Shown: in pieces, positions 1-64,000 of the stretch
How positions within the stretch are numbered: the first letter of the stretch is position 1
Layout: each line of letters begins with the position of its first letter
Origin: Ottowia sp. SB7-C50
Lineage (GTDB): Bacteria > Pseudomonadota > Gammaproteobacteria > Burkholderiales > Burkholderiaceae_C
Length of the DNA: 64,000 nt
Assembly (NCBI RefSeq): GCF_033110285.1
Contig: NZ_CP136995.1
Location: forward strand, 1,302,001-1,366,000
Reading direction: 5' to 3'
Made by a program: the position numbers and the translations under genes
Notes under the pieces: generated by a model
The model's database searches: none
What the model saw: only the letters and a program-made list of their open reading frames with translations
Told to the model about the DNA's origin: nothing

Positions 1-694
1 CGGCATAAATCGCCGCCGCGGCGCCCGCAGGGCCGCCGCCGACGATCAGCACCTCGAACGGGGCCTTGGCGCTCAGGCGTTCGGCGTCGCGCTTGGCGGC
101 GCCGGTGTCCACCTTCTGCAGGATTTCTTCCACGCTCATGCGGCCGTTGGCGAAGAACTGGCCGTTCAGGAACACGGTGGGGACGCCCATGATCTCGCGC
201 GCTTCGATCTCGTTCTGGTACAGGCCGCCATCGATGATGGTGGTCTTGATGCGCGGGTTGTAGATCGACATGAGCGACAGCGCCTGCACCACGTCGGGGC
301 AGTTGTGGCACGACAGGCTCATGTAGATCTCGAAGTCGAGATCGGCGTCCAGCGCCTTGATTTGTTCCAGCGTATCGGCCTCGACCTTGGGCGGGTGGCC
401 GCCGGTCCACAGCAGGGCCAGGATCAGGCTGGTGAATTCATGACCGCCGGGAATGGCGGCAAAGCGCAGCTGCGTGCCGCTGCCGGGGCGCGCCAGCGTG
501 AACGAGGGTTTGCGCGCGTCGGCGCCGTCAGTGCGCAGCGTGATCATGTCGGGGCGCGCGTTCACCACTTCCTGCAGCAGTTCGCGCAGTTCCTGCGACG
601 ACTCGCCGTCGTCCAGGCTGGCCACCATCTCGAACGGCTCCTTCACGCGCTCGAGGTAGGCGGCCAGTTGCTGCTTGATGTCGTCGTCCAACAT
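1..694 (-). CDS. ahpF: Alkyl hydroperoxide reductase subunit F (partial, C-terminus outside window)
   Basis: Flavoprotein that passes electrons from NAD(P)H to AhpC in the cytoplasm. The first 231 codons are present. The N-terminal double thioredoxin-fold domain carries the CHNC redox pair at residues 129-132, the position known for enterobacterial AhpF. The FAD-binding motif VGGGPAGAAAA begins around residue 213, after which the window ends. ATG at 694 is preceded by AAAGGAGT, a strong ribosome binding site. It lies 227 bases downstream of ahpC on the same strand, the usual ahpC-ahpF order, so co-transcription is likely. The reading frame is intact as far as seen. Confidence 0.95.
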   Translation of the reverse strand, partial: MLDDDIKQQLAAYLERVKEPFEMVASLDDGESSQELRELLQEVVNARPDMITLRTDGADARKPSFTLARPGSGTQLRFAAIPGGHEFTSLILALLWTGGHPPKVEADTLEQIKALDADLDFEIYMSLSCHNCPDVVQALSLMSIYNPRIKTTIIDGGLYQNEIEAREIMGVPTVFLNGQFFANGRMSVEEILQKVDTGAAKRDAERLSAKAPFEVLIVGGGPAGAAAAIYA

Positions 695-712
695 GGTGGT
701 TACTCCTTTTTT

Positions 713-755
713 GATAGCTGCTCGCGCTTGTCAGTCAAGCGCAAGAGGCATTTTT
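713..755. repeat. Comamonadaceae-type palindromic repeat between ahpC and ahpF
   Basis: Contains the core AGCTGCTCGCGCTTG, a short spacer and CAAGCGC, followed by a T-rich edge. The two GCGCTTG/CAAGCGC arms can pair. The same core recurs at many places in the window (see 16908-16972, 28625-28675, 43455-43500, 47600-47650, 50655-50702). On the minus strand it lies immediately upstream of the ahpF ribosome binding site. Confidence 0.7.
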
Positions 756-881
756 GATCAATAAAAAACCGAACGGCAAGGCGCGCGCGCCCTGTCGCCG
801 TTCGGCTGGCATCCGGGGCGTGGCGTATCGACTGTCGGTCGAGGCATCCGTGGAGCGGGCTTGGCCCGACCACTGGATGCG

Positions 882-910
882 CCCCTCAAGGGGAGGCGAG
901 CAACGCTCGC
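882..910. repeat. Two adjacent small hairpins 3' of ahpC
   Basis: CCCCTCAAGGGG (882-893) and GCGAGC with GCTCGC around a 3-base loop (896-910) are both perfect inverted repeats just after the ahpC stop. Neither is followed by a T-run on the minus strand, so they look like mRNA-stabilising hairpins or pieces of a dispersed repeat rather than a full intrinsic terminator. A related CCCCTCGAGGGGG element is at 43664-43679. Confidence 0.4.
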
Positions 911-921
911 TTCGGGGTGGG

Positions 922-1491
922 TCAGATTTTTCCGACCAGGTCGATGGAAGGCTTCAGCGTCTTCTCGCCTTCTTTCCACTTGGCGGGGCAGACTTCGCCC
1001 GGGTGGGCCGCGGTGTACTGGGCGGCCTTCAGCTTGCGCACCGACTCTTTCACGTCACGGGCGATTTCGTTGGAATGCACTTCCATGGTCTTGATCGTGC
1101 CGCTAGGGTCGATGATGAAGGTGCCGCGCAGGGCCAGGCCTTCTTCGGCGATGTGCACGTCGAAGGCCTTGGTCAGCTGGTGCGTGGGGTCGCCCACCAG
1201 GAAGAACTTGGCCTTGCCCACGGCGGCCGACGTTTCGTGCCACACCTTGTGGCTGAAATGCGTGTCGGTGGTGACGATGTAGACCTCGGCGTTGGCCTTC
1301 TGGAACTCGGGGTAGTTGTCGGCCGCGTCTTCGATCTCGGTCGGGCAGTTGAAGGTGAAGGCGGCGGGCATGAAGATCACAACCGACCAGTGCTTGCCGT
1401 CGGAGAAGTTCTTCTCGGTCACTTCCTCAAACTTGCCGTTGTGGAAGGCCTGGGTCTTGAAGGGCTGGACCTTGGTGTTGATCAGGGACAT
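922..1491 (-). CDS. ahpC: Alkyl hydroperoxide reductase subunit C (2-Cys peroxiredoxin)
   Basis: Reduces H2O2, organic hydroperoxides and peroxynitrite in the cytoplasm and is recycled by AhpF. The 189 residues match the usual family length (about 187). The peroxidatic cysteine is C49 in FNCPTE and the resolving cysteine is C168 in EVCPAKW. The protein ends in the typical DLVGKI. ATG at 1491 follows AAGGAGAAC. An OxyR-type half operator and a TATAAT box lie 43-75 bases upstream, so peroxide induction is expected. ahpF follows on the same strand. Confidence 0.98.
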   Translation of the reverse strand: MSLINTKVQPFKTQAFHNGKFEEVTEKNFSDGKHWSVVIFMPAAFTFNCPTEIEDAADNYPEFQKANAEVYIVTTDTHFSHKVWHETSAAVGKAKFFLVGDPTHQLTKAFDVHIAEEGLALRGTFIIDPSGTIKTMEVHSNEIARDVKESVRKLKAAQYTAAHPGEVCPAKWKEGEKTLKPSIDLVGKI

Positions 1492-1533
1492 GCTTGTTCT
1501 CCTTGGTTGATGAAAGATCGATGGAATGGGTGA

Positions 1534-1566
1534 ATTATAGATTCAAGCTATTGAATCGACGATTCA
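1534..1566 (-). promoter_or_regulatory. ahpC promoter with OxyR-type half operator
   Basis: On the minus strand TATAAT occupies 1539-1534. Overlapping it, 1537-1551 reads ATAG-N7-CTAT and also fits the inner T and A positions of the OxyR consensus half site. Directly next to it, 1552-1566 is a perfect inverted repeat with arms TGAATCG and CGATTCA around one base. No good -35 box is visible at 17 bases, as expected for an activated promoter. OxyR control is inference from this motif and from known regulation of ahpC. Confidence 0.6.
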
Positions 1567-1727
1567 TTTTGGCTAATCTATCTTTAGCCGGCGTCTATGG
1601 CGGGCCGCAGACGCCCCGGCATGGACCGCGCCGCAGGTCAGCGAGCGGCCTGCCAACCCATCAGCCTACACCAAACGGGCGTCGGCTGTCCGCCCCCAAC
1701 GGGTGCTCGGCGCCTGCTGCAGGGCGT

Positions 1728-1760
1728 AAAAAAGCCGGCCAGGGCGAACCCGGGCCGGCC
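1728..1760 (-). terminator. Intrinsic terminator of rne
   Basis: On the minus strand a GC-rich stem (GGCCGGCCCGGG against CCCTGGCCGGC, one mismatch) with a TTCG loop is followed by six T. It lies 26 bases past the rne stop codon and separates rne from ahpC. Confidence 0.85.
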
Positions 1761-1785
1761 TCTGGACGCTGCACGTCCGTCAGCG

Positions 1786-4698
1786 TCAGTGCGGCGCGCT
1801 GGCCTGTTCGGCTTCGAACGCCAGGGTGACCTGGCGCAGGTCCTTGCGGGTTTCGACCAGCACCAGCGGGCCTTCGTCCAGCTCCACCAGCGGCGGGCGC
1901 TCGCGCGGCACGTGGATGGGGCGCGGCTCGGCGGCGATGGCGGCCTGCACACTGGCGACCTTGTCGGCGTCGGAATTGACCCATTGCAGGCCGGCCGACG
2001 TCGCCAGGGCGTCCAGTTCGCCCAGCGGCAGCGCGAACGATGTCACGCGCGGCATGCCGCGCGGCGCCGGGCTGGCGGCCGGGGCGGGTGACACGGCGGC
2101 GGCAGGTGCTTCCAAAGGCATAGCTGCCGGCGCTGCAGGGGCGGGCGCTGGGGCGGGTTTTTCCTCTGAAATGATCGGCGCGGCGGGTGCGACAGACGCG
2201 ATAGGCGCGGCAGAACCGGCGGACGCGGCGGCGGCCTCTGCGCTGCGCGCAAAGTACGACCGCGGCGCGCTGTCGTCCGTCTCAGCCGGGGCGGCCTTGG
2301 CAACCACCGTGCCGTCGGCCGACACGCTGCCCGGCAGCTCGGCGGGGCGCTCGTCGCGGCGGTCGCGCCGGTCGCGGCCGTAGCGGTCGCGCGAGCGGCG
2401 TTCGCGCCGCTCCTCGCCGGGCTGGCCGTCGCCTGGGGCGTCGTGCGTCGGCGCGCCTTCGGGCAGCGCGGCGGCATTCAGCGCGGTCGCGGCCAGTTCG
2501 TCCTGCGGCTGGCCTTCGGCGCGTTCGGTGCGCTCGCCCCGCTCGCGGCGGCCTTCGCCACCCCGGCCACGGCGGCCTTCGCCCCGCTCGCTGCGTTCAC
2601 CGCGCGGCGGGCGGGCGTCGGCCACGGCCATGTCGGTCGCGGCGGATTCGCCCGACGACAAGGCGGCGGCGTCTTGCGGCGCTGCGTCGCGGCGGTCGCG
2701 CGGGCCCTGGCGGTCGCCACGTGGGCCACGGTCGCTGCGTTCACCGTTGCGGCGGCTGCCGTCGCGTTGGCCGCCGCGCGATTCGCCCTGGCCGTCGGCC
2801 CGGCGCTCGTCGCTGCCACGGCCTTCGCCGCGTTGGCCACCGCGGCCGCCTCGTCCGCCACGGCGTTCACCGTCGCGGCCTTCACGCTTTTCGCTGGCCG
2901 GTGCCGCGGCAGGCGTCGGCGCCGGTGCGGGCGCCACCACGGGCGCGGGCGGTGGCGACATGCCGAACAGGTTCTTCAGCCAGCCCATCAGGCCGGCAGG
3001 TGCGGCCACGGGCGCGGCCGGGGCGGGCACAGGCACCGCCACGGGCGCGGCGGCCACCGGCTCGGCCTTGGGCTTCGGCTCGATGGCGGGCGCCGGCGTG
3101 TCGCGCAGCACGCCCTTGATGACGGGCTGCTGCTTGTTGGTCGGCTCCTGGCTGCGGCGGGTGACGGTGGTCGGGTCCTCGAACTCCTCGGCCATCTTGT
3201 AGCTGGCGTCGATGTCGTCCAGGCGCGGGTCGTCGTGCTTCAGGCGCTCCAGCTTGTAGTGCGGCGTTTCCAGCGTCTTGTTGGGCACCAGGGTGACGTT
3301 GACGCGCTGCTTGAGCTCGATCTTGGCGATCTCGGGGCGCTTTTCGTTCAGCAGGAACGAGGCCACTTCCACCGGCACCTGCACGTTGACGGCGGCGGTG
3401 TTGTCCTTCATCGATTCTTCTTGAATGATGCGCAGGATCTGCAGCGCCGATGATTCCGTGTCGCGCACGTGGCCGGAGCCGCCGCAGCGCGGGCAGGGGA
3501 TGGAGGCGCCTTCGCTCAGGGCGGGCTTCAGGCGCTGGCGGCTCATCTCCAGCAGGCCGAACTTGCTGATGCTGCCGAACTGCACGCGGGCGCGGTCCTG
3601 CCGCAGCGCTTCGCGCAGGCGGTTTTCGACCTCGCGGCGGTTCTTGGCCTCTTCCATGTCGATGAAGTCGATCACGATCAGGCCGCCCAGGTCGCGCAGG
3701 TGCATCTGGCGCGCCACTTCGTCGGCGGCTTCCAGGTTGGTGCGGGTGGCGGTCTCCTCGATGTCGCCGCCCTTGATGGCGCGGGCCGAGTTGACGTCGA
3801 TGGCGACGAGCGCTTCGGCGTGGTCGATGACGATGGCGCCGCCGGAGGGCAGCGTCACGGTGCGGCTGTAGGCGCTTTCGATCTGGTGCTCGATCTGGAA
3901 GCGGCTGAACAGCGGCGCGTTGTCGCGGTAGCGCTTGACGCGCGATGCCTGCTCGGGCATCACGTGGCTCATGAACTGGTGCGCCTGCTCGTACACGTCG
4001 TCGGTGTCGATCAGGATGTCGCCAATGTCGCTGTTGAAGTAGTCGCGGATGGCGCGGATGACCAGGTTGCTTTCCTGGTAGATCAGGAAGGCGCCCTTGC
4101 TGGCCTTGGCGGCGCCATCGATGGCGTCCCACAGCTTCAGCAGGTAGTTCAGGTCCCACTGCAGTTCGGGCGCGCTGCGCCCGATGCCGGCGGTGCGGGC
4201 GATGATGCTCATCCCTTTCGGGTATTCGAGCTGGTCCATCGCCTCTTTCAGCTCGGCGCGGTCCTCGCCCTCGATGCGGCGGCTGACGCCACCGCCGCGC
4301 GGGTTGTTGGGCATCAGCACCACGTAGCGGCCGGCCAGGCTGACGAAGGTGGTCAGCGCCGCGCCCTTGTTGCCGCGCTCTTCCTTCTCGACCTGGACGA
4401 GAAGCTCCTGGCCTTCCTTGATGACGTCATTGATTCGCGCCTGGCTGACCGACACGCCTTCGGCAAAGTACTGGCGCGAGATTTCCTTGAACGGCAGAAA
4501 GCCGTGGCGCTCTTCGCCGTAGTCGACAAAGCAGGCTTCCAGCGACGGCTCGACGCGCGTCACCACCGCCTTGTAGATGTTGCCCTTGCGCTGTTCGCGC
4601 CCTTCGATCTCGATCTCGTAATCGAGCAGTTTCTGTCCATCGACGATCGCCAGGCGGCGTTCTTCGGCCTGCGTGGCGTTGATCAGCATCCGTTTCAT
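1786..4698 (-). CDS. rne: Ribonuclease E
   Basis: Essential endoribonuclease for mRNA decay and rRNA/tRNA processing; scaffold of the degradosome at the inner membrane. The 970 residues show the order of the family: MKRMLIN start, S1 domain about residues 36-120, the RNase H and DNase I-like catalytic core to about 400, and the Zn-link CPRCGGSG near residue 404. After about residue 530 comes a long disordered tail with Arg/Gly/Glu-rich stretches and Ala/Pro-rich segments, the RNA- and partner-binding half. The tail is low complexity and its DNA (near 2110-2180) may hold a degenerate copy of the dispersed palindrome. It is divergent from rluC, as in E. coli, with a long structured leader and an intrinsic terminator. 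Confidence 0.97.
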
Positions 4699-5302
4699 GA
4701 TGCGCTGTCCTTTTGTTCAATACTGTCCATGGCCCCTGGGGGCCCCGAATGCCAGGGACGGCGCGCAGAAACGGCAGAACGAACGGAAGGCGCTGGAAAG
4801 CTGACGGCGGCAGGCGCGGGGGGCGCTCTATCCGGCCGCTGAACAGAGTGTGTGTTCAGCGGCCGCGGTCAGGCGGTGGCGCGTGCAGATGGGCGAGCGG
4901 GGCCGGACGCAGAGGTGCTTCAAGATTTGAAGCAGACAAGCCGCGTGGCATGCGGGCTGGCCGCCGATCCAACGACAAAGGCGCGGGCCACAGCCAGCGC
5001 CAGAGCGTTGCAATCCACAGCATCAGCACGTCGAGTCTCGCCTTGATCCGACCGGAAGACCTGCCACCTTGTCTGCAAGGGGTGAGGTCTGCCGGCTTGG
5101 GTATTCCGTGTTCGTATGTTTCAGTGCGTCGGCCCGGTCTGCGTTTTGGTTTGCGGGCTGCCCATGGAATGCAGGGCAGGGCGCTTTCTTTGTGCGCAGA
5201 TGGCATCGACTAGGGTTACTGGCCGGCTGATCGGCGGTGGGTGGAACTAAACTCCCCTTCTCGGGTATGACTTCCACTTCAAATTCAACCACTTAGGGCC
5301 GG
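4699..5302 (-). promoter_or_regulatory. rne leader / rne-rluC divergent intergenic region
   Basis: These 604 bases hold no gene I can support. Two perfect hairpins stand out: 4834-4864 (11 bp arms GGCCGCTGAAC, 9-base loop) and 4916-4934 (8 bp arms TGCTTCAA, 3-base loop). They lie 136-236 bases upstream of the rne start and would form in the rne mRNA. E. coli rne has a long structured 5' UTR through which RNase E degrades its own message; a similar role is inferred here by position and structure. A minus-strand TATAAT occurs at 5323-5318, inside the start of rluC, and could serve a long rne leader. The rluC promoter is not obvious. Confidence 0.5.
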
Positions 5303-6325
5303 TTGCCAGTGAATCGCATTATAGGTGCGCCAGCGCCGCCCGCCGGTACCCCGGTCAAACCCGATGTGACCTGGTTGACCGTGGGCGACGAATCGGCGGG
5401 CCAGCGGCTGGACAACTTCCTCATCCGCCACCTGAAAGGCGTGCCCAAGACGCACGTCTACCGCATCATCCGCTCGGGCGAGGTGCGGGTGAACAAGGGC
5501 CGCGCCGCCGCCGACACCCGCGTGGCCGAGGGCGATGTGGTGCGTGTGCCCCCGGTCAGGGTGAGCGAGCGCGCCGCCGGGGATGATGCACAGGCCGCGC
5601 CAGCGCGCGAGTTTCCGGTGCTGCTGGAGGACGACCACCTCATCGCCATCGACAAGCCCGCCCGCGTGGCCGTGCACGGCGGCTCGGGCGTGAGCTTTGG
5701 CGTCATCGAGCAACTGCGCCGCGCGCGCCACTACGGTCAGCCGGGCGGTGCGCGCTTCCTGGAGCTGGTGCACCGCCTGGACCGCGAGACCAGCGGCATC
5801 CTGCTGCTGGCCAGCAAGCGCAGCGCGCTCAAGCACCTGCAGGACCAGTTTCGCGGCCGCGAAACCGGCAAGACCTACCTGGCGCTGGTGCTGGGCGACT
5901 GGCCCGAGCGGCTGAAGGTGATCGACCAGCCACTGCACAAATACGTGCTGCCAACCGGCGAGGGCGAAGGCGAACGCCGCGTGAAGGTGGTGGCGCCGGG
6001 CGACCCGGACGGCATGCGCGCCATTACGCTGGTGAAGGTGCGTGAGCGCCTGGCCGGCCTGACGCTGCTCGAAGTGACCATCAAGACGGGCCGCACGCAC
6101 CAGATCCGCGTGCACCTGGCGTCGCAGGGGCATCCGATTGCCGGCGACGACAAGTACGGCGATTTCGAGCGCAACAAGGCCTTGCAGAAGCAGGGGCTGA
6201 AGCGCATGTTTCTGCACGCCTGGCGTCTGCGGTTCACCCACCCGGCCAGCGGCGAGACGATCGAGCTGAAGGCGCCGCTGCCCGCCGATCTGCTCTCTTT
6301 TTCAAAGCAACATTCCGCACCATGA
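5303..6325 (+). CDS. rluC: 23S rRNA pseudouridine synthase RluC
   Basis: Isomerises uridines of 23S rRNA (positions 955, 2504 and 2580 in E. coli). An S4 RNA-binding domain covers about residues 30-95 and the RluA-type catalytic domain follows, with the catalytic aspartate D160 in HRLDRETSG and the family motifs GRTHQIRVHLA and DDKYGD. The start is uncertain: TTG at 5303 or GTG at 5309, with AGGG upstream of either. 340 residues is normal. It is divergent from rne as in enterobacteria, and its stop overlaps the next gene start by 4 bases. Confidence 0.93.
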   Translation: MPVNRIIGAPAPPAGTPVKPDVTWLTVGDESAGQRLDNFLIRHLKGVPKTHVYRIIRSGEVRVNKGRAAADTRVAEGDVVRVPPVRVSERAAGDDAQAAPAREFPVLLEDDHLIAIDKPARVAVHGGSGVSFGVIEQLRRARHYGQPGGARFLELVHRLDRETSGILLLASKRSALKHLQDQFRGRETGKTYLALVLGDWPERLKVIDQPLHKYVLPTGEGEGERRVKVVAPGDPDGMRAITLVKVRERLAGLTLLEVTIKTGRTHQIRVHLASQGHPIAGDDKYGDFERNKALQKQGLKRMFLHAWRLRFTHPASGETIELKAPLPADLLSFSKQHSAP

Positions 6326-6987
6326 CCACGCGACCACGCCAATTCGACCTGATCGCCTTCGACTGGGACGGCACGCTGTTCGATTCGACCGCGCTGATCG
6401 TGCGCAGCATCCAGCAGGCCGTGCTGGACGTCGGCGGCCAAAAGCCCACCGACGCGGCCGCGTCCTACGTCATCGGCATGGCGCTGATGCCGGCGCTGGC
6501 GCACGCCGCGCCCGATGTGCCGAAAGAAAAATACCCCTTGCTGGGCGAGCGCTACCGCCACCACTACCTGGCCACGCAGCACGACATCAGCCTGTTCGAC
6601 GGCGTGCTGCCCATGCTGGCCGACCTGAAGGCGCGCCACCACTGGCTCACCGTGGCCACCGGCAAGAGCCGGCGCGGGCTGGACGACGTGCTGGCCTCGC
6701 GCCAGCTGCACGGCATCTTCGACGGCTCGCGCACCGCGGACGAAACCGCCGGCAAGCCCCATCCGCGCATGCTGCACGAGCTGATGCGCGAGTTCGGCGT
6801 CGAGCCCGAACGCACGCTGATGATCGGCGACACCACGCACGACCTTCAGATGGCCGCGAACGCCGGCTGTGCCAGCGTCGGCGTCAGCTACGGTGCGCAC
6901 GCCACGGACGAGTTTCACGCGCTGCGGCCCCTGCACATCGCCCATTCCACCGCCGATCTGCACCGCTGGCTGATCGACCACGCCTGA
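6322..6987 (+). CDS. HAD-family hydrolase (Gph / phosphoglycolate phosphatase-like)
   Basis: 221-residue haloacid dehalogenase phosphatase. Motif I is DWDGTLFDS with the nucleophile D14 and D16; the VATGKS stretch supplies motif II; K is in the GKPHPRM segment and motif IV is MIGDTTHDLQMA. The alpha-helical cap between motifs I and II is the Gph/PGP type. The start ATG overlaps the rluC stop (ATGA), so it is translationally coupled; rluC followed by an HAD phosphatase is a common betaproteobacterial arrangement. The substrate cannot be fixed from sequence; phosphoglycolate or another small phosphoester is likely. Confidence 0.88.
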   Translation: MTTRPRQFDLIAFDWDGTLFDSTALIVRSIQQAVLDVGGQKPTDAAASYVIGMALMPALAHAAPDVPKEKYPLLGERYRHHYLATQHDISLFDGVLPMLADLKARHHWLTVATGKSRRGLDDVLASRQLHGIFDGSRTADETAGKPHPRMLHELMREFGVEPERTLMIGDTTHDLQMAANAGCASVGVSYGAHATDEFHALRPLHIAHSTADLHRWLIDHA

Positions 6988-7007
6988 CGCGCGAGCCACC
7001 GCCTGCC

Positions 7008-7385
7008 ATGACCGACGCCGCCTACCCCGAAATTCCGCTGTGCCACAGCGCCGACCTGCAGGAAGGCGGCCTGGCGGTGCCCTTTGACGTGGTCTACGGC
7101 GGCCAGACCCTGCGCGCCTTTGCCGTGCGCTACGAGGGGCGGGTGCACGCCTATCTGAACCGCTGCACCCACGTGGCCATGGAACTGGATTACCAGGAGA
7201 ACCGCTTCTTCGACGACACCGGGCGCTGGCTGCTGTGCGCCACGCACGGCGCCGCCTATGCGCCCAACACCGGCGCCTGCGCCGGCGGGCCGTGCCGCGG
7301 CGGGCTGGTGAAGGTCGAGCTGAACGAGTACGACGGCGTGGTGCACTGGCAGACCAGCTACCTGCTGCAGCCGCTGGACTTCTGA
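7008..7385 (+). CDS. Small Rieske [2Fe-2S] protein
   Basis: 125-residue soluble protein that is essentially one Rieske domain. Cluster ligands are visible as C53-x-H55 (CTH) and C77-x2-H80 (CATH). Such stand-alone Rieske ferredoxins serve as electron carriers or as dioxygenase-type components; no oxygenase is encoded nearby. It starts 20 bases after the HAD gene and 76 bases before the S49 peptidase, so the four genes from rluC may form one operon. Two extra cysteines (ACAGGPC) follow the second ligand pair. Confidence 0.85.
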   Translation: MTDAAYPEIPLCHSADLQEGGLAVPFDVVYGGQTLRAFAVRYEGRVHAYLNRCTHVAMELDYQENRFFDDTGRWLLCATHGAAYAPNTGACAGGPCRGGLVKVELNEYDGVVHWQTSYLLQPLDF

Positions 7386-7461
7386 CGGCCGGGCCGGTCA
7401 CCCCTGTCACATTCACGCGCCAGAATCGCCCCTGCCGCCCGAACTGATTGCAAAGATTGCT

Positions 7462-8421
7462 ATGGAAAACGAAGTAACCCCGACCGCCAAGGCCACGTCC
7501 TGGGAGCGCGAAACCATCGAAAAGCTGCTGCTGGCCGACGTGCGCGAACGCCGCGCGGCGCGGCGCTGGCGCATGTTCCGCAACGTGGTGTGGATGCTGC
7601 TGGTCGGCGCGCTGGTCTGGGCCTTGCTGCCCGACGACATGCCCGGCGGCTCGGCCGGCAGCATGCGGCCGCACACCGCCATGGTCTCCATCAAGGGCGA
7701 GATCGCCGACGAAGGCGAGGGCAGTGCCGAATACGTGCTGCCCGCGCTGCGCAGCGCCATGGAAGACAGGGGCGCCAAGGCGCTGGTGCTGCTCATCAAT
7801 TCGCCGGGCGGCAGCCCGGTGCAGGCCGGCTTGATCCACGACGAGATCCTGCGGCTGCGCAAGCTGCACGGCAAGCCGGTGTACGCCGTGGTCGAGGAAA
7901 GCTGCGCGTCGGCGGCCTATTACATCGCCGTGGCCAGCGACAAGATCTTTGTCGACAAGGCCAGCCTGGTGGGCAGCATCGGCGTGCTGATCAACGGCTT
8001 CGGTTTTGTCGGCACGCTGGACAAGCTGGGCATCGAGCGGCGCCTGCTGACCGCCGGCGAGAACAAGGGCTTTCTCGACCCGTTCAGCCCGCAGTCCGAC
8101 CGCCAGCGCGAGCACGCGCAGCGCATGCTCGACCAGATTCATCAGCAGTTCATCACCGTCGTGCGCCAGGGCCGTGGCGACCGGCTGAAGGAATCGCCCG
8201 AGATGTTCAGCGGCCTGTTCTGGACCGGCGAGCAGGCGGTGCAACTGGGCCTGGCCGATCAGCTGGGCAGCCTGGATGGCGTGGCGCGCGACGTCGTCAA
8301 GGCCGCGAAGCTGGTCGACTACACCAACAAGACGGACCTGCTGGAGCGCTTTGCCACCCGTGTCGGCGCATCGGCCGGCGCTGGCATGGCGCGCGCGCTG
8401 CGGTCCTTGTCCTGGCAGTAA
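7462..8421 (+). CDS. S49-family signal peptide peptidase (SppA-like)
   Basis: Membrane-anchored serine protease that degrades cleaved signal peptides and small membrane proteins. One membrane segment lies near residues 38-55 (VVWMLLVGALVWALLP); the rest is periplasmic. The catalytic dyad is read as S150 (in SCASAAYY) and K202 (in GENKGF), a spacing of 52 like that of half-length SppA proteins. 319 residues fits the short single-domain form. No clear ribosome binding site precedes the ATG. It is the last gene of the rluC cluster. Confidence 0.88.
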   Translation: MENEVTPTAKATSWERETIEKLLLADVRERRAARRWRMFRNVVWMLLVGALVWALLPDDMPGGSAGSMRPHTAMVSIKGEIADEGEGSAEYVLPALRSAMEDRGAKALVLLINSPGGSPVQAGLIHDEILRLRKLHGKPVYAVVEESCASAAYYIAVASDKIFVDKASLVGSIGVLINGFGFVGTLDKLGIERRLLTAGENKGFLDPFSPQSDRQREHAQRMLDQIHQQFITVVRQGRGDRLKESPEMFSGLFWTGEQAVQLGLADQLGSLDGVARDVVKAAKLVDYTNKTDLLERFATRVGASAGAGMARALRSLSWQ

Positions 8422-8423
8422 GG

Positions 8424-8623
8424 CTAATTCGGCAGCGCCGGCACGTCGAAGCTTTCGGGCTGCAGGCCCTGGCGCGCGCTGCACTCTGGATGCAACCTCG
8501 ATGCTATCGCGCGACGGAGATGGCCTGGTAGGCCGCTTCGGCTGCGTGCAACTGCCCTTGCTGGTGCAATTGCACGGCCGCCGCCAGATCGGCCGATGGC
8601 GGTGCGGGCGGGTGGTCAGGCAT
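8424..8623 (-). pseudogene. Possible remnant of a TPR-like gene downstream of the RsmI-like gene
   Basis: Starting 24 bases after the methyltransferase stop, an ATG at 8623 opens 39 codons whose product (LAAAVQLHQQGQLHAAEAAY) looks like the first helix pair of a TPR protein, then meets a stop at 8504. A different frame of the same strand then reads a plausible C-terminal tail (LQPESFDVPALPN) ending in a stop at 8424. This suggests a short gene broken by a frameshift, or two unrelated fragments. No family can be assigned. Confidence 0.3.
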
Positions 8624-8647
8624 GGGCGGCGGCGCGGCGAGCGGGCA

Positions 8648-9427
8648 TCAGCCGCGGCCGACGAGAAACACCGCCGGCACCTTGTTTTCGACCGTCATGC
8701 CGCCGCGCCGCCAGTCGGCTACGGTGGCGCTGCGCGTGCGGGCGTTGGGCAGCGTGAGGCCGGTGGCCACGGCCAGGCGCAGGCCGGGCTCCAGCCCGGC
8801 GACCAGCGCGGCCAGCAGGGCCTGGTTGCGGTAGGGTGTCTCGATCAGGATGCGCGTCTGCCCGCTTTTCTGCACCGCACGGGCCATGTCCTGGATCTGC
8901 CGGGCGCGCTCGGCGCCGTCCTGCGGCAGATAGCCCATGAAGGCGAAGTCCTGGCCGTTCAGGCCGCTGGCGGCCAGCGCCAGCAGCAGGGACACCGGGC
9001 CGACCAGCGGCACCACCTCGATGCCCAGCGCATGCGCGGCGCGCACCACCGAACTGCCCGGGTCGGCCACCGCGGGCATGCCGGCTTCGCTGACCAGGCC
9101 CATGTCGTGGCCCTGCAGCGCGGGCGCGAGCAGCGGGCGCGCGTCCCACCCGCCGGCGGGCTGGTGGTCGCCCTTCTTGTGCACGTCGCGCGGCAGTTCG
9201 GCGATGTGCTGCGCCTGGATCGGCTGCGCCAGCGGCTGCACGGCGTCGATGCGCTTGAGCAGGGCGCGCGTCGACTTGGCGTTTTCGGCCACCCAATGGG
9301 TCAGGGCGGCGGCCTGGGCGATGGTGCCGGCCGGCAGCACGTCGGCCAGCGGCACCTGCACGTCGCAACCGTGGTCCAGCGGCGCCGGCACCAGATACAG
9401 GCGGCCACGCGGCGGCATCGCGCTCAT
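8648..9427 (-). CDS. SAM-dependent methyltransferase, RsmI-like (tetrapyrrole methylase fold)
   Basis: 259-residue protein of the family that includes RsmI, which 2'-O-methylates C1402 of 16S rRNA. Visible features are the N-terminal LYLVPAPL strand, the SAM-site segment VSEAGMPAVADPGS and the GPVSLLLALAASGL stretch. It is shorter than true RsmI (about 285 residues) and lacks its usual GTPIGNLED start, so it is more likely a paralogue than RsmI itself. The start is fixed by the ATGA overlap with the yceF stop (9424-9427), implying translational coupling. Confidence 0.82.
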   Translation of the reverse strand: MSAMPPRGRLYLVPAPLDHGCDVQVPLADVLPAGTIAQAAALTHWVAENAKSTRALLKRIDAVQPLAQPIQAQHIAELPRDVHKKGDHQPAGGWDARPLLAPALQGHDMGLVSEAGMPAVADPGSSVVRAAHALGIEVVPLVGPVSLLLALAASGLNGQDFAFMGYLPQDGAERARQIQDMARAVQKSGQTRILIETPYRNQALLAALVAGLEPGLRLAVATGLTLPNARTRSATVADWRRGGMTVENKVPAVFLVGRG

Positions 9428-10032
9428 GGCAGGCGCAGCCCGGCGGCGCGCAGCAGGCGCGCGGTGCGGATCAGCGGCAGCCCGACCAGCGCTGTCGGGT
9501 CGTCGCTGTGGATGGCGTCGAGCAGCGCGATGCCCAGCCCTTCGCTCTTGGCGCTGCCGGCGCAGTCGTAAGGCTGCTCGGCGCGCAGGTAGCGCTCGAT
9601 CTCGTCGTCCGGCAGGTCGCGAAAGCGCACCTCGACGGCGGCCAGATCGCTCTGCTCGAAGCCGCTGTCGGCGCACACCACCGCCAGCGCGGTCTGGAAG
9701 ATCACCGTTTGCCCCCGCATGGCGCGCAGTTGCGCCACCGCGCGTTCGTGCGTGCCCGGTTTGCCCAGCGGCTGCCCGGCCAGGTCGGCCACCTGGTCGC
9801 TGCCGATGACGACGGCCTGCGGGTGGCGCGCGGCAACTTCGCGCGCCTTGGCCAGCGCCAGCCGGCGGGCCAGCGCTGCGGGGGCTTCGCCGGGCTGGGG
9901 TGTTTCGTCGACGCGCGGGGCGTTGGTGGTAAAGGGCAGACGCAGCCGCGCCAGCAGTTCGCGCCGGTAGGGCGACGTCGAGCCCAGCACCAGCGGGCGC
10001 GCGCCAGCGGCGGGGTTGGCATCCAATGACAT
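9424..10032 (-). CDS. yceF: Maf/YceF-type nucleotide pyrophosphatase
   Basis: Hydrolyses non-canonical nucleoside triphosphates; the YceF branch prefers 7-methyl-GTP. 202 residues from the ATG at 10032. The Maf signature STSPYRRELL is at residues 18-27 and the catalytic-site motif GSDQVADL contains D79. The assignment to the YceF rather than the YhdE branch comes mainly from position: it is divergent from yceD-rpmF, as in E. coli. The start codons of yceF and yceD are only 26 bases apart, so their promoters must overlap or lie inside the opposite gene. Confidence 0.9.
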   Translation of the reverse strand: MSLDANPAAGARPLVLGSTSPYRRELLARLRLPFTTNAPRVDETPQPGEAPAALARRLALAKAREVAARHPQAVVIGSDQVADLAGQPLGKPGTHERAVAQLRAMRGQTVIFQTALAVVCADSGFEQSDLAAVEVRFRDLPDDEIERYLRAEQPYDCAGSAKSEGLGIALLDAIHSDDPTALVGLPLIRTARLLRAAGLRLP

Positions 10033-10058
10033 GACGCCGATTCTCTTACACTGCCCGC

Positions 10059-10610
10059 ATGAGCAAGACCTTTGACGCACGGCGGCTGGACGTGGCGGCA
10101 TTCGCGCGTCTGCACGGGCATCTGGCGGGCACCGATTCGCTGCAAAAATATGAGCGCCTGGCGCAAGAGCTGCAAGCGCCAGCGGCCAATTTGACCGTGA
10201 ACTGGCAAGCCGACGGCGGCGAGCGTAAGGCCATCGACGGCAGCCTGCGCCCGGCGATCCACCTGCGCGCCGACGCCAGCTTGCCGCTGACCTGCCAGCG
10301 CTGCATGGGCGAGGTGGAGACGCCCGTCACCGTCGACCGGCACTTCGTGTTCGTCGACGACGAGGACCGCGCCAGCGCGCTGGACGACGAGTCTGACGAC
10401 GACGTGCTGGTGGCCGCGCCCGACTTCAACCTGCACGCGCTGATCGAGGACGAACTGCTGATGGCGCTGCCGCTGGTGCCGCGGCACGATGCCTGCCCTG
10501 CCGACGTCCGGTTGAGCGCGCAGAGCGCCGACTTCGACGCCCCGCAGGTCGACAAGGTCAACCCGTTCGCGGCGCTGGCGGCGCTGAAGGACAAGCCCAA
10601 GGGCGGTTGA
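10059..10610 (+). CDS. yceD: YceD / DUF177 protein (large rRNA accumulation protein)
   Basis: 183-residue YceD-family protein, linked to 23S rRNA accumulation and almost always encoded just before rpmF. The family core LTCQRCMGEVETPV with its CxxC pair lies near residue 80, followed by an acidic stretch (DDEDRASALDDESDDD) and a C-terminal PFAALAALK motif typical of the family. The segment around bases 10140-10195 resembles a coding copy of the dispersed palindromic repeat (GCGCAAGAGCTGCAAGCGCC). Confidence 0.92.
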   Translation: MSKTFDARRLDVAAFARLHGHLAGTDSLQKYERLAQELQAPAANLTVNWQADGGERKAIDGSLRPAIHLRADASLPLTCQRCMGEVETPVTVDRHFVFVDDEDRASALDDESDDDVLVAAPDFNLHALIEDELLMALPLVPRHDACPADVRLSAQSADFDAPQVDKVNPFAALAALKDKPKGG

Positions 10611-10680
10611 CCAGGAATCTGCCGCGCAGACGCCCAGGCGCGGCAGTGCGCAAGTGGGTGTCGCAGCGCGGTTTTCTGGC

Positions 10681-10686
10681 TATAAT
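10681..10686 (+). promoter_or_regulatory. Candidate -10 box of the rpmF promoter
   Basis: A perfect TATAAT lies 126 bases before the rpmF ATG. No convincing -35 hexamer is found at 16-18 bases, so this is a candidate only; rpmF may also be read from yceD. Confidence 0.45.
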
Positions 10687-10811
10687 CGTGGGCTTCGCGT
10701 CATGCGGGCGCCCTTTGTACGGGCGCGCGGCGCGGTTTGATTCCATCCAACACCGGTTTGCGCGGGCCTTGTGGCTGGCGGCGGGCCGCCAACATCGCTT
10801 AAGGAGCCATC

Positions 10812-10994
10812 ATGGCCGTTCAACAGAACAAGAAGTCGCCGTCCAAGCGCGGCATGCACCGTTCGCACAATGCCCTGGCCACGCCGGGCATCGCCGTCGA
10901 GCCGACCACCGGCGAAACCCACCTGCGCCACCACATCAGCCCCAACGGCTTCTACCGCGGTCGCCAGGTCATCAAGCCCAAGACCGAAGCCTGA
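10812..10994 (+). CDS. rpmF: 50S ribosomal protein L32
   Basis: 60-residue L32 of the cysteine-free type: [20 protein letters not shown] start, [14 protein letters not shown] near the end. It begins just after AAGGAGCC, a strong ribosome binding site. It sits between yceD and plsX, the standard order in proteobacteria, linking ribosome supply with lipid synthesis. Confidence 0.98.
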
Positions 10995-11056
10995 TGCGGC
11001 GAGGCGCACGCGCCAGCGCGTGACGCGCCCACGTTGCATATGTCAATAGGATGGCC

Positions 11057-11089
11057 AGGCCCGGCGCTACCCCGCGTAGCCCCGGGCCT
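11057..11089 (+). terminator. Hairpin between rpmF and plsX (partial terminator?)
   Basis: Perfect 8 bp stem AGGCCCGG/CCGGGCCT with an inner CTAC/GTAG pairing, followed by TTTGGTGTTT. The T-run is interrupted, so partial termination or a message-stabilising role is more likely than full termination. Confidence 0.5.
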
Positions 11090-11157
11090 TTGGTGTTTCT
11101 GGGTACGGTGTTTTGTGTCGCCGCGCGGTGGCGGCACGGTTTTTTCCTGGTGCGCGC

Positions 11158-12196
11158 ATGATCGTTCTGGCCGTTGATTGCATGGGGGGGCGACCACGGC
11201 CCCCAGGCCACCTTGCCGGCCTGTCGCCAGTTCCTCGATCAGCGGCCGGATGCGCAGCTGATCCTGGTCGGCCAGCCGGCCGCGCTGGCCGGCTTCACCC
11301 ACGAGCGCGCCCGCGTGGTGCCCGCGACCGAGGTCGTCACCATGGACGATGCCGTCGAGGTCGCGCTGCGCCGCAAGAAGGATTCGTCCATGCGCGTGGC
11401 GATCCAGCAGGTGAAGGACGGCGCGGCGCAGGCGGCGGTGTCGGCCGGCAACACCGGCGCGCTGATGGCCATTGCGCGCTACCTGCTGAAGACGCTGGAC
11501 GGCATCGAGCGCCCGGCCATCGCCACCCAGATGCCCAACGCCAAGGGCGGCGCCACCACCGTGCTCGACCTGGGCGCCAACGTCGACTGCACGGCCGAGC
11601 ACCTGCTGCAGTTCGCCGTCATGGGCTCGGCGCTGGTGTCGGTGCTGAAGAACGAGGATCGCCCCACCGTGGGCCTGCTCAACATCGGCGAAGAGGTGAT
11701 CAAGGGCAGCGACGAGATCAAGCGCGCGGGCGAACTGCTGCGCGCCGCCGCCGCCGCGGGCGACCTCAACTTCGTCGGCAACGTCGAAGGCAACGACATC
11801 TTCAAGGGCACGGCCGACATCGTGGTGTGCGACGGCTTCGTCGGCAACGTGGCGCTCAAGACCAGCGAGGGCCTGGCGCAGATGATCAACCAGTTCCTGC
11901 GCGAGGAATTCAGCCGCAACCTGCTGACCAAGCTGTGCGCCGCGGTGTCGTACCCGGTGCTCATGGCGCTGAAGAGGCGCCTGGACCACCGCCGCTACAA
12001 CGGCGCCGCGTTGCTGGGCCTGCGCGGCCTGGTGTTCAAGAGCCACGGTTCGGCCGACGCGCTGGCCTTCGAACAGGCGCTGGCGCGCGCGTATGATGCC
12101 GCCAGCCACCAGCTGCTGGCGCGCGTGCAGCAGCGCATCGCCCACGCCGCGCCGCTGCTGGCGCCGCCTGCGGCGCGCACCGAGTCCGCCACCTGA
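11158..12196 (+). CDS. plsX: Phosphate acyltransferase PlsX, broken by a +1 frameshift in a G run
   Basis: Makes acyl-phosphate from acyl-ACP for phospholipid synthesis. The true N-terminus [11 protein letters not shown] starts at the ATG at 11158, but the run of seven G at 11184-11190 puts the continuation [14 protein letters not shown] in another frame. Six G would restore M-G-G-D-H-G, the invariant family motif. The rest ([33 protein letters not shown]) is intact to 12196. An essential gene inside an otherwise healthy fab cluster suggests a sequencing error rather than decay. It precedes fabH directly. Confidence 0.9.
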
Positions 12197-12228
12197 CCCC
12201 CGGCGCGGCCATGACCACAAGAGATCCC

Positions 12229-13209
12229 ATGAGCAAACGCTTTTCCCGCATCACCGGCACCGGCAGCTACCTGCCGCCGCGCCGCGTGACCAACGCCGAT
12301 CTGGCGGCCGAGCTGGCCACGCGGGGCATCGAAACCTCGGACGAATGGATCGTCGAGCGCACCGGCATCCGGGCGCGCCACTTTGCCGCGCCCGACGTGC
12401 CGGCCAGCGAGCTGGCCGTGCCGGCCGCGCGCGCCGCGCTGCAGGCTGCCGGACTGCAGCCGTCCGACATCGACCTGATCATCGTCGCCACGTCCACGCC
12501 GGACATGGTGTTTCCGTCCACCGCCGCCATCGTGCAGCACAAGCTGGGCATGGCTGGCTGCCCGGTGTTCGACGTGCAGGCCGTGTGCAGCGGCTTCGTC
12601 TACGCGCTGACGGTGGCCGACGCGCTGATCGCCAATGGCACGGCGCGCCGCGCGCTGGTGATCGGCGCCGAAGTGTTCAGCCGCATCCTCGACTGGAGCG
12701 ACCGCACCACCTGCGTGCTGTTTGGCGACGGCGCGGGTGCCGTGGTGCTGGAAGCCAGCGACACCCCCGGCATCCTGGCCACCGACCTGCACGCCGACGG
12801 CAAGTACGTCGACATCCTGTGCGTGCCGGGCCACGTATCGGGCGGCCAGGTGCTGGGCGATCCGGTGCTCAAGATGGACGGCCAGGCCGTGTTCAAGCTG
12901 GCCGTGGGCGTGCTCGACAAGGCGGCGCGCGCCGTGCTGGCCAAGGCCGGCAAGCAGGAATCCGACATCGACTGGCTCATCCCGCACCAGGCCAACCTGC
13001 GCATCATGATGGGCACGGCCAAGAAGCTGCACCTGCCGGTCGACAAGGTCATCGTCACCGTGCAGGACCACGGCAATACCTCGGCCGCGTCGATTCCGCT
13101 GGCGCTGGACCACGGCGTGCGCAGCGGCAAGATCCAGCCCGGGCAGACGCTGCTGCTCGAAGGTGTGGGCGGCGGCTTCACCTGGGGTGCGGTGCTTCTG
13201 AATCTGTAG
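12229..13209 (+). CDS. fabH: 3-oxoacyl-ACP synthase III (KASIII)
   Basis: Condenses acetyl-CoA with malonyl-ACP to start fatty-acid synthesis. With the ATG at 12229 the catalytic triad reads C120 (AVCSGF), H253 (IPHQAN) and N283 (HGNTSAA). An upstream in-frame ATG at 12211 exists but lacks a ribosome binding site, whereas AGAG precedes 12229. 326 residues matches the family. It lies 32 bases after plsX and 63 bases before fabD. Confidence 0.97.
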
Positions 13210-13250
13210 CTGTAGCGCGTTGATGCGCAAGCGCTGACGCCTGTTTTTAA
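13206..13250. repeat. Palindromic repeat copy between fabH and fabD
   Basis: GTAGCTGTAGCGCGTTGATG followed by CGCAAGCGC and a GTTTTTAA edge; a degenerate member of the dispersed palindrome family. It overlaps the last codon of fabH. Confidence 0.5.
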
Positions 13251-13272
13251 TCATTCTTTCGAGTCGAGTGCC

Positions 13273-14223
13273 ATGAAACCCATCGCCTTCGTATTTCCGG
13301 GCCAGGGATCGCAATCCGTGGGCATGCTGGACGCCTGGGGTGACCACCCGGCCGTGCGCGACACCCTGCAGGAGGCGTCCGACGCGCTGGGCGAGGACAT
13401 CGGCGCGCTGATTGCGGGCGGCCCCAAGGAAGACCTGGCGCTGACCACCAACACCCAGCCGGTGATGCTGGTGGCGGGCGTGGCGGCCTGGCGCGCCTGG
13501 CGCGCCGAGGGCGGGGCGCTGCCGGCGGCCGTGGCCGGCCATTCGCTGGGCGAATATTCGGCGCTGGTCGCCTCGGGCGCGCTGGCGCTGGCCGACGCGG
13601 TGCCGCTGGTGCGCCTGCGCGCCCGCGCCATGCAGGAGGCCGTGCCCGTCGGCACCGGCGCCATGGCCGCCATCCTGGGGCTGGATGCTGCAAAAGTGAT
13701 AGCTGGCTGCGAAGAAGTGACGGGCGCCATGGGCGCAAATGGCACTGAAGTGGTCGAAGCCGTCAACTTCAACGACCCGGTGCAGACGGTGATCGCCGGC
13801 ACCAAGGCGGCGGTCGACAAGGCCTGCGAAGTGCTCAAGGGCATGGGTGCCAAGCGCGCGCTGCCGCTGCCGGTGTCGGCGCCGTTCCATTCCAGCCTGA
13901 TGAAGCCCGCCGCCGAACGCCTGAAGGCCGCGCTGGCCGACGTCGCTTTCGCCACGCCCCAGATTCCGGTGGTCAACAACATCGACGTCGCCATCGAGGA
14001 CGAGGCCGACCGCATCCGCGACGCGCTGTATCGCCAGGCCTTCGGCCCGGTGCGCTGGGTCGAATGCGTGCGCAAGATCAAGGCCATGGGCCTGCCCACC
14101 TTGGTCGAATGCGGCCCGGGCAAGGTGCTGGCCGGCATGACCAAGCGCATCGACGCCGAACTGACCGGCCTGGCGATGTACGACCCGGCCACGCTGGCCG
14201 AGGTCAAGGCGCAGGTGAGCTGA
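13273..14223 (+). CDS. fabD: Malonyl-CoA:ACP transacylase
   Basis: Loads malonate onto acyl carrier protein. N-terminal FVFPGQGSQ; nucleophile S91 in GHSLGEYS; catalytic H206 in APFHSS; C-terminal PTLVECGPGKVL. 316 residues. The stretch around residues 138-158 (AAKVIAGCEEVTGAMGANG), encoded by bases 13685-13750, resembles a translated copy of the dispersed repeat (TGATAGCTGGCTGCG and GGGCGCAAATGGC) and sits between conserved blocks without breaking the frame. Confidence 0.97.
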   Translation: MKPIAFVFPGQGSQSVGMLDAWGDHPAVRDTLQEASDALGEDIGALIAGGPKEDLALTTNTQPVMLVAGVAAWRAWRAEGGALPAAVAGHSLGEYSALVASGALALADAVPLVRLRARAMQEAVPVGTGAMAAILGLDAAKVIAGCEEVTGAMGANGTEVVEAVNFNDPVQTVIAGTKAAVDKACEVLKGMGAKRALPLPVSAPFHSSLMKPAAERLKAALADVAFATPQIPVVNNIDVAIEDEADRIRDALYRQAFGPVRWVECVRKIKAMGLPTLVECGPGKVLAGMTKRIDAELTGLAMYDPATLAEVKAQVS

Positions 14224-14278
14224 CAACCACGACATCGCCGCGCGCCGGCGGCGGCTGAATTCTTGGGGGACGAGAGAC

Positions 14279-15028
14279 ATGAGTGAAGTGAGTTCCGCGG
14301 GCCAGGTGGCCCTGGTGACGGGCGCCACGCGCGGTATCGGCGCGGCCATTGCGCAGGCGCTGGCCGCGCGCGGCATGAAGGTGATCGGCACCGCCACCAC
14401 CGAAGACGGCGCCGGCAAGATCAGCGCCGCGCTGGCGGCCTACCCCGACTGCCGGGGCGTGGCACTCAATGTCAACGACGCGGCCGCGTCCGAGGCGCTG
14501 ATCGACGGCATCGTCAAGCAGCACGGCGCGCTGCACGTGCTGGTCAACAATGCCGGCATCACGCGCGACCAGCTGGCCATGCGCATGAAGGACGACGACT
14601 GGGACGCCGTGCTGGACACCAACCTCAAGGCGGTGTTCCGCCTGTCGCGCGCCGTCATGCGCCCCATGATGAAGCAGCGCTACGGCCGCATCGTCAGCAT
14701 CACCAGCGTGGTGGGCGCGTCGGGCAATCCGGGGCAGGCCAACTACGCCGCCGCCAAGGCCGGCCTGGCGGGCATGACGCGCGCGCTGGCGCGCGAACTG
14801 GGCAGCCGCGGCATCACCGTGAACTGCGTTGCGCCCGGCTTCATCGCCACCGACATGACCGCCGCGCTGGGCGAAGAACAGCAGAAAACGCTGGCCGCGC
14901 AGATCCCGCTCGGCCGCCTGGGCCAGCCGGCCGACATCGCCGCCGCCGTGGCCTACCTGGCCGGGCCCGAGGCGGGCTACGTGACGGGGCAGGAGCTGCA
15001 CGTCAACGGCGGCATGTTCATGGCCTGA
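14279..15028 (+). CDS. fabG: 3-oxoacyl-ACP reductase
   Basis: NADPH-dependent reduction of 3-oxoacyl-ACP. Short-chain dehydrogenase with the cofactor motif G15-x3-G19-x-G21 (GATRGIG), NNAG, and the catalytic S143, Y156 and K160 (YAAAK). It ends in the typical GQELHVNGGMFM. 249 residues. It is preceded by GGGGGACGAGAGAC, with GAGA as the likely ribosome binding site, and follows fabD by 55 bases. Confidence 0.97.
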   Translation: MSEVSSAGQVALVTGATRGIGAAIAQALAARGMKVIGTATTEDGAGKISAALAAYPDCRGVALNVNDAAASEALIDGIVKQHGALHVLVNNAGITRDQLAMRMKDDDWDAVLDTNLKAVFRLSRAVMRPMMKQRYGRIVSITSVVGASGNPGQANYAAAKAGLAGMTRALARELGSRGITVNCVAPGFIATDMTAALGEEQQKTLAAQIPLGRLGQPADIAAAVAYLAGPEAGYVTGQELHVNGGMFMA

Positions 15029-15096
15029 TGCGTATACCATTCGCACTGACCGCTGCGCCGGGGCGCGCCGCCCGGGCGTGCTGTAAGCGCGGGTAA

Positions 15097-15366
<270 letters not shown>

Positions 15367-15496
15367 GTTCGACGGTCTGCCCCCTGCGATGGGGGCCGTC
15401 AGTCAGGTGCCCAGTGGCGCGCGTGCCGGCGCGAGTCGGCGCGGCGAACCGCCCAGCGGGGCCTGACCAGAGAAAGCACACCAGGATCGGAAGACC

Positions 15497-16741
15497 ATGA
15501 ATCGACGCCGCGTTGTCGTGACGGGCCTTGGCTGCGTCAGCCCCGTGGGCAATTCGGTGGCACAGAGCTGGGCCAGCCTGCTGGCCGGCCGCTCGGGCAT
15601 CGATCACATCACGCGTTTCGACACCAGCGCCTTCGCCAGCCGCATTGCCGGCGAGGTGAAGGGGCTGGATATTTCGCCGCACATCTCGGCGAAAGAAGCG
15701 CGCACCATGGACACCTTCATCCATTACGGCATCGTGGCCGCCGCCGAGGCGGTGCGTGACGCCGGCCTGGCCACGGGCGAGGCGCTGGATGAAGAGGCTT
15801 CCCACCGCATCGGCTGCGTGATCGGCTCCGGCATCGGCGGCCTGCCGATGATCGAGGAGACGCAGACCGAATGCGCATCGCGCGGGCCGCGCCGCATTTC
15901 GCCCTTCTTCGTTCCGGCCTCCATCGTCAACATGGTGGCGGGCCACGTGTCGATGAAGTTCGGCTTTCGCGGCCCCAACCTGGCCATCGCCACCGCCTGC
16001 ACCACCGGCCTGCACTGCATCGGCGAAGCCGGTCGCCTCATCGAATACGGTGACGCCGACATCGTGGTGGCCGGCGGCACCGAGTCCACCGTGTCGCCGC
16101 TGGGCGTCGGCGGCTTTGCCGCCATGCGCGCGCTGTCCACCCGCAACGACGACCCCCAGACCGCGTCGCGCCCGTGGGACAAGGACCGCGACGGCTTCGT
16201 GCTGGGCGAGGGCGCCGGCATCCTGGTGCTCGAAGAATACGAACATGCCAAGGCGCGCGGCGCCAAAATCTACGCCGAACTGGCGGGCTTCGGCATGAGC
16301 GCCGATGCCGGCCACATGACGGCGCCCAACATGGACGGCCCGCGCCGCGCCATGCTCGGCGCGCTGCGCAATGCCGGCGTCAACGCCGACCAGATCGGCT
16401 ACGTCAACGCGCACGGCACGTCCACGCCGCTGGGCGACATCAACGAATCCAACGCCATCAAGGCCGCGCTGGGCGATCATGCCAAGGCGACGGTGGTCAG
16501 TTCCACCAAGTCGATGACCGGCCACCTGCTGGGCGGCGCCGGCGGCATCGAAAGCGTGTTCACCGTGCTGGCGCTGCACGAGCAGAAGGTGCCGCCCACC
16601 ATCAACCTCTTCAGCCAGGACCCGGAATGCGACCTGGACTACTGCGCCAACACCGCCCGTGACGTGAAGATGGACTACGCGCTCAAAAACAATTTCGGCT
16701 TTGGCGGCACCAACGGCTCGTTGGTGTTCAAGCGCGTCTGA
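15497..16741 (+). CDS. fabF: 3-oxoacyl-ACP synthase II (KASII)
   Basis: Elongating condensing enzyme of fatty-acid synthesis. Catalytic triad C168 (ATACTTG), H306 (NAHGTSTP) and H343 ([11 protein letters not shown]); C-terminal [14 protein letters not shown]. 414 residues, standard length. It closes the yceD-to-fabF cluster, 130 bases after acpP. Confidence 0.98.
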
Positions 16742-16806
16742 CGCCGTTCATCTATTCATGGCGGTCGCGCCCGCCGTCGCCGCTGCGCTCGATTGCGGAG
16801 TAATCG

Positions 16807-17298
16807 TTGCCTGACGCGCCTGCCGTCAAGTACCCCGTCGGGCGTTCTGCCGCGCTGGGCATGGCGTTGATCGCTCTGGGTGCACTCGGCTGGACGGCTG
16901 CTTTCCTGATGCTTTTTTGGCCCTCAGCGCGCGCTGGTCAAGCGCTGATAGCTTCTGTATTGATAGCATCCTGCGTGGTCGCCAGTGCGGCGCTGGGCTG
17001 GTTCTGGCGGCGGCAGATCGGCCGCGAGTTGCGCTGGGACGGCGAATGCTGGTGGCTGGGCGTGCCCGGGCAGCCGCTGGAGCAGGGCGGCGACGATGCG
17101 CGCTTGCAGGTCCGGCTGGACGCCCAGCGCTGGATGCTGCTGTGGTTCACGGCGCCGGGCGAGCCGCGCGGCACATGGCTGTGGGCGCAGGCTTCGGCCG
17201 ACCCGGCGCGCTGGCACCTGCTGCGCTGTGCGCTATATTTGCCGCAGTCATCGACGGACCGCGCCCGACTGCGCGACGCCGATGCCGAACGCGCCTGA
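16807..17298 (+). CDS. Small two-helix membrane protein between fabF and rpoE
   Basis: 163 residues from a TTG at 16807 preceded by GGAGTAATCG. Two membrane segments lie near residues 15-38 and 44-65, followed by a Trp-rich cytoplasmic-type region (LRWDGECWWLGV, RWMLLWFTAPG). Proteins with this two-helix plus Trp-rich layout and position are known in betaproteobacteria and recall the YgfX/CptA fold, but I would not assign that name. The second helix and its loop are encoded by a clear copy of the dispersed palindrome (16908-16972). Confidence 0.7.
   Translation: MPDAPAVKYPVGRSAALGMALIALGALGWTAAFLMLFWPSARAGQALIASVLIASCVVASAALGWFWRRQIGRELRWDGECWWLGVPGQPLEQGGDDARLQVRLDAQRWMLLWFTAPGEPRGTWLWAQASADPARWHLLRCALYLPQSSTDRARLRDADAERA
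16908..16972. repeat. Palindromic repeat inside the coding region of the membrane protein
   Basis: On the minus strand the order is CTATCAATACAG, AGCTATCAGCGCTTG, CAGCGCGCGCTG, then a GGCCAAAAAAG edge, matching the family order A-rich edge, AGCT, GCGCTTG arm, GCGC arm, T-rich edge. It is translated in frame as part of a membrane helix (ARAGQALIASVLIAS). Confidence 0.6.
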
Positions 17299-17334
17299 TG
17301 ACGGGCGCGTCGTCGTTTTGACCCTGGGTTTTTC

Positions 17335-17968
17335 GTGACCACACCAGCCGCCCCCCCCGCCAGCCCCCACCGACAGCGACGCGCTGCTGGTCGAGCGCGC
17401 GGCCGCGGGCGACCAGCGCGCCTACGAGCTGCTGGTGATCAAGTACCAGCGCCGCATCGAGCGGCTGATCGGCCGCATGGTGCGCGACGTCGACCTGGTG
17501 CCCGATATCGCGCAGGAAACCTTCATCCGCGCCTGGCGGGCGCTGCACCAGTTCCGCGGCGACGCCCAGTTCTACACCTGGCTCTACCGCATCGCCGTCA
17601 ACACGGCCAAGAAGTCGCTGATGGAAATGAAGCGCGACCCCATCGTGACCGAGGCCGCCCTGCAGTCCAGCGACGACGACGATGAAACTTCCCGGCGCGA
17701 GAACGAACTAACCTCGGAATCCACGCCGGAGTCTGAACTGGCGGCACGCGAAATCGCGGCCGCAGTCAACGCCGCGATGGAGGCTCTGCCCGAGGATTTG
17801 CGCCAGGCCGTCACCCTGCGCGAGATCGAAGGCCTGAGCTACGAAGAGATTGCGGAAGCCATGAATTGCCCGATCGGTACCGTGCGCTCGCGGATTTTCC
17901 GGGCGCGCGAGGCCATTTCAGCCAGGGTCAAGCCCTTGCTGAGCTATCAGACAGGCAAGCGTTGGTGA
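17335..17968 (+). CDS. rpoE: RNA polymerase sigma factor RpoE (sigma-E), frame broken near the start by a C run
   Basis: Extracytoplasmic-function sigma factor for envelope stress. Region 2 (DVDLVPDIAQETFIRAWRAL, YTWLYRIAVNTAKK) and region 4 (LREIEGLSYEEIAEAMNCPI, GTVRSRIFRARE) are complete. The GTG at 17335 opens the frame, but a run of eight C (17351-17358) shifts it; with seven C the reading becomes TTPAAPPPAPTDSDALLVE and joins DQRAYELLVIKYQ. The only other start in the main frame, GTG at 17435, would delete part of region 2.1. It is followed by its anti-sigma genes. Confidence 0.9.
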
Positions 17969-18002
17969 GGTGGGCGGGTTTGACTGGGAATGGTGATCCA
18001 TC

Positions 18003-18644
18003 ATGAAGAATCAAGTGCAAGCACAACTGGATCGTGAAACGCTGTCGGCCCTGATGGACGGGCACCTGCAGGGCGCCGAAGCCGGCAAGGCCCTGCGCAT
18101 GATGGACTCCGCCGAAGCGCGCGAATGCTGGCAGGTCTACCACCTGGTGGGCGACGTGCTGCGATCGTCCGACCTGGCCGCCTGCGGGCGCGACAGCGCT
18201 TTCGTCAGCCGCCTCAGCGCGCGCCTGGCGCAAGAAACCGGCCCGGTGGCCGTGGTGCCGGCAGCGCGCCCCCTGGACACGCGCGATGTCGCCCGCCCGG
18301 CTGCCAACGATGGCGTGTTCCGCTGGAAGATGGTGGCCGGCCTGGCGTCGTTTGCCGCCGTCGCAGCCATCGGCTGGGGCGTGATGGGTGGCATCGGCCC
18401 GCAGCCGGGCATGGGCGCGCAACTGGCGCAGGGCCCGTCCGGCGCGCCCACGCAGGTCGTGACGCTGATGGCTGCGCCTCAGGCGACGCTGGCGACCGCG
18501 TCCGAACCCGCTGCCGCGGTCATGCTGCGCGATGCGCGACTGGACGAGCTGCTGGCCGCACATCGCCAGACCGCCGGCGCCTCGGCGCTGGGCAACGCCG
18601 CCGGCTTCTTGCGCAACGCCACCTTCGAGGGCCCCGGGCGTTGA
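18003..18644 (+). CDS. rseA: Anti-sigma-E factor RseA/MucA
   Basis: Inner-membrane protein that holds sigma-E inactive until cleaved under envelope stress. The cytoplasmic N-terminal domain (ETLSALMDGHLQ; RECWQVYHLVGDVLRS) is residues 1-75; one membrane helix spans about residues 109-131; the rest is periplasmic. 213 residues. It lies 34 bases after rpoE; its stop overlaps the TTG start of rseB. Confidence 0.93.
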   Translation: MKNQVQAQLDRETLSALMDGHLQGAEAGKALRMMDSAEARECWQVYHLVGDVLRSSDLAACGRDSAFVSRLSARLAQETGPVAVVPAARPLDTRDVARPAANDGVFRWKMVAGLASFAAVAAIGWGVMGGIGPQPGMGAQLAQGPSGAPTQVVTLMAAPQATLATASEPAAAVMLRDARLDELLAAHRQTAGASALGNAAGFLRNATFEGPGR

Positions 18645-19712
18645 GCACGGCGGTTGTCAGTGGCATGGGCGGGCGGCCCGGCTCGCGCCGGTTAGGGCTG
18701 GTCGCGCTGGGCTGGTGCGTCAGCGGCCTGCTGGCCGTGGCGGGTGCGCAGCCAGCGGCGCAGTTCGGCGGCGCGGTCGATCGCTCGGTCGGGCCTCCCC
18801 AGCGCAGCATTGCCGAATGGCTGGTGCGCCTGCAGCAGGCGTCGCGCGTGCCTTCCTACGTGGGCACCTTCGTGGTGTCGTCGGCCGCGGGTGCGATGTC
18901 TTCGTCCCGCATCTGGCACGTCTGCGAAGGCGATGTGCAGATGGAGCGCGTCGAGGCGCTGACCGGCGTGCCGCGCTCCACCTTCCGCCGCAACGAAGCT
19001 GTGGTGACCTTCCTGCCCGAATCGCGCGTCGTCCGCATGGACCAGGGCGAAACGGGGGGGCGTGTTCCCGAACCTGCTCAACAACGGCCAGGGCTTCAAG
19101 ACGGCCGACTACTACGCCGCCAACGAAGTGGGCCAGGGCCGTGTGGCTGGTTTCGATGCCGACATTGTCGTGCTGCAGCCGCGCGACGACTGGCGCTTTG
19201 GCTATCGAATCTGGAGCGAGAAGCGCACCGGACTGGTCGTCAAGACGCAGACGCTCGATGCCAGCGGCCACGTGCTGGAGCAGGCCGCGTTCTCTGAATT
19301 GCAGCTCAACGCGCCGGTGCAGGCCGACAAGCTGCGCCAGATGATGGGCAGCACCGAAGGCTACCGCGTCACCAAGGCCGAGCGCGTGCGCACCACGCCC
19401 GAAGCGGAAGGCTGGCGGCTGAAGGCTGGCGTGCCGGGCTTCCAGCCGCAGAGCTGCTATCGGCGCCCGGTGTCGCCGGTCACTTCGGTGGTGCAGTGGG
19501 TGTTTTCGGATGGCTTGGCGACCGTGTCGCTGTTCATGCAGCCCTTTGAGCGCGAGCGCCATGACCGCGAAGGCTTGGCCGTGCTGGGCGCCACCCACAC
19601 CATGACGCGGCGCGTGGCCGACCGCGGGGGCGACTGGTGGGTCACGGCGGTGGGCGAAGTGCCGCCGGCCACGCTGAAAGCTTTCTTGCAGGGTATCGAA
19701 CGCCGCCCCTGA
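18641..19712 (+). CDS. rseB: Sigma-E regulatory protein RseB/MucB, frame broken by a G run
   Basis: Periplasmic partner that shields RseA from proteolysis and senses misplaced lipoproteins/LPS. A signal peptide (LGLVALGWCVSGLLAVAGA) is followed by the MucB/RseB fold: RVPSYVGTFVV, ESRVVRMDQGETGG and, in another frame, VFPNLLNNGQGFKTADYY, then the C-terminal PVTSVVQWVFSDGLATVS domain. The break is at a run of seven G (19054-19060); six G would give T-G-G-V-F-P. The start is TTG at 18641 (overlapping the rseA stop) or ATG at 18665. Confidence 0.9.
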
Positions 19713-19777
19713 TGCGGCATGGGCTGCCATGCGGTGCCGGTCACCGCAGGCGGCACAAGACAAGAACGGGACTACGC

Positions 19778-21265
19778 ATGTTGAAAATGAAGAACCTGGG
19801 CGCGGCCGTGTTGATCGCGCCATTGCTCACCCTGGGCTCGCTGGCCGTGCCGACGCAGGCCGTGGCGCAGTCGGCGGTGCCGGTCGCGCCTTCGGTGCGC
19901 GGCCTGCCTGACTTCACCGACCTGGTCGATCAGGTCAGCCCCGCGGTGGTGAATATCCGCACCATGGAGCGCGTGCGCAGTGCCGGTTCGCGTGGCGGTG
20001 GCGGAGACGACGAGATGCAGGAACTGCTGCGCCGCTTCTTTGGCATCCCCATGCCCAACACCCCGCGCCAGCCTGGGCCGCGCCAGGCGCCGCAGGAGCC
20101 GTCCGAACGCGAGGCGCCGCGCGGCGTCGGCTCGGGCTTCCTGATTTCGCCCGACGGCTTCGTGATGACCAATGCCCACGTGGTCGACGGCGCGGACGAG
20201 GTGCTGGTCACGCTGACCGACAAGCGCGAATTCAAGGCCCGCATCGTGGGTGCCGACAAGCGCACCGACGTGGCGGTGGTCAAGATCGAGGCCACGGGCC
20301 TGCCCTCGGTGCGCATGGGCGACGTCAATCGTCTGCGCGTGGGTGAATGGGTGATGGCGATCGGCTCGCCGTTCGGGCTCGAAAACACGGTCACGGCCGG
20401 CATCGTCAGCGCCAAGCAGCGCGACACCGGCGAATACCTGCCCTTCATCCAGACCGACGTCGCCGTCAACCCCGGCAACTCCGGCGGCCCGCTGATCAAC
20501 ATGCGCGGCGAAGTCGTGGGCATCAACAGCCAGATCTATTCGCGTTCGGGTGGCTTCATGGGCATATCGTTTGCCATTCCCATCGACGAAGCCATCCGCG
20601 TGAGCGAGCAACTGCGCGCCTCGGGCAAGGTCACGCGCGGGCGCATCGGCGTGCAAATCGCCGAAGTCACGCGCGAAGTGGCCGAATCCATCGGCCTGGC
20701 CAAGGCGCAGGGCGCGCTGGTGCGCAGCGTCGAAAGCGGCTCGCCCGCCGAGAAGGCAGGCGTCGAAGCGGGCGACATCATCACGCGCTTCGAGGGCCGG
20801 CCCATCGACAAGGCATCGGACCTGCCCCGCATGGTGGGCAACACCAAGCCCGGCTCGCGCAGCGCGATCACCGTGTACCGTCGCGGCCAGCCGCGCGACC
20901 TGACCATCACCGTGGCAGAGCTGGAGCCCGAACAGGTGGCGCGCCGTCCGGCCGCGCGTGGCAGCGACGCGCCCAAGTCGGCCGGTGCCGCGCAGGCCAT
21001 GGGCATCACGGTGAACGAACTGACCGACGCGCAAAAGCGTGAGATGAAGGTCAAGCGCGGCGTGCGCGTCGAGGCCGCGGCAGACGCCGCCGCGCGCGCC
21101 GGCCTGCGCGAAGGCGACGTGATCCTGTCGGTGGGCAACGCCGAGGTCGGCAACGTGCGCGAGTTCGAAGCCGCCGTGGCGAAGGCCGACCGCAGCAAGA
21201 CGATCAACATGCTGGTGCAGCGCGGCGAGCTCGTGCAGTACGTGCTGATTCGCCCGACGCGTTGA
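19778..21265 (+). CDS. mucD: Periplasmic serine endoprotease MucD (DegP/HtrA family)
   Basis: Degrades misfolded envelope proteins; product of the sigma-E operon. 495 residues with a signal peptide ending near AVAQS. Catalytic triad H134 (TNAHVV), D164 (RTDVAV) and S235 (PGNSGGP), then two PDZ domains (about 290-390 and 400-495). The Q-linker after the signal peptide (PRQPGPRQAPQEPSER) corresponds to the LA loop. It starts 65 bases after rseB. A long gene-poor region follows. Confidence 0.96.
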   Translation: MLKMKNLGAAVLIAPLLTLGSLAVPTQAVAQSAVPVAPSVRGLPDFTDLVDQVSPAVVNIRTMERVRSAGSRGGGGDDEMQELLRRFFGIPMPNTPRQPGPRQAPQEPSEREAPRGVGSGFLISPDGFVMTNAHVVDGADEVLVTLTDKREFKARIVGADKRTDVAVVKIEATGLPSVRMGDVNRLRVGEWVMAIGSPFGLENTVTAGIVSAKQRDTGEYLPFIQTDVAVNPGNSGGPLINMRGEVVGINSQIYSRSGGFMGISFAIPIDEAIRVSEQLRASGKVTRGRIGVQIAEVTREVAESIGLAKAQGALVRSVESGSPAEKAGVEAGDIITRFEGRPIDKASDLPRMVGNTKPGSRSAITVYRRGQPRDLTITVAELEPEQVARRPAARGSDAPKSAGAAQAMGITVNELTDAQKREMKVKRGVRVEAAADAAARAGLREGDVILSVGNAEVGNVREFEAAVAKADRSKTINMLVQRGELVQYVLIRPTR

Positions 21266-21348
21266 GCGGCGGCCGGCCCGAAAGACCCCATGGGCTCATC
21301 GGATTTACGGGCTTTTTCGCGACACCGGGGCTTGGCTTGGCGGTGGCA

Positions 21349-21525
21349 TCACTGCCAGTTGAGCCGGGGGCCCCGGCACTCCACATACGCGATTGGATAG
21401 AATTCGGGGAGTAAACAGGGGTTGGAATGAATATGGGGCCGGCAATCCACCACGATGTGGCACGCCAGCGGGTCATCCACCGGCAGTCCACAGCCCCTGC
21501 ACGACTTGTCCCAACGTTGTCCCAA
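21349..21525 (-). CDS. Hypothetical cysteine-rich small protein (candidate)
   Basis: 58-codon frame from a TTG at 21525. The product is unusually rich in Cys and His for a chance frame: two close pairs (CRGC at residues 9-12 and a later C22) plus C28, C37 and C50, and His at 23, 31 and 33, suggesting a zinc-binding fold. The upstream bases are occupied by phased direct repeats. No ribosome binding site is evident and I recognise no family. The base composition is lower in GC than the neighbours. It could be a remnant of transferred DNA or chance. Confidence 0.3.
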   Translation of the reverse strand: MGQRWDKSCRGCGLPVDDPLACHIVVDCRPHIHSNPCLLPEFYPIAYVECRGPRLNWQ

Positions 21526-21574
21526 AATTCTTGTTGATAATCTGTTGATAATTTTCCGTTGCGGCGCCGCAACG
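21506..21574. repeat. Two pairs of 11-bp-phased direct repeats and an 18 bp perfect palindrome
   Basis: TTGTCCCAA occurs at 21506 and 21517; TGTTGATAAT occurs at 21532 and 21543. Both pairs have an 11-base period, about one helical turn. They are followed by a perfect 18-base palindrome with half CGTTGCGGC at 21557-21574. Repeats on one face of the helix next to a palindrome look like a protein-binding site, possibly an operator for the transcript that seems to start near 21630. Confidence 0.65.
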
Positions 21575-21619
21575 ACGATGCGGTGGCGTATGCGAGAGTT
21601 CGGCCGGGGCGTTTTTGCC

Positions 21620-21697
21620 TACAATGAAGTCCCAACTATCGCAGTTGCCATAGATTGTTGGTTGAGGGCGCGTCATATCTCTGACGCGCCCTTTTTT
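21620..21697 (+). ncRNA. Candidate small RNA or lepA leader ending in an intrinsic terminator
   Basis: A TACAAT box at 21620-21625 would start a transcript near 21632. It would contain a CAACT/AGTTG hairpin (about 21642-21656) and end at the terminator at 21666-21697. No open frame lies between. The result is either a stand-alone sRNA of about 65 bases or an attenuated leader of lepA. The -35 region is weak, so an activator binding the repeats just upstream is possible. This is inference from sequence features only. Confidence 0.4.
21666..21697 (+). terminator. Strong intrinsic terminator upstream of lepA
   Basis: Perfect 10 bp stem (GGGCGCGTCA and its complement), 6-base loop, then six T. 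It ends 44 bases before the lepA start, so it may terminate mucD read-through, a small RNA, or act as an attenuator. Confidence 0.88.
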
Positions 21698-21741
21698 CGT
21701 GTGGGCCGTTCGGTAATTCAATTACTTGCCTTGGTTCGTTG

Positions 21742-23549
<1,808 letters not shown>

Positions 23550-23550
<1 letters not shown>

Positions 23551-24518
23551 TGCCGTTTCTGACCGCGATCATTCTGGCCGCCTTCTTGGGCTACGGCACC
23601 GCGTGGTACATGGGCGCCATCGAAGGCAACTTCGCGCTGCTGCTGTTCATGGCGGTGGTCGTCACGGGCATCTACTGGCTGGCCGAGCAGTTCGTCTTTC
23701 TGCCGCGCCGCCGCGCCGCCGCCGCCGCGCTGCAGGCCCAGGCCGACCAGCGCCGCACCGACCTGGCCGCACAGGGCATCACCCAGGTCGACCAGGGCGA
23801 CCTGGACGGCGCGCGCGCCAAGGTGCTGGCGCAGCCCTGGTGGCTGGACTGGACGGCCGGCCTGTTTCCGGTGATCCTGGTGGTGTTTCTGCTGCGTTCG
23901 TTTGTGTTCGAGCCGTTCAAGATCCCGTCCGGCTCGATGATCCCGACCCTGCTGGTGGGCGATCTGATCCTGGTGAACAAATTCACCTACGGCCTGAAGC
24001 TGCCGGTGATCAACACGCGCGTCACCGACGGCAAGCCGGTGCAGCGGGGTGACGTGGTAGTGTTCCGCTACCCGCCGCAGCCCAGCGTGGACTACATCAA
24101 GCGCGTGGTCGGTCTGCCGGGCGACGAAGTGGCCTACCTGAACAAGCAGCTGAAGATCAACGGCCAGCCCGTGGCGACGGCGCCGGCGTCCGATTTTTTC
24201 GACGAATCGACGATGGAATACTTCAAGCAGTTCGACGAGCAGCTGGGCGCCCGGAACCACCGCATCATCGTGGACGAGCGCCGGCCTGCCTTTGTTCCCG
24301 GTGCGTACGACTTCCGCCAGAAGGACAACTGCCGCTACAGCGTCGAGGGTGTCACCTGCAAGGTGCCCGAGGGCAGCTATTTCGTCATGGGCGACAACCG
24401 CGACAATTCACTCGATTCGCGCTTCTGGGGCTTCGTGCCCGACGGCAACATCGTCGGCAAGGCGTTCTTCATCTGGATGAATTTCGGCGACCTCAAGCGC
24501 ATCGGCGCCTTTCACTGA
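23550..24518 (+). CDS. lepB: Signal peptidase I
   Basis: Cleaves signal peptides at the periplasmic face of the inner membrane. Two N-terminal membrane segments (about residues 3-25 and 108-128) flank a cytoplasmic loop with a basic and Ala-rich stretch. The nucleophile is S129 (SGSMIPT) and the general base K184 (YIKRVVGLPGD); boxes GDVVVFRYP and FVMGDNRDNSLDSRFWG are present. 322 residues. It is translationally coupled to lepA, the classic lepA-lepB operon. Confidence 0.97.
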
Positions 24519-24546
24519 TTTCGTGTCCAACCAGCGGGTATTCATC

Positions 24547-24912
24547 ATGTCTTCCCCTCCGTCGTCACAACGCGGCATTTCCTTCCTTGGGCTGCTGTTC
24601 CTGGGCGTGGTGCTGGCGCTCCTGGCCATCGTGGTGGCGCGCGTGGTGCCCACCGCGACCGAATACATGGCCATCCACAAGGCCGTGAAGAAGGCCGCGG
24701 CCGAAGGCGGCACGGTGCCCGCGGTGCGCGCGGCGTTCGACCGCACGGCTTCGGTGGACTACATCACGTCCATCACCGGCAAGGACCTGGACGTGACCAA
24801 GCAGGGCGACAAGGTCGTCGTCAACTTCGCCTACGACAAGGAAATCCCGCTGGCGGGGCCGGCCTATCTGCTGCTGAAATACCGCGGTTCGTCGGCGGGT
24901 GGCTACAACTGA
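24547..24912 (+). CDS. DUF4845 membrane-anchored protein
   Basis: 121-residue protein with one N-terminal membrane helix (FLGLLFLGVVLALLAIVV) and a periplasmic domain (YMAIHKAVKKAA; YDKEIPLAGPAYLLLKY). Its place between lepB and rnc is conserved across betaproteobacteria and this is the DUF4845 family. Its function is unknown; pilin-like topology has been noted. The start is ATG at 24547 or GTG at 24523; neither has a clear ribosome binding site. Confidence 0.85.
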   Translation: MSSPPSSQRGISFLGLLFLGVVLALLAIVVARVVPTATEYMAIHKAVKKAAAEGGTVPAVRAAFDRTASVDYITSITGKDLDVTKQGDKVVVNFAYDKEIPLAGPAYLLLKYRGSSAGGYN

Positions 24913-24937
24913 CCCAGGTTCGCGCACGGGCCGCGCC

Positions 24938-25630
24938 GTGAAGGCCGCGCCCGACCCCCTGCAGGCGCTGCAAGCACGCCTGCAGCACCGCTTTGCCGAC
25001 CCCGCACTGCTGCAGCGCGCGCTCACCCACCGCAGTTTTTCGGCCGACCACAACGAGCGGCTTGAATTTCTGGGCGATTCGGTGCTGGGCCTGGGCGTCG
25101 CGCACATGCTCTACCAGGCCCTGGGCAGCGGCGCCGAAGGCGACCTGTCGCGCCTGCGCGCCCAACTGGTGCGGCAGGACAGCCTGCATCGGCTGGCGCT
25201 CGACCTGGGCCTGCCCGCGCTGCTGCGGCTGGGCGACGGTGAAATGCGCTCGGGCGGCGAGCGCCGGCCGTCGATTCTGGCCGACGCGCTGGAAGCCATC
25301 ATCGGCGCCGTGTACCTGGACGGCGGCCACGCCGTGGCCGACGCTTTGGTGCGCCGCCTGTTCGAGCAGGTCGAAATTTCCCCCGCCATGTCGGCCGCCG
25401 CCAAGGACGCCAAGACCGCCTTGCAGGAATGGCTGCAGGGGCGCAAGATGGCGCTGCCGGCCTACGAAGTGATGCGTGTGCTGGGCGCGGCCCACCGGCA
25501 GACCTTCGAGGTCCGGTGCCGGGTGGCCGAAAAAGGCCTGGAAGCCCTGGGGCAGGGCGCGTCGCGCCGCGCCGCCGAACAGGCCGCCGCCACCGCCATG
25601 CTGCAATTGCTGCAACGCACCGGAACATGA
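24938..25630 (+). CDS. rnc: Ribonuclease III
   Basis: Cleaves double-stranded RNA in rRNA and mRNA processing. Signature [12 protein letters not shown] supplies catalytic E43 and D47, with D and E of the second site in [15 protein letters not shown]. The double-stranded RNA-binding domain is about residues 155-228. The start is GTG at 24938; an earlier GTG at 24899 would overlap the previous gene. 230 residues. The stop overlaps the era ATG. Confidence 0.96.
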
Positions 25631-26610
25631 ATACTCCTGAAAACATAGCTGAAGATGATGACACGCCTGCGCCTGCAGCCAATCAAGCGGAGGGCGGGCC
25701 GGCACAGCGCTGCGGCCTGATCGCCATCGTCGGCAAGCCCAACGTGGGCAAGTCCACGCTGCTCAACGCCCTGGTGGGGCAGAAGATCAGCATCACCAGC
25801 CGCAAGGCGCAGACCACGCGCCACCGCATCACCGGCATTCGCACATTGGTGAATGACGAAGGCGGCGGCACGCAGTTCGTGTTTGTCGACACGCCCGGCT
25901 TCCAGACCCGGCATTCGGCGGCGCTGAACAAGTCGCTCAACAAGACCGTGCTGGGCGCCATCGACGGCGTCGACCTGATCCTGTTCGTGGTCGAGGCGGG
26001 CAGCTTCACGCTGGGCGACGCCAAGGTGCTGTCGCTGCTCAAGCCCGGTACGCCGGCGATCCTGGTGGCCAACAAGCTCGACACCGTGCACCGGCGCAAC
26101 GAGGTCGCGCCCTGGCTGCGCGACATGCAGCAGCGCCACCCGTTTGACGAATTCGTGCCCATGTCGGCCAAGAACCCCCGGGACGTGCAGCGGCTGCTGT
26201 CGATCTGCGAGCGTTACCTGCCCGTGCAGCCCTGGTGGTACAGCGAGGACGAGCTGACCGACCGCAGCGAGAAATTCCTGGCCAGCGAGGTGGTGCGCGA
26301 AAAGCTGTTCCGCCTGACGGGCGACGAGCTTCCCTACACCTCGACCGTCGTCGTCGACAAGTTCGACGAGGAAAAAAGCCGCGCGCACGGCCGCATGGTG
26401 CGCATTGCCGCCACCATCATCGTCGAGCGCGACGGCCACAAGGCCATGGTCATCGGCGAAAAAGGCGAACGCCTCAAGCGCATCGGCACCGAGGCGCGGC
26501 AAGAGCTGGAAAAGCTGATGGACTGCAAGGTCTTCCTCGAGTTGTGGGTGAAGGTGCGCAGCGGCTGGGCCGACGACGAGGCGCGCGTGCGCAGCTTCGG
26601 CTACGAATAG
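25627..26610 (+). CDS. era: GTPase Era
   Basis: Binds the 3' end of 16S rRNA in 30S maturation. 327 residues: G1 GKPNVGKST at 36-44, G3 DTPGFQ, G4 NKLD, and a C-terminal KH domain ([14 protein letters not shown]). The N-terminal 28 residues are an acidic, Ala/Pro-rich extension whose DNA (25643-25690) resembles a decayed copy of the dispersed palindrome (CATAGCTGAAG and CAATCAAGCGG). ATGA overlap with rnc gives translational coupling, as in E. coli. Confidence 0.97.
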
Positions 26611-26622
26611 CGGTGTGCGCCG

Positions 26623-27054
26623 ATGCGCCTCTGGACATTGCATCCGCGCCACCTCGACCCGCAGGGCCTGGTGGCCTTGTGGCGCGAAGGCCTGCTGGCC
26701 CAGGCCGTGCTGGCCGGCCGCACGCGCGGCTACACGCACCATCCGCAACTGCAGCGCTTTGCCGCGCACGCCACCCCGCTCGATGCATTGGGCGCCTACC
26801 TGAGCGCAGTGCAGGCCGAGGCGCAATCGCGCGGTTATCGCTTTGACGCTGCCAAGATCGACCGGCCCGGTGCCCGTGTCGCGCCCATCACGGCCACCCA
26901 CGGCCAGCTCGCGCACGAATGGCAGCACCTGGGCCAGAAACTGGCGGCGCGCAACCCGGACTGGCACGCCCACTGGGTGGCGGCCGCGCAGCCCAGCGCG
27001 CACCCGCTGTTCACGCCGGTGGCGGGCGGCATCGAACCCTGGGAGCGCGTGTGA
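26623..27054 (+). CDS. Pyrimidine dimer DNA glycosylase-like protein (Pyr_excise family)
   Basis: 143-residue protein of the family that includes T4 endonuclease V. It begins [20 protein letters not shown] and carries [11 protein letters not shown] and [11 protein letters not shown]4 endonuclease V uses the amino group of Thr2 as nucleophile; here residue 2 is Arg, so glycosylase activity is uncertain and the annotation is by family only. It sits between era and recO (12 bases and a GTGA overlap), suggesting a DNA-repair pairing with recO. Confidence 0.82.
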
Positions 27055-27812
27055 AGCGCGTCGTCCACGAGCCCGCCTACATCCTTCACCACTACGACTG
27101 GAGCGAATCCAGCGTCATCGTCGAAGCCTTTTCACGCGCCCACGGCCGCGTGGCGCTGGTGGCCAAGGGCGCCAAGCGGCCGTCGTCCAACTTCCGGCCC
27201 GTGCTGCTGCCGCTGCAGCCCCTGCTGCTCAACTGGGGTGGCGATGCCGAAATTCGCACCCTCAAAAGCGCCGAATGGGGCGGCGGCCAGGTCATGCCGA
27301 CCGGCGACGCGCTGCTGTCGGGCTACTACGCCAACGAACTGCTGATGCGCCTGCTGGCGCGCGAGGACGCGCACCCGCGCCTGTTTGACGCCTACGCCGC
27401 GCTGGTGCACGTGCTGGCGACGGACACCGCCGAGCCGCTGGTGGCGGCCGCGCTGCGCGCCTTCGAGCTGCTGCTGCTGCGTGAAGCCGGCCATCTGCCC
27501 GCGCTGGGCGTGCAAACCCTGACCTTTGCGCCGCTCGATGCCGACGCACCCTACCGCCTGGTGGCCGAAGGCGGCCTGCGCGCCGCCCACGACGACGACA
27601 GCGCCTGGCTGCCCGGCGCACGCTGGCAGGCGCTGGCGCGCGCGCTGGACGACGAAGCCCCCTTCACCACCACCCTGCGCGAAGTCGCGCAGATGCCGCC
27701 CGACGCGCGCGTGTCCCTGCGCCAGCAGCTGCGCGAACTGCTCCACTACCATTGCGGCGTGGGCACGCTGCGCACGCGGCAGATGATGCTGGACCTGCAG
27801 GCCCTGACCTGA
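27051..27812 (+). CDS. recO: DNA repair protein RecO
   Basis: Loads RecA on gapped DNA together with RecR. N-terminal OB fold ([33 protein letters not shown]) then the alpha-helical domain. GTG at 27051 overlaps the stop of the preceding gene and gives the conserved N-terminus [13 protein letters not shown]. 253 residues. The zinc cysteines seen in some RecO proteins are absent, as in many betaproteobacteria. Confidence 0.95.
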
Positions 27813-27864
27813 TGCCGCGCCGCCGTGCCGCATGGCAGCGCGATCCCGGCGCCAAAGGACACCG

Positions 27865-28623
27865 ATGAACCCGACTCACCTTTCGGTCAACGTCAACAAG
27901 GTTGCGCTGGTGCGCAACACCCGCCACCTGGGCATTCCCAGCGTCGTGCGCGCAGCCGAAGCCTGCCTGCAGGCCGGTGCGCACGGCATCACCGTACACC
28001 CGCGCCCCGACCAGCGCCACGTCCGCCCGCAGGACGTGCACGACCTGGCCGCGCTGATGCGCCGCTGGCCCGGCCGCGAATACAACATCGAAGGCAACCC
28101 GACGCAGAACCTGATGGCCTTCATCCGCGACGTGCGCCCCGCGCAGGCCACCTTCGTGCCCGACGCCGAAGACCAATTCACCAGCGACCACGGCTGGGAC
28201 CTGGCCAGCCCCGGCGTGGCCGAGCGCCTGCGTCCGCTGATCGACGAGTGCCGCCAACTGGGCGTCCGCGTCAGCCTGTTCATGGACGCCGAGCCGCACG
28301 CCATGGCCGCCGCCCGCGCCCTGGGCGCCGACCGCGTCGAGCTGTACACCGAGCCCTGGGCCGCCGCCTGGGGCACGCCCGATGAAGCCGTGCAACTGCA
28401 GCGCTTCGCCGCCGCCGCCCGCGCCGCGCAGGGCGCCGGCCTGGGCGTCAACGCCGGCCACGATCTGAACCGAGACAACCTCACGCCCTTTCTGCGCGGC
28501 GTGCCGGGCGTTGCCGAAGTCAGCATTGGCCACGCGTTGATCGCCGACGCGCTGGACATGGGTTACGACGCCACCGTGCGCGACTACCTGCGCTGCATCG
28601 ACGAGGCGTTCGATTGCTCCTGA
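27865..28623 (+). CDS. pdxJ: Pyridoxine 5'-phosphate synthase
   Basis: Makes pyridoxine 5'-phosphate from deoxyxylulose 5-phosphate and aminoacetone 3-phosphate. The start ATG at 27865, with AAAGGA upstream, gives LSVNVNKVALVRNTRH; family motifs GITVHPRPDQRHV and NAGHDLNRDNL are intact. 252 residues. The recO-pdxJ-acpS order is conserved in proteobacteria. Confidence 0.97.
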   Translation: MNPTHLSVNVNKVALVRNTRHLGIPSVVRAAEACLQAGAHGITVHPRPDQRHVRPQDVHDLAALMRRWPGREYNIEGNPTQNLMAFIRDVRPAQATFVPDAEDQFTSDHGWDLASPGVAERLRPLIDECRQLGVRVSLFMDAEPHAMAAARALGADRVELYTEPWAAAWGTPDEAVQLQRFAAAARAAQGAGLGVNAGHDLNRDNLTPFLRGVPGVAEVSIGHALIADALDMGYDATVRDYLRCIDEAFDCS

Positions 28624-28624
28624 A

Positions 28625-28675
28625 TTGATAGCTGCTTGCGGTTTATGGACAAGCGCCAGCGGCTGATTTGGCTTG
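28625..28675. repeat. Palindromic repeat between pdxJ and acpS
   Basis: TTGATAGCTGCTTGCG, a short spacer, then CAAGCGCC and a GATTTGG edge; one of the clearest copies of the family. It fills nearly the whole 59-base gap. Confidence 0.75.
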
Positions 28676-28682
28676 ACATCCC

Positions 28683-29084
28683 ATGATCCACGGTATCGGC
28701 ACCGACATCTGCGACATCCGCCGCATCCGCGCCAGCCTGGAGCGGCACGGTGATCGCTTCGCGCAGAAGATCCTGAGCGAGGGCGAACTCACCGTCTGGC
28801 GCCGCCGCAGCAGGCGCTGGCCCGAACGCGGCGTGCGCTACCTGGCCACGCGCTTTTCGGCCAAGGAGGCGTTCAGCAAGGCCATCGGGCTGGGCATGCG
28901 CCTGCCGATGCACTGGCGCCTGTGCGAAATCGCCAACCGCCCCAGCGGCGAGCCGATGATCGTGCTGCACGGCGGCTTGAAGGACTGGTTTGACGCGCAG
29001 GGCCTGACGGCGCACATCACCGTGACGGACGAGAGTGAATACGCGGCCAGTTTCTGTGTGGTCGAGCGCATGGATATACGATAA
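28683..29084 (+). CDS. acpS: Holo-[acyl-carrier-protein] synthase
   Basis: Transfers phosphopantetheine from CoA to ACP (acpP is at 15130). 133 residues; metal-binding GTDICDI near residues 6-12 and [13 protein letters not shown] with the second acidic ligand. The final codons overlap the inverted repeat that I read as the operator of the downstream toxin-antitoxin genes. Confidence 0.97.
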
Positions 29085-29097
29085 TCAATGTATATCC
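29072..29097 (+). promoter_or_regulatory. Inverted-repeat operator/promoter of the toxin-antitoxin pair
   Basis: Perfect 8 bp arms GGATATAC and GTATATCC separated by 10 bases; a GATAAT -10-like box lies between the arms. It overlaps the acpS stop codon and ends 25 bases before the antitoxin ATG. Autoregulation by the antitoxin-toxin complex is the usual scheme for such pairs and is inferred here. Confidence 0.65.
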
Positions 29098-29122
29098 AAC
29101 AAGCCGTGAAAGGGGGTTCGCC

Positions 29123-29353
29123 ATGCAAGTCGCCAAATGGGGCAACAGCCTGGCCGTGCGTCTGCCGGCGGCTGTGGTACAGGCGCTGGAACTGAGCGAG
29201 GGCGATGAGATCCAGATCGTGGTGGCCGACGAGCGTCTGCTGGGCGTGACGCGCAAGCCTTCGCGCCAGGCGTTGCTGGCCAGGCTGCGGCAGTTTCGTG
29301 GCCAGTTGCCGGCCGATTTCCTGTTTGACCGGGACGCTGCCAACGTCCGTTGA
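29123..29353 (+). CDS. Antitoxin, AbrB/MazE (SpoVT-type) DNA-binding family
   Basis: 76 residues. The swapped-hairpin AbrB fold is visible in MQVAKWGNSLAVRLPAAVVQ and LELSEGDEIQIVV; the C-terminal 25 residues are the likely toxin-binding tail. An AAAGGGGG ribosome binding site precedes the ATG. It should neutralise the PIN toxin that follows and repress the shared promoter. Confidence 0.88.
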   Translation: MQVAKWGNSLAVRLPAAVVQALELSEGDEIQIVVADERLLGVTRKPSRQALLARLRQFRGQLPADFLFDRDAANVR

Positions 29354-29368
29354 AGGCGTCCGCGGACC

Positions 29369-29779
29369 ATGGTTTTCTTCGATACCAACGTCTTGCTTTA
29401 CCTGCTCTCGGCCGACGAGGCCAAGGCCGATGCGGCGGAACGCGCGCTGGGGCAGGGCGGCTGCATCAGCGTGCAGGTGTTGAATGAGCTGACCAACGTG
29501 TGCCGGCGCAAGCTGGACATGCCTTGGTCGCGCCTGCACGCCTGGCTGGCTGGCGTGCTCGCACTGCTGGAGCCGGTGCGTGGCCTGGATGCCCAGACCC
29601 ACGCCATCGCCTGTGCCGTGGCCGAGCGCCACGGCATCGCCTTTTACGACAGCCTGATCGTGGCCGCCGCGCTGCAGGCCGGTTGTGACACCCTCTGCAG
29701 CGAAGACATGCACCACGGCCTGCTGGTGCGCCATGGCGATGCCAAGGTGCGCATCGTCAACCCTTTTCTTGCCCTCTGA
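29369..29779 (+). CDS. PIN-domain toxin ribonuclease (VapC-like)
   Basis: 136 residues. The acidic active site of the PIN fold is seen as D5 (FFDTNVLLYL), E in VLNELTNVCRRK, and D in AFYDSLIVAAA with a further acidic pair in SEDMHHG. VapC toxins cut tRNA or rRNA. It starts 15 bases after the antitoxin. The pair interrupts the otherwise standard acpS-nagZ neighbourhood, so it is probably an insertion. Confidence 0.88.
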   Translation: MVFFDTNVLLYLLSADEAKADAAERALGQGGCISVQVLNELTNVCRRKLDMPWSRLHAWLAGVLALLEPVRGLDAQTHAIACAVAERHGIAFYDSLIVAAALQAGCDTLCSEDMHHGLLVRHGDAKVRIVNPFLAL

Positions 29780-29785
29780 ATCACC

Positions 29786-30841
29786 ATGCAGCACGCCCCC
29801 CTTTTCATCGACATTGCCGGCACCACGCTGACCGACGACGACCGACGGCGCCTGGCGCATCCGCTGGTCGGCGGCCTGACGCTGTTCGGGCGCAACTGGC
29901 ACAACCGCGCGCAGCTGACGGCACTGTGCGCCGACATCAAGCGGCTGCGGCCCGACCTGCTGATCTGCGTCGACCACGAAGGCGGGCGCGTGCAGCGCTT
30001 TCGCACCGACGGCTTCACGCACCTGCCGCCGATGCGTGCGCTGGGCGCGCTGTGGATGCAGGACGCCATGCGCGCGCAGGAGGCGGCCAGCGCCTGCGGC
30101 TACGTGCTGGGTGCCGAACTGCGCGCCTGCGGGGTCGACTTCAGCTTTACCCCCGTGCTGGACCTGGACTGGGGCCCCAGCACCGTCATCGGCGACCGCG
30201 CCTTCCATGCCGACCCGCGCGTGGTGGCGGTGCTCGCGCGGTGCGTGATGCAGGGGCTGCTGCGCGCCGGCATGCGCAACTGCGGCAAGCACTTTCCGGG
30301 GCATGGCTTTGTCGCCGCCGATTCGCACACCGACCTGCCGCGCGATGCGCGGGGGCTCAAGACGATTCTGGCCGACGACGCCGCGCCCTACGGTTGGCTC
30401 GGCACCGTGATGGACGCGGTGATGGTGGCGCACGTCGTCTACCCCAAGGTCGATGCGCGGCCCGCGGGCTATTCGGCGCGCTGGCTGCAGGCGGTGCTGC
30501 GCGGGCGCATCGGCTTTGGCGGGGCAGTGTTCACCGACGACCTGAGCATGGCGGCGGCGCGCCACATCGAAGGCCGCACCGTCGGGCTGGACGAAGCCGT
30601 GCTGGCCGCGCTGGGCGCGGGCTGCGACGTGGCGCTGGTGTGCAACCAGTCGCTCGATGGCGGGCGTGTGCTCGATGACGTTATCGACGCGCTGGCGCGC
30701 GCGCAGGTCACCGGCGCCTGGACGCCCGCCGCCGCCAGCGAGGCCCGGCGCCTGGCGCTGCTGCCCGCGCACGACGCGCCGGATTGGGATACGCTCATGC
30801 GCTCGCCCGATTACCTGCGCGCACTGGCGTTGGTGCCCTGA
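29786..30841 (+). CDS. nagZ: Beta-N-acetylhexosaminidase NagZ
   Basis: Cytoplasmic glycoside hydrolase family 3 enzyme that removes GlcNAc from muropeptides in peptidoglycan recycling. Family motifs: LICVDHEGGRVQRFR, CGKHFPGHG with the His general acid, and the nucleophile Asp in FTDDLSM. 351 residues. It starts 6 bases after the toxin stop, so it may be co-transcribed with the toxin-antitoxin pair. Confidence 0.96.
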   Translation: MQHAPLFIDIAGTTLTDDDRRRLAHPLVGGLTLFGRNWHNRAQLTALCADIKRLRPDLLICVDHEGGRVQRFRTDGFTHLPPMRALGALWMQDAMRAQEAASACGYVLGAELRACGVDFSFTPVLDLDWGPSTVIGDRAFHADPRVVAVLARCVMQGLLRAGMRNCGKHFPGHGFVAADSHTDLPRDARGLKTILADDAAPYGWLGTVMDAVMVAHVVYPKVDARPAGYSARWLQAVLRGRIGFGGAVFTDDLSMAAARHIEGRTVGLDEAVLAALGAGCDVALVCNQSLDGGRVLDDVIDALARAQVTGAWTPAAASEARRLALLPAHDAPDWDTLMRSPDYLRALALVP

Positions 30842-30902
30842 CCGGCGCGTTCGCGTGGGTCACCGACTTGAACTTTCGCCGCTCCACGCCATCTGACGGA
30901 AC

Positions 30903-31310
30903 ATGAACGGAATGTCTTACCGCCCACTGCCGCCTCCCCATCCCGTCGCCAGCGGCGCCGACGGTCTGGTCGCGCGCGTGCTGGGCGCGCTGGTGTGGCT
31001 CACGCTGGCCGCCATGGGCGCGGTGTTCGCCGTCAGCCTGCTGGTCTGGCTGGCGGTGATGGTGGTGGTCAGCCTGGTGGCTTCGGTGTTCACCGGCAAG
31101 CCGGCGGCCGTCACGCTGCTGTGGCGCCGCTACCGCGAAATGACGCGCCAGATGGGCGCGCGCTGGCCGCAACGCGCCGAAACCGCCACGCCACGTGCCG
31201 ATGCCGCCAGCGCCACGGGCGCCGCCAGCGAGCAGTCGCCCGTGGTCGACGTGGCCTGGCGAGACGTGCGCCCCGTGCCGTCCGACAGCCCGGCCGCACC
31301 GCGCCCCTGA
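30903..31310 (+). CDS. Hypothetical membrane protein
   Basis: 135 residues with one long hydrophobic stretch (about residues 25-62) that could be two close membrane helices, then VFTGKPAAVTLLWRRYREMT and a disordered Ala/Pro-rich tail. Not recognised; its position after nagZ and before a strong terminator suggests it is the last gene of that operon. Confidence 0.65.
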   Translation: MNGMSYRPLPPPHPVASGADGLVARVLGALVWLTLAAMGAVFAVSLLVWLAVMVVVSLVASVFTGKPAAVTLLWRRYREMTRQMGARWPQRAETATPRADAASATGAASEQSPVVDVAWRDVRPVPSDSPAAPRP

Positions 31311-31334
31311 CGCGCAACATACATTTTTGATAGC

Positions 31335-31372
31335 GCCCGCCGCAGTCCTGACAAGGGCTGGCGGGCTTTTTT
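31335..31372 (+). terminator. Intrinsic terminator after the nagZ operon
   Basis: 7 bp stem GCCCGCC/GGCGGGC around an 18-base loop, followed by six T. It starts 25 bases after the preceding stop. The TTTTTGATAGCGC just before it resembles one edge of the dispersed palindrome, so the terminator may have evolved from a repeat copy. Bases 31373-31601 then hold no gene. Confidence 0.82.
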
Positions 31373-31601
31373 ATTGTCATTGGCGGCCGCCGGGGCGCGC
31401 TAAGGCGACGTTGAATGCGTCCGCGTGAGTGCTGGCGATGTGGTTTGGGATGGGCTGCAAGGCGCACGCCGCAGACCGCGCCAATGCACCGATGCCAGCG
31501 CCGCGCGGGGGCTTGTTCAGCGTTGCCCTAAGATGTGGACCGCTCTGCGCGGCACGCCATCGTCGTTGTGCAGGGTCTGATAACAGACGGAGACAAAGAC
31601 C

Positions 31602-33311
31602 ATGGCCGATACCGGCTCCCCCGCGTTCACGCGGGCGCGCGACTTCCTGCTCGCCCACCGCACCGACTACGACAAGGCCTACCGCGACTTCCGCTGGCCG
31701 GTGCTGTCGCAGTTCAACTGGGCGCTGGACCACTTCGACCCCATGGCGCGCGGCAACGACGCCACGGCCCTGCACATCGTGGACGAAGGCGGCGGTGAGG
31801 TCCGCCGCAGCTTCGCGCAGATGGCCGAGCGCTCCGACCAGGTCGCCAACTGGCTGCGCGCCCAGGGCGTCAAGCGCGGCGACCGCGTGCTGCTGATGCT
31901 GGGCAACGAACTGGCGCTGTGGGAACTGATGCTGGCCTGCATCAAGCTGGGCGCGGTGATGATCCCCGCCACCATGCTGCTGACGCCGGATGACCTGCAG
32001 GACCGGCTGGACCGCGGCAAGGTGCGCCACGTGGCCGTCGCCAGCGACCAAGCGGGCAAGTTTGCCGATCTGCCGGGCCGCTACACGCGCATCGCCGTCG
32101 GCGCCCCGGTGCCAGGCTGGCTCAGCTTTGCCGACAGCGCCAGTGCGCCGACCGCGTACACGCCCGACGCGCCCACGCAGGCCACCGACCCGCTGCTGCT
32201 GTACTTCACCAGCGGCACCACGTCCAAGCCCAAGCTGGTGCTGCACACGCACCAGAGCTATCCGGTCGGCCATTTGTCGACCATGTACTGGATCGGCCTG
32301 CTGCCCGGCGACGTGCACCTCAACATCTCGTCGCCCGGCTGGGCCAAGCATGCGTGGAGCTGCTTCTTCGCGCCCTGGAACGCCGGCGCCACGGTGTTCA
32401 TCTTCAACTACGCGCGCTTTTCGGCGCCGGCGCTGCTGCATGTGCTGCAGCAGCACCAGGTCACCAGCCTGTGCGCGCCGCCCACCGTGTGGCGCATGAT
32501 GATCCAGGAAGACCTGGCCGCGTGGAAGGGCCGGCTCAGCCTGCGTGAAATCATTGGCGCCGGCGAGCCGCTCAACCCCGAGATCATTGACCAGGTGCAG
32601 GCCGCGTGGGGACTGACGCTGCGCGACGGTTTCGGCCAGACCGAAACCACCGCGCAGATCGGCAACCCGCCCGGCCAGCCCGTCAAGCCCGGCAGCATGG
32701 GCCGGCCGCTGCCCGGCTACGAGGTGGTGCTGCTCGACGTCGATGACAACCCCGCCGCCGAAGGCGAGGTGGCGCTGAACCTGGCGGTGCGCCCGCTGGG
32801 CCTGATGGTGTGCTACGAAGACAGCGCCGAAAAAACCGCCGACGTGATGCGCCAGGGCTGCTACCGCACCGGCGACACCGCCACGCGCGACGCCGACGGC
32901 TACATCACCTTCGTCGGCCGCGCCGACGACGTGTTCAAGGCCAGCGACTACCGCATCAGCCCGTTCGAGCTGGAAAGCGTGCTGATCGAACACCAGGCCG
33001 TCACCGAAGTCGCCATCGTCCCCAGCCCCGACCCGGTGCGGCTGGCCGTGCCCAAGGCCTTCATCACCCTGCGCCCCGGCCAGCAGGCCGACGCCGCGCT
33101 GGCGCAGGAAATCTTCGCCTTCTCGCGCGATCGCCTGGCGCCCTACAAGCGCGTGCGCCGCCTCCAGTTCGTCAACGAATTGCCCAAGACCATCAGCGGC
33201 AAGATCCGCCGCGTGCAGATGCGCCGCGCCGAAACCGAACGCGGCGGCGGCGCGCAGGGGCGGGCGGAGATGGAATTCTTCGAGGAAGATTTTCCGGGGT
33301 TGAAGGGGTGA
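31602..33311 (+). CDS. AMP-dependent acyl-CoA synthetase (medium-chain/ACSM-like)
   Basis: Activates a carboxylic acid to its CoA ester through an acyl-adenylate. 569 residues; the P-loop motif YFTSGTTSKPK, the adenylation motif DGFGQTET, the hinge motif YRTGDTATRDADGY, and the C-terminal catalytic lysine in PKTISGKIRR are all present. The overall layout (SSPGWAKHAWSCFFAPW) resembles medium-chain acyl-CoA synthetases. A good ribosome binding site (GGAGACAAAG) precedes the ATG. Single gene with its own promoter region; the substrate is not determinable here. Confidence 0.9.
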   Translation: MADTGSPAFTRARDFLLAHRTDYDKAYRDFRWPVLSQFNWALDHFDPMARGNDATALHIVDEGGGEVRRSFAQMAERSDQVANWLRAQGVKRGDRVLLMLGNELALWELMLACIKLGAVMIPATMLLTPDDLQDRLDRGKVRHVAVASDQAGKFADLPGRYTRIAVGAPVPGWLSFADSASAPTAYTPDAPTQATDPLLLYFTSGTTSKPKLVLHTHQSYPVGHLSTMYWIGLLPGDVHLNISSPGWAKHAWSCFFAPWNAGATVFIFNYARFSAPALLHVLQQHQVTSLCAPPTVWRMMIQEDLAAWKGRLSLREIIGAGEPLNPEIIDQVQAAWGLTLRDGFGQTETTAQIGNPPGQPVKPGSMGRPLPGYEVVLLDVDDNPAAEGEVALNLAVRPLGLMVCYEDSAEKTADVMRQGCYRTGDTATRDADGYITFVGRADDVFKASDYRISPFELESVLIEHQAVTEVAIVPSPDPVRLAVPKAFITLRPGQQADAALAQEIFAFSRDRLAPYKRVRRLQFVNELPKTISGKIRRVQMRRAETERGGGAQGRAEMEFFEEDFPGLKG

Positions 33312-33392
33312 CAGGCGTCGAGCGGTGCTTGCCACCGTGGGTCAGGCTGGGGAACCGCGTGTGCGGTTCAACCGGGGTCTTCCACCACCCCG

Positions 33393-33422
33393 CCGTCATT
33401 CCCGCCTGCGCGGGAATGACGG
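33393..33422. repeat. Perfect 13 bp inverted repeat between convergent genes
   Basis: Arms CCGTCATTCCCGC and its exact complement with a CTGC loop. It lies between two convergent genes and may serve as a bidirectional transcription stop, though without T-runs. This sequence type (GTCATTCCCGC) is a common dispersed palindrome in proteobacteria. A smaller AACCGC/GCGGTT hairpin is just upstream, and a partial copy is at 43529-43546. Confidence 0.8.
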
Positions 33423-33449
33423 GCCTTGCTGAACGTGCAGCGCCCGCCC

Positions 33450-34253
33450 TCACTCCATCGCCCGCAGGCTCGCCTCCACCGCCGCCGCAGTGGCCAGTGG
33501 CTTTTCCATGGGGAACAGGTGCGAGCCGTCTATCATCATCACGCGGCCCCTGGAGATGCGGCGCGTGCCTTCGATGCCGCCCACCTGCTTCAGTTCGTGG
33601 GACTGCAGGCCGCCGACAAAGGCCAGCGGGCACTTCAGCGGGTGCGTGCGCAGCAGGCGCTCGATGGTGTGCGGCAGCGTGTCGTAGATGCGCGATTCGA
33701 CCTCGCGGTCGAAGGCCAGGCGCCAGGTGCCTTCGGCGTCGAAGGTGCCGTGGTCGATGTAGTCGTGCAGCACCTGCTCGTGCCAGCCGGCGAACATCTT
33801 CTTGCCGCGAAAGTGCTGGAACACGGCTTCGCGGTCGTCCCAGGCGTCGCGGCGCTTGCGGCTGACCTGGCTGGGCGACAGGCGCTTCATCAGCGTGGTG
33901 CGCTTGGCCACGCTGACCGCGCTGGCGCGCCAGCCGGCCAGCACGGGCGAATCCAGCAGCACCACGGCGCGCGCCAGGTCGGGGTGCCTGGCGGCGCACA
34001 TCAGGCTCAGGATGCCGCCCAGCGAATGGCCCACCAGGTACGGCGCCTGGCCGTCCACGCGGCGCTGCGCGGCCGCAAAGTCGGCCAGCTGCTGCACCAG
34101 GTGCGGCCAGTTGTCGGTGACGGGGTACTTCGGGTCGTGCCCGTATTTCTCGATGGCGCTGACGCCGAAGCCGCGCGCGCGCAGGCTGTCCAGCATCACC
34201 CGGTAGGTGCTGGCGGGAAAGCTGTTGCCGTGTGAAAAGACGATGTGGCTCAT
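33450..34253 (-). CDS. Alpha/beta hydrolase
   Basis: 267 residues; N-terminal oxyanion region FSHGNSFPAS, nucleophile elbow GHSLGG, and catalytic His in DGSHLFPME near the end. The Asp is probably in FVGGLQSHE or nearby. Likely an esterase or lipase-type enzyme of unknown substrate. It follows the Anbu-type peptidase on the same strand and could be co-transcribed. Confidence 0.85.
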   Translation of the reverse strand: MSHIVFSHGNSFPASTYRVMLDSLRARGFGVSAIEKYGHDPKYPVTDNWPHLVQQLADFAAAQRRVDGQAPYLVGHSLGGILSLMCAARHPDLARAVVLLDSPVLAGWRASAVSVAKRTTLMKRLSPSQVSRKRRDAWDDREAVFQHFRGKKMFAGWHEQVLHDYIDHGTFDAEGTWRLAFDREVESRIYDTLPHTIERLLRTHPLKCPLAFVGGLQSHELKQVGGIEGTRRISRGRVMMIDGSHLFPMEKPLATAAAVEASLRAME

Positions 34254-34287
34254 GCGGCGTGGCGCGCGCGGCGCGGCCTGCGGGCAG

Positions 34288-35116
34288 TCAGATCAGGCGC
34301 TCGCTGGCCGTGGTGATCTTCTTCAGCGGGGGGGTGGCGGGTGGAGCAGACCTTGAGCGGCAGGTCGGTCTGGCCGCCGTTCCACTGCGGGTCTTCCAGG
34401 CTGTCGAACACCTGGCGCAGTTTCTGGCCCCAGCTGCGGTGCAGCATGTCGAAGTAGGGGTTGTCGTGGTCGATGCAGACCACGCGGTCGCTTTCCAGCC
34501 GGTCGGCCTCGTACACCACCAGGTCGAGCGGCAGGCCGACCGACAGGTTGGACTTGAGCGTCGAATCCATCGACACCAGCGCGCACTTGGCGGCTTCGTC
34601 CAGCGGCGTCTCGGGCGTGATCACGCGGTCGAGCACGGGCTTGCCGTACTTCGATTCGCCGATCTGGAAGAACGGCGTCTCGGCCGTGGCCTCGATGAAG
34701 TTGCCGGCCGAATACACCATGAACAGGCGCATCGGCTCGTTGCCGATCTGGCCGCCGAAGATCAGCGACACGTTGAATTCCAACCCCGCCTGCCGCAGCG
34801 CGCTGCCGTCACGCTGGTTGATGTGGCGCACCGCAGCGCCCAGCACCTGCGTGGCGTCGAACATGCTGCGCGCGTTCCAGATCGTGACCGGGTTGCCCGA
34901 TTCGGGGTCGCGGATGGCCTCGGTCTGCAAAATTTCGCGCACCGACTGCGAAATGGACAGGTTGCCCGCCGACAGCATCACCATGAAGCGGTCGCCCGGG
35001 CGCTCATAGATCAGCATTTTGCGGAAGGTGCTGATGGCGTCGACGCCCGCGTTGGTGCGCGAGTCGGACAGGAACACCATGCCGGCGTTGACTTTGATCG
35101 CACAGCAATACGTCAT
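34288..35116 (-). CDS. Anbu-type proteasome-like peptidase, frame broken near the C-terminus
   Basis: Ntn-hydrolase related to HslV and the 20S beta subunit. The start ATG at 35116 gives M-T-Y-C, so Thr2 becomes the N-terminal nucleophile after Met removal; an upstream start would bury it. Core motifs SDSRTNAGVD, LSAGNLSISQSV, YSAGNFIEATAETPFFQIGE and LVSMDSTLKSNLSVG are typical of Anbu. A run of seven G (34328-34334 on +) shifts the last 15 codons; six would give HPPLKKITTASERLI and a stop at 34288. Without correction the frame runs to 34250. The usual Anbu partners (ATP-grasp, alpha-E, transglutaminase) are absent nearby. Confidence 0.88.
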
Positions 35117-35261
35117 AGAGTATTTATACTTACATTGACCGCTGCACTTGGTCGTCAAAAAAGTGCAGAACGCGATGGGACGGCGCTGTTGTCAGATCCG
35201 ATTCCTATGGGGGCGTCGATGTTACCTGACGCCCATGAGTTCAATGAAGCAGGGAGGGGTT

Positions 35262-37790
35262 ATGGAATCCATGACGTTGGGGAGCGTGGCACGTTGGCGT
35301 CGATCGATCGCATGGTGCGTGGGTGCACTGACGGCAGTGGCGGCCAGTGCGGCAGCGCAGGCGCAGACCGCTGATCTGACGATTACTAAGTCCGGTCCCG
35401 GCAACGCGCTGACCGGTGCAGCCATCAGCTACACGCTGGTCATCGGCAACAACGGCCCCGATGCCGCCAACGGCGCCACTTTCACCGACACACTGCCCCC
35501 CGGGCTCACGGGCGTCACTGCGAGCTGTTCTGCGACCGGCGGCGCCACCTGCCCGACCATGACCGTATCGAACGCGCAAGTCAGCGGTGCGATTCCGCAA
35601 CTGCCAGCGGACGGTGGCGTGACGGTCGTCATCAACGGCACCTTGCCCACAGCGCCGGGTTCTTCCTCGATCACCAACACGGCCACCGTGTCGACCCCCG
35701 TCGGCGTGACGGATCCGAATCCCGATACAAACACCACGACGGTGAACACCGCCATCAGCGCGCCCGCCGATCTGGTGGTGACCAAGACACAGGTGGGTCC
35801 GAGCGGCAGCAGTTTCTTTGGATCGCCGGTTCGCTACACGGTCACGTTCACCAACCTGTCCGACCTGCAGGTCCCCGACGTGTATGTGGTCGACACGCTC
35901 AGCGCCACGAATGCGTTCGGGCAGGGGCGTCCCACCGGCACGTTCACCCGTGTCAGCTGTACCCAGGGGCCCAACACCAACGCCTGTCTGGACAGCGTAT
36001 TTCCCGCATCCGGCAGTTTCGATTACATCAGCTCCTGGGACCACAAGCTGTTCGAAGCGCTGGTGCCGACGTTGGGCGCGCGCGAATCGGTAACTGTGGT
36101 GTACGACGTCGTCTGGCAAGCCGGCACGGGTTGCACCACCTACACCGACCCCGAGACGATCGCGAACCGCGCGATGATCATGCACTCCAGCCAGTCGTAT
36201 GTGGATCCGGACATGAGCTCCAACATCGCGATGGCCGATCTCGTTCCTCCTGTTCCGCCGTTGTGTCGCTATGCCGTAACGACGGCGAAGAAAACCGGTT
36301 CGCCGGCACCTGGCGGCTTCACATCCGGCACGCCGTACACGTTCACGGTCACCTACACCAACGAGTCCGATTCAGAGGACATCTCGGGCACCCGCATCAC
36401 CGATGACGCCGGTCTCAGCGGCTTCTTGGCGCAAAACGGCGGCAGCTACACAATCGATAGCTTGACCTGCAGCGTGAACGACGCCACGCTCGTGCAGTGC
36501 CCCACGCTGCCACCATCCGGCAGCGGCACATGGGCGCCTGCATCCAACAGCAGCCTGCCCTTGTGGACCAGCTCCGTCGTCTACAGCGAGACCGTGCCTC
36601 TGTGGAAACCTGGAGGCGTCATCAACGTCACATACAGGCTGACCCCGACGGTCATCGCACCCACGTGCGCACTGGAGTCCGGTGGAGACTTCGTCAACAT
36701 GGCGGAGTTTGCGGGCTACCCGGATCCCATCATCGGTTACCCTCAAACCCAGCAGATAAGGTATCCGGCTCCGTCCATCGCCGCCTGCCCGAGCTTTGAC
36801 ATGCAGGTCACCCAGACCGTCAGCTCAGACCGCCTGCGGCCCAATCAGCCGCTGGAATTCACCACAACGTACACCAATGTGGGCCCGGGAAATGCCCCCG
36901 GCGTTCTGCTGAACGAGTCGGCGGCATTGCTGGGGGTGCTTGGCACGGTCGGCTACGAGGCGACCTTCCTGACCTGCACCGCCACCAGTGGTTCAAGCTG
37001 TCCGCCTGCCTCGGCATTCGCGTCGCCCGCGGGCTCGGGAACGTCGGCGGAACTGGGGTTTTACAAGGATGCGCCCGCTACCGTGGCGGCCAACGGCAGC
37101 ATCACCGTGCGTTACCGCCTGAGCTTGAAGGACGTGCGCCCCGACTACTGCGGCACGACATCGGGCTTGCTGGGCCAGTCGAGCGTCTGGCGCAGTACCA
37201 CGGCGCAACCACCACTGATCGAGGACAACCCGTACGACAACGGAGCCAGTGTTGAATTGATGTATGACTGCGCCGATGTCTCGGTGATCAAGTCCGTGGT
37301 ACCCCCTGTCGCGAACCCGGGCGACCCGGTGACGTACACCATCGAGGTGACCAACGCCGGCGGCAGCCCGGCTACCGCACCGGTGATCAGCGATGCGCTG
37401 CCCAGCGGCTTCGTGTTTGACGCAAGCCCGGCGTCGATGTCATGCACGGGTGCAGCCTGCGCAACCCCGAAATGGGACGCCGGCACTCGTACGGTGTCGC
37501 TGGTTCCGCCAGTGCTGGAGCCGGGTGAATCGGTGACGCTGACCTTGCGTGGTCAGGCCGGCGCCGTTGGCAGCTATGACAACACCGCCACGGTGACGGC
37601 GACCGAGTATTTCGACAACGTGCCAGCGAGTGACCGCAGCATCGTGAACCTGCGCGTGGGTGGCCCTGCGCCGCAGGCGCCGGTCAGCACGGTCGCACCG
37701 GTGCCGACGCTCGGCGAGTGGGCGATGCTGGCTCTGGGCGCCGTGGTGCTGCTGGCAGGCGGCGCTGGCGTGCGCCGACGTGGCCTTTGA
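35262..37790 (+). CDS. Secreted DUF11-repeat surface protein with IPTL-CTERM sorting tail
   Basis: About 842 residues. Signal peptide (RRSIAWCVGALTAVAASAAAQAQ) then five DUF11-like beta-sandwich repeats, recognised by recurring openings such as ADLTITKSG, ADLVVTKTQ, VTTAKKTGS, DMQVTQTVS and DVSVIKSVV followed by YT-V-TN and DTLP-type motifs. Many paired Cys suggest disulfides. The C-terminus is VPTLGEWAMLALG, a hydrophobic helix and RRRGL, the IPTL-CTERM signal. Start ATG 35262 has GGGAGGGG 4 bases before it; ATG 35271 and 35235 are alternatives. The codon use looks less GC-biased than its neighbours. Confidence 0.85.
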   Translation: MESMTLGSVARWRRSIAWCVGALTAVAASAAAQAQTADLTITKSGPGNALTGAAISYTLVIGNNGPDAANGATFTDTLPPGLTGVTASCSATGGATCPTMTVSNAQVSGAIPQLPADGGVTVVINGTLPTAPGSSSITNTATVSTPVGVTDPNPDTNTTTVNTAISAPADLVVTKTQVGPSGSSFFGSPVRYTVTFTNLSDLQVPDVYVVDTLSATNAFGQGRPTGTFTRVSCTQGPNTNACLDSVFPASGSFDYISSWDHKLFEALVPTLGARESVTVVYDVVWQAGTGCTTYTDPETIANRAMIMHSSQSYVDPDMSSNIAMADLVPPVPPLCRYAVTTAKKTGSPAPGGFTSGTPYTFTVTYTNESDSEDISGTRITDDAGLSGFLAQNGGSYTIDSLTCSVNDATLVQCPTLPPSGSGTWAPASNSSLPLWTSSVVYSETVPLWKPGGVINVTYRLTPTVIAPTCALESGGDFVNMAEFAGYPDPIIGYPQTQQIRYPAPSIAACPSFDMQVTQTVSSDRLRPNQPLEFTTTYTNVGPGNAPGVLLNESAALLGVLGTVGYEATFLTCTATSGSSCPPASAFASPAGSGTSAELGFYKDAPATVAANGSITVRYRLSLKDVRPDYCGTTSGLLGQSSVWRSTTAQPPLIEDNPYDNGASVELMYDCADVSVIKSVVPPVANPGDPVTYTIEVTNAGGSPATAPVISDALPSGFVFDASPASMSCTGAACATPKWDAGTRTVSLVPPVLEPGESVTLTLRGQAGAVGSYDNTATVTATEYFDNVPASDRSIVNLRVGGPAPQAPVSTVAPVPTLGEWAMLALGAVVLLAGGAGVRRRGL

Positions 37791-37871
37791 TGCGGAAGCG
37801 TACTGTGTCGAGCGCGCCCGGCAGTCGGGGACCACACCGCTCCGCTGGCGCCGCCGCGAGGGTGTTGATGG

Positions 37872-40496
37872 TCAGCGCGGCAGCAATGCCTTGAGCTGAT
37901 ACAACGCGTCCAGCGCCTCACGCGGGCTCAGCGCGTCGGGGTCGATGCCGGCCAGCGCCGACTCGACCGCGCTGGGCTCGGGTGCGGCAGCGGCGGCGGG
38001 CGCTGGCGCGAACAGGTCGGCCTGCGCGCGGCTCTGGCTGGCGCCTTCTTCCAGCCGCGCCAGCGCGTGCCGCGCGTGGTTGACGACCGGCGCGGGCACG
38101 CCTGCCAGCCGCGCCACCTGGATGCCGTAGCTGCGGCTGGCCGGGCCGGGCTGCAGCTCGTGCAGAAACACGATGTCGCGCCCGCTTTCGACGGCGCTGA
38201 CGTGCACGTTGATGGCGGCGTGGTGGGTGGCGGGGAATTCGGTCAGCTCGAAATAGTGCGTGGCAAACAGCGCCAGGCACTGCAGGCGGTCATGCAGGTG
38301 CATGGCGATCCCGCTGGCCAGCGCCAGGCCGTCGAACGTGCTGGTGCCGCGGCCGATCTCATCCATCAGCACCAGCGACTGCGCGGTGGCGGTGTGCAGG
38401 ATCTGCGCCGCCTCGGTCATCTCCAGCATGAAGGTGGACTGCGCGTTGGCCAAGTCGTCGGCGGCGCCGATGCGGGTGTGGATGGCGTCCAGCGGCCCCA
38501 GCCGGCAGCTTTGCGCCGGCACGTACGAGCCGACGGAGGCCAGCAGCGCGATCAGCGCCACCTGGCGCATGTAGGTACTCTTGCCGCCCATGTTGGGGCC
38601 GGTGATGACCTGCATGCGGCTTTTGGGGCCCAGCAGCGTGTCGTTGGCGATGAAGGGCACGCCGCGCGTTTCGGCCAGGCGCGCCTCGACCACGGGGTGG
38701 CGGCCGCCGATGATCTCGATGCAGGGCTCGCGCACGAACTGCGGCGCGCACCAGTTCAGCGTCAGCGACCGCTCGGCCAGCGCGCACAGCGCGTCCAGCG
38801 CGGCGATGGCCTGGGCAAAGCGCGTCAGCCGCGGCACATGCGGCTGCAACTGGGCCAGCAGGTGGTCGTACAGCCATTTTTCGCGCGCCAGCGCGCGTTC
38901 CTGCGCGGACAGGGCCTTGTCCTCGAAGGCCTTCAGCTCGGGCGTGATGTAGCGCTCGGCGTTCTTCAGCGTCTGGCGGCGGCGGTAGTCGTCGGGCACC
39001 TTGGAGGCCTGGCCCTGCGTGACCTCGATGTAGAAGCCGTGCACCTTGTTGAACTGCACGCGCAGGTTGGCGATGCCGGTGCGGGCGCGCTCGCGCGCTT
39101 CCAGGTCGATCAGGAAGGCGTCGCAGTTGTCCTGGATGGCGCGCAGCTCGTCCAGTTCGGCGTCCAGCCCCGGGGCGATGACCCCGCCGTCGCGGATCAG
39201 CGCGCCGGGCTCTTCCTGCAGCGCAGCGCACAGCAGGTCCAGCGCTTCGTCGGGCGGCGCCAGGTCGCTGAAAATATCCATCAAAAGCGGCGCCTGCGCT
39301 TGCCCTGTCAGCGTGCGCAGCTCTGTTTTTTGTAGTGAATGGCGCAGTGCCACCAGCTCGCGCGGCCGCACCTGGCCCAGCGCCAGGCGGGCGGTGATGC
39401 GCTCGACATCGCTGGTGCCCTTGAGTTGCGTGCGCAGCTTCTGCCCCAGGCCGTCGTCGCGCAGCGCGCCAATGGCGTGCAGCCGCGCCTGCGCGGGCGC
39501 CCGGTCGCGTGCCGGCGACAGCAGCCAGCTTTTCAGCCGGCGGCTGCCCATGCCGGTCATGCAGGTGTCCAGCAGCGAAAACAGCGTGGGCGCATCCTCC
39601 CCGCGCAGGGTCTGCACCAGTTCCAGGTTGCGGCGCGTGGTGGCGGGCAGGTCAATCAGTTCGTCGGCGCGCTCGACCACCAGGCCGCTGACGTGCGTCA
39701 GCGCCCGGCCCTGCGTGTGTTCGGCATAGGTCAGCAGCGCGGCGGCGGCGGCGTGGGCGAGCGGCACGTCTTCGGCCGCCCAGGCGGCCAGGCTCGCGGC
39801 CTGCAGTGGCTCCAGCAGCTTGCGGCGGCCCAGCGCGGCGTCGAACTGGAAGTCGGGCCGATGGGTGAGGGCCGGCGCGCGGCCCGCGGCGGGGCGCGCA
39901 TCGCGCAGGCGCTGCTCCAGCGCGGGCGTGGTGTCGGCGGGCAGCAGCAGTTCGCTGGGCGCGATGCGGTCCAGCCACGCGGGCAGTTCGTCCAGCGCGC
40001 ATTCGGCCAGGTGCACCTGCCCCTGCGTCACCGCCAGCCAGGCCAGCCCGCAGCGGTTGCGCGGCGCCGGGTACACGGCCAGCAGCATCGATTCGTGCTT
40101 GTCCGAGAGCAGTTCGCTGTCCGTCAGCGTGCCGGGCGTGACCACGCGCACCACCTTGCGCTCGACCGGGCCCTTGGACGCGGCAGGGTCGCCGATCTGT
40201 TCGCAGATGGCGACCGACTCGCCCAGCTTGATCAGCCGCGACAGGTAGCCGTCGACCGAATGAAAGGGCACGCCCGCCATCGGAATCGGCTGCCCGGCCG
40301 ATTGCCCGCGCGTCGTCAGCGTGATGTCCAGCAGGCCGGCGGCGCGCTCGGCGTCGGCGTAGAACATCTCGTAGAAATCACCCATGCGGTAGAACAGCAG
40401 GGTGTCGGGGAAGTCGGCCTTCAGGCGCAGGTATTGCGCCATCATGGGCGTGTGCCCCGACAGGTCGGCAGCGGAGGGGGTTTTGAGGCCGGTCAT
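37872..40496 (-). CDS. mutS: DNA mismatch repair protein MutS
   Basis: Recognises mismatches and recruits MutL. 874 residues from the ATG at 40496: mismatch-recognition domain with the [11 protein letters not shown] motif (wedging Phe and Glu), connector, lever, and ATPase with Walker [10 protein letters not shown] at about 633-641 and Walker [17 protein letters not shown]. The segment [18 protein letters not shown] (bases 39268-39345) in the lever domain is encoded by a copy of the dispersed palindrome. ATGA overlap with the upstream membrane-protein gene. Confidence 0.97.
39268..39345. repeat. Palindromic repeat copy inside mutS
   Basis: On the minus strand the order is CACTACAAAAAACAG, AGCTGCGC, CAAGCGCAGGCGCCGCTTTT, matching the family order of A-rich edge, AGCTGC, AAGCGC arm and T-rich edge. 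It is in frame and adds roughly 20 residues to the lever region. Confidence 0.6.
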
Positions 40497-42664
40497 GTCG
40501 CGGTGGCGTCGGTGGGGGCGGCGAGTTGGGCGTTGATCTGGTCGGCGTTGCGGCGCACGCGCACGGCCAGATTTTCGGCCAGCGCAAGACGCCGCAGCAC
40601 CCAGGGGCTGATGTCCTGCTCGAAGGGGTCGGGCAGGTCTTCGGGCACGGCGGGCAGGCCGGGTTCGGTGGTGCGGGCGTCGTCGTGGGCGGGCGAGGGC
40701 AGGGCGGCCGTGGTGGCCCTTGCCGTCAGCGTGTCGTGGATGCGCGCCGCGCCCTGCGCCAGGGGCGGCGCCAGGTCGTCCAGCCGCAGCTGGTTGCGGC
40801 GCAGCAGCAGCATCGACTTGACGGCCGACAGCTGGCCCAGCAGCTGGTAGCTGTGGCCCTGCAACTGCTCCAGCAGCGCCAGCGGCGGCTGCACGGCGCG
40901 GGGCTCGGCCAGCGCGCGCGCGGTGGCCTGCACCAGCGCCGACAGTGCGTCGTACGCTTCGCGGCGCGCCAGGCGCCAGGTCAGCTCGGGCTCGGTGTCG
41001 ATTTCGTCGATGCGCGCCAGGCCGAGGGACTGCGCGGCGTGCCGGTCCAGCGCGCGCAGCACGCGGCGCACCAGCCCGGCGATCTGCCCGCGCTCCCACG
41101 ACGGCAGCACGTAGGCAAACGCCCAGGCGATGCCGGCGCCCAGCACGGTGTCGCCCACGCGCTCCAGCAGCGCGAAGGCGGGGCTGTCGCCCGCATACAG
41201 CATGTGCGACTGCACCAGGCCCAGCACCGACGCCGCGATGGCCGTCACGGTGTAGCGCCGCAGCGCAAACGCATGCGCCACGCCCTGCGCCACCGTGGCG
41301 GCCAGCACCATGACCAGCGTGGCCGGGTGCAGCGCCAGCAGGCCGGTGGCCAGCAGGCTGCCGATGACGGTGCCGGCCACGCGCTGGTTGCGTCGCTCCA
41401 GCGTCTGCGCGAGGCTGCCGCGCAGCACCACCACGATGGTCAGCAGCACCCAGTAGTCATGCGACCCCCAGGGCAACAGCGTGGCGATGCCGTAGCCCGT
41501 GCCCACCGCCAGCGCGGCGCGCACCACGGCCAGGTCGGGCGGGGCTTCGCCGCGCGCCAGGGCGGTGAGCTGGCGCACCGCGTCGTTCTGATGGCGCGCG
41601 CGGTAGGCCACGCCGCGCAGCAGCGCGGCACGGTGCGCGGTGTCGTCGTCGGGCACGTGGCTGGCGTCGGCTTCGTCAGGGGGCGACAGGTGCAGCGCGC
41701 CCAGGCGCGCCTGGTGATCGGCCGCCGGCTCGGGGCGCTGGTGCAGCAGCAGGTCGTCGGCCAGGCGCTCGACGTCGGTGGCCATGTCGCGGTAGATGGC
41801 GGCGATTTCGCCCAGGGCCTGTGCGTGGTCGGCGGCCTGGCGCACGCGGTCCAGGTCGAGTTCGCTGGCCACCAGGTGGTCGCGCATTTCCAGCACCACC
41901 ATCAGCATGCCAGCCAGTTGCTGGCGGCGCGGCGTGCGCGGCGCTTCCAGCACCACGTCGCGCGTGGCCTGCAACTGGTCGGCCAGCGCGGCCTGGCGTT
42001 TAAGCAGGTCGCCCAGACCGGCCGCCGGGTCGTCATCGTGCTGACCCGGCGGGGCCGCCACGCGGCGCGCGTGCGCGCGCAGCAGCGCCGCCACGGCCAG
42101 CAGCAGGTCGGCCGTGATCTGCGTGCGGTAGCGCGCGTTCAGAACGTGGTTGGCCGCCACGGCATAGATCAAGTACAGCGCGCAGCCCAGGCCGCAGTAG
42201 AAGGTGCGCATCAGCGCCTGCGCCGCACCGGTGGGCACCGGGGTGGACATGGCAAACACCATGACCAGCATGACGCCGATGGCCACCGGCGCGCCGCGCT
42301 TGCCCCACGCCATGCCCAGAAAGACGAGGAAGGTGGCCGGGACCAGAAACAGCCCCAGCCCCACCGGGTGGCCGCGCAGCAGTTGCACGGCCAGGAACAG
42401 CGGCACGCCGATCAGCGGCGCCACCGCCAGGTGCGCCAGCTTGCCGCGGCGCGGGCCCACCAGGTCGGGCGCCAGCGCGGCGATCACGCCCACCGTGGCG
42501 TTGGCCGCCGCCTCGGCGCCGAACAGCGCGTGCATGAATGTCGACACCAGCAACATGCCGAACGCCGCCGACGCGCCGTTGAGCACATAGTCGCTGAGCG
42601 CCACGCGCAGCACGCGTTGGCGCCGCGCCGCGCCCAGCCAGCGCATGAGCAAGTCGCGGTTCAT
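40493..42664 (-). CDS. FUSC-family membrane protein (YccS/YhfK-like)
   Basis: About 723 residues. Two clusters of five or six membrane helices (about residues 25-170 and 385-510) separated by a large cytoplasmic domain, the layout of YccS/YhfK and the aromatic-acid efflux AaeB type. The second cluster begins [20 protein letters not shown], a family landmark. The start at 42664 ([11 protein letters not shown]) is preferred; an ATG at 42694 is possible. It overlaps mutS by 4 bases, so the two are translationally coupled. Confidence 0.85.
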
Positions 42665-42694
42665 GCGGCGCCAGCGCCTCTCGATGGCATACAA

Positions 42695-42750
42695 ATCGGC
42701 TTCTGGCGCACGCCCACACTGCGCCAGACGCTATCAAAATGATGGCAACC
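42695..42750. repeat. Palindromic repeat in the greB upstream region
   Basis: TACAAATCGGCTTCTGGCGC, CTGCGCCAGACGCTATCAAA: an inverted arrangement of the family edges (TACAAATC and GCTATCAAAATG) around TCTGGCGC/GCGCCAGA arms. It lies in the divergent promoter region between the FUSC gene and greB. Confidence 0.55.
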
Positions 42751-42884
42751 CGAAAGCGACGAGAAGGGGTGGAATGGCAACAGCGGCACGGCGGCGCGAG
42801 CGAAGGGTGGGCGGTGCACGCCAAGCGATCAGCGCGCCCGGCGGCGGGCCGACGATTGTCCCACGCCGTCCTATGATCGCGCGG

Positions 42885-43445
42885 ATGAGCAAGGCCTTTA
42901 CCCGCGAAAGCGACCGCGACGAGGACGAAGACGACGGCGTCGCCATGCCGCCGCTGCCAGCGGGCGGCAAGAACTACATCACGCCGCAGGGCTACGCGCG
43001 CCTGCGCGCCGAGTTGCTGACCCTGATCGACGACGAACGCCCCAAGGTCGTCGAAACCGTGCACTGGGCGGCCAAGAACGGCGACCGCAGCGAGAACGGT
43101 GATTACCTGTACGGCAAGAAGCGCCTGCGCGAGATCGACCGCCGCATCCGCTTCTTGACCAAGCGGCTCGAAATCGCCGAAGTCACCGACCCGAGCGTGC
43201 ACCACGGCGGCGACCAGGTCTTCTTTGGCGCCACGGTGACCTACGCCGATGACGAAGGCGAAGAGCGCACCATCACCATCAAGGGCATCGACGAAGCCGA
43301 CAACCAGCAAGGCGAGGTCAGCTGGATCAGCCCCATCGCCCGCACCCTGCTGCGCGCCCGCGTCGGCGACGTGCTGCAACTGCCCACGCCGGCGGGCGTG
43401 CGGGAGATCGAGGTGCTGGAGGTGGCGTATCCGGCGCCGGGGTGA
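42885..43445 (+). CDS. greB: Transcription elongation factor GreB
   Basis: Rescues backtracked RNA polymerase by stimulating transcript cleavage. 186 residues from the ATG at 42885; an acidic N-terminal extension (SDRDEDEDDG) precedes the coiled coil (YARLRAELLTLIDDERPKV, GDRSENGDYLYGKKRLREI) that carries the two acidic tip residues, then the FKBP-like domain (ISPIARTLLRARVGD). The length and NGDYLYGKK motif favour GreB over GreA. It is convergent with spoT. Confidence 0.95.
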   Translation: MSKAFTRESDRDEDEDDGVAMPPLPAGGKNYITPQGYARLRAELLTLIDDERPKVVETVHWAAKNGDRSENGDYLYGKKRLREIDRRIRFLTKRLEIAEVTDPSVHHGGDQVFFGATVTYADDEGEERTITIKGIDEADNQQGEVSWISPIARTLLRARVGDVLQLPTPAGVREIEVLEVAYPAPG

Positions 43446-43694
43446 GGTTGCTGCTAATTTTATAGCTGCTTGCGCTGATGGAATAAGCGCCGGGGCCGTA
43501 AAAGCCGTGTATCTCCCGTCAGTGCAGCGAAGGCCGGAATGACGGGAAAAAAGGACGCGTCGAAATCAGAAACCCCTGAGCTGCGCAGCAAGCCCTTTCA
43601 GCCGGCCGCGGAGCAGGCCAGTCGGGAACGCCGCCGCCGGGGTCCCCCCGGTGGCCAGCGTTGTCCCCCTCGAGGGGGAAGGCGCGTCAGCGCC
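43446..43694. repeat. Repeat-filled region between greB and spoT
   Basis: No gene is seen in these 249 bases. They contain a clean copy of the AGCTGCTTGCGC / AAGCGCC palindrome (about 43455-43490), half of a GTCATTCC-type palindrome (43529-43546, read as GGAATGACGG), and a GTCCCCCTCGAGGGGGA palindrome (43662-43680) followed by GGCGCGTCAGCGCC. Several dispersed repeat families pile up between the two convergent genes. Confidence 0.7.
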
Positions 43695-45923
43695 TCAGGG
43701 GGTGGGCACAACCCTTCCAGCACGCAACACCGACTGCGTCCGCCGCAGCTGCCGCAGCACGGTGTCCAGGTGCGCGCGGTCGCGCACGTTGATGACGAAG
43801 CGCAGGTCCAGCGCTTCCTGCGCGGCTTCGTCGGTCATGCCCAGGTGCACGATGTCGGCTTCGGCGGCGGCCATGGCGGCGGCCACGCGGGCCAGCACGC
43901 CCTTGCCGTTGACCACGGTGACGACGACGCCGGCCTCGAAGGTGCGCACCGGCTCGTCGGCCCAGGCCACGGTGATGAAGCGCTCGGCGTCCTTGTGCTG
44001 CAGCCGGCGCGCCACCGCGCATTCGTCGGTGTGCACCACCAGGCCTTCGCCGCGGCCCAGGTAGCCCAGCACGCCGTCGCCCGGAATGGGGCGGCAGCAG
44101 GTGGCGTACTTGATCGAGGTGTTTTCGGCGCCGTCCAGGATGACGGCGCCCTGCGACAGGTTTTCGTGCGCGGTGTAGCGCGCGTGGGTCAGCATCAGCG
44201 CGTCGGGCCGCACGCCCTGCGCGGCCAGCATGGTGACCAGACGCTTGGCGACCATGCTGGCGCTGCGTTTGCCCAGGCCGATGTCGGTCATCATTTCTTC
44301 GCGCGTGCGGTTGCCGGTAAAGCGCAGCAGCTTGTCCCACAGCGCCTTGTCGGTCGATTCGTGCCCCGGCGGCTGGCCCACGCCTTCGGCGCGCAGCGCC
44401 TGCGCCAGCAGCTTTTCGCCCAGGTCGCGCGATTCGTCCTGCGCCAGGCTCTTCAGATGGCTGCGGATGCGCGAGCGCGCGCGCCCGGTGCGCACAAAGC
44501 CCAGCCACGCCGGGTTGGGCGTCGACACAGGGGCGGTGATGATCTCGATCACGTCGCCGTTGTGCAGTTCGCTGCGCAGCGGCACCTGTTCGCCGTTGAC
44601 CTTGGCCGCCACGGCGTGGTCGCCCACGTTGCTGTGAATGGCGTAGGCGAAGTCGACCACCGTGGCGCCCTGCGGCAGCGCCATGATCTGGCCCTTGGGC
44701 GTGAACACGTACACCGCGTCGGGCACCAGGTCGACCTTGATGTGTTCCCAGAACTCGGTGGCGTCGCGGGTTTCGTTCTGGATGTCGAGCAGCGACTGCA
44801 GCCACTGCGTGCCCAGCTCGCTCGAATCGCCGTCGTGCCGGCCCACCTTGTACAGCCAGTGCGCGGCCACGCCGGCTTCGGCCACCAGGTCCATCGCCTC
44901 GGTGCGGATCTGGAATTCGATGTTGACGCTGGCCGGCCCGACCAGCGTGGTGTGCAGCGACTGGTAGCCGTTGACCTTGGGGATGGCGATGTAGTCCTTG
45001 AAGCGGCCCGGCACCGGCTTGTACAGCTGGTGCAGCAGCCCCAGCGCGGTGTAGCAGCTGATGACGTTGGGCAGGATCACGCGCACGCCGTACAGGTCAT
45101 TCACCTGCGCGAAGGACAGGTGCTTGTCGTCCATCTTGCGGTAGATGGAATACAGCGTTTTCTCGCGTCCCACGATCTGCGCGTGCAGCCCCGCGTCCTG
45201 CAGCTTGGCCAGCACTTCCTGCTGCACTTTCTGGATCAGGTCGCGCCGGCGCTGGCGCGCCTTGTGCAGCGCCTTGGTCAGCACGGCGTAGCGCCACGGC
45301 TGCAGGTGGCGGAAGGCCAGGTCCTGCAGTTCGCGGTAGGTCTGGTTCAGGCCCAGCCGGTGCGCGATGGGGGCGTAGATGTCCAGCGTCTCGGTGCTGA
45401 TGCGGCCCCACTTGCTGCGCGGCATGTCGCCCATGGTGCGCATGTTGTGGGTGCGGTCGGCCAGCTTGATGAGGATGACGCGCACGTCGCGCGCCATGGC
45501 CAGCAGCATCTTGCGGAAGGATTCGGCCTGGCCTTCTTCGCGCGTGCTGAACTGCAGCTTGTCCAGCTTGGTCAGACCATCAACCAGTTCGGCCACCGGG
45601 GCGCCAAACTGCTCCAGCAGGTCGGCCTTGGTGACGCCGCAGTCTTCCATCGCGTCGTGCAGCAGCGCGGCCATCAGCGCGGGGGCGTCCAGCTTCCATT
45701 CGGCCACCTGCGCGGCCACGGCGATGGGGTGGGTGATGTACGGTTCGCCGTTGTGGCGCATCTGCCCCAGATGGGCGCGGTCGGCAAAGCGGTAGGCCGC
45801 GCGCACCAGTTCGACGTCGGCCGGTTCCAGGTAGTCGAGCTTGGCTTCGAGCGCGGCAAAGCTGGCTGCGGCGGCATTCGCGGCGGCCATGGGTTGTTCC
45901 ACGACGGGCATCAACGATCCCAT
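43695..45923 (-). CDS. spoT: Bifunctional (p)ppGpp synthetase/hydrolase SpoT (Rel/Spo family)
   Basis: Makes and degrades the stringent-response alarmone. 742 residues: HD hydrolase domain with LLHDAMEDCG near residue 87, synthetase domain (RLADRTHNMRT, then YRKMDDKHLSFAQVNDLYGV), TGS domain (VFTPKGQIMALPQGATVVDF) and C-terminal ACT domain. The intact HDxxED motif shows hydrolase activity is retained. It lies downstream of gmk-rpoZ but after a terminator, so it may also have its own promoter in 45924-46047. Confidence 0.96.
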   Translation of the reverse strand: MGSLMPVVEQPMAAANAAAASFAALEAKLDYLEPADVELVRAAYRFADRAHLGQMRHNGEPYITHPIAVAAQVAEWKLDAPALMAALLHDAMEDCGVTKADLLEQFGAPVAELVDGLTKLDKLQFSTREEGQAESFRKMLLAMARDVRVILIKLADRTHNMRTMGDMPRSKWGRISTETLDIYAPIAHRLGLNQTYRELQDLAFRHLQPWRYAVLTKALHKARQRRRDLIQKVQQEVLAKLQDAGLHAQIVGREKTLYSIYRKMDDKHLSFAQVNDLYGVRVILPNVISCYTALGLLHQLYKPVPGRFKDYIAIPKVNGYQSLHTTLVGPASVNIEFQIRTEAMDLVAEAGVAAHWLYKVGRHDGDSSELGTQWLQSLLDIQNETRDATEFWEHIKVDLVPDAVYVFTPKGQIMALPQGATVVDFAYAIHSNVGDHAVAAKVNGEQVPLRSELHNGDVIEIITAPVSTPNPAWLGFVRTGRARSRIRSHLKSLAQDESRDLGEKLLAQALRAEGVGQPPGHESTDKALWDKLLRFTGNRTREEMMTDIGLGKRSASMVAKRLVTMLAAQGVRPDALMLTHARYTAHENLSQGAVILDGAENTSIKYATCCRPIPGDGVLGYLGRGEGLVVHTDECAVARRLQHKDAERFITVAWADEPVRTFEAGVVVTVVNGKGVLARVAAAMAAAEADIVHLGMTDEAAQEALDLRFVINVRDRAHLDTVLRQLRRTQSVLRAGRVVPTP

Positions 45924-45968
45924 GCCCTGAATTTAACCTCGCAAACCCGTTTTTGGGCACCATGCATG

Positions 45969-45993
45969 AAAAAGGCGCCCACTCGGGGCGCCT
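45969..45993 (-). terminator. Intrinsic terminator after rpoZ
   Basis: On the minus strand a perfect 8 bp stem AGGCGCCC with its complement around a 5-base loop, followed by five T. It sits between rpoZ and spoT and would limit read-through into spoT. Confidence 0.88.
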
Positions 45994-46047
45994 TTGGGGC
46001 TGGCAGGCGACAAGGGCGCCTGCGCTGAAGGGCCAAAACGGGCCGCG

Positions 46048-46248
46048 TCAGGGCACCTTCTTGAGCATCTCCAGCCCGACCTTGCCGGCGGCGATTTCGC
46101 GCAGCGCGGTCACGCCGGGCTTGTTGCGTGCCTCGATCTTGGGCGTGTGGCCCTGGCTCAGCATGCGGGCGCGGTAGGTGGCGGCCAGCACCAGCTGAAA
46201 GCGGTTGGGGATCTGTTCGAGGCAGTCTTCGACGGTGATGCGGGCCAT
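46048..46248 (-). CDS. rpoZ: RNA polymerase omega subunit
   Basis: 66 residues, [20 protein letters not shown] start, typical of omega. Assists RNA polymerase assembly and forms part of a ppGpp-binding site. It is in the conserved gmk-rpoZ-spoT order, 26 bases after gmk. Confidence 0.97.
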
Positions 46249-46274
46249 GGTGTGTGAGATGAGTGGGGGAGAGG

Positions 46275-46895
46275 TCAGGCGATGCCGAGCGCGCGGAAGG
46301 TCTCGGCGCGGGCGCTTTTCTGGGCCGTGTAGCGCAGTCGCTGCGCGTGAACAATGGCTTTCAGGTCGAAAAGCGCGCGCTCAAATATCTCATTGATTAT
46401 AACGTAGTCAAAATGGCTGGCCTGCGCCAGCTCCTCGCGCGCATTGGCCAGGCGCAGCTCGATCACGTCGGGTGCGTCTTCGCCGCGGCGCGTCAGGCGG
46501 GCGCGCAATTCTTCCCAGCTGGGCGGCAGCACGAACACCAGCACCGCCTCGGGGAACAGGCGCTTGATCTGCAGCGCGCCCTGCCAGTCGATCTCCAGCA
46601 CCACGTCGCCGCCGGCATCGATGCGCTGCTCGATGGCGCGGCGCGACGTGCCGTAGTGGTTGCCGTGCACCAGCGCCCATTCGAGGAAGTCGCCCGCGGC
46701 GACCATGGCGTCGAATTGCGCCGGCTCGATGAAGAAGTATTCGCGGCCGTCTTTTTCCTGCCCGCGCGGTGCGCGCGTGGTGTGCGAAATCGACGGCGCC
46801 ACGCCGGCGTCCAGCTCCATCAGCGCCTTGACCAGGCTGGATTTGCCCGAACCGCTGGGCGCGGCGACGACGAAGAGGTTTCCGGGGTGATCCAT
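46275..46895 (-). CDS. gmk: Guanylate kinase
   Basis: Phosphorylates GMP to GDP. 206 residues; P-loop APSGSGKSS at 12-20, GMP-binding [19 protein letters not shown], lid region. It heads the gmk-rpoZ-spoT cluster, linking guanine nucleotide supply to ppGpp synthesis. Confidence 0.97.
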
Positions 46896-46956
46896 GAGGG
46901 GCTTGCGCGGGCAGCGATGAATTCATGCGTTTCCGCCAGCGGCGGCTGCGCGGATT

Positions 46957-47586
46957 TTAGTCTTGGCGCAGCACCAGCAGCAGATTGTTGGCCGGCAGCG
47001 CGTGGCGCGCGGCCAGGCGCAGACCGGCGGTTTCGGCGGTGCGCAGCACGTCCTCCAGCGGGCGCAGGCCCCACGCCGGGTCGCGGCGTTTCAGGTCGGC
47101 GTCGAAGGCCAGGTTGCTGGGCGCGGTGGGCACATCGGCTTCGATGAACGGCCCGTAGACGGCCAGCAGGCCGCCCGGCGCCAGATGGTGCGCGGCCCCG
47201 CGCATCAGTCCGGCGCAGCAGGCCCAGGGGCTGATGTGCAGCAGATTGGCGCAGTGGATGAGGTCGAACGCGGCAGCTTCGAAGGCCGGGCCGCCGTCGC
47301 TGGGCCAGGGCGGCGCATCCAGCACGTCCAGCCGGCGCGGGGGCGCCACGTTGGCAGCGCCGGCCTGCAGGGCCCGCGTGGCGATGGCGGCGAAATGCGC
47401 ATCGGTCACGTCGGTGGGCTGCCAATGCCAATTGGGCAAGGCGCCGGCGAAATGCACCGCATGTTGCCCCGTGCCGCTGGCGATTTCGAGCGCGCGGCCC
47501 CTCGGGCCCAGCAGGCCTTGCAGTACGGCAAGAATGGAGGCCTGGTTGCGTTCTGCGGCGGGGCTGTAGGGCAGGGGCGTGGTCAT
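46957..47586 (-). CDS. DUF938 SAM-dependent methyltransferase
   Basis: 209 residues; class I methyltransferase fold with ALEIASGTGQHAVHFA as SAM site, DLIHCANLLHISPW and a C-terminal NNLLLVLRQD. This matches the DUF938 family, of unknown substrate. It is upstream of gmk on the same strand with a 61-base gap. ATG at 47586. Confidence 0.88.
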   Translation of the reverse strand: MTTPLPYSPAAERNQASILAVLQGLLGPRGRALEIASGTGQHAVHFAGALPNWHWQPTDVTDAHFAAIATRALQAGAANVAPPRRLDVLDAPPWPSDGGPAFEAAAFDLIHCANLLHISPWACCAGLMRGAAHHLAPGGLLAVYGPFIEADVPTAPSNLAFDADLKRRDPAWGLRPLEDVLRTAETAGLRLAARHALPANNLLLVLRQD

Positions 47587-47599
47587 GGGTGTGGGTATT

Positions 47600-47650
47600 T
47601 TTGGGCGCAGCGCTTGTCAATCAAGCGCCTGTAGCTACCAATAGCATAGC
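47600..47650. repeat. Palindromic repeat upstream of the DUF938 gene
   Basis: GCGCAGCGCTTGTCAATC, AAGCGCCTGTAGCTACCAAT: GCGCTTG and CAAGCGC arms with AGCTAC and A-rich edge. It fills the gap between two minus-strand genes. Confidence 0.7.
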
Positions 47651-47651
47651 G

Positions 47652-47957
47652 TCATGGGCAGCCCGTTGCGGCGCCATCGCCCGCCGCCGGTGCGCATCTC
47701 CGCGTGGGCGCCTGCGCCGTGTCGGCGGGCCGGATGCGCTCGCGCACCACGATGCCGCTGGTGTCGGCCGGGCGTGCGGGACTCATGGCGTCAATGCCCG
47801 CGCCAATGGCCTTGCCCGTGAGGCCAACGCCGGTGGACACCACGGCGCCGGTGACCGAGATCGCCGCGCCGGCGGTGGCGCTGGCCACGGCGCAGCCTTC
47901 GGCCAGCAGGGCCGCCAGCAAGGCCACGGCGCCGGCGGTGGCGCGCGACGCCCTCAT
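47652..47957 (-). CDS. Small hypothetical lipoprotein
   Basis: 101 residues with a signal peptide and lipobox LAEGC (Cys22), then a hydrophobic Gly/Ala/Val/Thr-rich segment ([20 protein letters not shown]) and a disordered tail. The start overlaps the stop of the flavin-dependent oxidoreductase gene (ATGA). Not recognised beyond its lipoprotein nature; outer-membrane anchoring is inferred. Confidence 0.7.
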
Positions 47958-48985
47958 GCGGCTTGCGCGCCAGTCGCTGCGCTGCCTTGACGCACCTGCG
48001 CGGCGATGTCGAGCGAGCGCAGGCGCAGTGCCGGGTCGTAGATGTCGCAGGTGAACATCATTTCGTCGCAGCCGGTTTGCTCGGCCAGCGTCTGCAGGCC
48101 TTGCCGCACCGTGTCGGGCGAGCCAATGACGGCGCAGGCCAGGAAGTCGGCGATACCAGCCCTTTCCTGCGCGCCCAGGCGCTCAAAGAAGCCGTGCTGC
48201 GGCGGCTGCAACAGCCCGCGCGCGCCGCGCAGAATGCCCAGCACGCGCTGGAAGATGCTGCTGGCCAGGAACATCGCTTCTTCGTCGGTGGGCGCGGCGA
48301 CCAGTGGCACGCCGATCATCACGTAAGGCTTTTCGCACTGCGCCGACGGCTTGAACGCGCGCCGGTATACCTTGATGGCCTGCAGCAGCATGGCCGGTGC
48401 GAAATGCGAGGCAAACGCGTAGGGCAGGCCGCGTTCGGCCGCCAGCTGCGCGCTGAACAGGCTGGAGCCCAGCAGCCAGATGGGCACCTGCGTGCCGGCG
48501 CCGGGGTTGGCGATCAGCTTCTGGCCCGGCTTGGGGTCGCCCAGCAGGTGCTGCAGCTCGGCCACGTCGCGCGGGAAGTCCTCGACGGTTTCGACGCGGT
48601 CGCGCCGCAGCGCGCGCATCGTCATCGGGTCGGTGCCGGGCGCGCGGCCCAGGCCCAGGTCGATGCGGCCGGGGTACAGCTCGGCCAGGGTGCCGAAGGC
48701 CTCGGCCACCGTCAGCGGCGGGTGGTTGGGCAGCATGACCCCGCCCGAGCCGACGCGGATGGTCTGCGTGCCGCCGGCGATGTGGCCCACCAGCACGGCG
48801 GTCGCGGACGAGGCGATGCCCGCCATGTTGTGGTGCTCGGCCAGCCAGTAGCGGGTAAAGCCCAGGCGCTCGGCGTGCTGCGCGGTCTGCAGCGACACGG
48901 CCAGCGCGTCGCCCACGCTGCGGCCCTCGCGCACCGGCACCAGGTCGAGCATGGAGAAGGCGATGTCTTTCAGTGCTTTGCTCAT
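47954..48985 (-). CDS. LLM-class (luciferase-like) flavin-dependent oxidoreductase
   Basis: 343 residues of the bacterial luciferase-like monooxygenase fold: [54 protein letters not shown] and PIWLLGSS are the standard landmarks of the MsnO8/YhbW-like group. It uses reduced FMN; a flavin reductase gene lies 47 bases upstream on the same strand. Start ATG at 48985. The physiological substrate is unknown. Confidence 0.9.
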
Positions 48986-49031
48986 GCGGCTATTGTGCGG
49001 CGGCCCCCATGGGCTTGCAGGCGCGTGGCGA

Positions 49032-49628
49032 TCAGCGCCCGGCCTGCAGCTGCTGGCCCGGCACCACGAAGTTGCCCGCGCCCAGGTGGTGCAGGGTGCG
49101 CCAGTCGGGCGGCGTGTCGTGCAGCGGGCGGAACTTGCCATCGGCAAAGGCGCGCTCGTCGGCCCAGGCGGCCAGCACTTCGCCGACGAACAGGTCGTGC
49201 GCCTGCTGCACCGCCGGCTCGGGAATCAGCCGGCATTCCAGCCAGCCGATGCAGTCGGCCACCAAGGGCACGTCGATGCGGGTGGCGGGAAAGTGGGCGA
49301 TGTCGAAGGCGGTGAACTTGTCCTGCCCCGGCACGTCGCGCGCCGACATGCTGCCGGCGCGAAACACCATCTCGGCTTGCCCCGCGCGCGGCACGCCGAC
49401 GGCGAACACGCCGCTGCCCTCCAGCAGCGGGCGCGTGGCGGTGGCCTTGTCGATGCACACGGCCAGCTTGGCCGGGGCGAAGTCCAGCGCCATGTTCCAC
49501 GCGCAGGCCATCAGGTTGCGGCGGCCGGCGTGGGCGGTGGCGATCAGCACCGAGGCGCCGGTGTTCAGCAGACGGTAGGCGTGGCGCAGATCGAGGGCGT
49601 GCAGCGTGGCGGGCAGGGCGGCGGTCAT
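49032..49628 (-). CDS. Flavin reductase-like, FMN-binding split-barrel protein
   Basis: 198 residues. Split-barrel landmarks: [40 protein letters not shown] and [10 protein letters not shown]. Start ATG at 49628; the next ATG upstream in the frame lies beyond the divergent neighbour's start. Together with the downstream luciferase-like gene it may form a two-component monooxygenase, though this is inferred from adjacency only. Confidence 0.85.
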
Positions 49629-49692
49629 GGCGCGCAGCTTAGCGGCAGTCGATAAGATCACCTCCGCCATTTTTTCAGCTGCCCCATCGTCC

Positions 49693-50652
49693 ATGAATGC
49701 TCCGCTCCTCGAAGTGCTGCCGCGCGATCTGTCGGCCTACCGCGCCGGCAACACGGGCGTGCCCTACGTGCATCGTTTCGATTCCGGCCGGCCCGGTCCG
49801 CACGTGCTGATCAACGCGCTGACGCACGGCAACGAGATCTGCGGCATGGTGGCCGCCACGCACCTGCTCGACCGCGGGGTGCGCCCGCTGGTCGGCACGC
49901 TGACGGTGAGCCTGGCGCACGTCGAGGCCTACGAGGCCTTTCGCCACGACGACCCCTTTGCCAACCGGCAGCTGGTGCACAACCTCAACCGCATCTGGTC
50001 CGACGAATGGCTGGACGGGCCGGAACACAGCCCCGAACTGCGCCGCGCGCGCGAGTTGCGCCCGGTGGTGGCCGCGGCCGACCACATTCTCGACATTCAT
50101 TCCACCAGCCAGCCGGTGGCGCCGTTCTGGGTCTACCCGGGCTTCGAGCGCAACGCCCGCGCGGCACGGGCCATTGGCGCGCGCGACCGGGTGACCACGC
50201 ATCTGGTCATGCCGGCCGGCCTGGGCAGCGGCACGCCACTGATCCAGCACGGCCGCCACGGCCGGGCCGACGGCACCGACGGGGTGGCGCTGGTGGTGGA
50301 ATGCGGGCAGCACTTTCTGAAGGCGTCGGCCGATCTGGCCACGGCCGTGGCGCTGGACTTTCTGGCGTACTTCGGCCTGATCGTGCCTGCCGCGCCGGCC
50401 AGCGCGCCGGCGGTGGCGCAACGCCGCTTCGAACTGCTGCAGACCTGCATGGTGCGTACGCCCCAGTTCCGCTTTGCGCGGCCGCTGATCGGCTTCGAGA
50501 CCTTTGCGAAGGACGAGTTGATCGCCACCGACGGCGACGCCGGCGACATCCGCGCGCCGTGCGACGACTGCACCGTGCTTATGCCCACCCGCGAACCCAT
50601 CGTCGGACGCGAAGCGGTGTATCTGACGCGGCCGCTGGTGGATCCGACATAA
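49693..50652 (+). CDS. Succinylglutamate desuccinylase/aspartoacylase-family metallopeptidase (M14-like)
   Basis: 319 residues. Zinc ligands are visible in LTHGNEICG (His, Glu) and DIHSTSQP (His); the NRQLVHNLNRIW segment binds substrate carboxylate in relatives. The ATG at 49693 is divergent from the flavin reductase gene by 64 bases. It probably removes an acyl or N-acyl group from a small amino-acid derivative; the exact substrate is open. Confidence 0.85.
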   Translation: MNAPLLEVLPRDLSAYRAGNTGVPYVHRFDSGRPGPHVLINALTHGNEICGMVAATHLLDRGVRPLVGTLTVSLAHVEAYEAFRHDDPFANRQLVHNLNRIWSDEWLDGPEHSPELRRARELRPVVAAADHILDIHSTSQPVAPFWVYPGFERNARAARAIGARDRVTTHLVMPAGLGSGTPLIQHGRHGRADGTDGVALVVECGQHFLKASADLATAVALDFLAYFGLIVPAAPASAPAVAQRRFELLQTCMVRTPQFRFARPLIGFETFAKDELIATDGDAGDIRAPCDDCTVLMPTREPIVGREAVYLTRPLVDPT

Positions 50653-50654
50653 AA

Positions 50655-50702
50655 GGCTGCTCTGCGCTTGCCGTGATGTGATGGCGCAGAGTGCTATAAA
50701 AA
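50655..50702. repeat. Palindromic repeat between the M14-like and AhpD-like genes
   Basis: GGCTGCTCTGCGCTTGCC, then GGCGCAGAGTGCTATAAAAA: CTGCGC/GCGCAG arms with GCTATAAAAA edge. It is immediately upstream of the next ATG. Confidence 0.65.
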
Positions 50703-50720
50703 ATGTAGTTCACGCTCCTC

Positions 50721-51125
50721 ATGTCCACCGTATCCCCCGCAGATCAGCCGCCGTTCGACCCCCGCGTGGCGGCTGTGTTCGCCGACATCCGCGCCACGCG
50801 CGGCAGCGACTTCATCAACCACTTCTGGCGTTACCTGGCGTTCGATTCGGCGCTGCTGGAATCGACCTGGGCCGAGGTCAAGCAGGTCATGGCCACGCCG
50901 TCGGAGCTCGATCCGCTGACCAAGGAGATGCTCTACATCGCGGTGTCGGTGGCCAACGGCTGCGGCTACTGCGTGCATTCGCACACCACCGCCGCGCGTG
51001 CCAAGGGCATGACGCCCGCGCAGCACGCCGAACTGCTGTCCATCATCGCCCTGGCGGGCAAGACCAACCATCTGGCCACGGCGCTGCAGGTGCCGGTGGA
51101 CGCATCGTTCGATCAGGATCATTGA
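50721..51125 (+). CDS. Carboxymuconolactone decarboxylase / AhpD-like protein
   Basis: 134 residues of the CMD fold. The CxxC in NGCGYCVHSHTTAARAKG with the following His is the AhpD-type redox/proton relay, so it is more likely a peroxidase-type thiol enzyme than a true decarboxylase. KEMLYIAVSVA is the second landmark. Its partner is unknown; ahpC is 50 kb away in the window. Confidence 0.85.
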   Translation: MSTVSPADQPPFDPRVAAVFADIRATRGSDFINHFWRYLAFDSALLESTWAEVKQVMATPSELDPLTKEMLYIAVSVANGCGYCVHSHTTAARAKGMTPAQHAELLSIIALAGKTNHLATALQVPVDASFDQDH

Positions 51126-51205
51126 CGCGCTTGACGTGTGCCAGACCCGGCGGGCGGGCCCGCATGAAGTGTCTTGCAACATCTGCATGCGTTGACTCGG
51201 CGTTC

Positions 51206-51391
51206 ATGTTCATCAGCCACGGCGGCCGTCCGCACAGCATGACGCGGCGCACCTGCGAAAAACTGCTACGCCAGCGCAAGCTGCGCCCGGTACCGGCGGG
51301 CGCGGTGGTCGACAAGGCGCTGCGCGGGCTGGCCGACCAGGCGCGCGAGACGCAGCGCAGCGCCAAGGCAGGGCCTGTTTTTCAGATGTAG
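51206..51391 (+). CDS. Small hypothetical protein (candidate)
   Basis: 61 codons from ATG 51206 (or 75 from ATG 51164): MFISHGGRPHSMTRRTCEKL then a basic LRQRKLRPVP stretch. No ribosome binding site and no recognised family. It is the only notable open frame in the gap 51126-51448 (323 bases), which otherwise holds nothing I can name. Confidence 0.3.
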   Translation: MFISHGGRPHSMTRRTCEKLLRQRKLRPVPAGAVVDKALRGLADQARETQRSAKAGPVFQM

Positions 51392-51448
51392 CGCACCGCG
51401 CCATGCCGTGCGCATGCGGGGTGCGGCGCGCGCCGGTAACATTGGCCG

Positions 51449-52123
51449 ATGACCGATACCCCCACGCTTCTGGAAGCCCAGACCGGCGACGATCCGCGCG
51501 CCAGCATCATCATCCTGCACGGGCTGGGTGCAGACGGCAGCGACTTTGCGCCGTTTGTCGACGAAATCGATTTGCGCGCCGTCGGCCCGGTGCGTTGGTT
51601 GTTCCCCAACGCGCCGCAGCAGTCCGTCACCATCAACGGCGGCTACGTCATGCCGGCCTGGTACGACATTCGCCCGGACCGCAGTGACGAAGACGAAGCG
51701 GGTCTGCGCCAGTCGCAGGCGCTCGTCGAAGCCGTGATCCGTCGTGAGCAGGCGCGCGGCATTCCCGCGCACCGCATCGTGCTGGGTGGCTTTTCGCAAG
51801 GCTGCGCGATGGCGCTGCTGACCGGGCTGCGCTACCCCGAGCGGCTGGCCGGCGTCGTCGGCATGAGCGGCTATCTGCCGCTGGCGCGCCAGCTGGCCGA
51901 TGAACGCAGCGCCGCCAACGCCGACGTGCCGATCTTCCTGGCGCACGGCACGCAGGACGAAATGGTGGCGCTGCCGCGCGCCACCGCCTCGCGCGATGCC
52001 CTGCAGGCGCTCGGCTACGCCGTCGAATGGCACGACTACCCCATGGGCCATTCGGTCTGCATGGAGGAAGTGCAGGATCTGCGCCACTGGCTGCTGCGCG
52101 TGCTGGCCGCACCCGCGGACTGA
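51449..52123 (+). CDS. Carboxylesterase / phospholipase (EstB-type alpha/beta hydrolase)
   Basis: 224 residues. Oxyanion region ILHGLGADGSDFAPFV, nucleophile S116 in GGFSQGCAM, Asp in HGTQDEMV and His in YPMGHSVCMEE. The length and motifs match bacterial carboxylesterase II (EstB). It probably acts on short-chain acyl esters in the cytoplasm. Confidence 0.92.
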   Translation: MTDTPTLLEAQTGDDPRASIIILHGLGADGSDFAPFVDEIDLRAVGPVRWLFPNAPQQSVTINGGYVMPAWYDIRPDRSDEDEAGLRQSQALVEAVIRREQARGIPAHRIVLGGFSQGCAMALLTGLRYPERLAGVVGMSGYLPLARQLADERSAANADVPIFLAHGTQDEMVALPRATASRDALQALGYAVEWHDYPMGHSVCMEEVQDLRHWLLRVLAAPAD

Positions 52124-52302
52124 GGGCTGACGCTTCACCCTCCCACCGGGCCAGCGTGACCGTCAAGGTTAAATGTGGACCGTGCGCTTGTCCCAACTGG
52201 CTCTGTTGCTATCAAAACAGGATTGATGGCGGCGAAGGCGCCGCCCGCTTGGCGCCGCCGTCCGACAGACGTGCGCACGGCGGCGGGCCATGATGTCGCC
52301 CG

Positions 52303-54087
52303 ATGCAGACGCTCTGGACCTACCTCAAACCGCAATGGCGGCTCGCCTTGCTGGCCATGGCGTTGGCCGCCGTCAGCCAGGTGCTGGCGCTGGTCGACCC
52401 GATCATCTTCGGCAAGCTGATCGACGGCTACGCCACGCAAAAAGGCACCCGGCCCGACGACGAACTGGTGCGCGGTGCGCTGATGCTGCTGGCGCTGGCG
52501 GTGGGCGTGGCGCTGGCGTCGCGCGCCACGCGGGCGGTGCAGGACTACGTGGTGCGCATGGTCGTGCAGCGCTTTGGCACGCGCATCTTCAACGACGGCC
52601 TGCGCCAGACCATGCGGCTGAACTTTCAGGAATACGAGGACGCACGCAGCGGCGAAACGCTGGCGCTGCTGATGCGTGTGCGGCAGGACACGGAGCGCTT
52701 CATCAACGCCTTCATCAACGTGCTGTTCGCCTCGCTGATCGGCATGACGTTTCTGCTGTGGTACGCGGTGACCAAGACCTGGCTGCTGGTGCCGGTGTTC
52801 CTGATCGGACTGGTGGTGCTGGGCGGTCTGTCGGGCCTGCTCAGCCGGCAGATTCGCGGCCAGCAGCGCAGCATCAACCGCGAGACCACCAAGAACGCCG
52901 GCTTCATCACCGAAAGCCTGCGCAACGTGGCGCTGATCAAGAGCCTGGGACTGACCTTCCGCGAAGTGCGCCGCATGCAGGCCAAGACGGAGGAAATCTT
53001 TGCGCTGGAGATGGCCAAGGTCAAGCGCATCCGCTGGCTCAGCTTTCTGCAGGGCAGCACGCTGAGCCTGCTGAAGCTGAGCGTGCTGTTCACGTTGCTG
53101 TGGCTGATCTTCCGCGAAGTGCTGACCACCGGCGAGTTGATCGCCATGCAGTTCATCTCGGTCGCCATCCTGGCGCCGCTGCAGGAGCTGGGCACCATCA
53201 TCCTGGCCTGGCGCGAAGCGAGTTCGTCGCTGGCCAACTTCGAGGAACTGATGGCCAAGCCGGTCGAAAAGCGCCCGCCCGATGCGGTGCCGCTGGGCCC
53301 GATCGAGTCGCTGCGCTTTGACGACGTGGTGTTTCGCCACCGTGGCGCGACGGAAAATTCCATCGACGGCGTGAGCTTTGAAGCGAAACGCGGCGACACC
53401 ATCGCCTTCGTCGGGCCATCCGGCTCGGGCAAATCCACGCTGGTCAAGCTGCTGCTGGGCCTGTATCGGCCGGACGGCGGCGCCATCTATTTCAACGACA
53501 TCGACGCGCGTCGCATCCGCTACAACGAAGCGCGCCGCCAGGTCGGCTACGTGACGCAGGAAACCACGCTGTTTGCCGGCACCGTGCGCGAGAACCTGCA
53601 GTTCGTGCGTCCCGACGCGACCGACGGAGAAATCCTGCACGCGTTGGAGCAGGCCCAGGCCACGGCCCTGGTGCAGCGCCTGCCCAAGGGCCTGGACACG
53701 CTGATCGGTGAGTCGGGCTACAAGCTGTCGGGCGGCGAACGCCAGCGTCTGTCGATTGCCCGCGCGCTGCTGCGCGAACCGCGCCTGCTGATCTTTGACG
53801 AAGCCACGTCGGCGCTGGATTCACTGACCGAGCAGCAGGTGACGGAGACGGTGCGCGAGGTATCGCGCCGCCACACGCAGATCAGCATCCTGATCGCGCA
53901 CCGGCTGTCGACCATCATGCACGCCAGCGTGATCCACGTGCTGGAACGCGGCCGCATCGTCGAGAGCGGCACCCACGACGAACTGGTGACGCAGCGCGGC
54001 CTGTACTACGCCATGTGGCGCCAGCAGATCGGCGAGCGCGAGAGCGGGGCGATGATCGAGCAAAAGAAAATTCACGCCAGGGCGTAA
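52303..54087 (+). CDS. ABC-type exporter, transmembrane plus ATPase half-transporter
   Basis: 594 residues. Six membrane helices in about residues 15-320, then the ATPase domain with Walker A GPSGSGKST at 371-379, signature LSGGERQR and Walker B LLIFDEATSAL. MsbA/heterodimer-type export pump that should act as a dimer; lipid or drug export is possible but not shown. Between the esterase stop and this ATG (52124-52302) lies a half copy of the dispersed palindrome (GCTATCAAAACAGGATTGAT). Confidence 0.92.
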   Translation: MQTLWTYLKPQWRLALLAMALAAVSQVLALVDPIIFGKLIDGYATQKGTRPDDELVRGALMLLALAVGVALASRATRAVQDYVVRMVVQRFGTRIFNDGLRQTMRLNFQEYEDARSGETLALLMRVRQDTERFINAFINVLFASLIGMTFLLWYAVTKTWLLVPVFLIGLVVLGGLSGLLSRQIRGQQRSINRETTKNAGFITESLRNVALIKSLGLTFREVRRMQAKTEEIFALEMAKVKRIRWLSFLQGSTLSLLKLSVLFTLLWLIFREVLTTGELIAMQFISVAILAPLQELGTIILAWREASSSLANFEELMAKPVEKRPPDAVPLGPIESLRFDDVVFRHRGATENSIDGVSFEAKRGDTIAFVGPSGSGKSTLVKLLLGLYRPDGGAIYFNDIDARRIRYNEARRQVGYVTQETTLFAGTVRENLQFVRPDATDGEILHALEQAQATALVQRLPKGLDTLIGESGYKLSGGERQRLSIARALLREPRLLIFDEATSALDSLTEQQVTETVREVSRRHTQISILIAHRLSTIMHASVIHVLERGRIVESGTHDELVTQRGLYYAMWRQQIGERESGAMIEQKKIHARA

Positions 54088-54264
54088 AGTCGGCCCGCGG
54101 TTCAATAACCATCAGCAACTGCGTCGCCCGCGCAGACCACATGGCCTCATATCGGTCGAGCCTTGATTCGTTCGCTCAAGCGCGACGATTGTTGTCGTTT
54201 ATGCCAGTGCCGCGGGGCGGCTCAGTGGAGTTGCGAAACTCAGCTCGGAAAAAATAATCCACCG

Positions 54265-55225
54265 CTAACCCCCATCCACCACCAGGTCGCCCTCGCGTCG
54301 CAGCGCGCCCTTGTCGAACAGCGGCGCCAGGATCAGGGCCAGCCAGTCGTCCCACGGCAGGTCGGGGCGGTGCTGGCGGTGCAGCAGGCGCAGCGACGGC
54401 CCGCTGGCCAGCCAGGCGTCGAAGGCGGCGCGCGGCATTCGCTCGACGTCCATCATCTGGTACTTGATCAGCACCTTGGCGGCGTACAGCGCGTGCTGCG
54501 CCGGGTGCTGGTTGAAGTAGTCGATGCGCTGGCGCGCGCGGGCCAGCGCGGCGTGGATGGCGCCGCCGGCCCGGCCGAAGGGCGCGCCGTGGCCGGGCAC
54601 CACCACGGCCGGGTCGATGCGCTCGATCAGCGTCAGCGTGTCGGCAAAGGTGTCGAACCCGTCGGAGCCATCGATGTGCGGAAAGATCACGCCGACGCCG
54701 TTTTCCCACATGGCATCGCCGGCCACCAGCACGCCGTGGCGCGGTTCGTACAGCAGCACGGCCAGCGCGTCGTGGCCGGGGGCGGCGTGGATTTCCCAGT
54801 CGTGGTCGCCCAGCCGCACGGTCTGGCCGGGCACCAGCGCCTCGTTCGCCGTGAACGGGTCGCAGCGCTGGCCGGTGCCGCCAAAGCTCAGGGCGTCTTC
54901 GTCCCAGGCCTGCACGTGGTCCAGCGAGGCTTCGGGCACCCAGGTGCGGGCGCCGGGCCATGCGGCCTGCAGCGCGCCGCTGCCGCCGCAATGGTCGCTG
55001 TGCAAGTGGGTGTGGGCGATGCGGGCCAGCGGCTGGTCGCCCAGCGCGCTGCGCACCAGGGCGACCGTTTCGGCGGCGTGCTTGCTGTGCCCGGTGTCGA
55101 TCAGGGCAGGGGTTTGCTCGCTCAGGCACAGCAGGTTGTTGGACGACAGCCAGCCGCGCACGAACACGCGCATGTCGGGTGGCAGCAGGGACGGCGGCGC
55201 GGCAGGAGGGGGGGGCAGTGCTCAC
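54265..55225 (-). CDS. MBL-fold metallo-hydrolase, N-terminus broken by a C/G run
   Basis: Metal site HTHLHSDHCGG, then AAPGHD, VAGDAMW and VPGHG. From ATG 55173 the protein has 302 residues (MRVFVRGWLSSNNLL). A further in-frame-looking start, GTG at 55225, gives MSTAPPPPAAPPSLLPPD joined to MRVFVRG only if the run of eight G at 55208-55215 is seven. I recall homologues that start 10-20 residues before MRVF, which supports the longer form. Function: probable lactonase, glyoxalase-II-like or beta-lactamase-fold hydrolase; substrate unknown. Confidence 0.82.
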
Positions 55226-55262
55226 GGATCGTGCGGAAGGGAGAAGGGTGGGCTTCAGCCGG

Positions 55263-56192
55263 TTATACCGCCAACGCCTGCAGCCGCAGGCCCGATTCGA
55301 AGCGGCGGGGCTGGCCGGTGACGGGGTCTTCGAAGGCCAGCGTGCGCGCCAGCAGCTGCAGCGGCTGCGTGGGGTCGTCGGGCTCGTGCGGCCCGCGCAG
55401 CACGCGTGGGTAGAAGGCATCGCCGGCCAGCGGCACGCCCAGCGCGGACATGTGCACGCGCAACTGGTGGCGGCGGCCGGTGATGGGGCGCAGCCGGTAA
55501 TGGGCCAGCGCGCCATGCCGGGCGATGAGTTCGATGTGCGTTTCGCTGTTGGGCACGCCGGGCACCTCGCGCGACACGAAAAAGCGCGCGTCGTCCTCGG
55601 CCAGCCGGCTGCGGTGGGTGCGGGGCAGGGCCAAGTCGGCGCGGTAGGGGGCGACGGCTTCGTAGACCTTGTCGACCGCGCGGTCGCGAAACAGCGCCTG
55701 GTACGCATCGCGGTGCGCCGGCTGCACCGCAAACGCGACCAGGCCAGCGGTCTCGCGGTCGATGCGGTGCAGCGGGCTCAGCGTGTCGATGCCCAGGCGC
55801 CGCTTCAGGCGCACCAGCAAGCTGGCATGCACGTAGCGCCCGCCGGGGGTGACGGGCATGAAGTGCGGCTTGTCGGCCACCACCAAGTGGTCGTCCTGAA
55901 AGATGATCTGCTCGCCGTGCGGCGGCTCGGGCTCGCCCGGCACGTGGCGGTAATAAAACAGGCGCCGGCCGTTGCCGCGCGGATAGGGCGCATCGGCCGC
56001 CAGCGGCTGCGCCTGCTCGTCCAGCACGGTGCCGGCGGCCATGCGCCCGGCCCAGTCTTCGCGCGACAGCGCGGGCAGGCGCTGCGCCAGAAAGTCCAGC
56101 ACCGTGGGCCAGTCGCCCGCCGGCAGCGCCACGCAGCTGGCGCTGACACCGTCAAGGCTGCGGATCAGCGGCGGGCGCGGCGGTCGGGCCAT
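55263..56192 (-). CDS. RluA-family pseudouridine synthase (no S4 domain)
   Basis: 309 residues. Catalytic motif [14 protein letters not shown], then [14 protein letters not shown] and GDAFYPRV. N-terminal 80 residues lack an S4 fold; this resembles the RluA/TruC branch that modifies 23S rRNA or tRNA. ATG 56192 ([12 protein letters not shown]) overlaps the trmB 3' end and follows a run of seven C on the coding strand. Confidence 0.88.
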
Positions 56193-56980
56193 GGGGGGGC
56201 AGCGGCGGCGACGCGGCGGAACACCAGGTCCCACACGCCGTGGCCCAGCCGCAGGCCGCGGCGCTCGAACTTCGTTTCGGGGCGGTAGGCGGGGCGCGGC
56301 GCGAAGTCGGGCGCGGTGTTGGCCAGCAGCGGCTCGGCGCCCAGCACCTGCAGCATCTGCCCGGCGTAGGGCTGCCAGTCGGTGGCGCAATGCAGGTAGC
56401 CGCCGGGCTTCAGTCGCCGCGCCAGTTCATGCACCAGCGGCGGCTGGATCAGGCGGCGCTTGTGGTGGCGCTTCTTGTGCCAGGGATCGGGGAAGAAGAT
56501 GTGGATGCCGTCCAGCGAATCGGGCGCGATCATGTGCGCCAGCACCTGCACCGCGTCGTGCTGCACGATGCGGATGTTGTGCAACTGCTGCTCGCCGATC
56601 AGCTTGAGCAGCGCGCCCACGCCGGGCTCATGCACCTCGCAGCCAATGAACAGCGTGTCGGGCATCAACGCGGCGATGTGCGCCGTGGCGCCACCCATGC
56701 CGAAGCCGATCTCGAGCACGGCCTTTGAATGAATCGGGCCGCCAGCGCCGTCTGCGCGCAGGCAGGCAGCTACCAAATCAGGAGTATCCGGGTCGTACGG
56801 CAGTACGAAGCGCGGCCCCAGGTCGGCCAGCGCGCGCGCCTGGCCCAGCGTGGTGCGACCGGCGCGCGTGACAAAGGTGCGGATGGCGCGCGGGTGCGCC
56901 ACGCCGGCGGGTGCGGCGTCGGCAATCGCGGAGGGGGCTTCAGTCGGGTCGTCGTCCGACCGGTCGACGGACGCGGTCAC
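56165..56980 (-). CDS. trmB: tRNA (guanine-N7)-methyltransferase
   Basis: Makes m7G46 in tRNA. 271 residues; SAM site [14 protein letters not shown], substrate motif [16 protein letters not shown] and [10 protein letters not shown]. The N-terminal 45 residues are a variable extension. Bases 56758-56785, encoding [12 protein letters not shown], resemble half of the dispersed palindrome (AGCTACCAAATCAGGAG). It ends in a run of seven G/C at 56193-56199, so its last ten or so residues could differ if that run is misread. Confidence 0.94.
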
Positions 56981-57939
56981 GGCTGGTGCGGCGGCTCGGC
57001 GGCGGGCGTGGCAGCCGGCTCGGTGGGCGCGGCGGCGTCGCCGGCCCAGGCCTGGAAGGCGGCGTCGCTGGCGTCGGCGGGTTTTTTAAGCGAAACCACC
57101 TCGCGCCGCTCGTCTGAAGCGCGTACTGCGCTATCAAAACGAGAGTATTTGCGCAGAATGGCCACCAGCTGCGCATACACGCGCGGGTTGGCGGCCAGGC
57201 ACTCGGGCTGGTCGATGTGGCCGGCCTCGCCGGCAAAGTTGCCGATCAGGCCGCCGGCCTCGGTCACCAGCAGGCTGCCGGCGGCCACGTCCCAGGGCTT
57301 GAGGCCGGTTTCAAAAAAGCCGTCGGTGAAGCCCGCGGCGACGTAGGCCAGGTCGAGCGCGGCGGCGCCCGGGCGGCGCAGGCCGGCGGTGCGCTGCATC
57401 ACGTCGCCCATCATCTTGAGGTAGGTGGGGAAGTCGTCGCCCTTGCGGAACGGAAAGCCGGTGGCGATCAGGCATTCGGGCAGGTGCGTGCGCTTGCTGA
57501 CGCGGATGCGCCGGTCGTTGACGTAGGCGCCGCGACCGCGCGTGGCGGTGAACAGGTCGTTGCGCGTGGGGTCGTACACGACGGCCTGTTCGATGCGGCC
57601 CTTGACGCTGAGCGCGATGCTCACGCAATAGACCGGAAAGCCGTGGATGAAGTTGGTGGTGCCGTCCAGCGGGTCGATGATCCAGACGTGGTCTGAATGC
57701 GGGTTGCCGCGCGAAGTGCCCGACTCTTCGGCGTGGATGCCGTGCTGGGGGTAGGCGGTCAGCAGCGTGTCGATGATCGCGTTTTCGCTGGCGTGGTCGA
57801 CCTCGGTGACGAAGTCGTTGACCTGCTTCTGCGAGATGCGCACGGCCTCGACGTCGAGCGCGGCGCGGTTGATGATGGCGCCAGCGGCGCGCGCGGCCCG
57901 GATGGCCACGTTGAGCATGGGGTGCAGGGAGGACGACAT
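56977..57939 (-). CDS. suhB: Inositol monophosphatase family protein (SuhB)
   Basis: 320 residues. Metal-site motifs [14 protein letters not shown] and [10 protein letters not shown]. Besides phosphatase activity SuhB takes part in rRNA transcription complexes. The C-terminal 45 residues after YSRFDSAV are an extension rich in Ala/Pro; the DNA at 57115-57150 (GCGCGTACTGCGCTATCAAA) matches an edge of the dispersed repeat. ATGA overlap with trmB. Confidence 0.94.
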
Positions 57940-58049
57940 GGATTGTGCGAAGAGCAGCGGGGCGACGGGCCCCGGAACGGCGGCGCACGATGGCGCCGCA
58001 AAACGCGTATTTTCCCACGCTTTGGTCGGCGGCTGCCACGGGCGGCGCC

Positions 58050-58078
58050 CTTGAAATCGCCGGCGGGCGAACGCATGT
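58050..58078 (+). promoter_or_regulatory. Heat-shock (sigma-32 type) promoter of hsp20
   Basis: CTTGAAA at 58050-58056 is a perfect -35 of the sigma-32 class; after 15 bases comes CGCATGT, close to the -10 CCCATNT. It ends 48 bases before the hsp20 ATG. Confidence 0.65.
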
Positions 58079-58126
58079 GGGCATCAGCGGCACCCCCGCC
58101 GCGTTCACGCATCAATGGAGACCACC

Positions 58127-58555
58127 ATGGCCAACCCTTCGACACGCAGCAACCTGTTCGACGACCTGTTCAAGGAATTTGCCCCGGGCTTCTTCATCAA
58201 GCCCTTGCAGGCCGACGCCACGCCCACCACGGCGCAGATCCGCATCGACGTGCGCGAGTCCGACAGCGCCTACACCGTGCTGGCCGAAGTGCCCGGCGTG
58301 CCCAAGGAAGACATCCACGTCGCCATCGACGGCAGCGTGGTCACGCTGCGCGCCGAGATCAAGCCGCAGGACCATGCCGCCGACGGCAGCAAGCTGTTGC
58401 GCAGCGAGCGCTACTACGGCGCCGTGTCGCGCAGCTTCCAGCTGCCGCAGGACATCGATCAGGCCACCGCCAAGGCGCGCTATGAAAACGGCGTGCTGCA
58501 GCTGACGCTGCCCAAGAAGACGGCCAACGGCGCGCAGAAGCTCACGATCGAGTGA
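58127..58555 (+). CDS. Small heat shock protein, Hsp20 family
   Basis: 142 residues; alpha-crystallin domain (IDVRESDSAYTVLAEVPGVP, GVLQLTLPKK) with ATP-independent holdase function in the cytoplasm. GGAG precedes the ATG at 58127 by 6 bases, and this start is preferred over the ATG at 58115. A sigma-32-type promoter lies upstream. Its stop is only 3 bases from the stop of the convergent DUF1501 gene. Confidence 0.94.
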   Translation: MANPSTRSNLFDDLFKEFAPGFFIKPLQADATPTTAQIRIDVRESDSAYTVLAEVPGVPKEDIHVAIDGSVVTLRAEIKPQDHAADGSKLLRSERYYGAVSRSFQLPQDIDQATAKARYENGVLQLTLPKKTANGAQKLTIE

Positions 58556-58558
58556 CCA

Positions 58559-59441
58559 CTACGCCATGAAGCCCAGGTTGCGGCTGGCGTAGTTGGCGAG
58601 GTTGGGCATCACCAGCGGCAATTCGGTGTCGCTGACCCCGAACCAGCGCGCCAGCGTGGCGGCGTACTGGTCCACCGCCGTGCTGGGCAGCAGCCGGCCC
58701 TGGCCGACGTCGTCCGGCCCGTTGATGACCAGTTGCGGCGGCGTGCCGTAAAAGGCCGCGCCCTTCACGGCGCCGCCCAGCACGAAATGCGTGCTGCCCC
58801 AGCCGTGGTCCAACCCGTCGCCGTTGGACGTGAGCGTGCGGCCGAAGTCCGACGCCGTGAAGGCAGTGACGTTGGGCGCCAGCCCCAAGCTGTCGATGGC
58901 GGCCTGAAATCCGGTGAGCGCGCTGGCCACCTGGGCCAGCAGCGGCGGCTGCCGGGCCAGCAGGCCATCGTGCGTGTCAAACCCGCCCAGCGACACCAGG
59001 CACCGACTGCGCCTTGAACTGCGCCACCGTGGTCGGCTGCACCAGCGTGCCGACGTTCAGTTGCACCGCCAGCCGCCCGCCGTCGAACAGGGCCTTGAGC
59101 GGCGCCAGCGACGGCGCCAGCGCGTATTGGGCACCGCCTGCCAGCGCGCTGCGCGGGCTGAGCGCCGTGGCGGCCAGAGCATCGCGCGCCAGGGCCATGT
59201 TGGTGCGCACGCCGGCGTATTGCGCGTAGCCCGTGGCGTCGTAGGGGATGAGCGTGTTGCCGTTGTCGTTGCCGCCGTAGAGGAAGACGCAGACCAGCGC
59301 CTTGTAGTCGCTGGCGGTGAAGGCCGCCGCCTCGCCCATGGCGGCCAGGTTCAGCGCCCAGGGGGTGGCGGTGCCGGCCAGGCCCAGCTGGCCCAGCCGT
59401 TGCAGAAAGGCGCGCCGCGCCGGTTGGTGGTGGGTCGTCAT
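58559..59441 (-). pseudogene. DUF1501 protein gene with a large internal deletion
   Basis: The 5' part (ATG 59441) encodes a Tat-type start (RRAFLQRLGQLGLAG) and the DUF1501 N-terminus to AQFKAQSVP; the 3' part, in another frame, resumes at VSLGGFDTHDGLLA and runs through FTASDFGRTLTSNGDGLDHG to the end. In intact DUF1501 proteins roughly 150-200 residues separate these points, so the middle is missing and the frame is shifted at about 58990. This is a real deletion or an assembly collapse. An AAGGA ribosome binding site precedes the start; the gene follows DUF1800 by 11 bases. Confidence 0.85.
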
Positions 59442-59452
59442 GGCGCCGGTCC

Positions 59453-61495
59453 TTATTTCTGCACGATGTATTCGGGGCAGCACATCACCATCAGGATGGC
59501 GGCCCACACGCGGGTGTTCTTGCCGGCGTCGCTGCCGATGGCGATGCTGGCGATGGCGTCGCGGATGGTGCTGGTGGTGGCGCTGGACAGCTGCCCCGCC
59601 GCCAGCAGCAGGTTGAGCCGGTCGACCAGCGCCGCCGGGTTGGCCACCAGGGCCAGTTCGGCCGTGTAGCTGCTTACCCACAGCTTGCTGGTGCTGTTGC
59701 CGTACAGGCCGTAGGCGATGGTGTTCTGCATGAAATTGACGTAGCCGGCCACCGAGCTTTCGTTGGTGATCTGGAACTCTGGCGCCGGCTGCCCGGTGGC
59801 CGCCAGGGCCGTGCCCGGCGGCACGTAGCCAGGGCGGAAGAAGTTGAACACCGACGGACTGCGCAGCGGGCTTTGCGCCAGCGCGGTGGACGGGGTGGAC
59901 AGGTCATAGATGGTCCACGTGCCGTCGTTCGAGGTGGCGCCGAAGGTGCGCGCCCATTGCACGCAGCGGATCATCGGCTCGCGCAGCTTGCCCCAGCTGG
60001 GTGCCGACAGGCCCGCGGCGGCGCGCGCCTCGGGGTCGAGCAGCACCGCCTTGGTGACGGCGCGCAGGTCACCGCGCACGCCGGCGCCGTTGTTGGCAAA
60101 CGCGGCGGCCACGCGCGCAATGTAGGCCGGGCTGGGCGCGCTGGTCACCAGCCGCTGGATCAGCGCCCGTGCGATGAAAGGCCCGGTGTTGGGGTGGTTG
60201 TGCAGCGTGTCCAGCGCGGTCTTGAGCGCCTGCGCACCGGGCGTGCTGCCGGCCACCGTCACGCCCAGAAAGCTGGCGTCCTGCGTCGAATGCCGGGTGG
60301 CGTCCAGCACCATCGGGTTGCGATAGCGCAGCGGGTTGGTGGCGCGCACGTGGCCGGTGCTGTCCCAGTTGTAGCCGGTGAACACCCGCGCCAGCCCGGT
60401 CACGTCGGCCGGTCCATAGGTGTAGATCGGCTGGCCCGCCGCGTTGAGCTTGGCGCTGCCATCGGCATTGAGCTGCACCAGGCCGATGGAGAACAGCTGC
60501 ATCACTTCGCGCGCGTAGTTCTCGTCGGGGTGACGACCGGTGGCGGGGTCTTCCTTCAGGCTGCCGCGCATGTTCAGGTAGCTGCCCATGGCCGGGTTGA
60601 GCGTGACGGCCTCCAGCAACTGGCGGTAGTTGCCGAGCGCGTGGGTGTTCAGCACGTCCCAGTATGCGGCCATGGCGAACGAGGGCGATTCGCCGTCGAT
60701 GCCGACCCCCGACACCACCATGATCTCCGACCAGGCCAGCGCCAGCCGCTTGCGCAGCGCGTCGGGCGCGGTGATCAGCTGGTTCCAGACCATGTAGTTG
60801 GCGTATTCGCCGTTGAAGATCACGTCGACCCGGTTGTAGCCCTGGCCCATCAGCCAGTCCCAGCCGGTGCCGGCGATGGGCTGGTTCATCTGCGCGTCGA
60901 GCCACGCGCTGTAGCCCATGGTGCGAACGGACTCGATCTCGGCGTCGGTGGACGAAAACTGCGCCTGCTGCAGAAAGCGCGCGGCCTCGGCCGCGGTGAT
61001 GGGCGGGGGTGCTGGCGTGGGGGCCGGTGCGGGCGTGGGCGCTGGCGTAGCTGCAGGCGCAGGCGCAGGTGAAGGGGTGGGCGCGGGTGCGGGGGATGGC
61101 GCGGGGGATGGCGTCGGTGCCGGGACGGGTGAAGGCGTGGGCGCGGGCGCTGGTGTGGGCGCAGGGGACGGCGTGGGCGATGGCGTCGGGGCAGGCGCTG
61201 GCGAGGGCGTGGGGGTCGGGGTCGGCGCAGGCGTAGGCAGCGGGTCGAGCGTTGGCGTGGGCACAGGCGCCGTGTCCGCCGCTGGTGTCGGCACGGGTGA
61301 GGCCGGCGTGACGCCACTGCTGCCGCCGCCGCACGCGGCCAGCACGGCCGACATCAGCGCGGTCAGGCCGGTCAGCTCGGCGGTGCGGGCGGTGAACGGG
61401 CCGGCGGCGTCGGGCGCCAGCGTGTCGTCGGCGCGTTCGGGCAGCGCGGGGGCCGTTGCGGCGCCATCGGGCGCTGCGTCTTGGGTTTGCATCAT
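59453..61495 (-). CDS. DUF1800 protein
   Basis: 680 residues. An N-terminal hydrophobic segment and Cys ([18 protein letters not shown]) is followed by a long alternating Pro linker (about residues 65-165) and the DUF1800 domain ([51 protein letters not shown]). DUF1800 and DUF1501 are usually paired and exported; their job is unknown. ATG 61495 with AGGAG 8 bases upstream is the best start. Confidence 0.9.
61010..61262 (-). repeat. Degenerate short tandem repeat encoding a Pro-rich linker
   Basis: Repeating GGCGTGGGCGCGGGCG-type units, 6 bp based, read in the DUF1800 gene as [11 protein letters not shown] repeats. The stretch is likely to vary in length between strains by slippage. Confidence 0.75.
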
Positions 61496-61682
61496 CAAAA
61501 TCGCTCCTGCAGGCGGGTCCGGCAGCCGCGGCGCGGCTCGACGGTGATCGTGTCCGCGCGGTCATGTGCCAAACCCTGACCAGCGGGCGAACGGGTGCAA
61601 TTTCGATGCCAGACCCGCGCGCCGCGCGGGCGGTGGCGGTGACTGCGCACTAATGACTACAGGTTCGGCAAAAAATGCCGCT

Positions 61683-62696
61683 TCAGGGCGCGTCTGGCCG
61701 GCGCCAGTTGACAATCTGGCGCAGCCATTCGCGCACCGTGGGCGGCGCCTGGCTGTCGAGCACGAGCCGGCGCGGCATGCTGCGCAACCAGGTCAGCTGG
61801 CGCTTGGCCAGCTGGCGCGTGGCGGCGATGCCGCGCTCGCGCAGCGCGGCCATCTGAGGGGACGTCAGCGCATCGGCAGGCGCGGCCTCATCCAGCGCCG
61901 TCCATGCCTGGCGGTAGCCGACGCAGCGCATCGACGGCAGGTCGGGCGACAAGTCGCCCCGGGCGCGCAACGCCACGACTTCATCCAGAAACCCGTCGGC
62001 CAGCATGGCGTCAAAGCGCTGGGCGATGCGGTCGTGCAGCCAGCCGCGGTCCGCCGGCTCCAAAGAAAAAACGGGGATAGCGCTGGCCAGATCAGCGCTG
62101 GCAGCTCCTGATTTTGTAGTGTGAAAGCTCGACAGCGGCCGCCCGCTGATGTGCCACACCTCCAGCGCACGCTGAATGCGCTGGCTGTCGGCCGGTGCCA
62201 GGCGCGCGGCGGTGGCGGGGTCGACCCGCGCCAGTTCGGCGTGCAGCGCGGGCCAGCCCTGCTGCAGCGCCTGCGCCTCCAGCCGGGCGCGCACCGCCGG
62301 GTCGGCGGGCGGCAGTTCGTCCAGCCCTTCCAGCAGCGCCTTCAGGTAAAGCAGGGTGCCGCCCACCAGCAGCGGCAGGCGGCCGCGCGCGGTGATCTCG
62401 TCCATCAGCCGGCCGGCGTCGCGCGCGAAATCGGCTGCGCTGTAGGGGTGCAGCGGGTCGCGGATGTCGATCAGGTGGTGCGGCACGGCCGCGCGCTCGG
62501 CCGCGCTGGGCTTGGCGGTGCCGATGTCCATGCCGCGGTAGACCAGCGCCGAATCGACGCTGATGATCTCCAGCGGCACGGTGTCGGCCAGCTGCATGGC
62601 CAGCGCGGTCTTGCCGCCCGCCGTGGGCCCTGTCAGCACGACGGCGCGCACGGGCAGGCTGCGCGGATTCGGGTCAGCGGGCTGCGGGTTCGCCAT
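61683..62696 (-). CDS. miaA: tRNA dimethylallyltransferase
   Basis: Adds the isopentenyl group to A37 of tRNAs reading UNN codons. 337 residues; P-loop [10 protein letters not shown] near residues 23-32, [18 protein letters not shown], and RCVGYRQAW. Bases 62060-62130, encoding [15 protein letters not shown], carry a copy of the dispersed palindrome (CAGCGCTGAT and AGCGCTATCC with CTACAAAATCAGGAGCT and a TTTTTTC edge), inserted in frame. Its start overlaps the end of the MFS gene by 23 bases. Confidence 0.96.
62060..62130. repeat. Palindromic repeat copy inside miaA
   Basis: On the minus strand CACTACAAAATCAGGAGCTG, CCAGCGCTGATC, CCAGCGCTATCCCC and TTTTTTC follow the family order. In frame. 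Confidence 0.6.
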
Positions 62697-63927
62697 GGCG
62701 CTGCACCAAAGTCCAGGCGGTGACGGCGATCACCGTGCACCACAGCAGAAAGCCATAGGCCAGCGGCCGCGCCGTGCCGTCCATGGCACGCCCCAGCCAC
62801 AGGCCCATGGGAAAGGCCACCGCCATCATCACGAAGCCGTTGAGCGCCGACGCCGCGCCCGCCATCTGCGGAAACGGCGCCACCGCGCCGCTCTGGCCCA
62901 CCGGCTGGTGCACGCCGTGCGCCAGGATGAACAACCACTGCGGCACCACCACCGCCCACGCGCCGTACCACGGACGGCCCCAACCGGCCCAGGCCAGCGC
63001 CGCCATCAGCACGCCGGCGGCAAAGGTGACCCAGCCCGCCGCGAACACCGTGCGGCGAATGCCCCAGCGCACCAGCAGCCGCCGGCAGCCGATGGTGCCG
63101 GCGATGTACACCACCGAGCCCGACGCCATCACCGCGCCATAGGCGGTGCGCGACAGACCCAGCGCCTCGATCAGCACGAAGGACGAGCTGGCCAGAAACG
63201 TGAACAGCGCCACGTACGACGCCGTGGCCAGCAGGCAGTAGGTGATGAAGACCGGGTGCCGCGCGATGCACACCCACGACCGCCACAGCGTACCGGGCGA
63301 CAGCGCGTCGGGGTTGCGGCGCGCCAGCGTTTCGTTGAACTTCAGCGCCAGCAGCGCCAGGGTGGCCGCACCCGTCACCGCCTGCACGGCCAGCGTGGCG
63401 CGCCAGTGCAGCGCGTCGGTGAGCAGGCCGCCCAGTGGCGCGCAGCAGATGGCGATGACGCCCAGGCCGGTCAGCCCCTTGGACATCATGCGTGCGCCTT
63501 CCAGCGGCGCATACAGATCGCGCACCACGGCGCGCGCGCCCATCACCGCCGCACCCATGGCCGCGCCCTGGGCGATGCGCGCGGCGATCAGCCAGCGCAT
63601 GTCCGGCGCCAGCGCGCAGGCGACCGACGCCGCCACGTACGCGCCCATGCCCGCCAGCAGCACCGGCCGGCGGCCAAAGCGGTCGGACAGCGGGCCCCAC
63701 ACCAGCTGCGACGTACCAAACGCCAGCAGCAGCGCGGCAAAGGTCATCTGCACCTGCGACATGGTCGCGCCGAAATCGGCCTGCAGGGCCGGCAGCGCGG
63801 GCAGGTAGACGTCGGTCGTGATGGGCTGGATGCCCAGCAGCAGCGCCAGTATCACGACGACAAGAAACGGGGACATGGCCGACCGGCCCGTGCGGACGGC
63901 GGCCGCGTCACTGGGGGCGGTGGTCAC
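62674..63927 (-). CDS. MFS drug-resistance transporter, Bcr/CflA type
   Basis: 417 residues, twelve membrane helices. Opening helix [20 protein letters not shown] with the Asp-Xxx-Tyr of this family, motif [15 protein letters not shown] between helices 2 and 3, and [20 protein letters not shown] with motif-C-like features. Proton-driven efflux of small molecules such as bicyclomycin or chloramphenicol is typical of relatives. Start GTG 63927 or ATG 63876. The remaining 73 bases to the window end show nothing. Confidence 0.92.
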
Positions 63928-64000
63928 GCGGCGAGGGTAGCAGAGATGGGTGTGATTGATTCGCGCTTGGCGCTAGATCGGTCGGCGGAGACAACGCGCG

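Follow-up and report, generated by a model that had tools for sequence, protein, structure and literature searches.

A repeat of about 60 bp in Ottowia sp. SB7-C50 that resembles a DNA-uptake self-recognition tag more than a jumping palindrome

The 64-kb stretch of Ottowia sp. SB7-C50 DNA analysed here (the window) carries a short repeat whose copies lie in intergenic spacers as well as within conserved genes. The question it raises is how one sequence came to occupy both kinds of place: as a palindrome inserted in the manner of Rickettsia palindromic elements (RPEs), as the original prediction had it, or as a motif recognised on the DNA itself.

Repeat copies in the window and the genome

The motif is oriented and spans about 61–68 nt, with the consensus TTGCTAC..AATTGATAGCTGC..GCGCTTGTC.G.CAAGCGCTGG.GGC..ATTTGAC....AAA. 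Its information is distributed over about 60 bp (58.8 bits in intergenic copies, 45.1 bits in coding copies) rather than held in a short core of 9–11 bp, and the A/T tract reads TTT at 54–56 in intergenic copies and AAA at 53–55 in sense frame-1 coding copies. Sites in the window were assessed against a 68-column matrix built from 37 copies lying between genes or at gene edges, three of them within the window itself (700, 28614 and 43448). Fourteen of the 16 sites originally listed reached 33.3–84.7 bits, while those at 50655 (−13.2 bits) and in era at 25643 (−15.6 bits) failed; 20 dinucleotide shuffles of the window, possibly up to 2% short, gave maxima of −16.7 to −3.5 bits. A covariance model (R1) agreed for most window sites, the exceptions being 13192, 16916 and era (E 1.5). 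Matrix matches of at least 8 bits absent from the original list were found at 31316 (+), 52159 (−) and 7410 (−; 9.0 bits). Genes were called by codon usage with our own caller, which did not call the frame holding the 16902 site, and the name YceD derives from an NCBIfam match scoring under its cut-off. At 13192 the TAG of ATAGCTG is the stop codon of fabH, and TAGCT (stop plus CT) is also found in 14 of the 71 loci compared.

Table 1. Motif copies in the window, with matrix and covariance-model (R1) scores where distinguished
Positions	Strand	Location	Score (bits)
700..767	+	Intergenic; best in window	84.7 matrix (training set); 66.2 R1
2106..2173	+	Coding, antisense, C-terminal part of rne (1786–4689, −; name from original prediction)	36.5 matrix; 42.8 R1
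10137..10204	+	Coding, yceD (10059–10610, +)	33.6 matrix; 22.7 R1 (partial)
13192..13259	+	Spans fabH stop codon and fabH–fabD spacer	34.0 matrix; 14.7 R1 only (E 0.05)
13685..13752	+	Coding, fabD (name from original prediction); ancestral residues, motif-matching codons, no insertion	33.3
16902..16969	−	Open frame 16807–17298 (putative gene)	37.0 matrix; 18.2 R1 (partial)
28614..28681	+	Overlaps pdxJ 3' end and following spacer	72.9 (training set)
31316..31383	+	Between called genes	40.9 matrix; 18.9 R1
39271..39338	−	Coding, mutS (37872–40496, −), sense frame 0, length-neutral	46.1
42681..42748	−	Intergenic	36.7
43448..43515	+	Intergenic	60.4 (training set)
47585..47652	−	Intergenic	34.0
52159..52226	−	Weak copy	17.7
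56720..56787	−	Coding, trmB, N-terminal, ahead of conserved methyltransferase core	34.7
57081..57148	−	Coding, suhB C-terminal tail	36.2
62055..62122	−	Coding, miaA (name from original prediction) variable loop	45.2

Exact core 14-mers number 169 in the genome, against none for the reversed control. In 464 kb, 79 copies were retained (covariance-model matches of at least 20.7 bits, with overlapping opposite-strand matches removed and the partial 20.1-bit match L041:2896 excluded), about one per 6 kb, of which 41 are intergenic, 29 lie within genes and 9 at gene edges. With the matrix scores, these establish a single repeat family that occupies intergenic positions and also the interior of conserved genes. 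The 381 genes gave 31 coding matches of at least 20 bits, whereas 20 synonymous-codon shuffles averaged 0.55; this is the enrichment within open reading frames that had been anticipated, which also rules out the matches as a by-product of amino-acid sequence. Intergenic matches numbered 53, against 0.0 in 10 dinucleotide shuffles. The claim that coding copies keep the frame held, with 29 of 32 coding matches falling in three of the six reading frames. Coding scores were bimodal (30 of the 35 matches above 8 exceed 25), a pattern not obviously expected of gradual evolution and one that we count against the explanation favoured below.

Substitution and insertion in coding copies

According to the available portion of PMC10969869, RPEs are elements of about 150 bp defined by in-frame insertion. 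The motif is like them in being an open-frame repeat lying in frame within conserved proteins; RPEs insert, however, whereas half of the length-comparable coding copies of the motif lack an insertion of element size. Among 12 such copies, six lacked an element-sized insertion, two (Cca and PurL) were partial insertions of +7 to +11, three lay in genuinely inserted sequence, +13 to about +32 aa (two in an Lhr-like helicase, one in LigB) and one, in SuhB, lay in a C-terminal tail common to motif-poor relatives. The clean insertions expected in mutS, fabD and miaA were not seen, the motif-free homologues being of about equal length. MutS differed by −1 from E. coli-type chains and by 0 within the genus; FabD by 0 from Variovorax, although it is 4–6 longer than more distant rows; and MiaA, in a loop of varying length, by 0 from three motif-poor species of the genus and by +3 from other families. 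KdsB and YceH differed from motif-free homologues by 0–1 and +2, respectively, and acetoacetyl-CoA ligase by +1 (+5 including flanks); inside the element, MutS, KdsB, acetoacetyl-CoA ligase and YceH differed from solved homologues by 0–2 residues. At fabD the same residues, (E/D)AAKVIAGC, occur without repeat-like DNA in motif-free Variovorax, where AAG, ATC and GCC stand in place of the AAA, ATA and GCT found here. The original prediction had named such homologues as its refutation; that refutation thus holds at fabD, and at mutS and miaA it holds as far as segment length is concerned. These alignments suggest that within genes the motif has often been spelled over pre-existing protein code by substitution rather than inserted.

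A mobile palindrome of RPE or MITE type, inserting anywhere and leaving in-frame survivors that later decayed, would account for the added residues in the Lhr-like helicase, LigB, Cca and PurL, for the high scores of intergenic copies and for the three reading frames occupied. We nevertheless judge it unlikely: it is contradicted by the six proteins without an element-sized insertion, copies stand at orthologous sites across several genera, and at mutS the match is kept between species with 18–19% protein divergence. Even the Lhr inserts may be older linkers, since the rows lacking them belong either to a distant paralogue or to one of two different families.

MutS was searched within the genus in G000–G018. 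Sixteen of 18 rows were colinear and of one length, with scores running from −38 to +65 through substitution; the exceptions were G013, which has an unrelated insert, and G003, a fragment. In eight motif-rich species conservation was 0.955 at high-information positions, 0.718 at low-information positions and 0.887 over the rest of the gene, and its correlation with motif information was rho 0.557, against −0.003 in seven motif-poor species, with G013 excluded, as were G003 and G018, whose rows are broken there, and with G005 (38 copies) unclassed. The MutS tree leaves the base of the genus unresolved and does not polarise motif-rich against motif-poor ancestry. At miaA, with rows of other loop lengths removed, the correlation was not significant (rho 0.186, p 0.13), and the loop ranges from 72 to 111 nt among motif-poor species; both count against the favoured explanation. 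Third-position identity in the Lhr-like gene exceeded that of the rest of the gene for G000–G010, G000–G014 and copy 2 of G000–G003, and fell below it at both copies for G000–G011, G010–G011 and G011–G003 and at copy 1 of G000–G003, where G003 is frame-broken; with this mixed outcome it was dropped as support.

Length-neutral, high-scoring coding copies, such as those of 64–65 bits in mutS of G014 and G017, would also follow from non-allelic gene conversion, in which intergenic copies overwrite partly similar sequence without changing its length, and the accessible text of PMC2397512 argues that many Neisseria DUS arose by recombination and not by point mutation. The frame-0 coding copies inspected (the mutS rows and a consensus of seven), however, read GAG where the motif reads the stop TAG, and are therefore not pasted intergenic copies. 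At mutS and miaA, moreover, the positions matching the motif differ by species and intermediate scores occur, and we give gene conversion little credence.

Placement and structure of the copies

Placement relative to genes was assessed for all but one of the 50 copies that are intergenic or at gene edges. Copies were densest in convergent spacers (1.49 per kb, against 0.77 in codirectional and 0.24 in divergent spacers). Within codirectional spacers 22 of 33 start at most 63 nt after the upstream stop, and the sense:antisense ratio of 16:17 indicates no strand preference. A replichore strand bias apparent in 20 sampled stretches was discarded, 49 of 200 label shuffles reaching it among the 150 places listed, where there was also no clustering (spacing CV 1.08). 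Matching records numbered four for plasmids and none for phages.

The description of the family as palindromic is only partly apt. The GCGC/GCGC blocks do pair, but this is the only pairing that RNAalifold predicted, none of its four pairs covaries (33 sequences), the right half does not repeat the left, and coding copies folded less strongly (mean z −0.47, n = 26) than those between genes or at edges (−1.56, n = 49). Rfam gave no match in the window or in eight copy loci. A structured RNA element or terminator was rejected on these grounds and on the balanced orientation. DUF1010 as a translated motif copy was also rejected, none of eight ORFs over copies matching it.

REP/BIME and MITE-type repeats are short imperfect palindromes in many copies, often right after stop codons, and are extragenic or insertional. 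The motif shares their form, their numbers and the frequent position just past stops, but its coding copies are common, its arms lack covariation, and no transposase matches it. Mobilisation of REP sequences by a REP-associated Y1 transposase (RAYT) would fit the single Y1_Tnp match of the genome, which has a motif copy in its locus, and also G014, which combines the most exact copies (500) with the most Y1_Tnp matches (20) and has copies in the one such locus examined. At one copy per 6 kb, however, it is not surprising that a locus of roughly 3 kb contains one, and copy number does not otherwise follow Y1_Tnp (PF01797) consistently: 482 exact copies and one match in G011, 38 and none in G005, 4 and five in G001. 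We consider this account very improbable.

The motif might instead be the site of an intracellular DNA-binding protein concerned with chromosome organisation, replication or recombination, or transcription termination, with no link to uptake. DNA-level constraint that favours neither strand, the excess of copies in convergent spacers and the near-helical spacing of the blocks all agree with this, and the patchy occurrence of the motif in one genus could track the presence of such a protein. Neither replichore polarity nor clustering was seen among the 150 listed places, however, and hundreds of sites of about 60 bp over-specify an ordinary binding site; on balance we think this rather unlikely.

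DUS and USS are over-represented in genome-maintenance genes. Here, DNA-maintenance genes made up 9 of 32 carriers. Among a first set of 30 controls there were 4 (p 0.13), and the number stayed at 4 of 60 (p 0.007) when a second 30, named more strictly and so possibly missing names, were added; the enrichment is only suggestive, and the carriers are clustered. NCBIfam named 28 of the 32 carriers, some below curated cut-offs, and alignment or the original prediction named mutS, miaA, rne and fabD; controls, 60 of the 64 drawn being scanned, were named at E 1e-10 (first 30) and at 1e-60 to 1e-25 (second 30).

A candidate uptake signal

Taken as a whole, the analysis points to a motif recognised on the DNA and maintained through selection or drive, with a role as uptake signal the most likely. 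The reading that we favour, if tentatively, is that the family is a sequence-recognition motif on double-stranded DNA, not the relic of a palindromic transposon, and that biased uptake and recombination of motif-carrying DNA would keep it in place. Transformation through a type IV pilus would favour motif-bearing fragments, such that near-matches would be drawn towards the motif and matches maintained, in parallel with Neisseria DUS and Pasteurellaceae USS. The receptor would contact the GCGC blocks and A/T tracts, at a spacing of about 10–14 bp.

Like the DUS of Neisseriaceae and the USS of Pasteurellaceae, the motif occurs in hundreds of copies on both strands, inter- and intragenically, its coding copies seem often to have formed without insertion, and it is conserved in permissive positions, in its case at mutS only. 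As far as the available part of PMC2397512 goes, Neisseria DUS occupy permissive places of the core genome and are yet highly conserved, and they share the enrichment between convergent genes, DUS pairs sitting in terminators. Two differences count against uptake: the motif, with its two GCGC blocks and A/T tracts over about 60 bp, compares with uptake sequences of 9–11 bp (PMC4212676, in part), and its density of about one per 6 kb with one DUS per 1.1–1.5 kb or so in Neisseria (PMC2397512, in part). It differs also in its hosts, which are Comamonadaceae.

Among 21 genomes of the genus searched, ComEC was found in 20 and DprA in all, but these do not discriminate, being equally present in motif-poor species. 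In the accessible section of PMC4212676, transformation is described for V. eiseniae and for two of the four Acidovorax species examined, none of the tested Acidovorax took up DNA from another Acidovorax species, and sequence specificity of transformation is suggested for V. eiseniae. That section names no signal behind the specificity suggested for Verminephrobacter and Acidovorax; the present motif offers a concrete candidate. Within Comamonadaceae, the laboratory strain A. temperans ATCC 49665 is also reported to be competent.

It is possible, though doubtful, that transformation in Comamonadaceae relies on a self-recognition system of its own, distinct from the systems of Neisseriaceae and Pasteurellaceae, with a DNA signal of about 60 bp. 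Such a signal would overwrite the code of conserved proteins by substitution, and selection would then keep it there; many protein segments, about 200 in a motif-rich genome by extrapolation from the 29 copies in 464 kb, would owe their form to this signal instead of to protein function. If the motif is an uptake signal, the system would lie outside the two classical families and have a motif of much greater length, and a genus containing both motif-rich and motif-poor species would enable a hunt for the receptor. Whatever its function, conserved proteins appear to be reshaped by selection at the DNA level, a point to bear in mind when amino-acid conservation is interpreted.

Copies of the motif across the genome

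The motif, an oriented dispersed repeat of about 60-68 nt with GCGC blocks and A/T tracts, was detected with both an exact pattern and a covariance model (R1). The exact pattern, ATAGCTGCNNGCGC, occurs 82 + 87 times in the 3.61 Mb genome, in which the window spans G000:C1:1302001-1366000, and the reversed control 0 + 0 times. R1 was built from an alignment of the first 30 exact-pattern places together with three window copies, and was searched against the window and 20 evenly spaced 20 kb stretches of the genome (464 kb). With matches of at least 20.7 bits retained and strands merged, 79 copies were found, 41 of them intergenic, 29 within genes and 9 at gene edges as assigned by our own codon-usage gene caller; extrapolation gives about 600 copies in the genome. 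A 68-column weight matrix, derived from 37 intergenic or edge copies, reached at most -3.5 bits in 20 shuffles of the window. This matrix confirmed 14 of the 16 sites listed in the original prediction and rejected the other two. The information of the motif falls in blocks at about positions 5, 16, 27, 40, 54 and 65, roughly one per helical turn.

The number of copies per kilobase of spacer was 1.49 between convergent genes (13 copies), 0.77 between codirectional genes (33) and 0.24 between divergent genes (3), with motif orientation in codirectional spacers split 16:17. At the end of fabH in the window, gene and motif share a TAG, which serves as the stop codon, and the left motif end overlaps the final codons of the gene. 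Among 71 other loci compared, 14 likewise have a fabH stop reading TAGCT, including those of Acidovorax, Comamonas, Rhodoferax and Xylophilus.

The window and the sampled stretches also contain another dispersed repeat, around TGCGCGGGAATGACG; its 12-mer CGCGGGAATGAC was found 10 times against 0.08 expected (464 kb, both strands). Like L045 (see table), the sampled stretches L033, L034 and L039 carry no motif copies, and L033 and L034 are poor in genes of typical codon usage.

Coordinates of individual sites, stretches and loci
Feature	Location	Observation
Listed site	window 50655	rejected by matrix
Listed site in era	window 25643	rejected by matrix
Sampled stretch L045	G000:C1:2620001-2640000 (this genome)	strong GC skew (-0.137), zero motif copies
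mutS of same-genus genome G018	C44:98453-100690	about 153 extra bases at motif site, in a single open frame between two matched parts
mutS of same-genus genome G003	C1:171556-174143	frame changes exactly at motif copy
Lhr-like gene of G003	C1:3383393-3386205	frame changes exactly at motif copy
Diaphorobacter plasmid (locus L288)	NZ_CP049911.1	motif copy, 91% identity, overlapping annotated cobN end
Klebsiella oxytoca plasmid NZ_KY913898.1	L287:1501-1541	41-base motif match (85%, E 1e-3) at start of DUF1010 ORF, class 1 integron

Copies within genes

Enrichment of the motif inside ORFs over shuffled sequence, which the original prediction requires, was borne out: 381 genes gave 31 coding matches of at least 20 bits, against a mean of 0.55 when synonymous codons were shuffled within each gene (20 repeats). 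Since these shuffles nearly abolish the matches, it is the DNA and not the proteins that accounts for the coding copies. The reading frames of 32 coding copies were sense 1 (12), antisense 0 (10), sense 0 (7) and others (3). Frame-0 copies, including that of mutS, have GAG at the motif's TAG, so that the stop codon of a pasted copy is avoided. The scores of coding copies are bimodally distributed, which is odd under gradual evolution. Repair genes made up 9 of the 32 carriers (AddA, AddB-like, MutS, MutL, UvrA, Lhr-like helicase, LigB, LigD and XseA) compared with 4/30 (p 0.13) or 4/60 (p 0.007) of controls, a comparison in which naming is unequal and carriers are clustered. DUS favour genome-maintenance genes.

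The view that coding copies are in-frame insertions held at some sites and failed at others. MutS is one residue shorter at the motif than E. coli-type chains. FabD, compared with 74 relatives (one row empty there), lacks a 20-residue gap at the motif; motif-free Variovorax homologues have the same length and nearly identical residues, against insertion there, with 4-6 residues fewer in the more distant rows. Of the 21 same-genus rows, 14 have a MiaA loop of 81 nt, three of the eight motif-poor species (those with few exact motif 14-mers) among them; the loop is 72-111 nt in the remaining motif-poor rows and 72 nt in three rows from other families. Length differences at the motif, in residues, were 0 or 1 in KdsB, +1 within the element and +5 including flanks in acetoacetyl-CoA ligase (against the best chain), +2 in YceH, +7 to +11 in Cca and +11 in PurL. 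Insertion is upheld in LigB (about +32) and in the ligase-associated Lhr-like helicase, which lies close beyond the window and carries two copies; measured against other families and one distant paralogue, the first gives +13 to +16 and the second about +23 to +26. Some coding copies are thus not rewrites: insertion is clear in three and partial in two. The SuhB copy sits in a C-terminal tail also present in motif-poor same-genus species, and the TrmB copy precedes the aligned core.

Constraint at the mutS site

The motif is constrained at mutS, and in some species of the genus it does not rise above background. Sixteen of 18 same-genus rows are colinear and of equal length at this site, the exceptions being G013, which has an unrelated 10-residue insert precisely where other species have the motif, and G003, with a fragment there. 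Scores at mutS, in bits, were 65.1 (G017), 64.3 (G014), 58.6 (G016), 50.3 (G011), 46.7 (G008), 46.1 (G000, this genome), 42.0 (G010), 41.9 (G015), 30.3 (G005), 2.6 (G002), -7.0 (G012), -7.2 (G004), -12.4 (G007), -24.1 (G001), -32.5 (G013), -37.9 (G009) and -38.0 (G006). They track the genomic number of exact copies, which is 81-500 for scores above 40 bits, 38 in G005 and 2-8 for scores below 3 bits. Among eight motif-rich species, per-column conservation of mutS correlates with motif information (rho 0.557), with conservation of 0.955 at high-information positions against 0.887 in the remaining gene; in seven motif-poor species the identical columns gave a rho of -0.003. Common ancestry of the motif-rich species may contribute to this signal. 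The correlation at miaA was in the same direction and not significant (rho 0.186, p 0.13), and the result for the Lhr-like gene was mixed.

The mutS of G018, interrupted at the motif site, lay outside the 18-row comparison. The frame changes at the G003 copies are either assembly errors or real.

Distribution and a candidate role in DNA uptake

R1 matched 15 of 80 family-wide loci at E ≤0.01, with no match at this threshold in the fetched Variovorax, Roseateles, Ideonella and Azonexus loci. The exact 14-mer count ranged from 0 to 500 across 299 genomes of the family, and was at control level in 16 genomes from other families of the order. Copies or partial matches on two plasmids are given in the table; that of K. 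oxytoca may be due to chance or may mark a cassette from this bacterial family. The literature seen, with subscription journals and preprints outside its scope, yielded no description of the motif, including the literal string ATAGCTGCTTGCGC, and the usage of 'palindromic repeat' met there for Comamonadaceae concerned CRISPR.

In one study, Verminephrobacter eiseniae takes up DNA via type IV pili, with sequence specificity suggested for it by the authors; transformation was seen in A. temperans and A. facilis and not in A. defluvii or A. delafieldii, and the tested Acidovorax strains were not transformed by DNA from other Acidovorax species (PMC4212676). ComEC and DprA are both present in the Ottowia genome analysed here.

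The motif is a DNA-level one, lies in either orientation without preference and is often length-neutral in genes. Because neither an RNA helix nor a transposase fits it well, a protein would be expected to recognise it as double-stranded DNA. Among the systems known to us, uptake signals are those located in conserved code and maintained there. The motif is long and occurs at low density, and motif-rich and motif-poor species are not told apart by the competence genes searched; for these reasons we propose it tentatively, as a possible rather than a probable DNA uptake signal.
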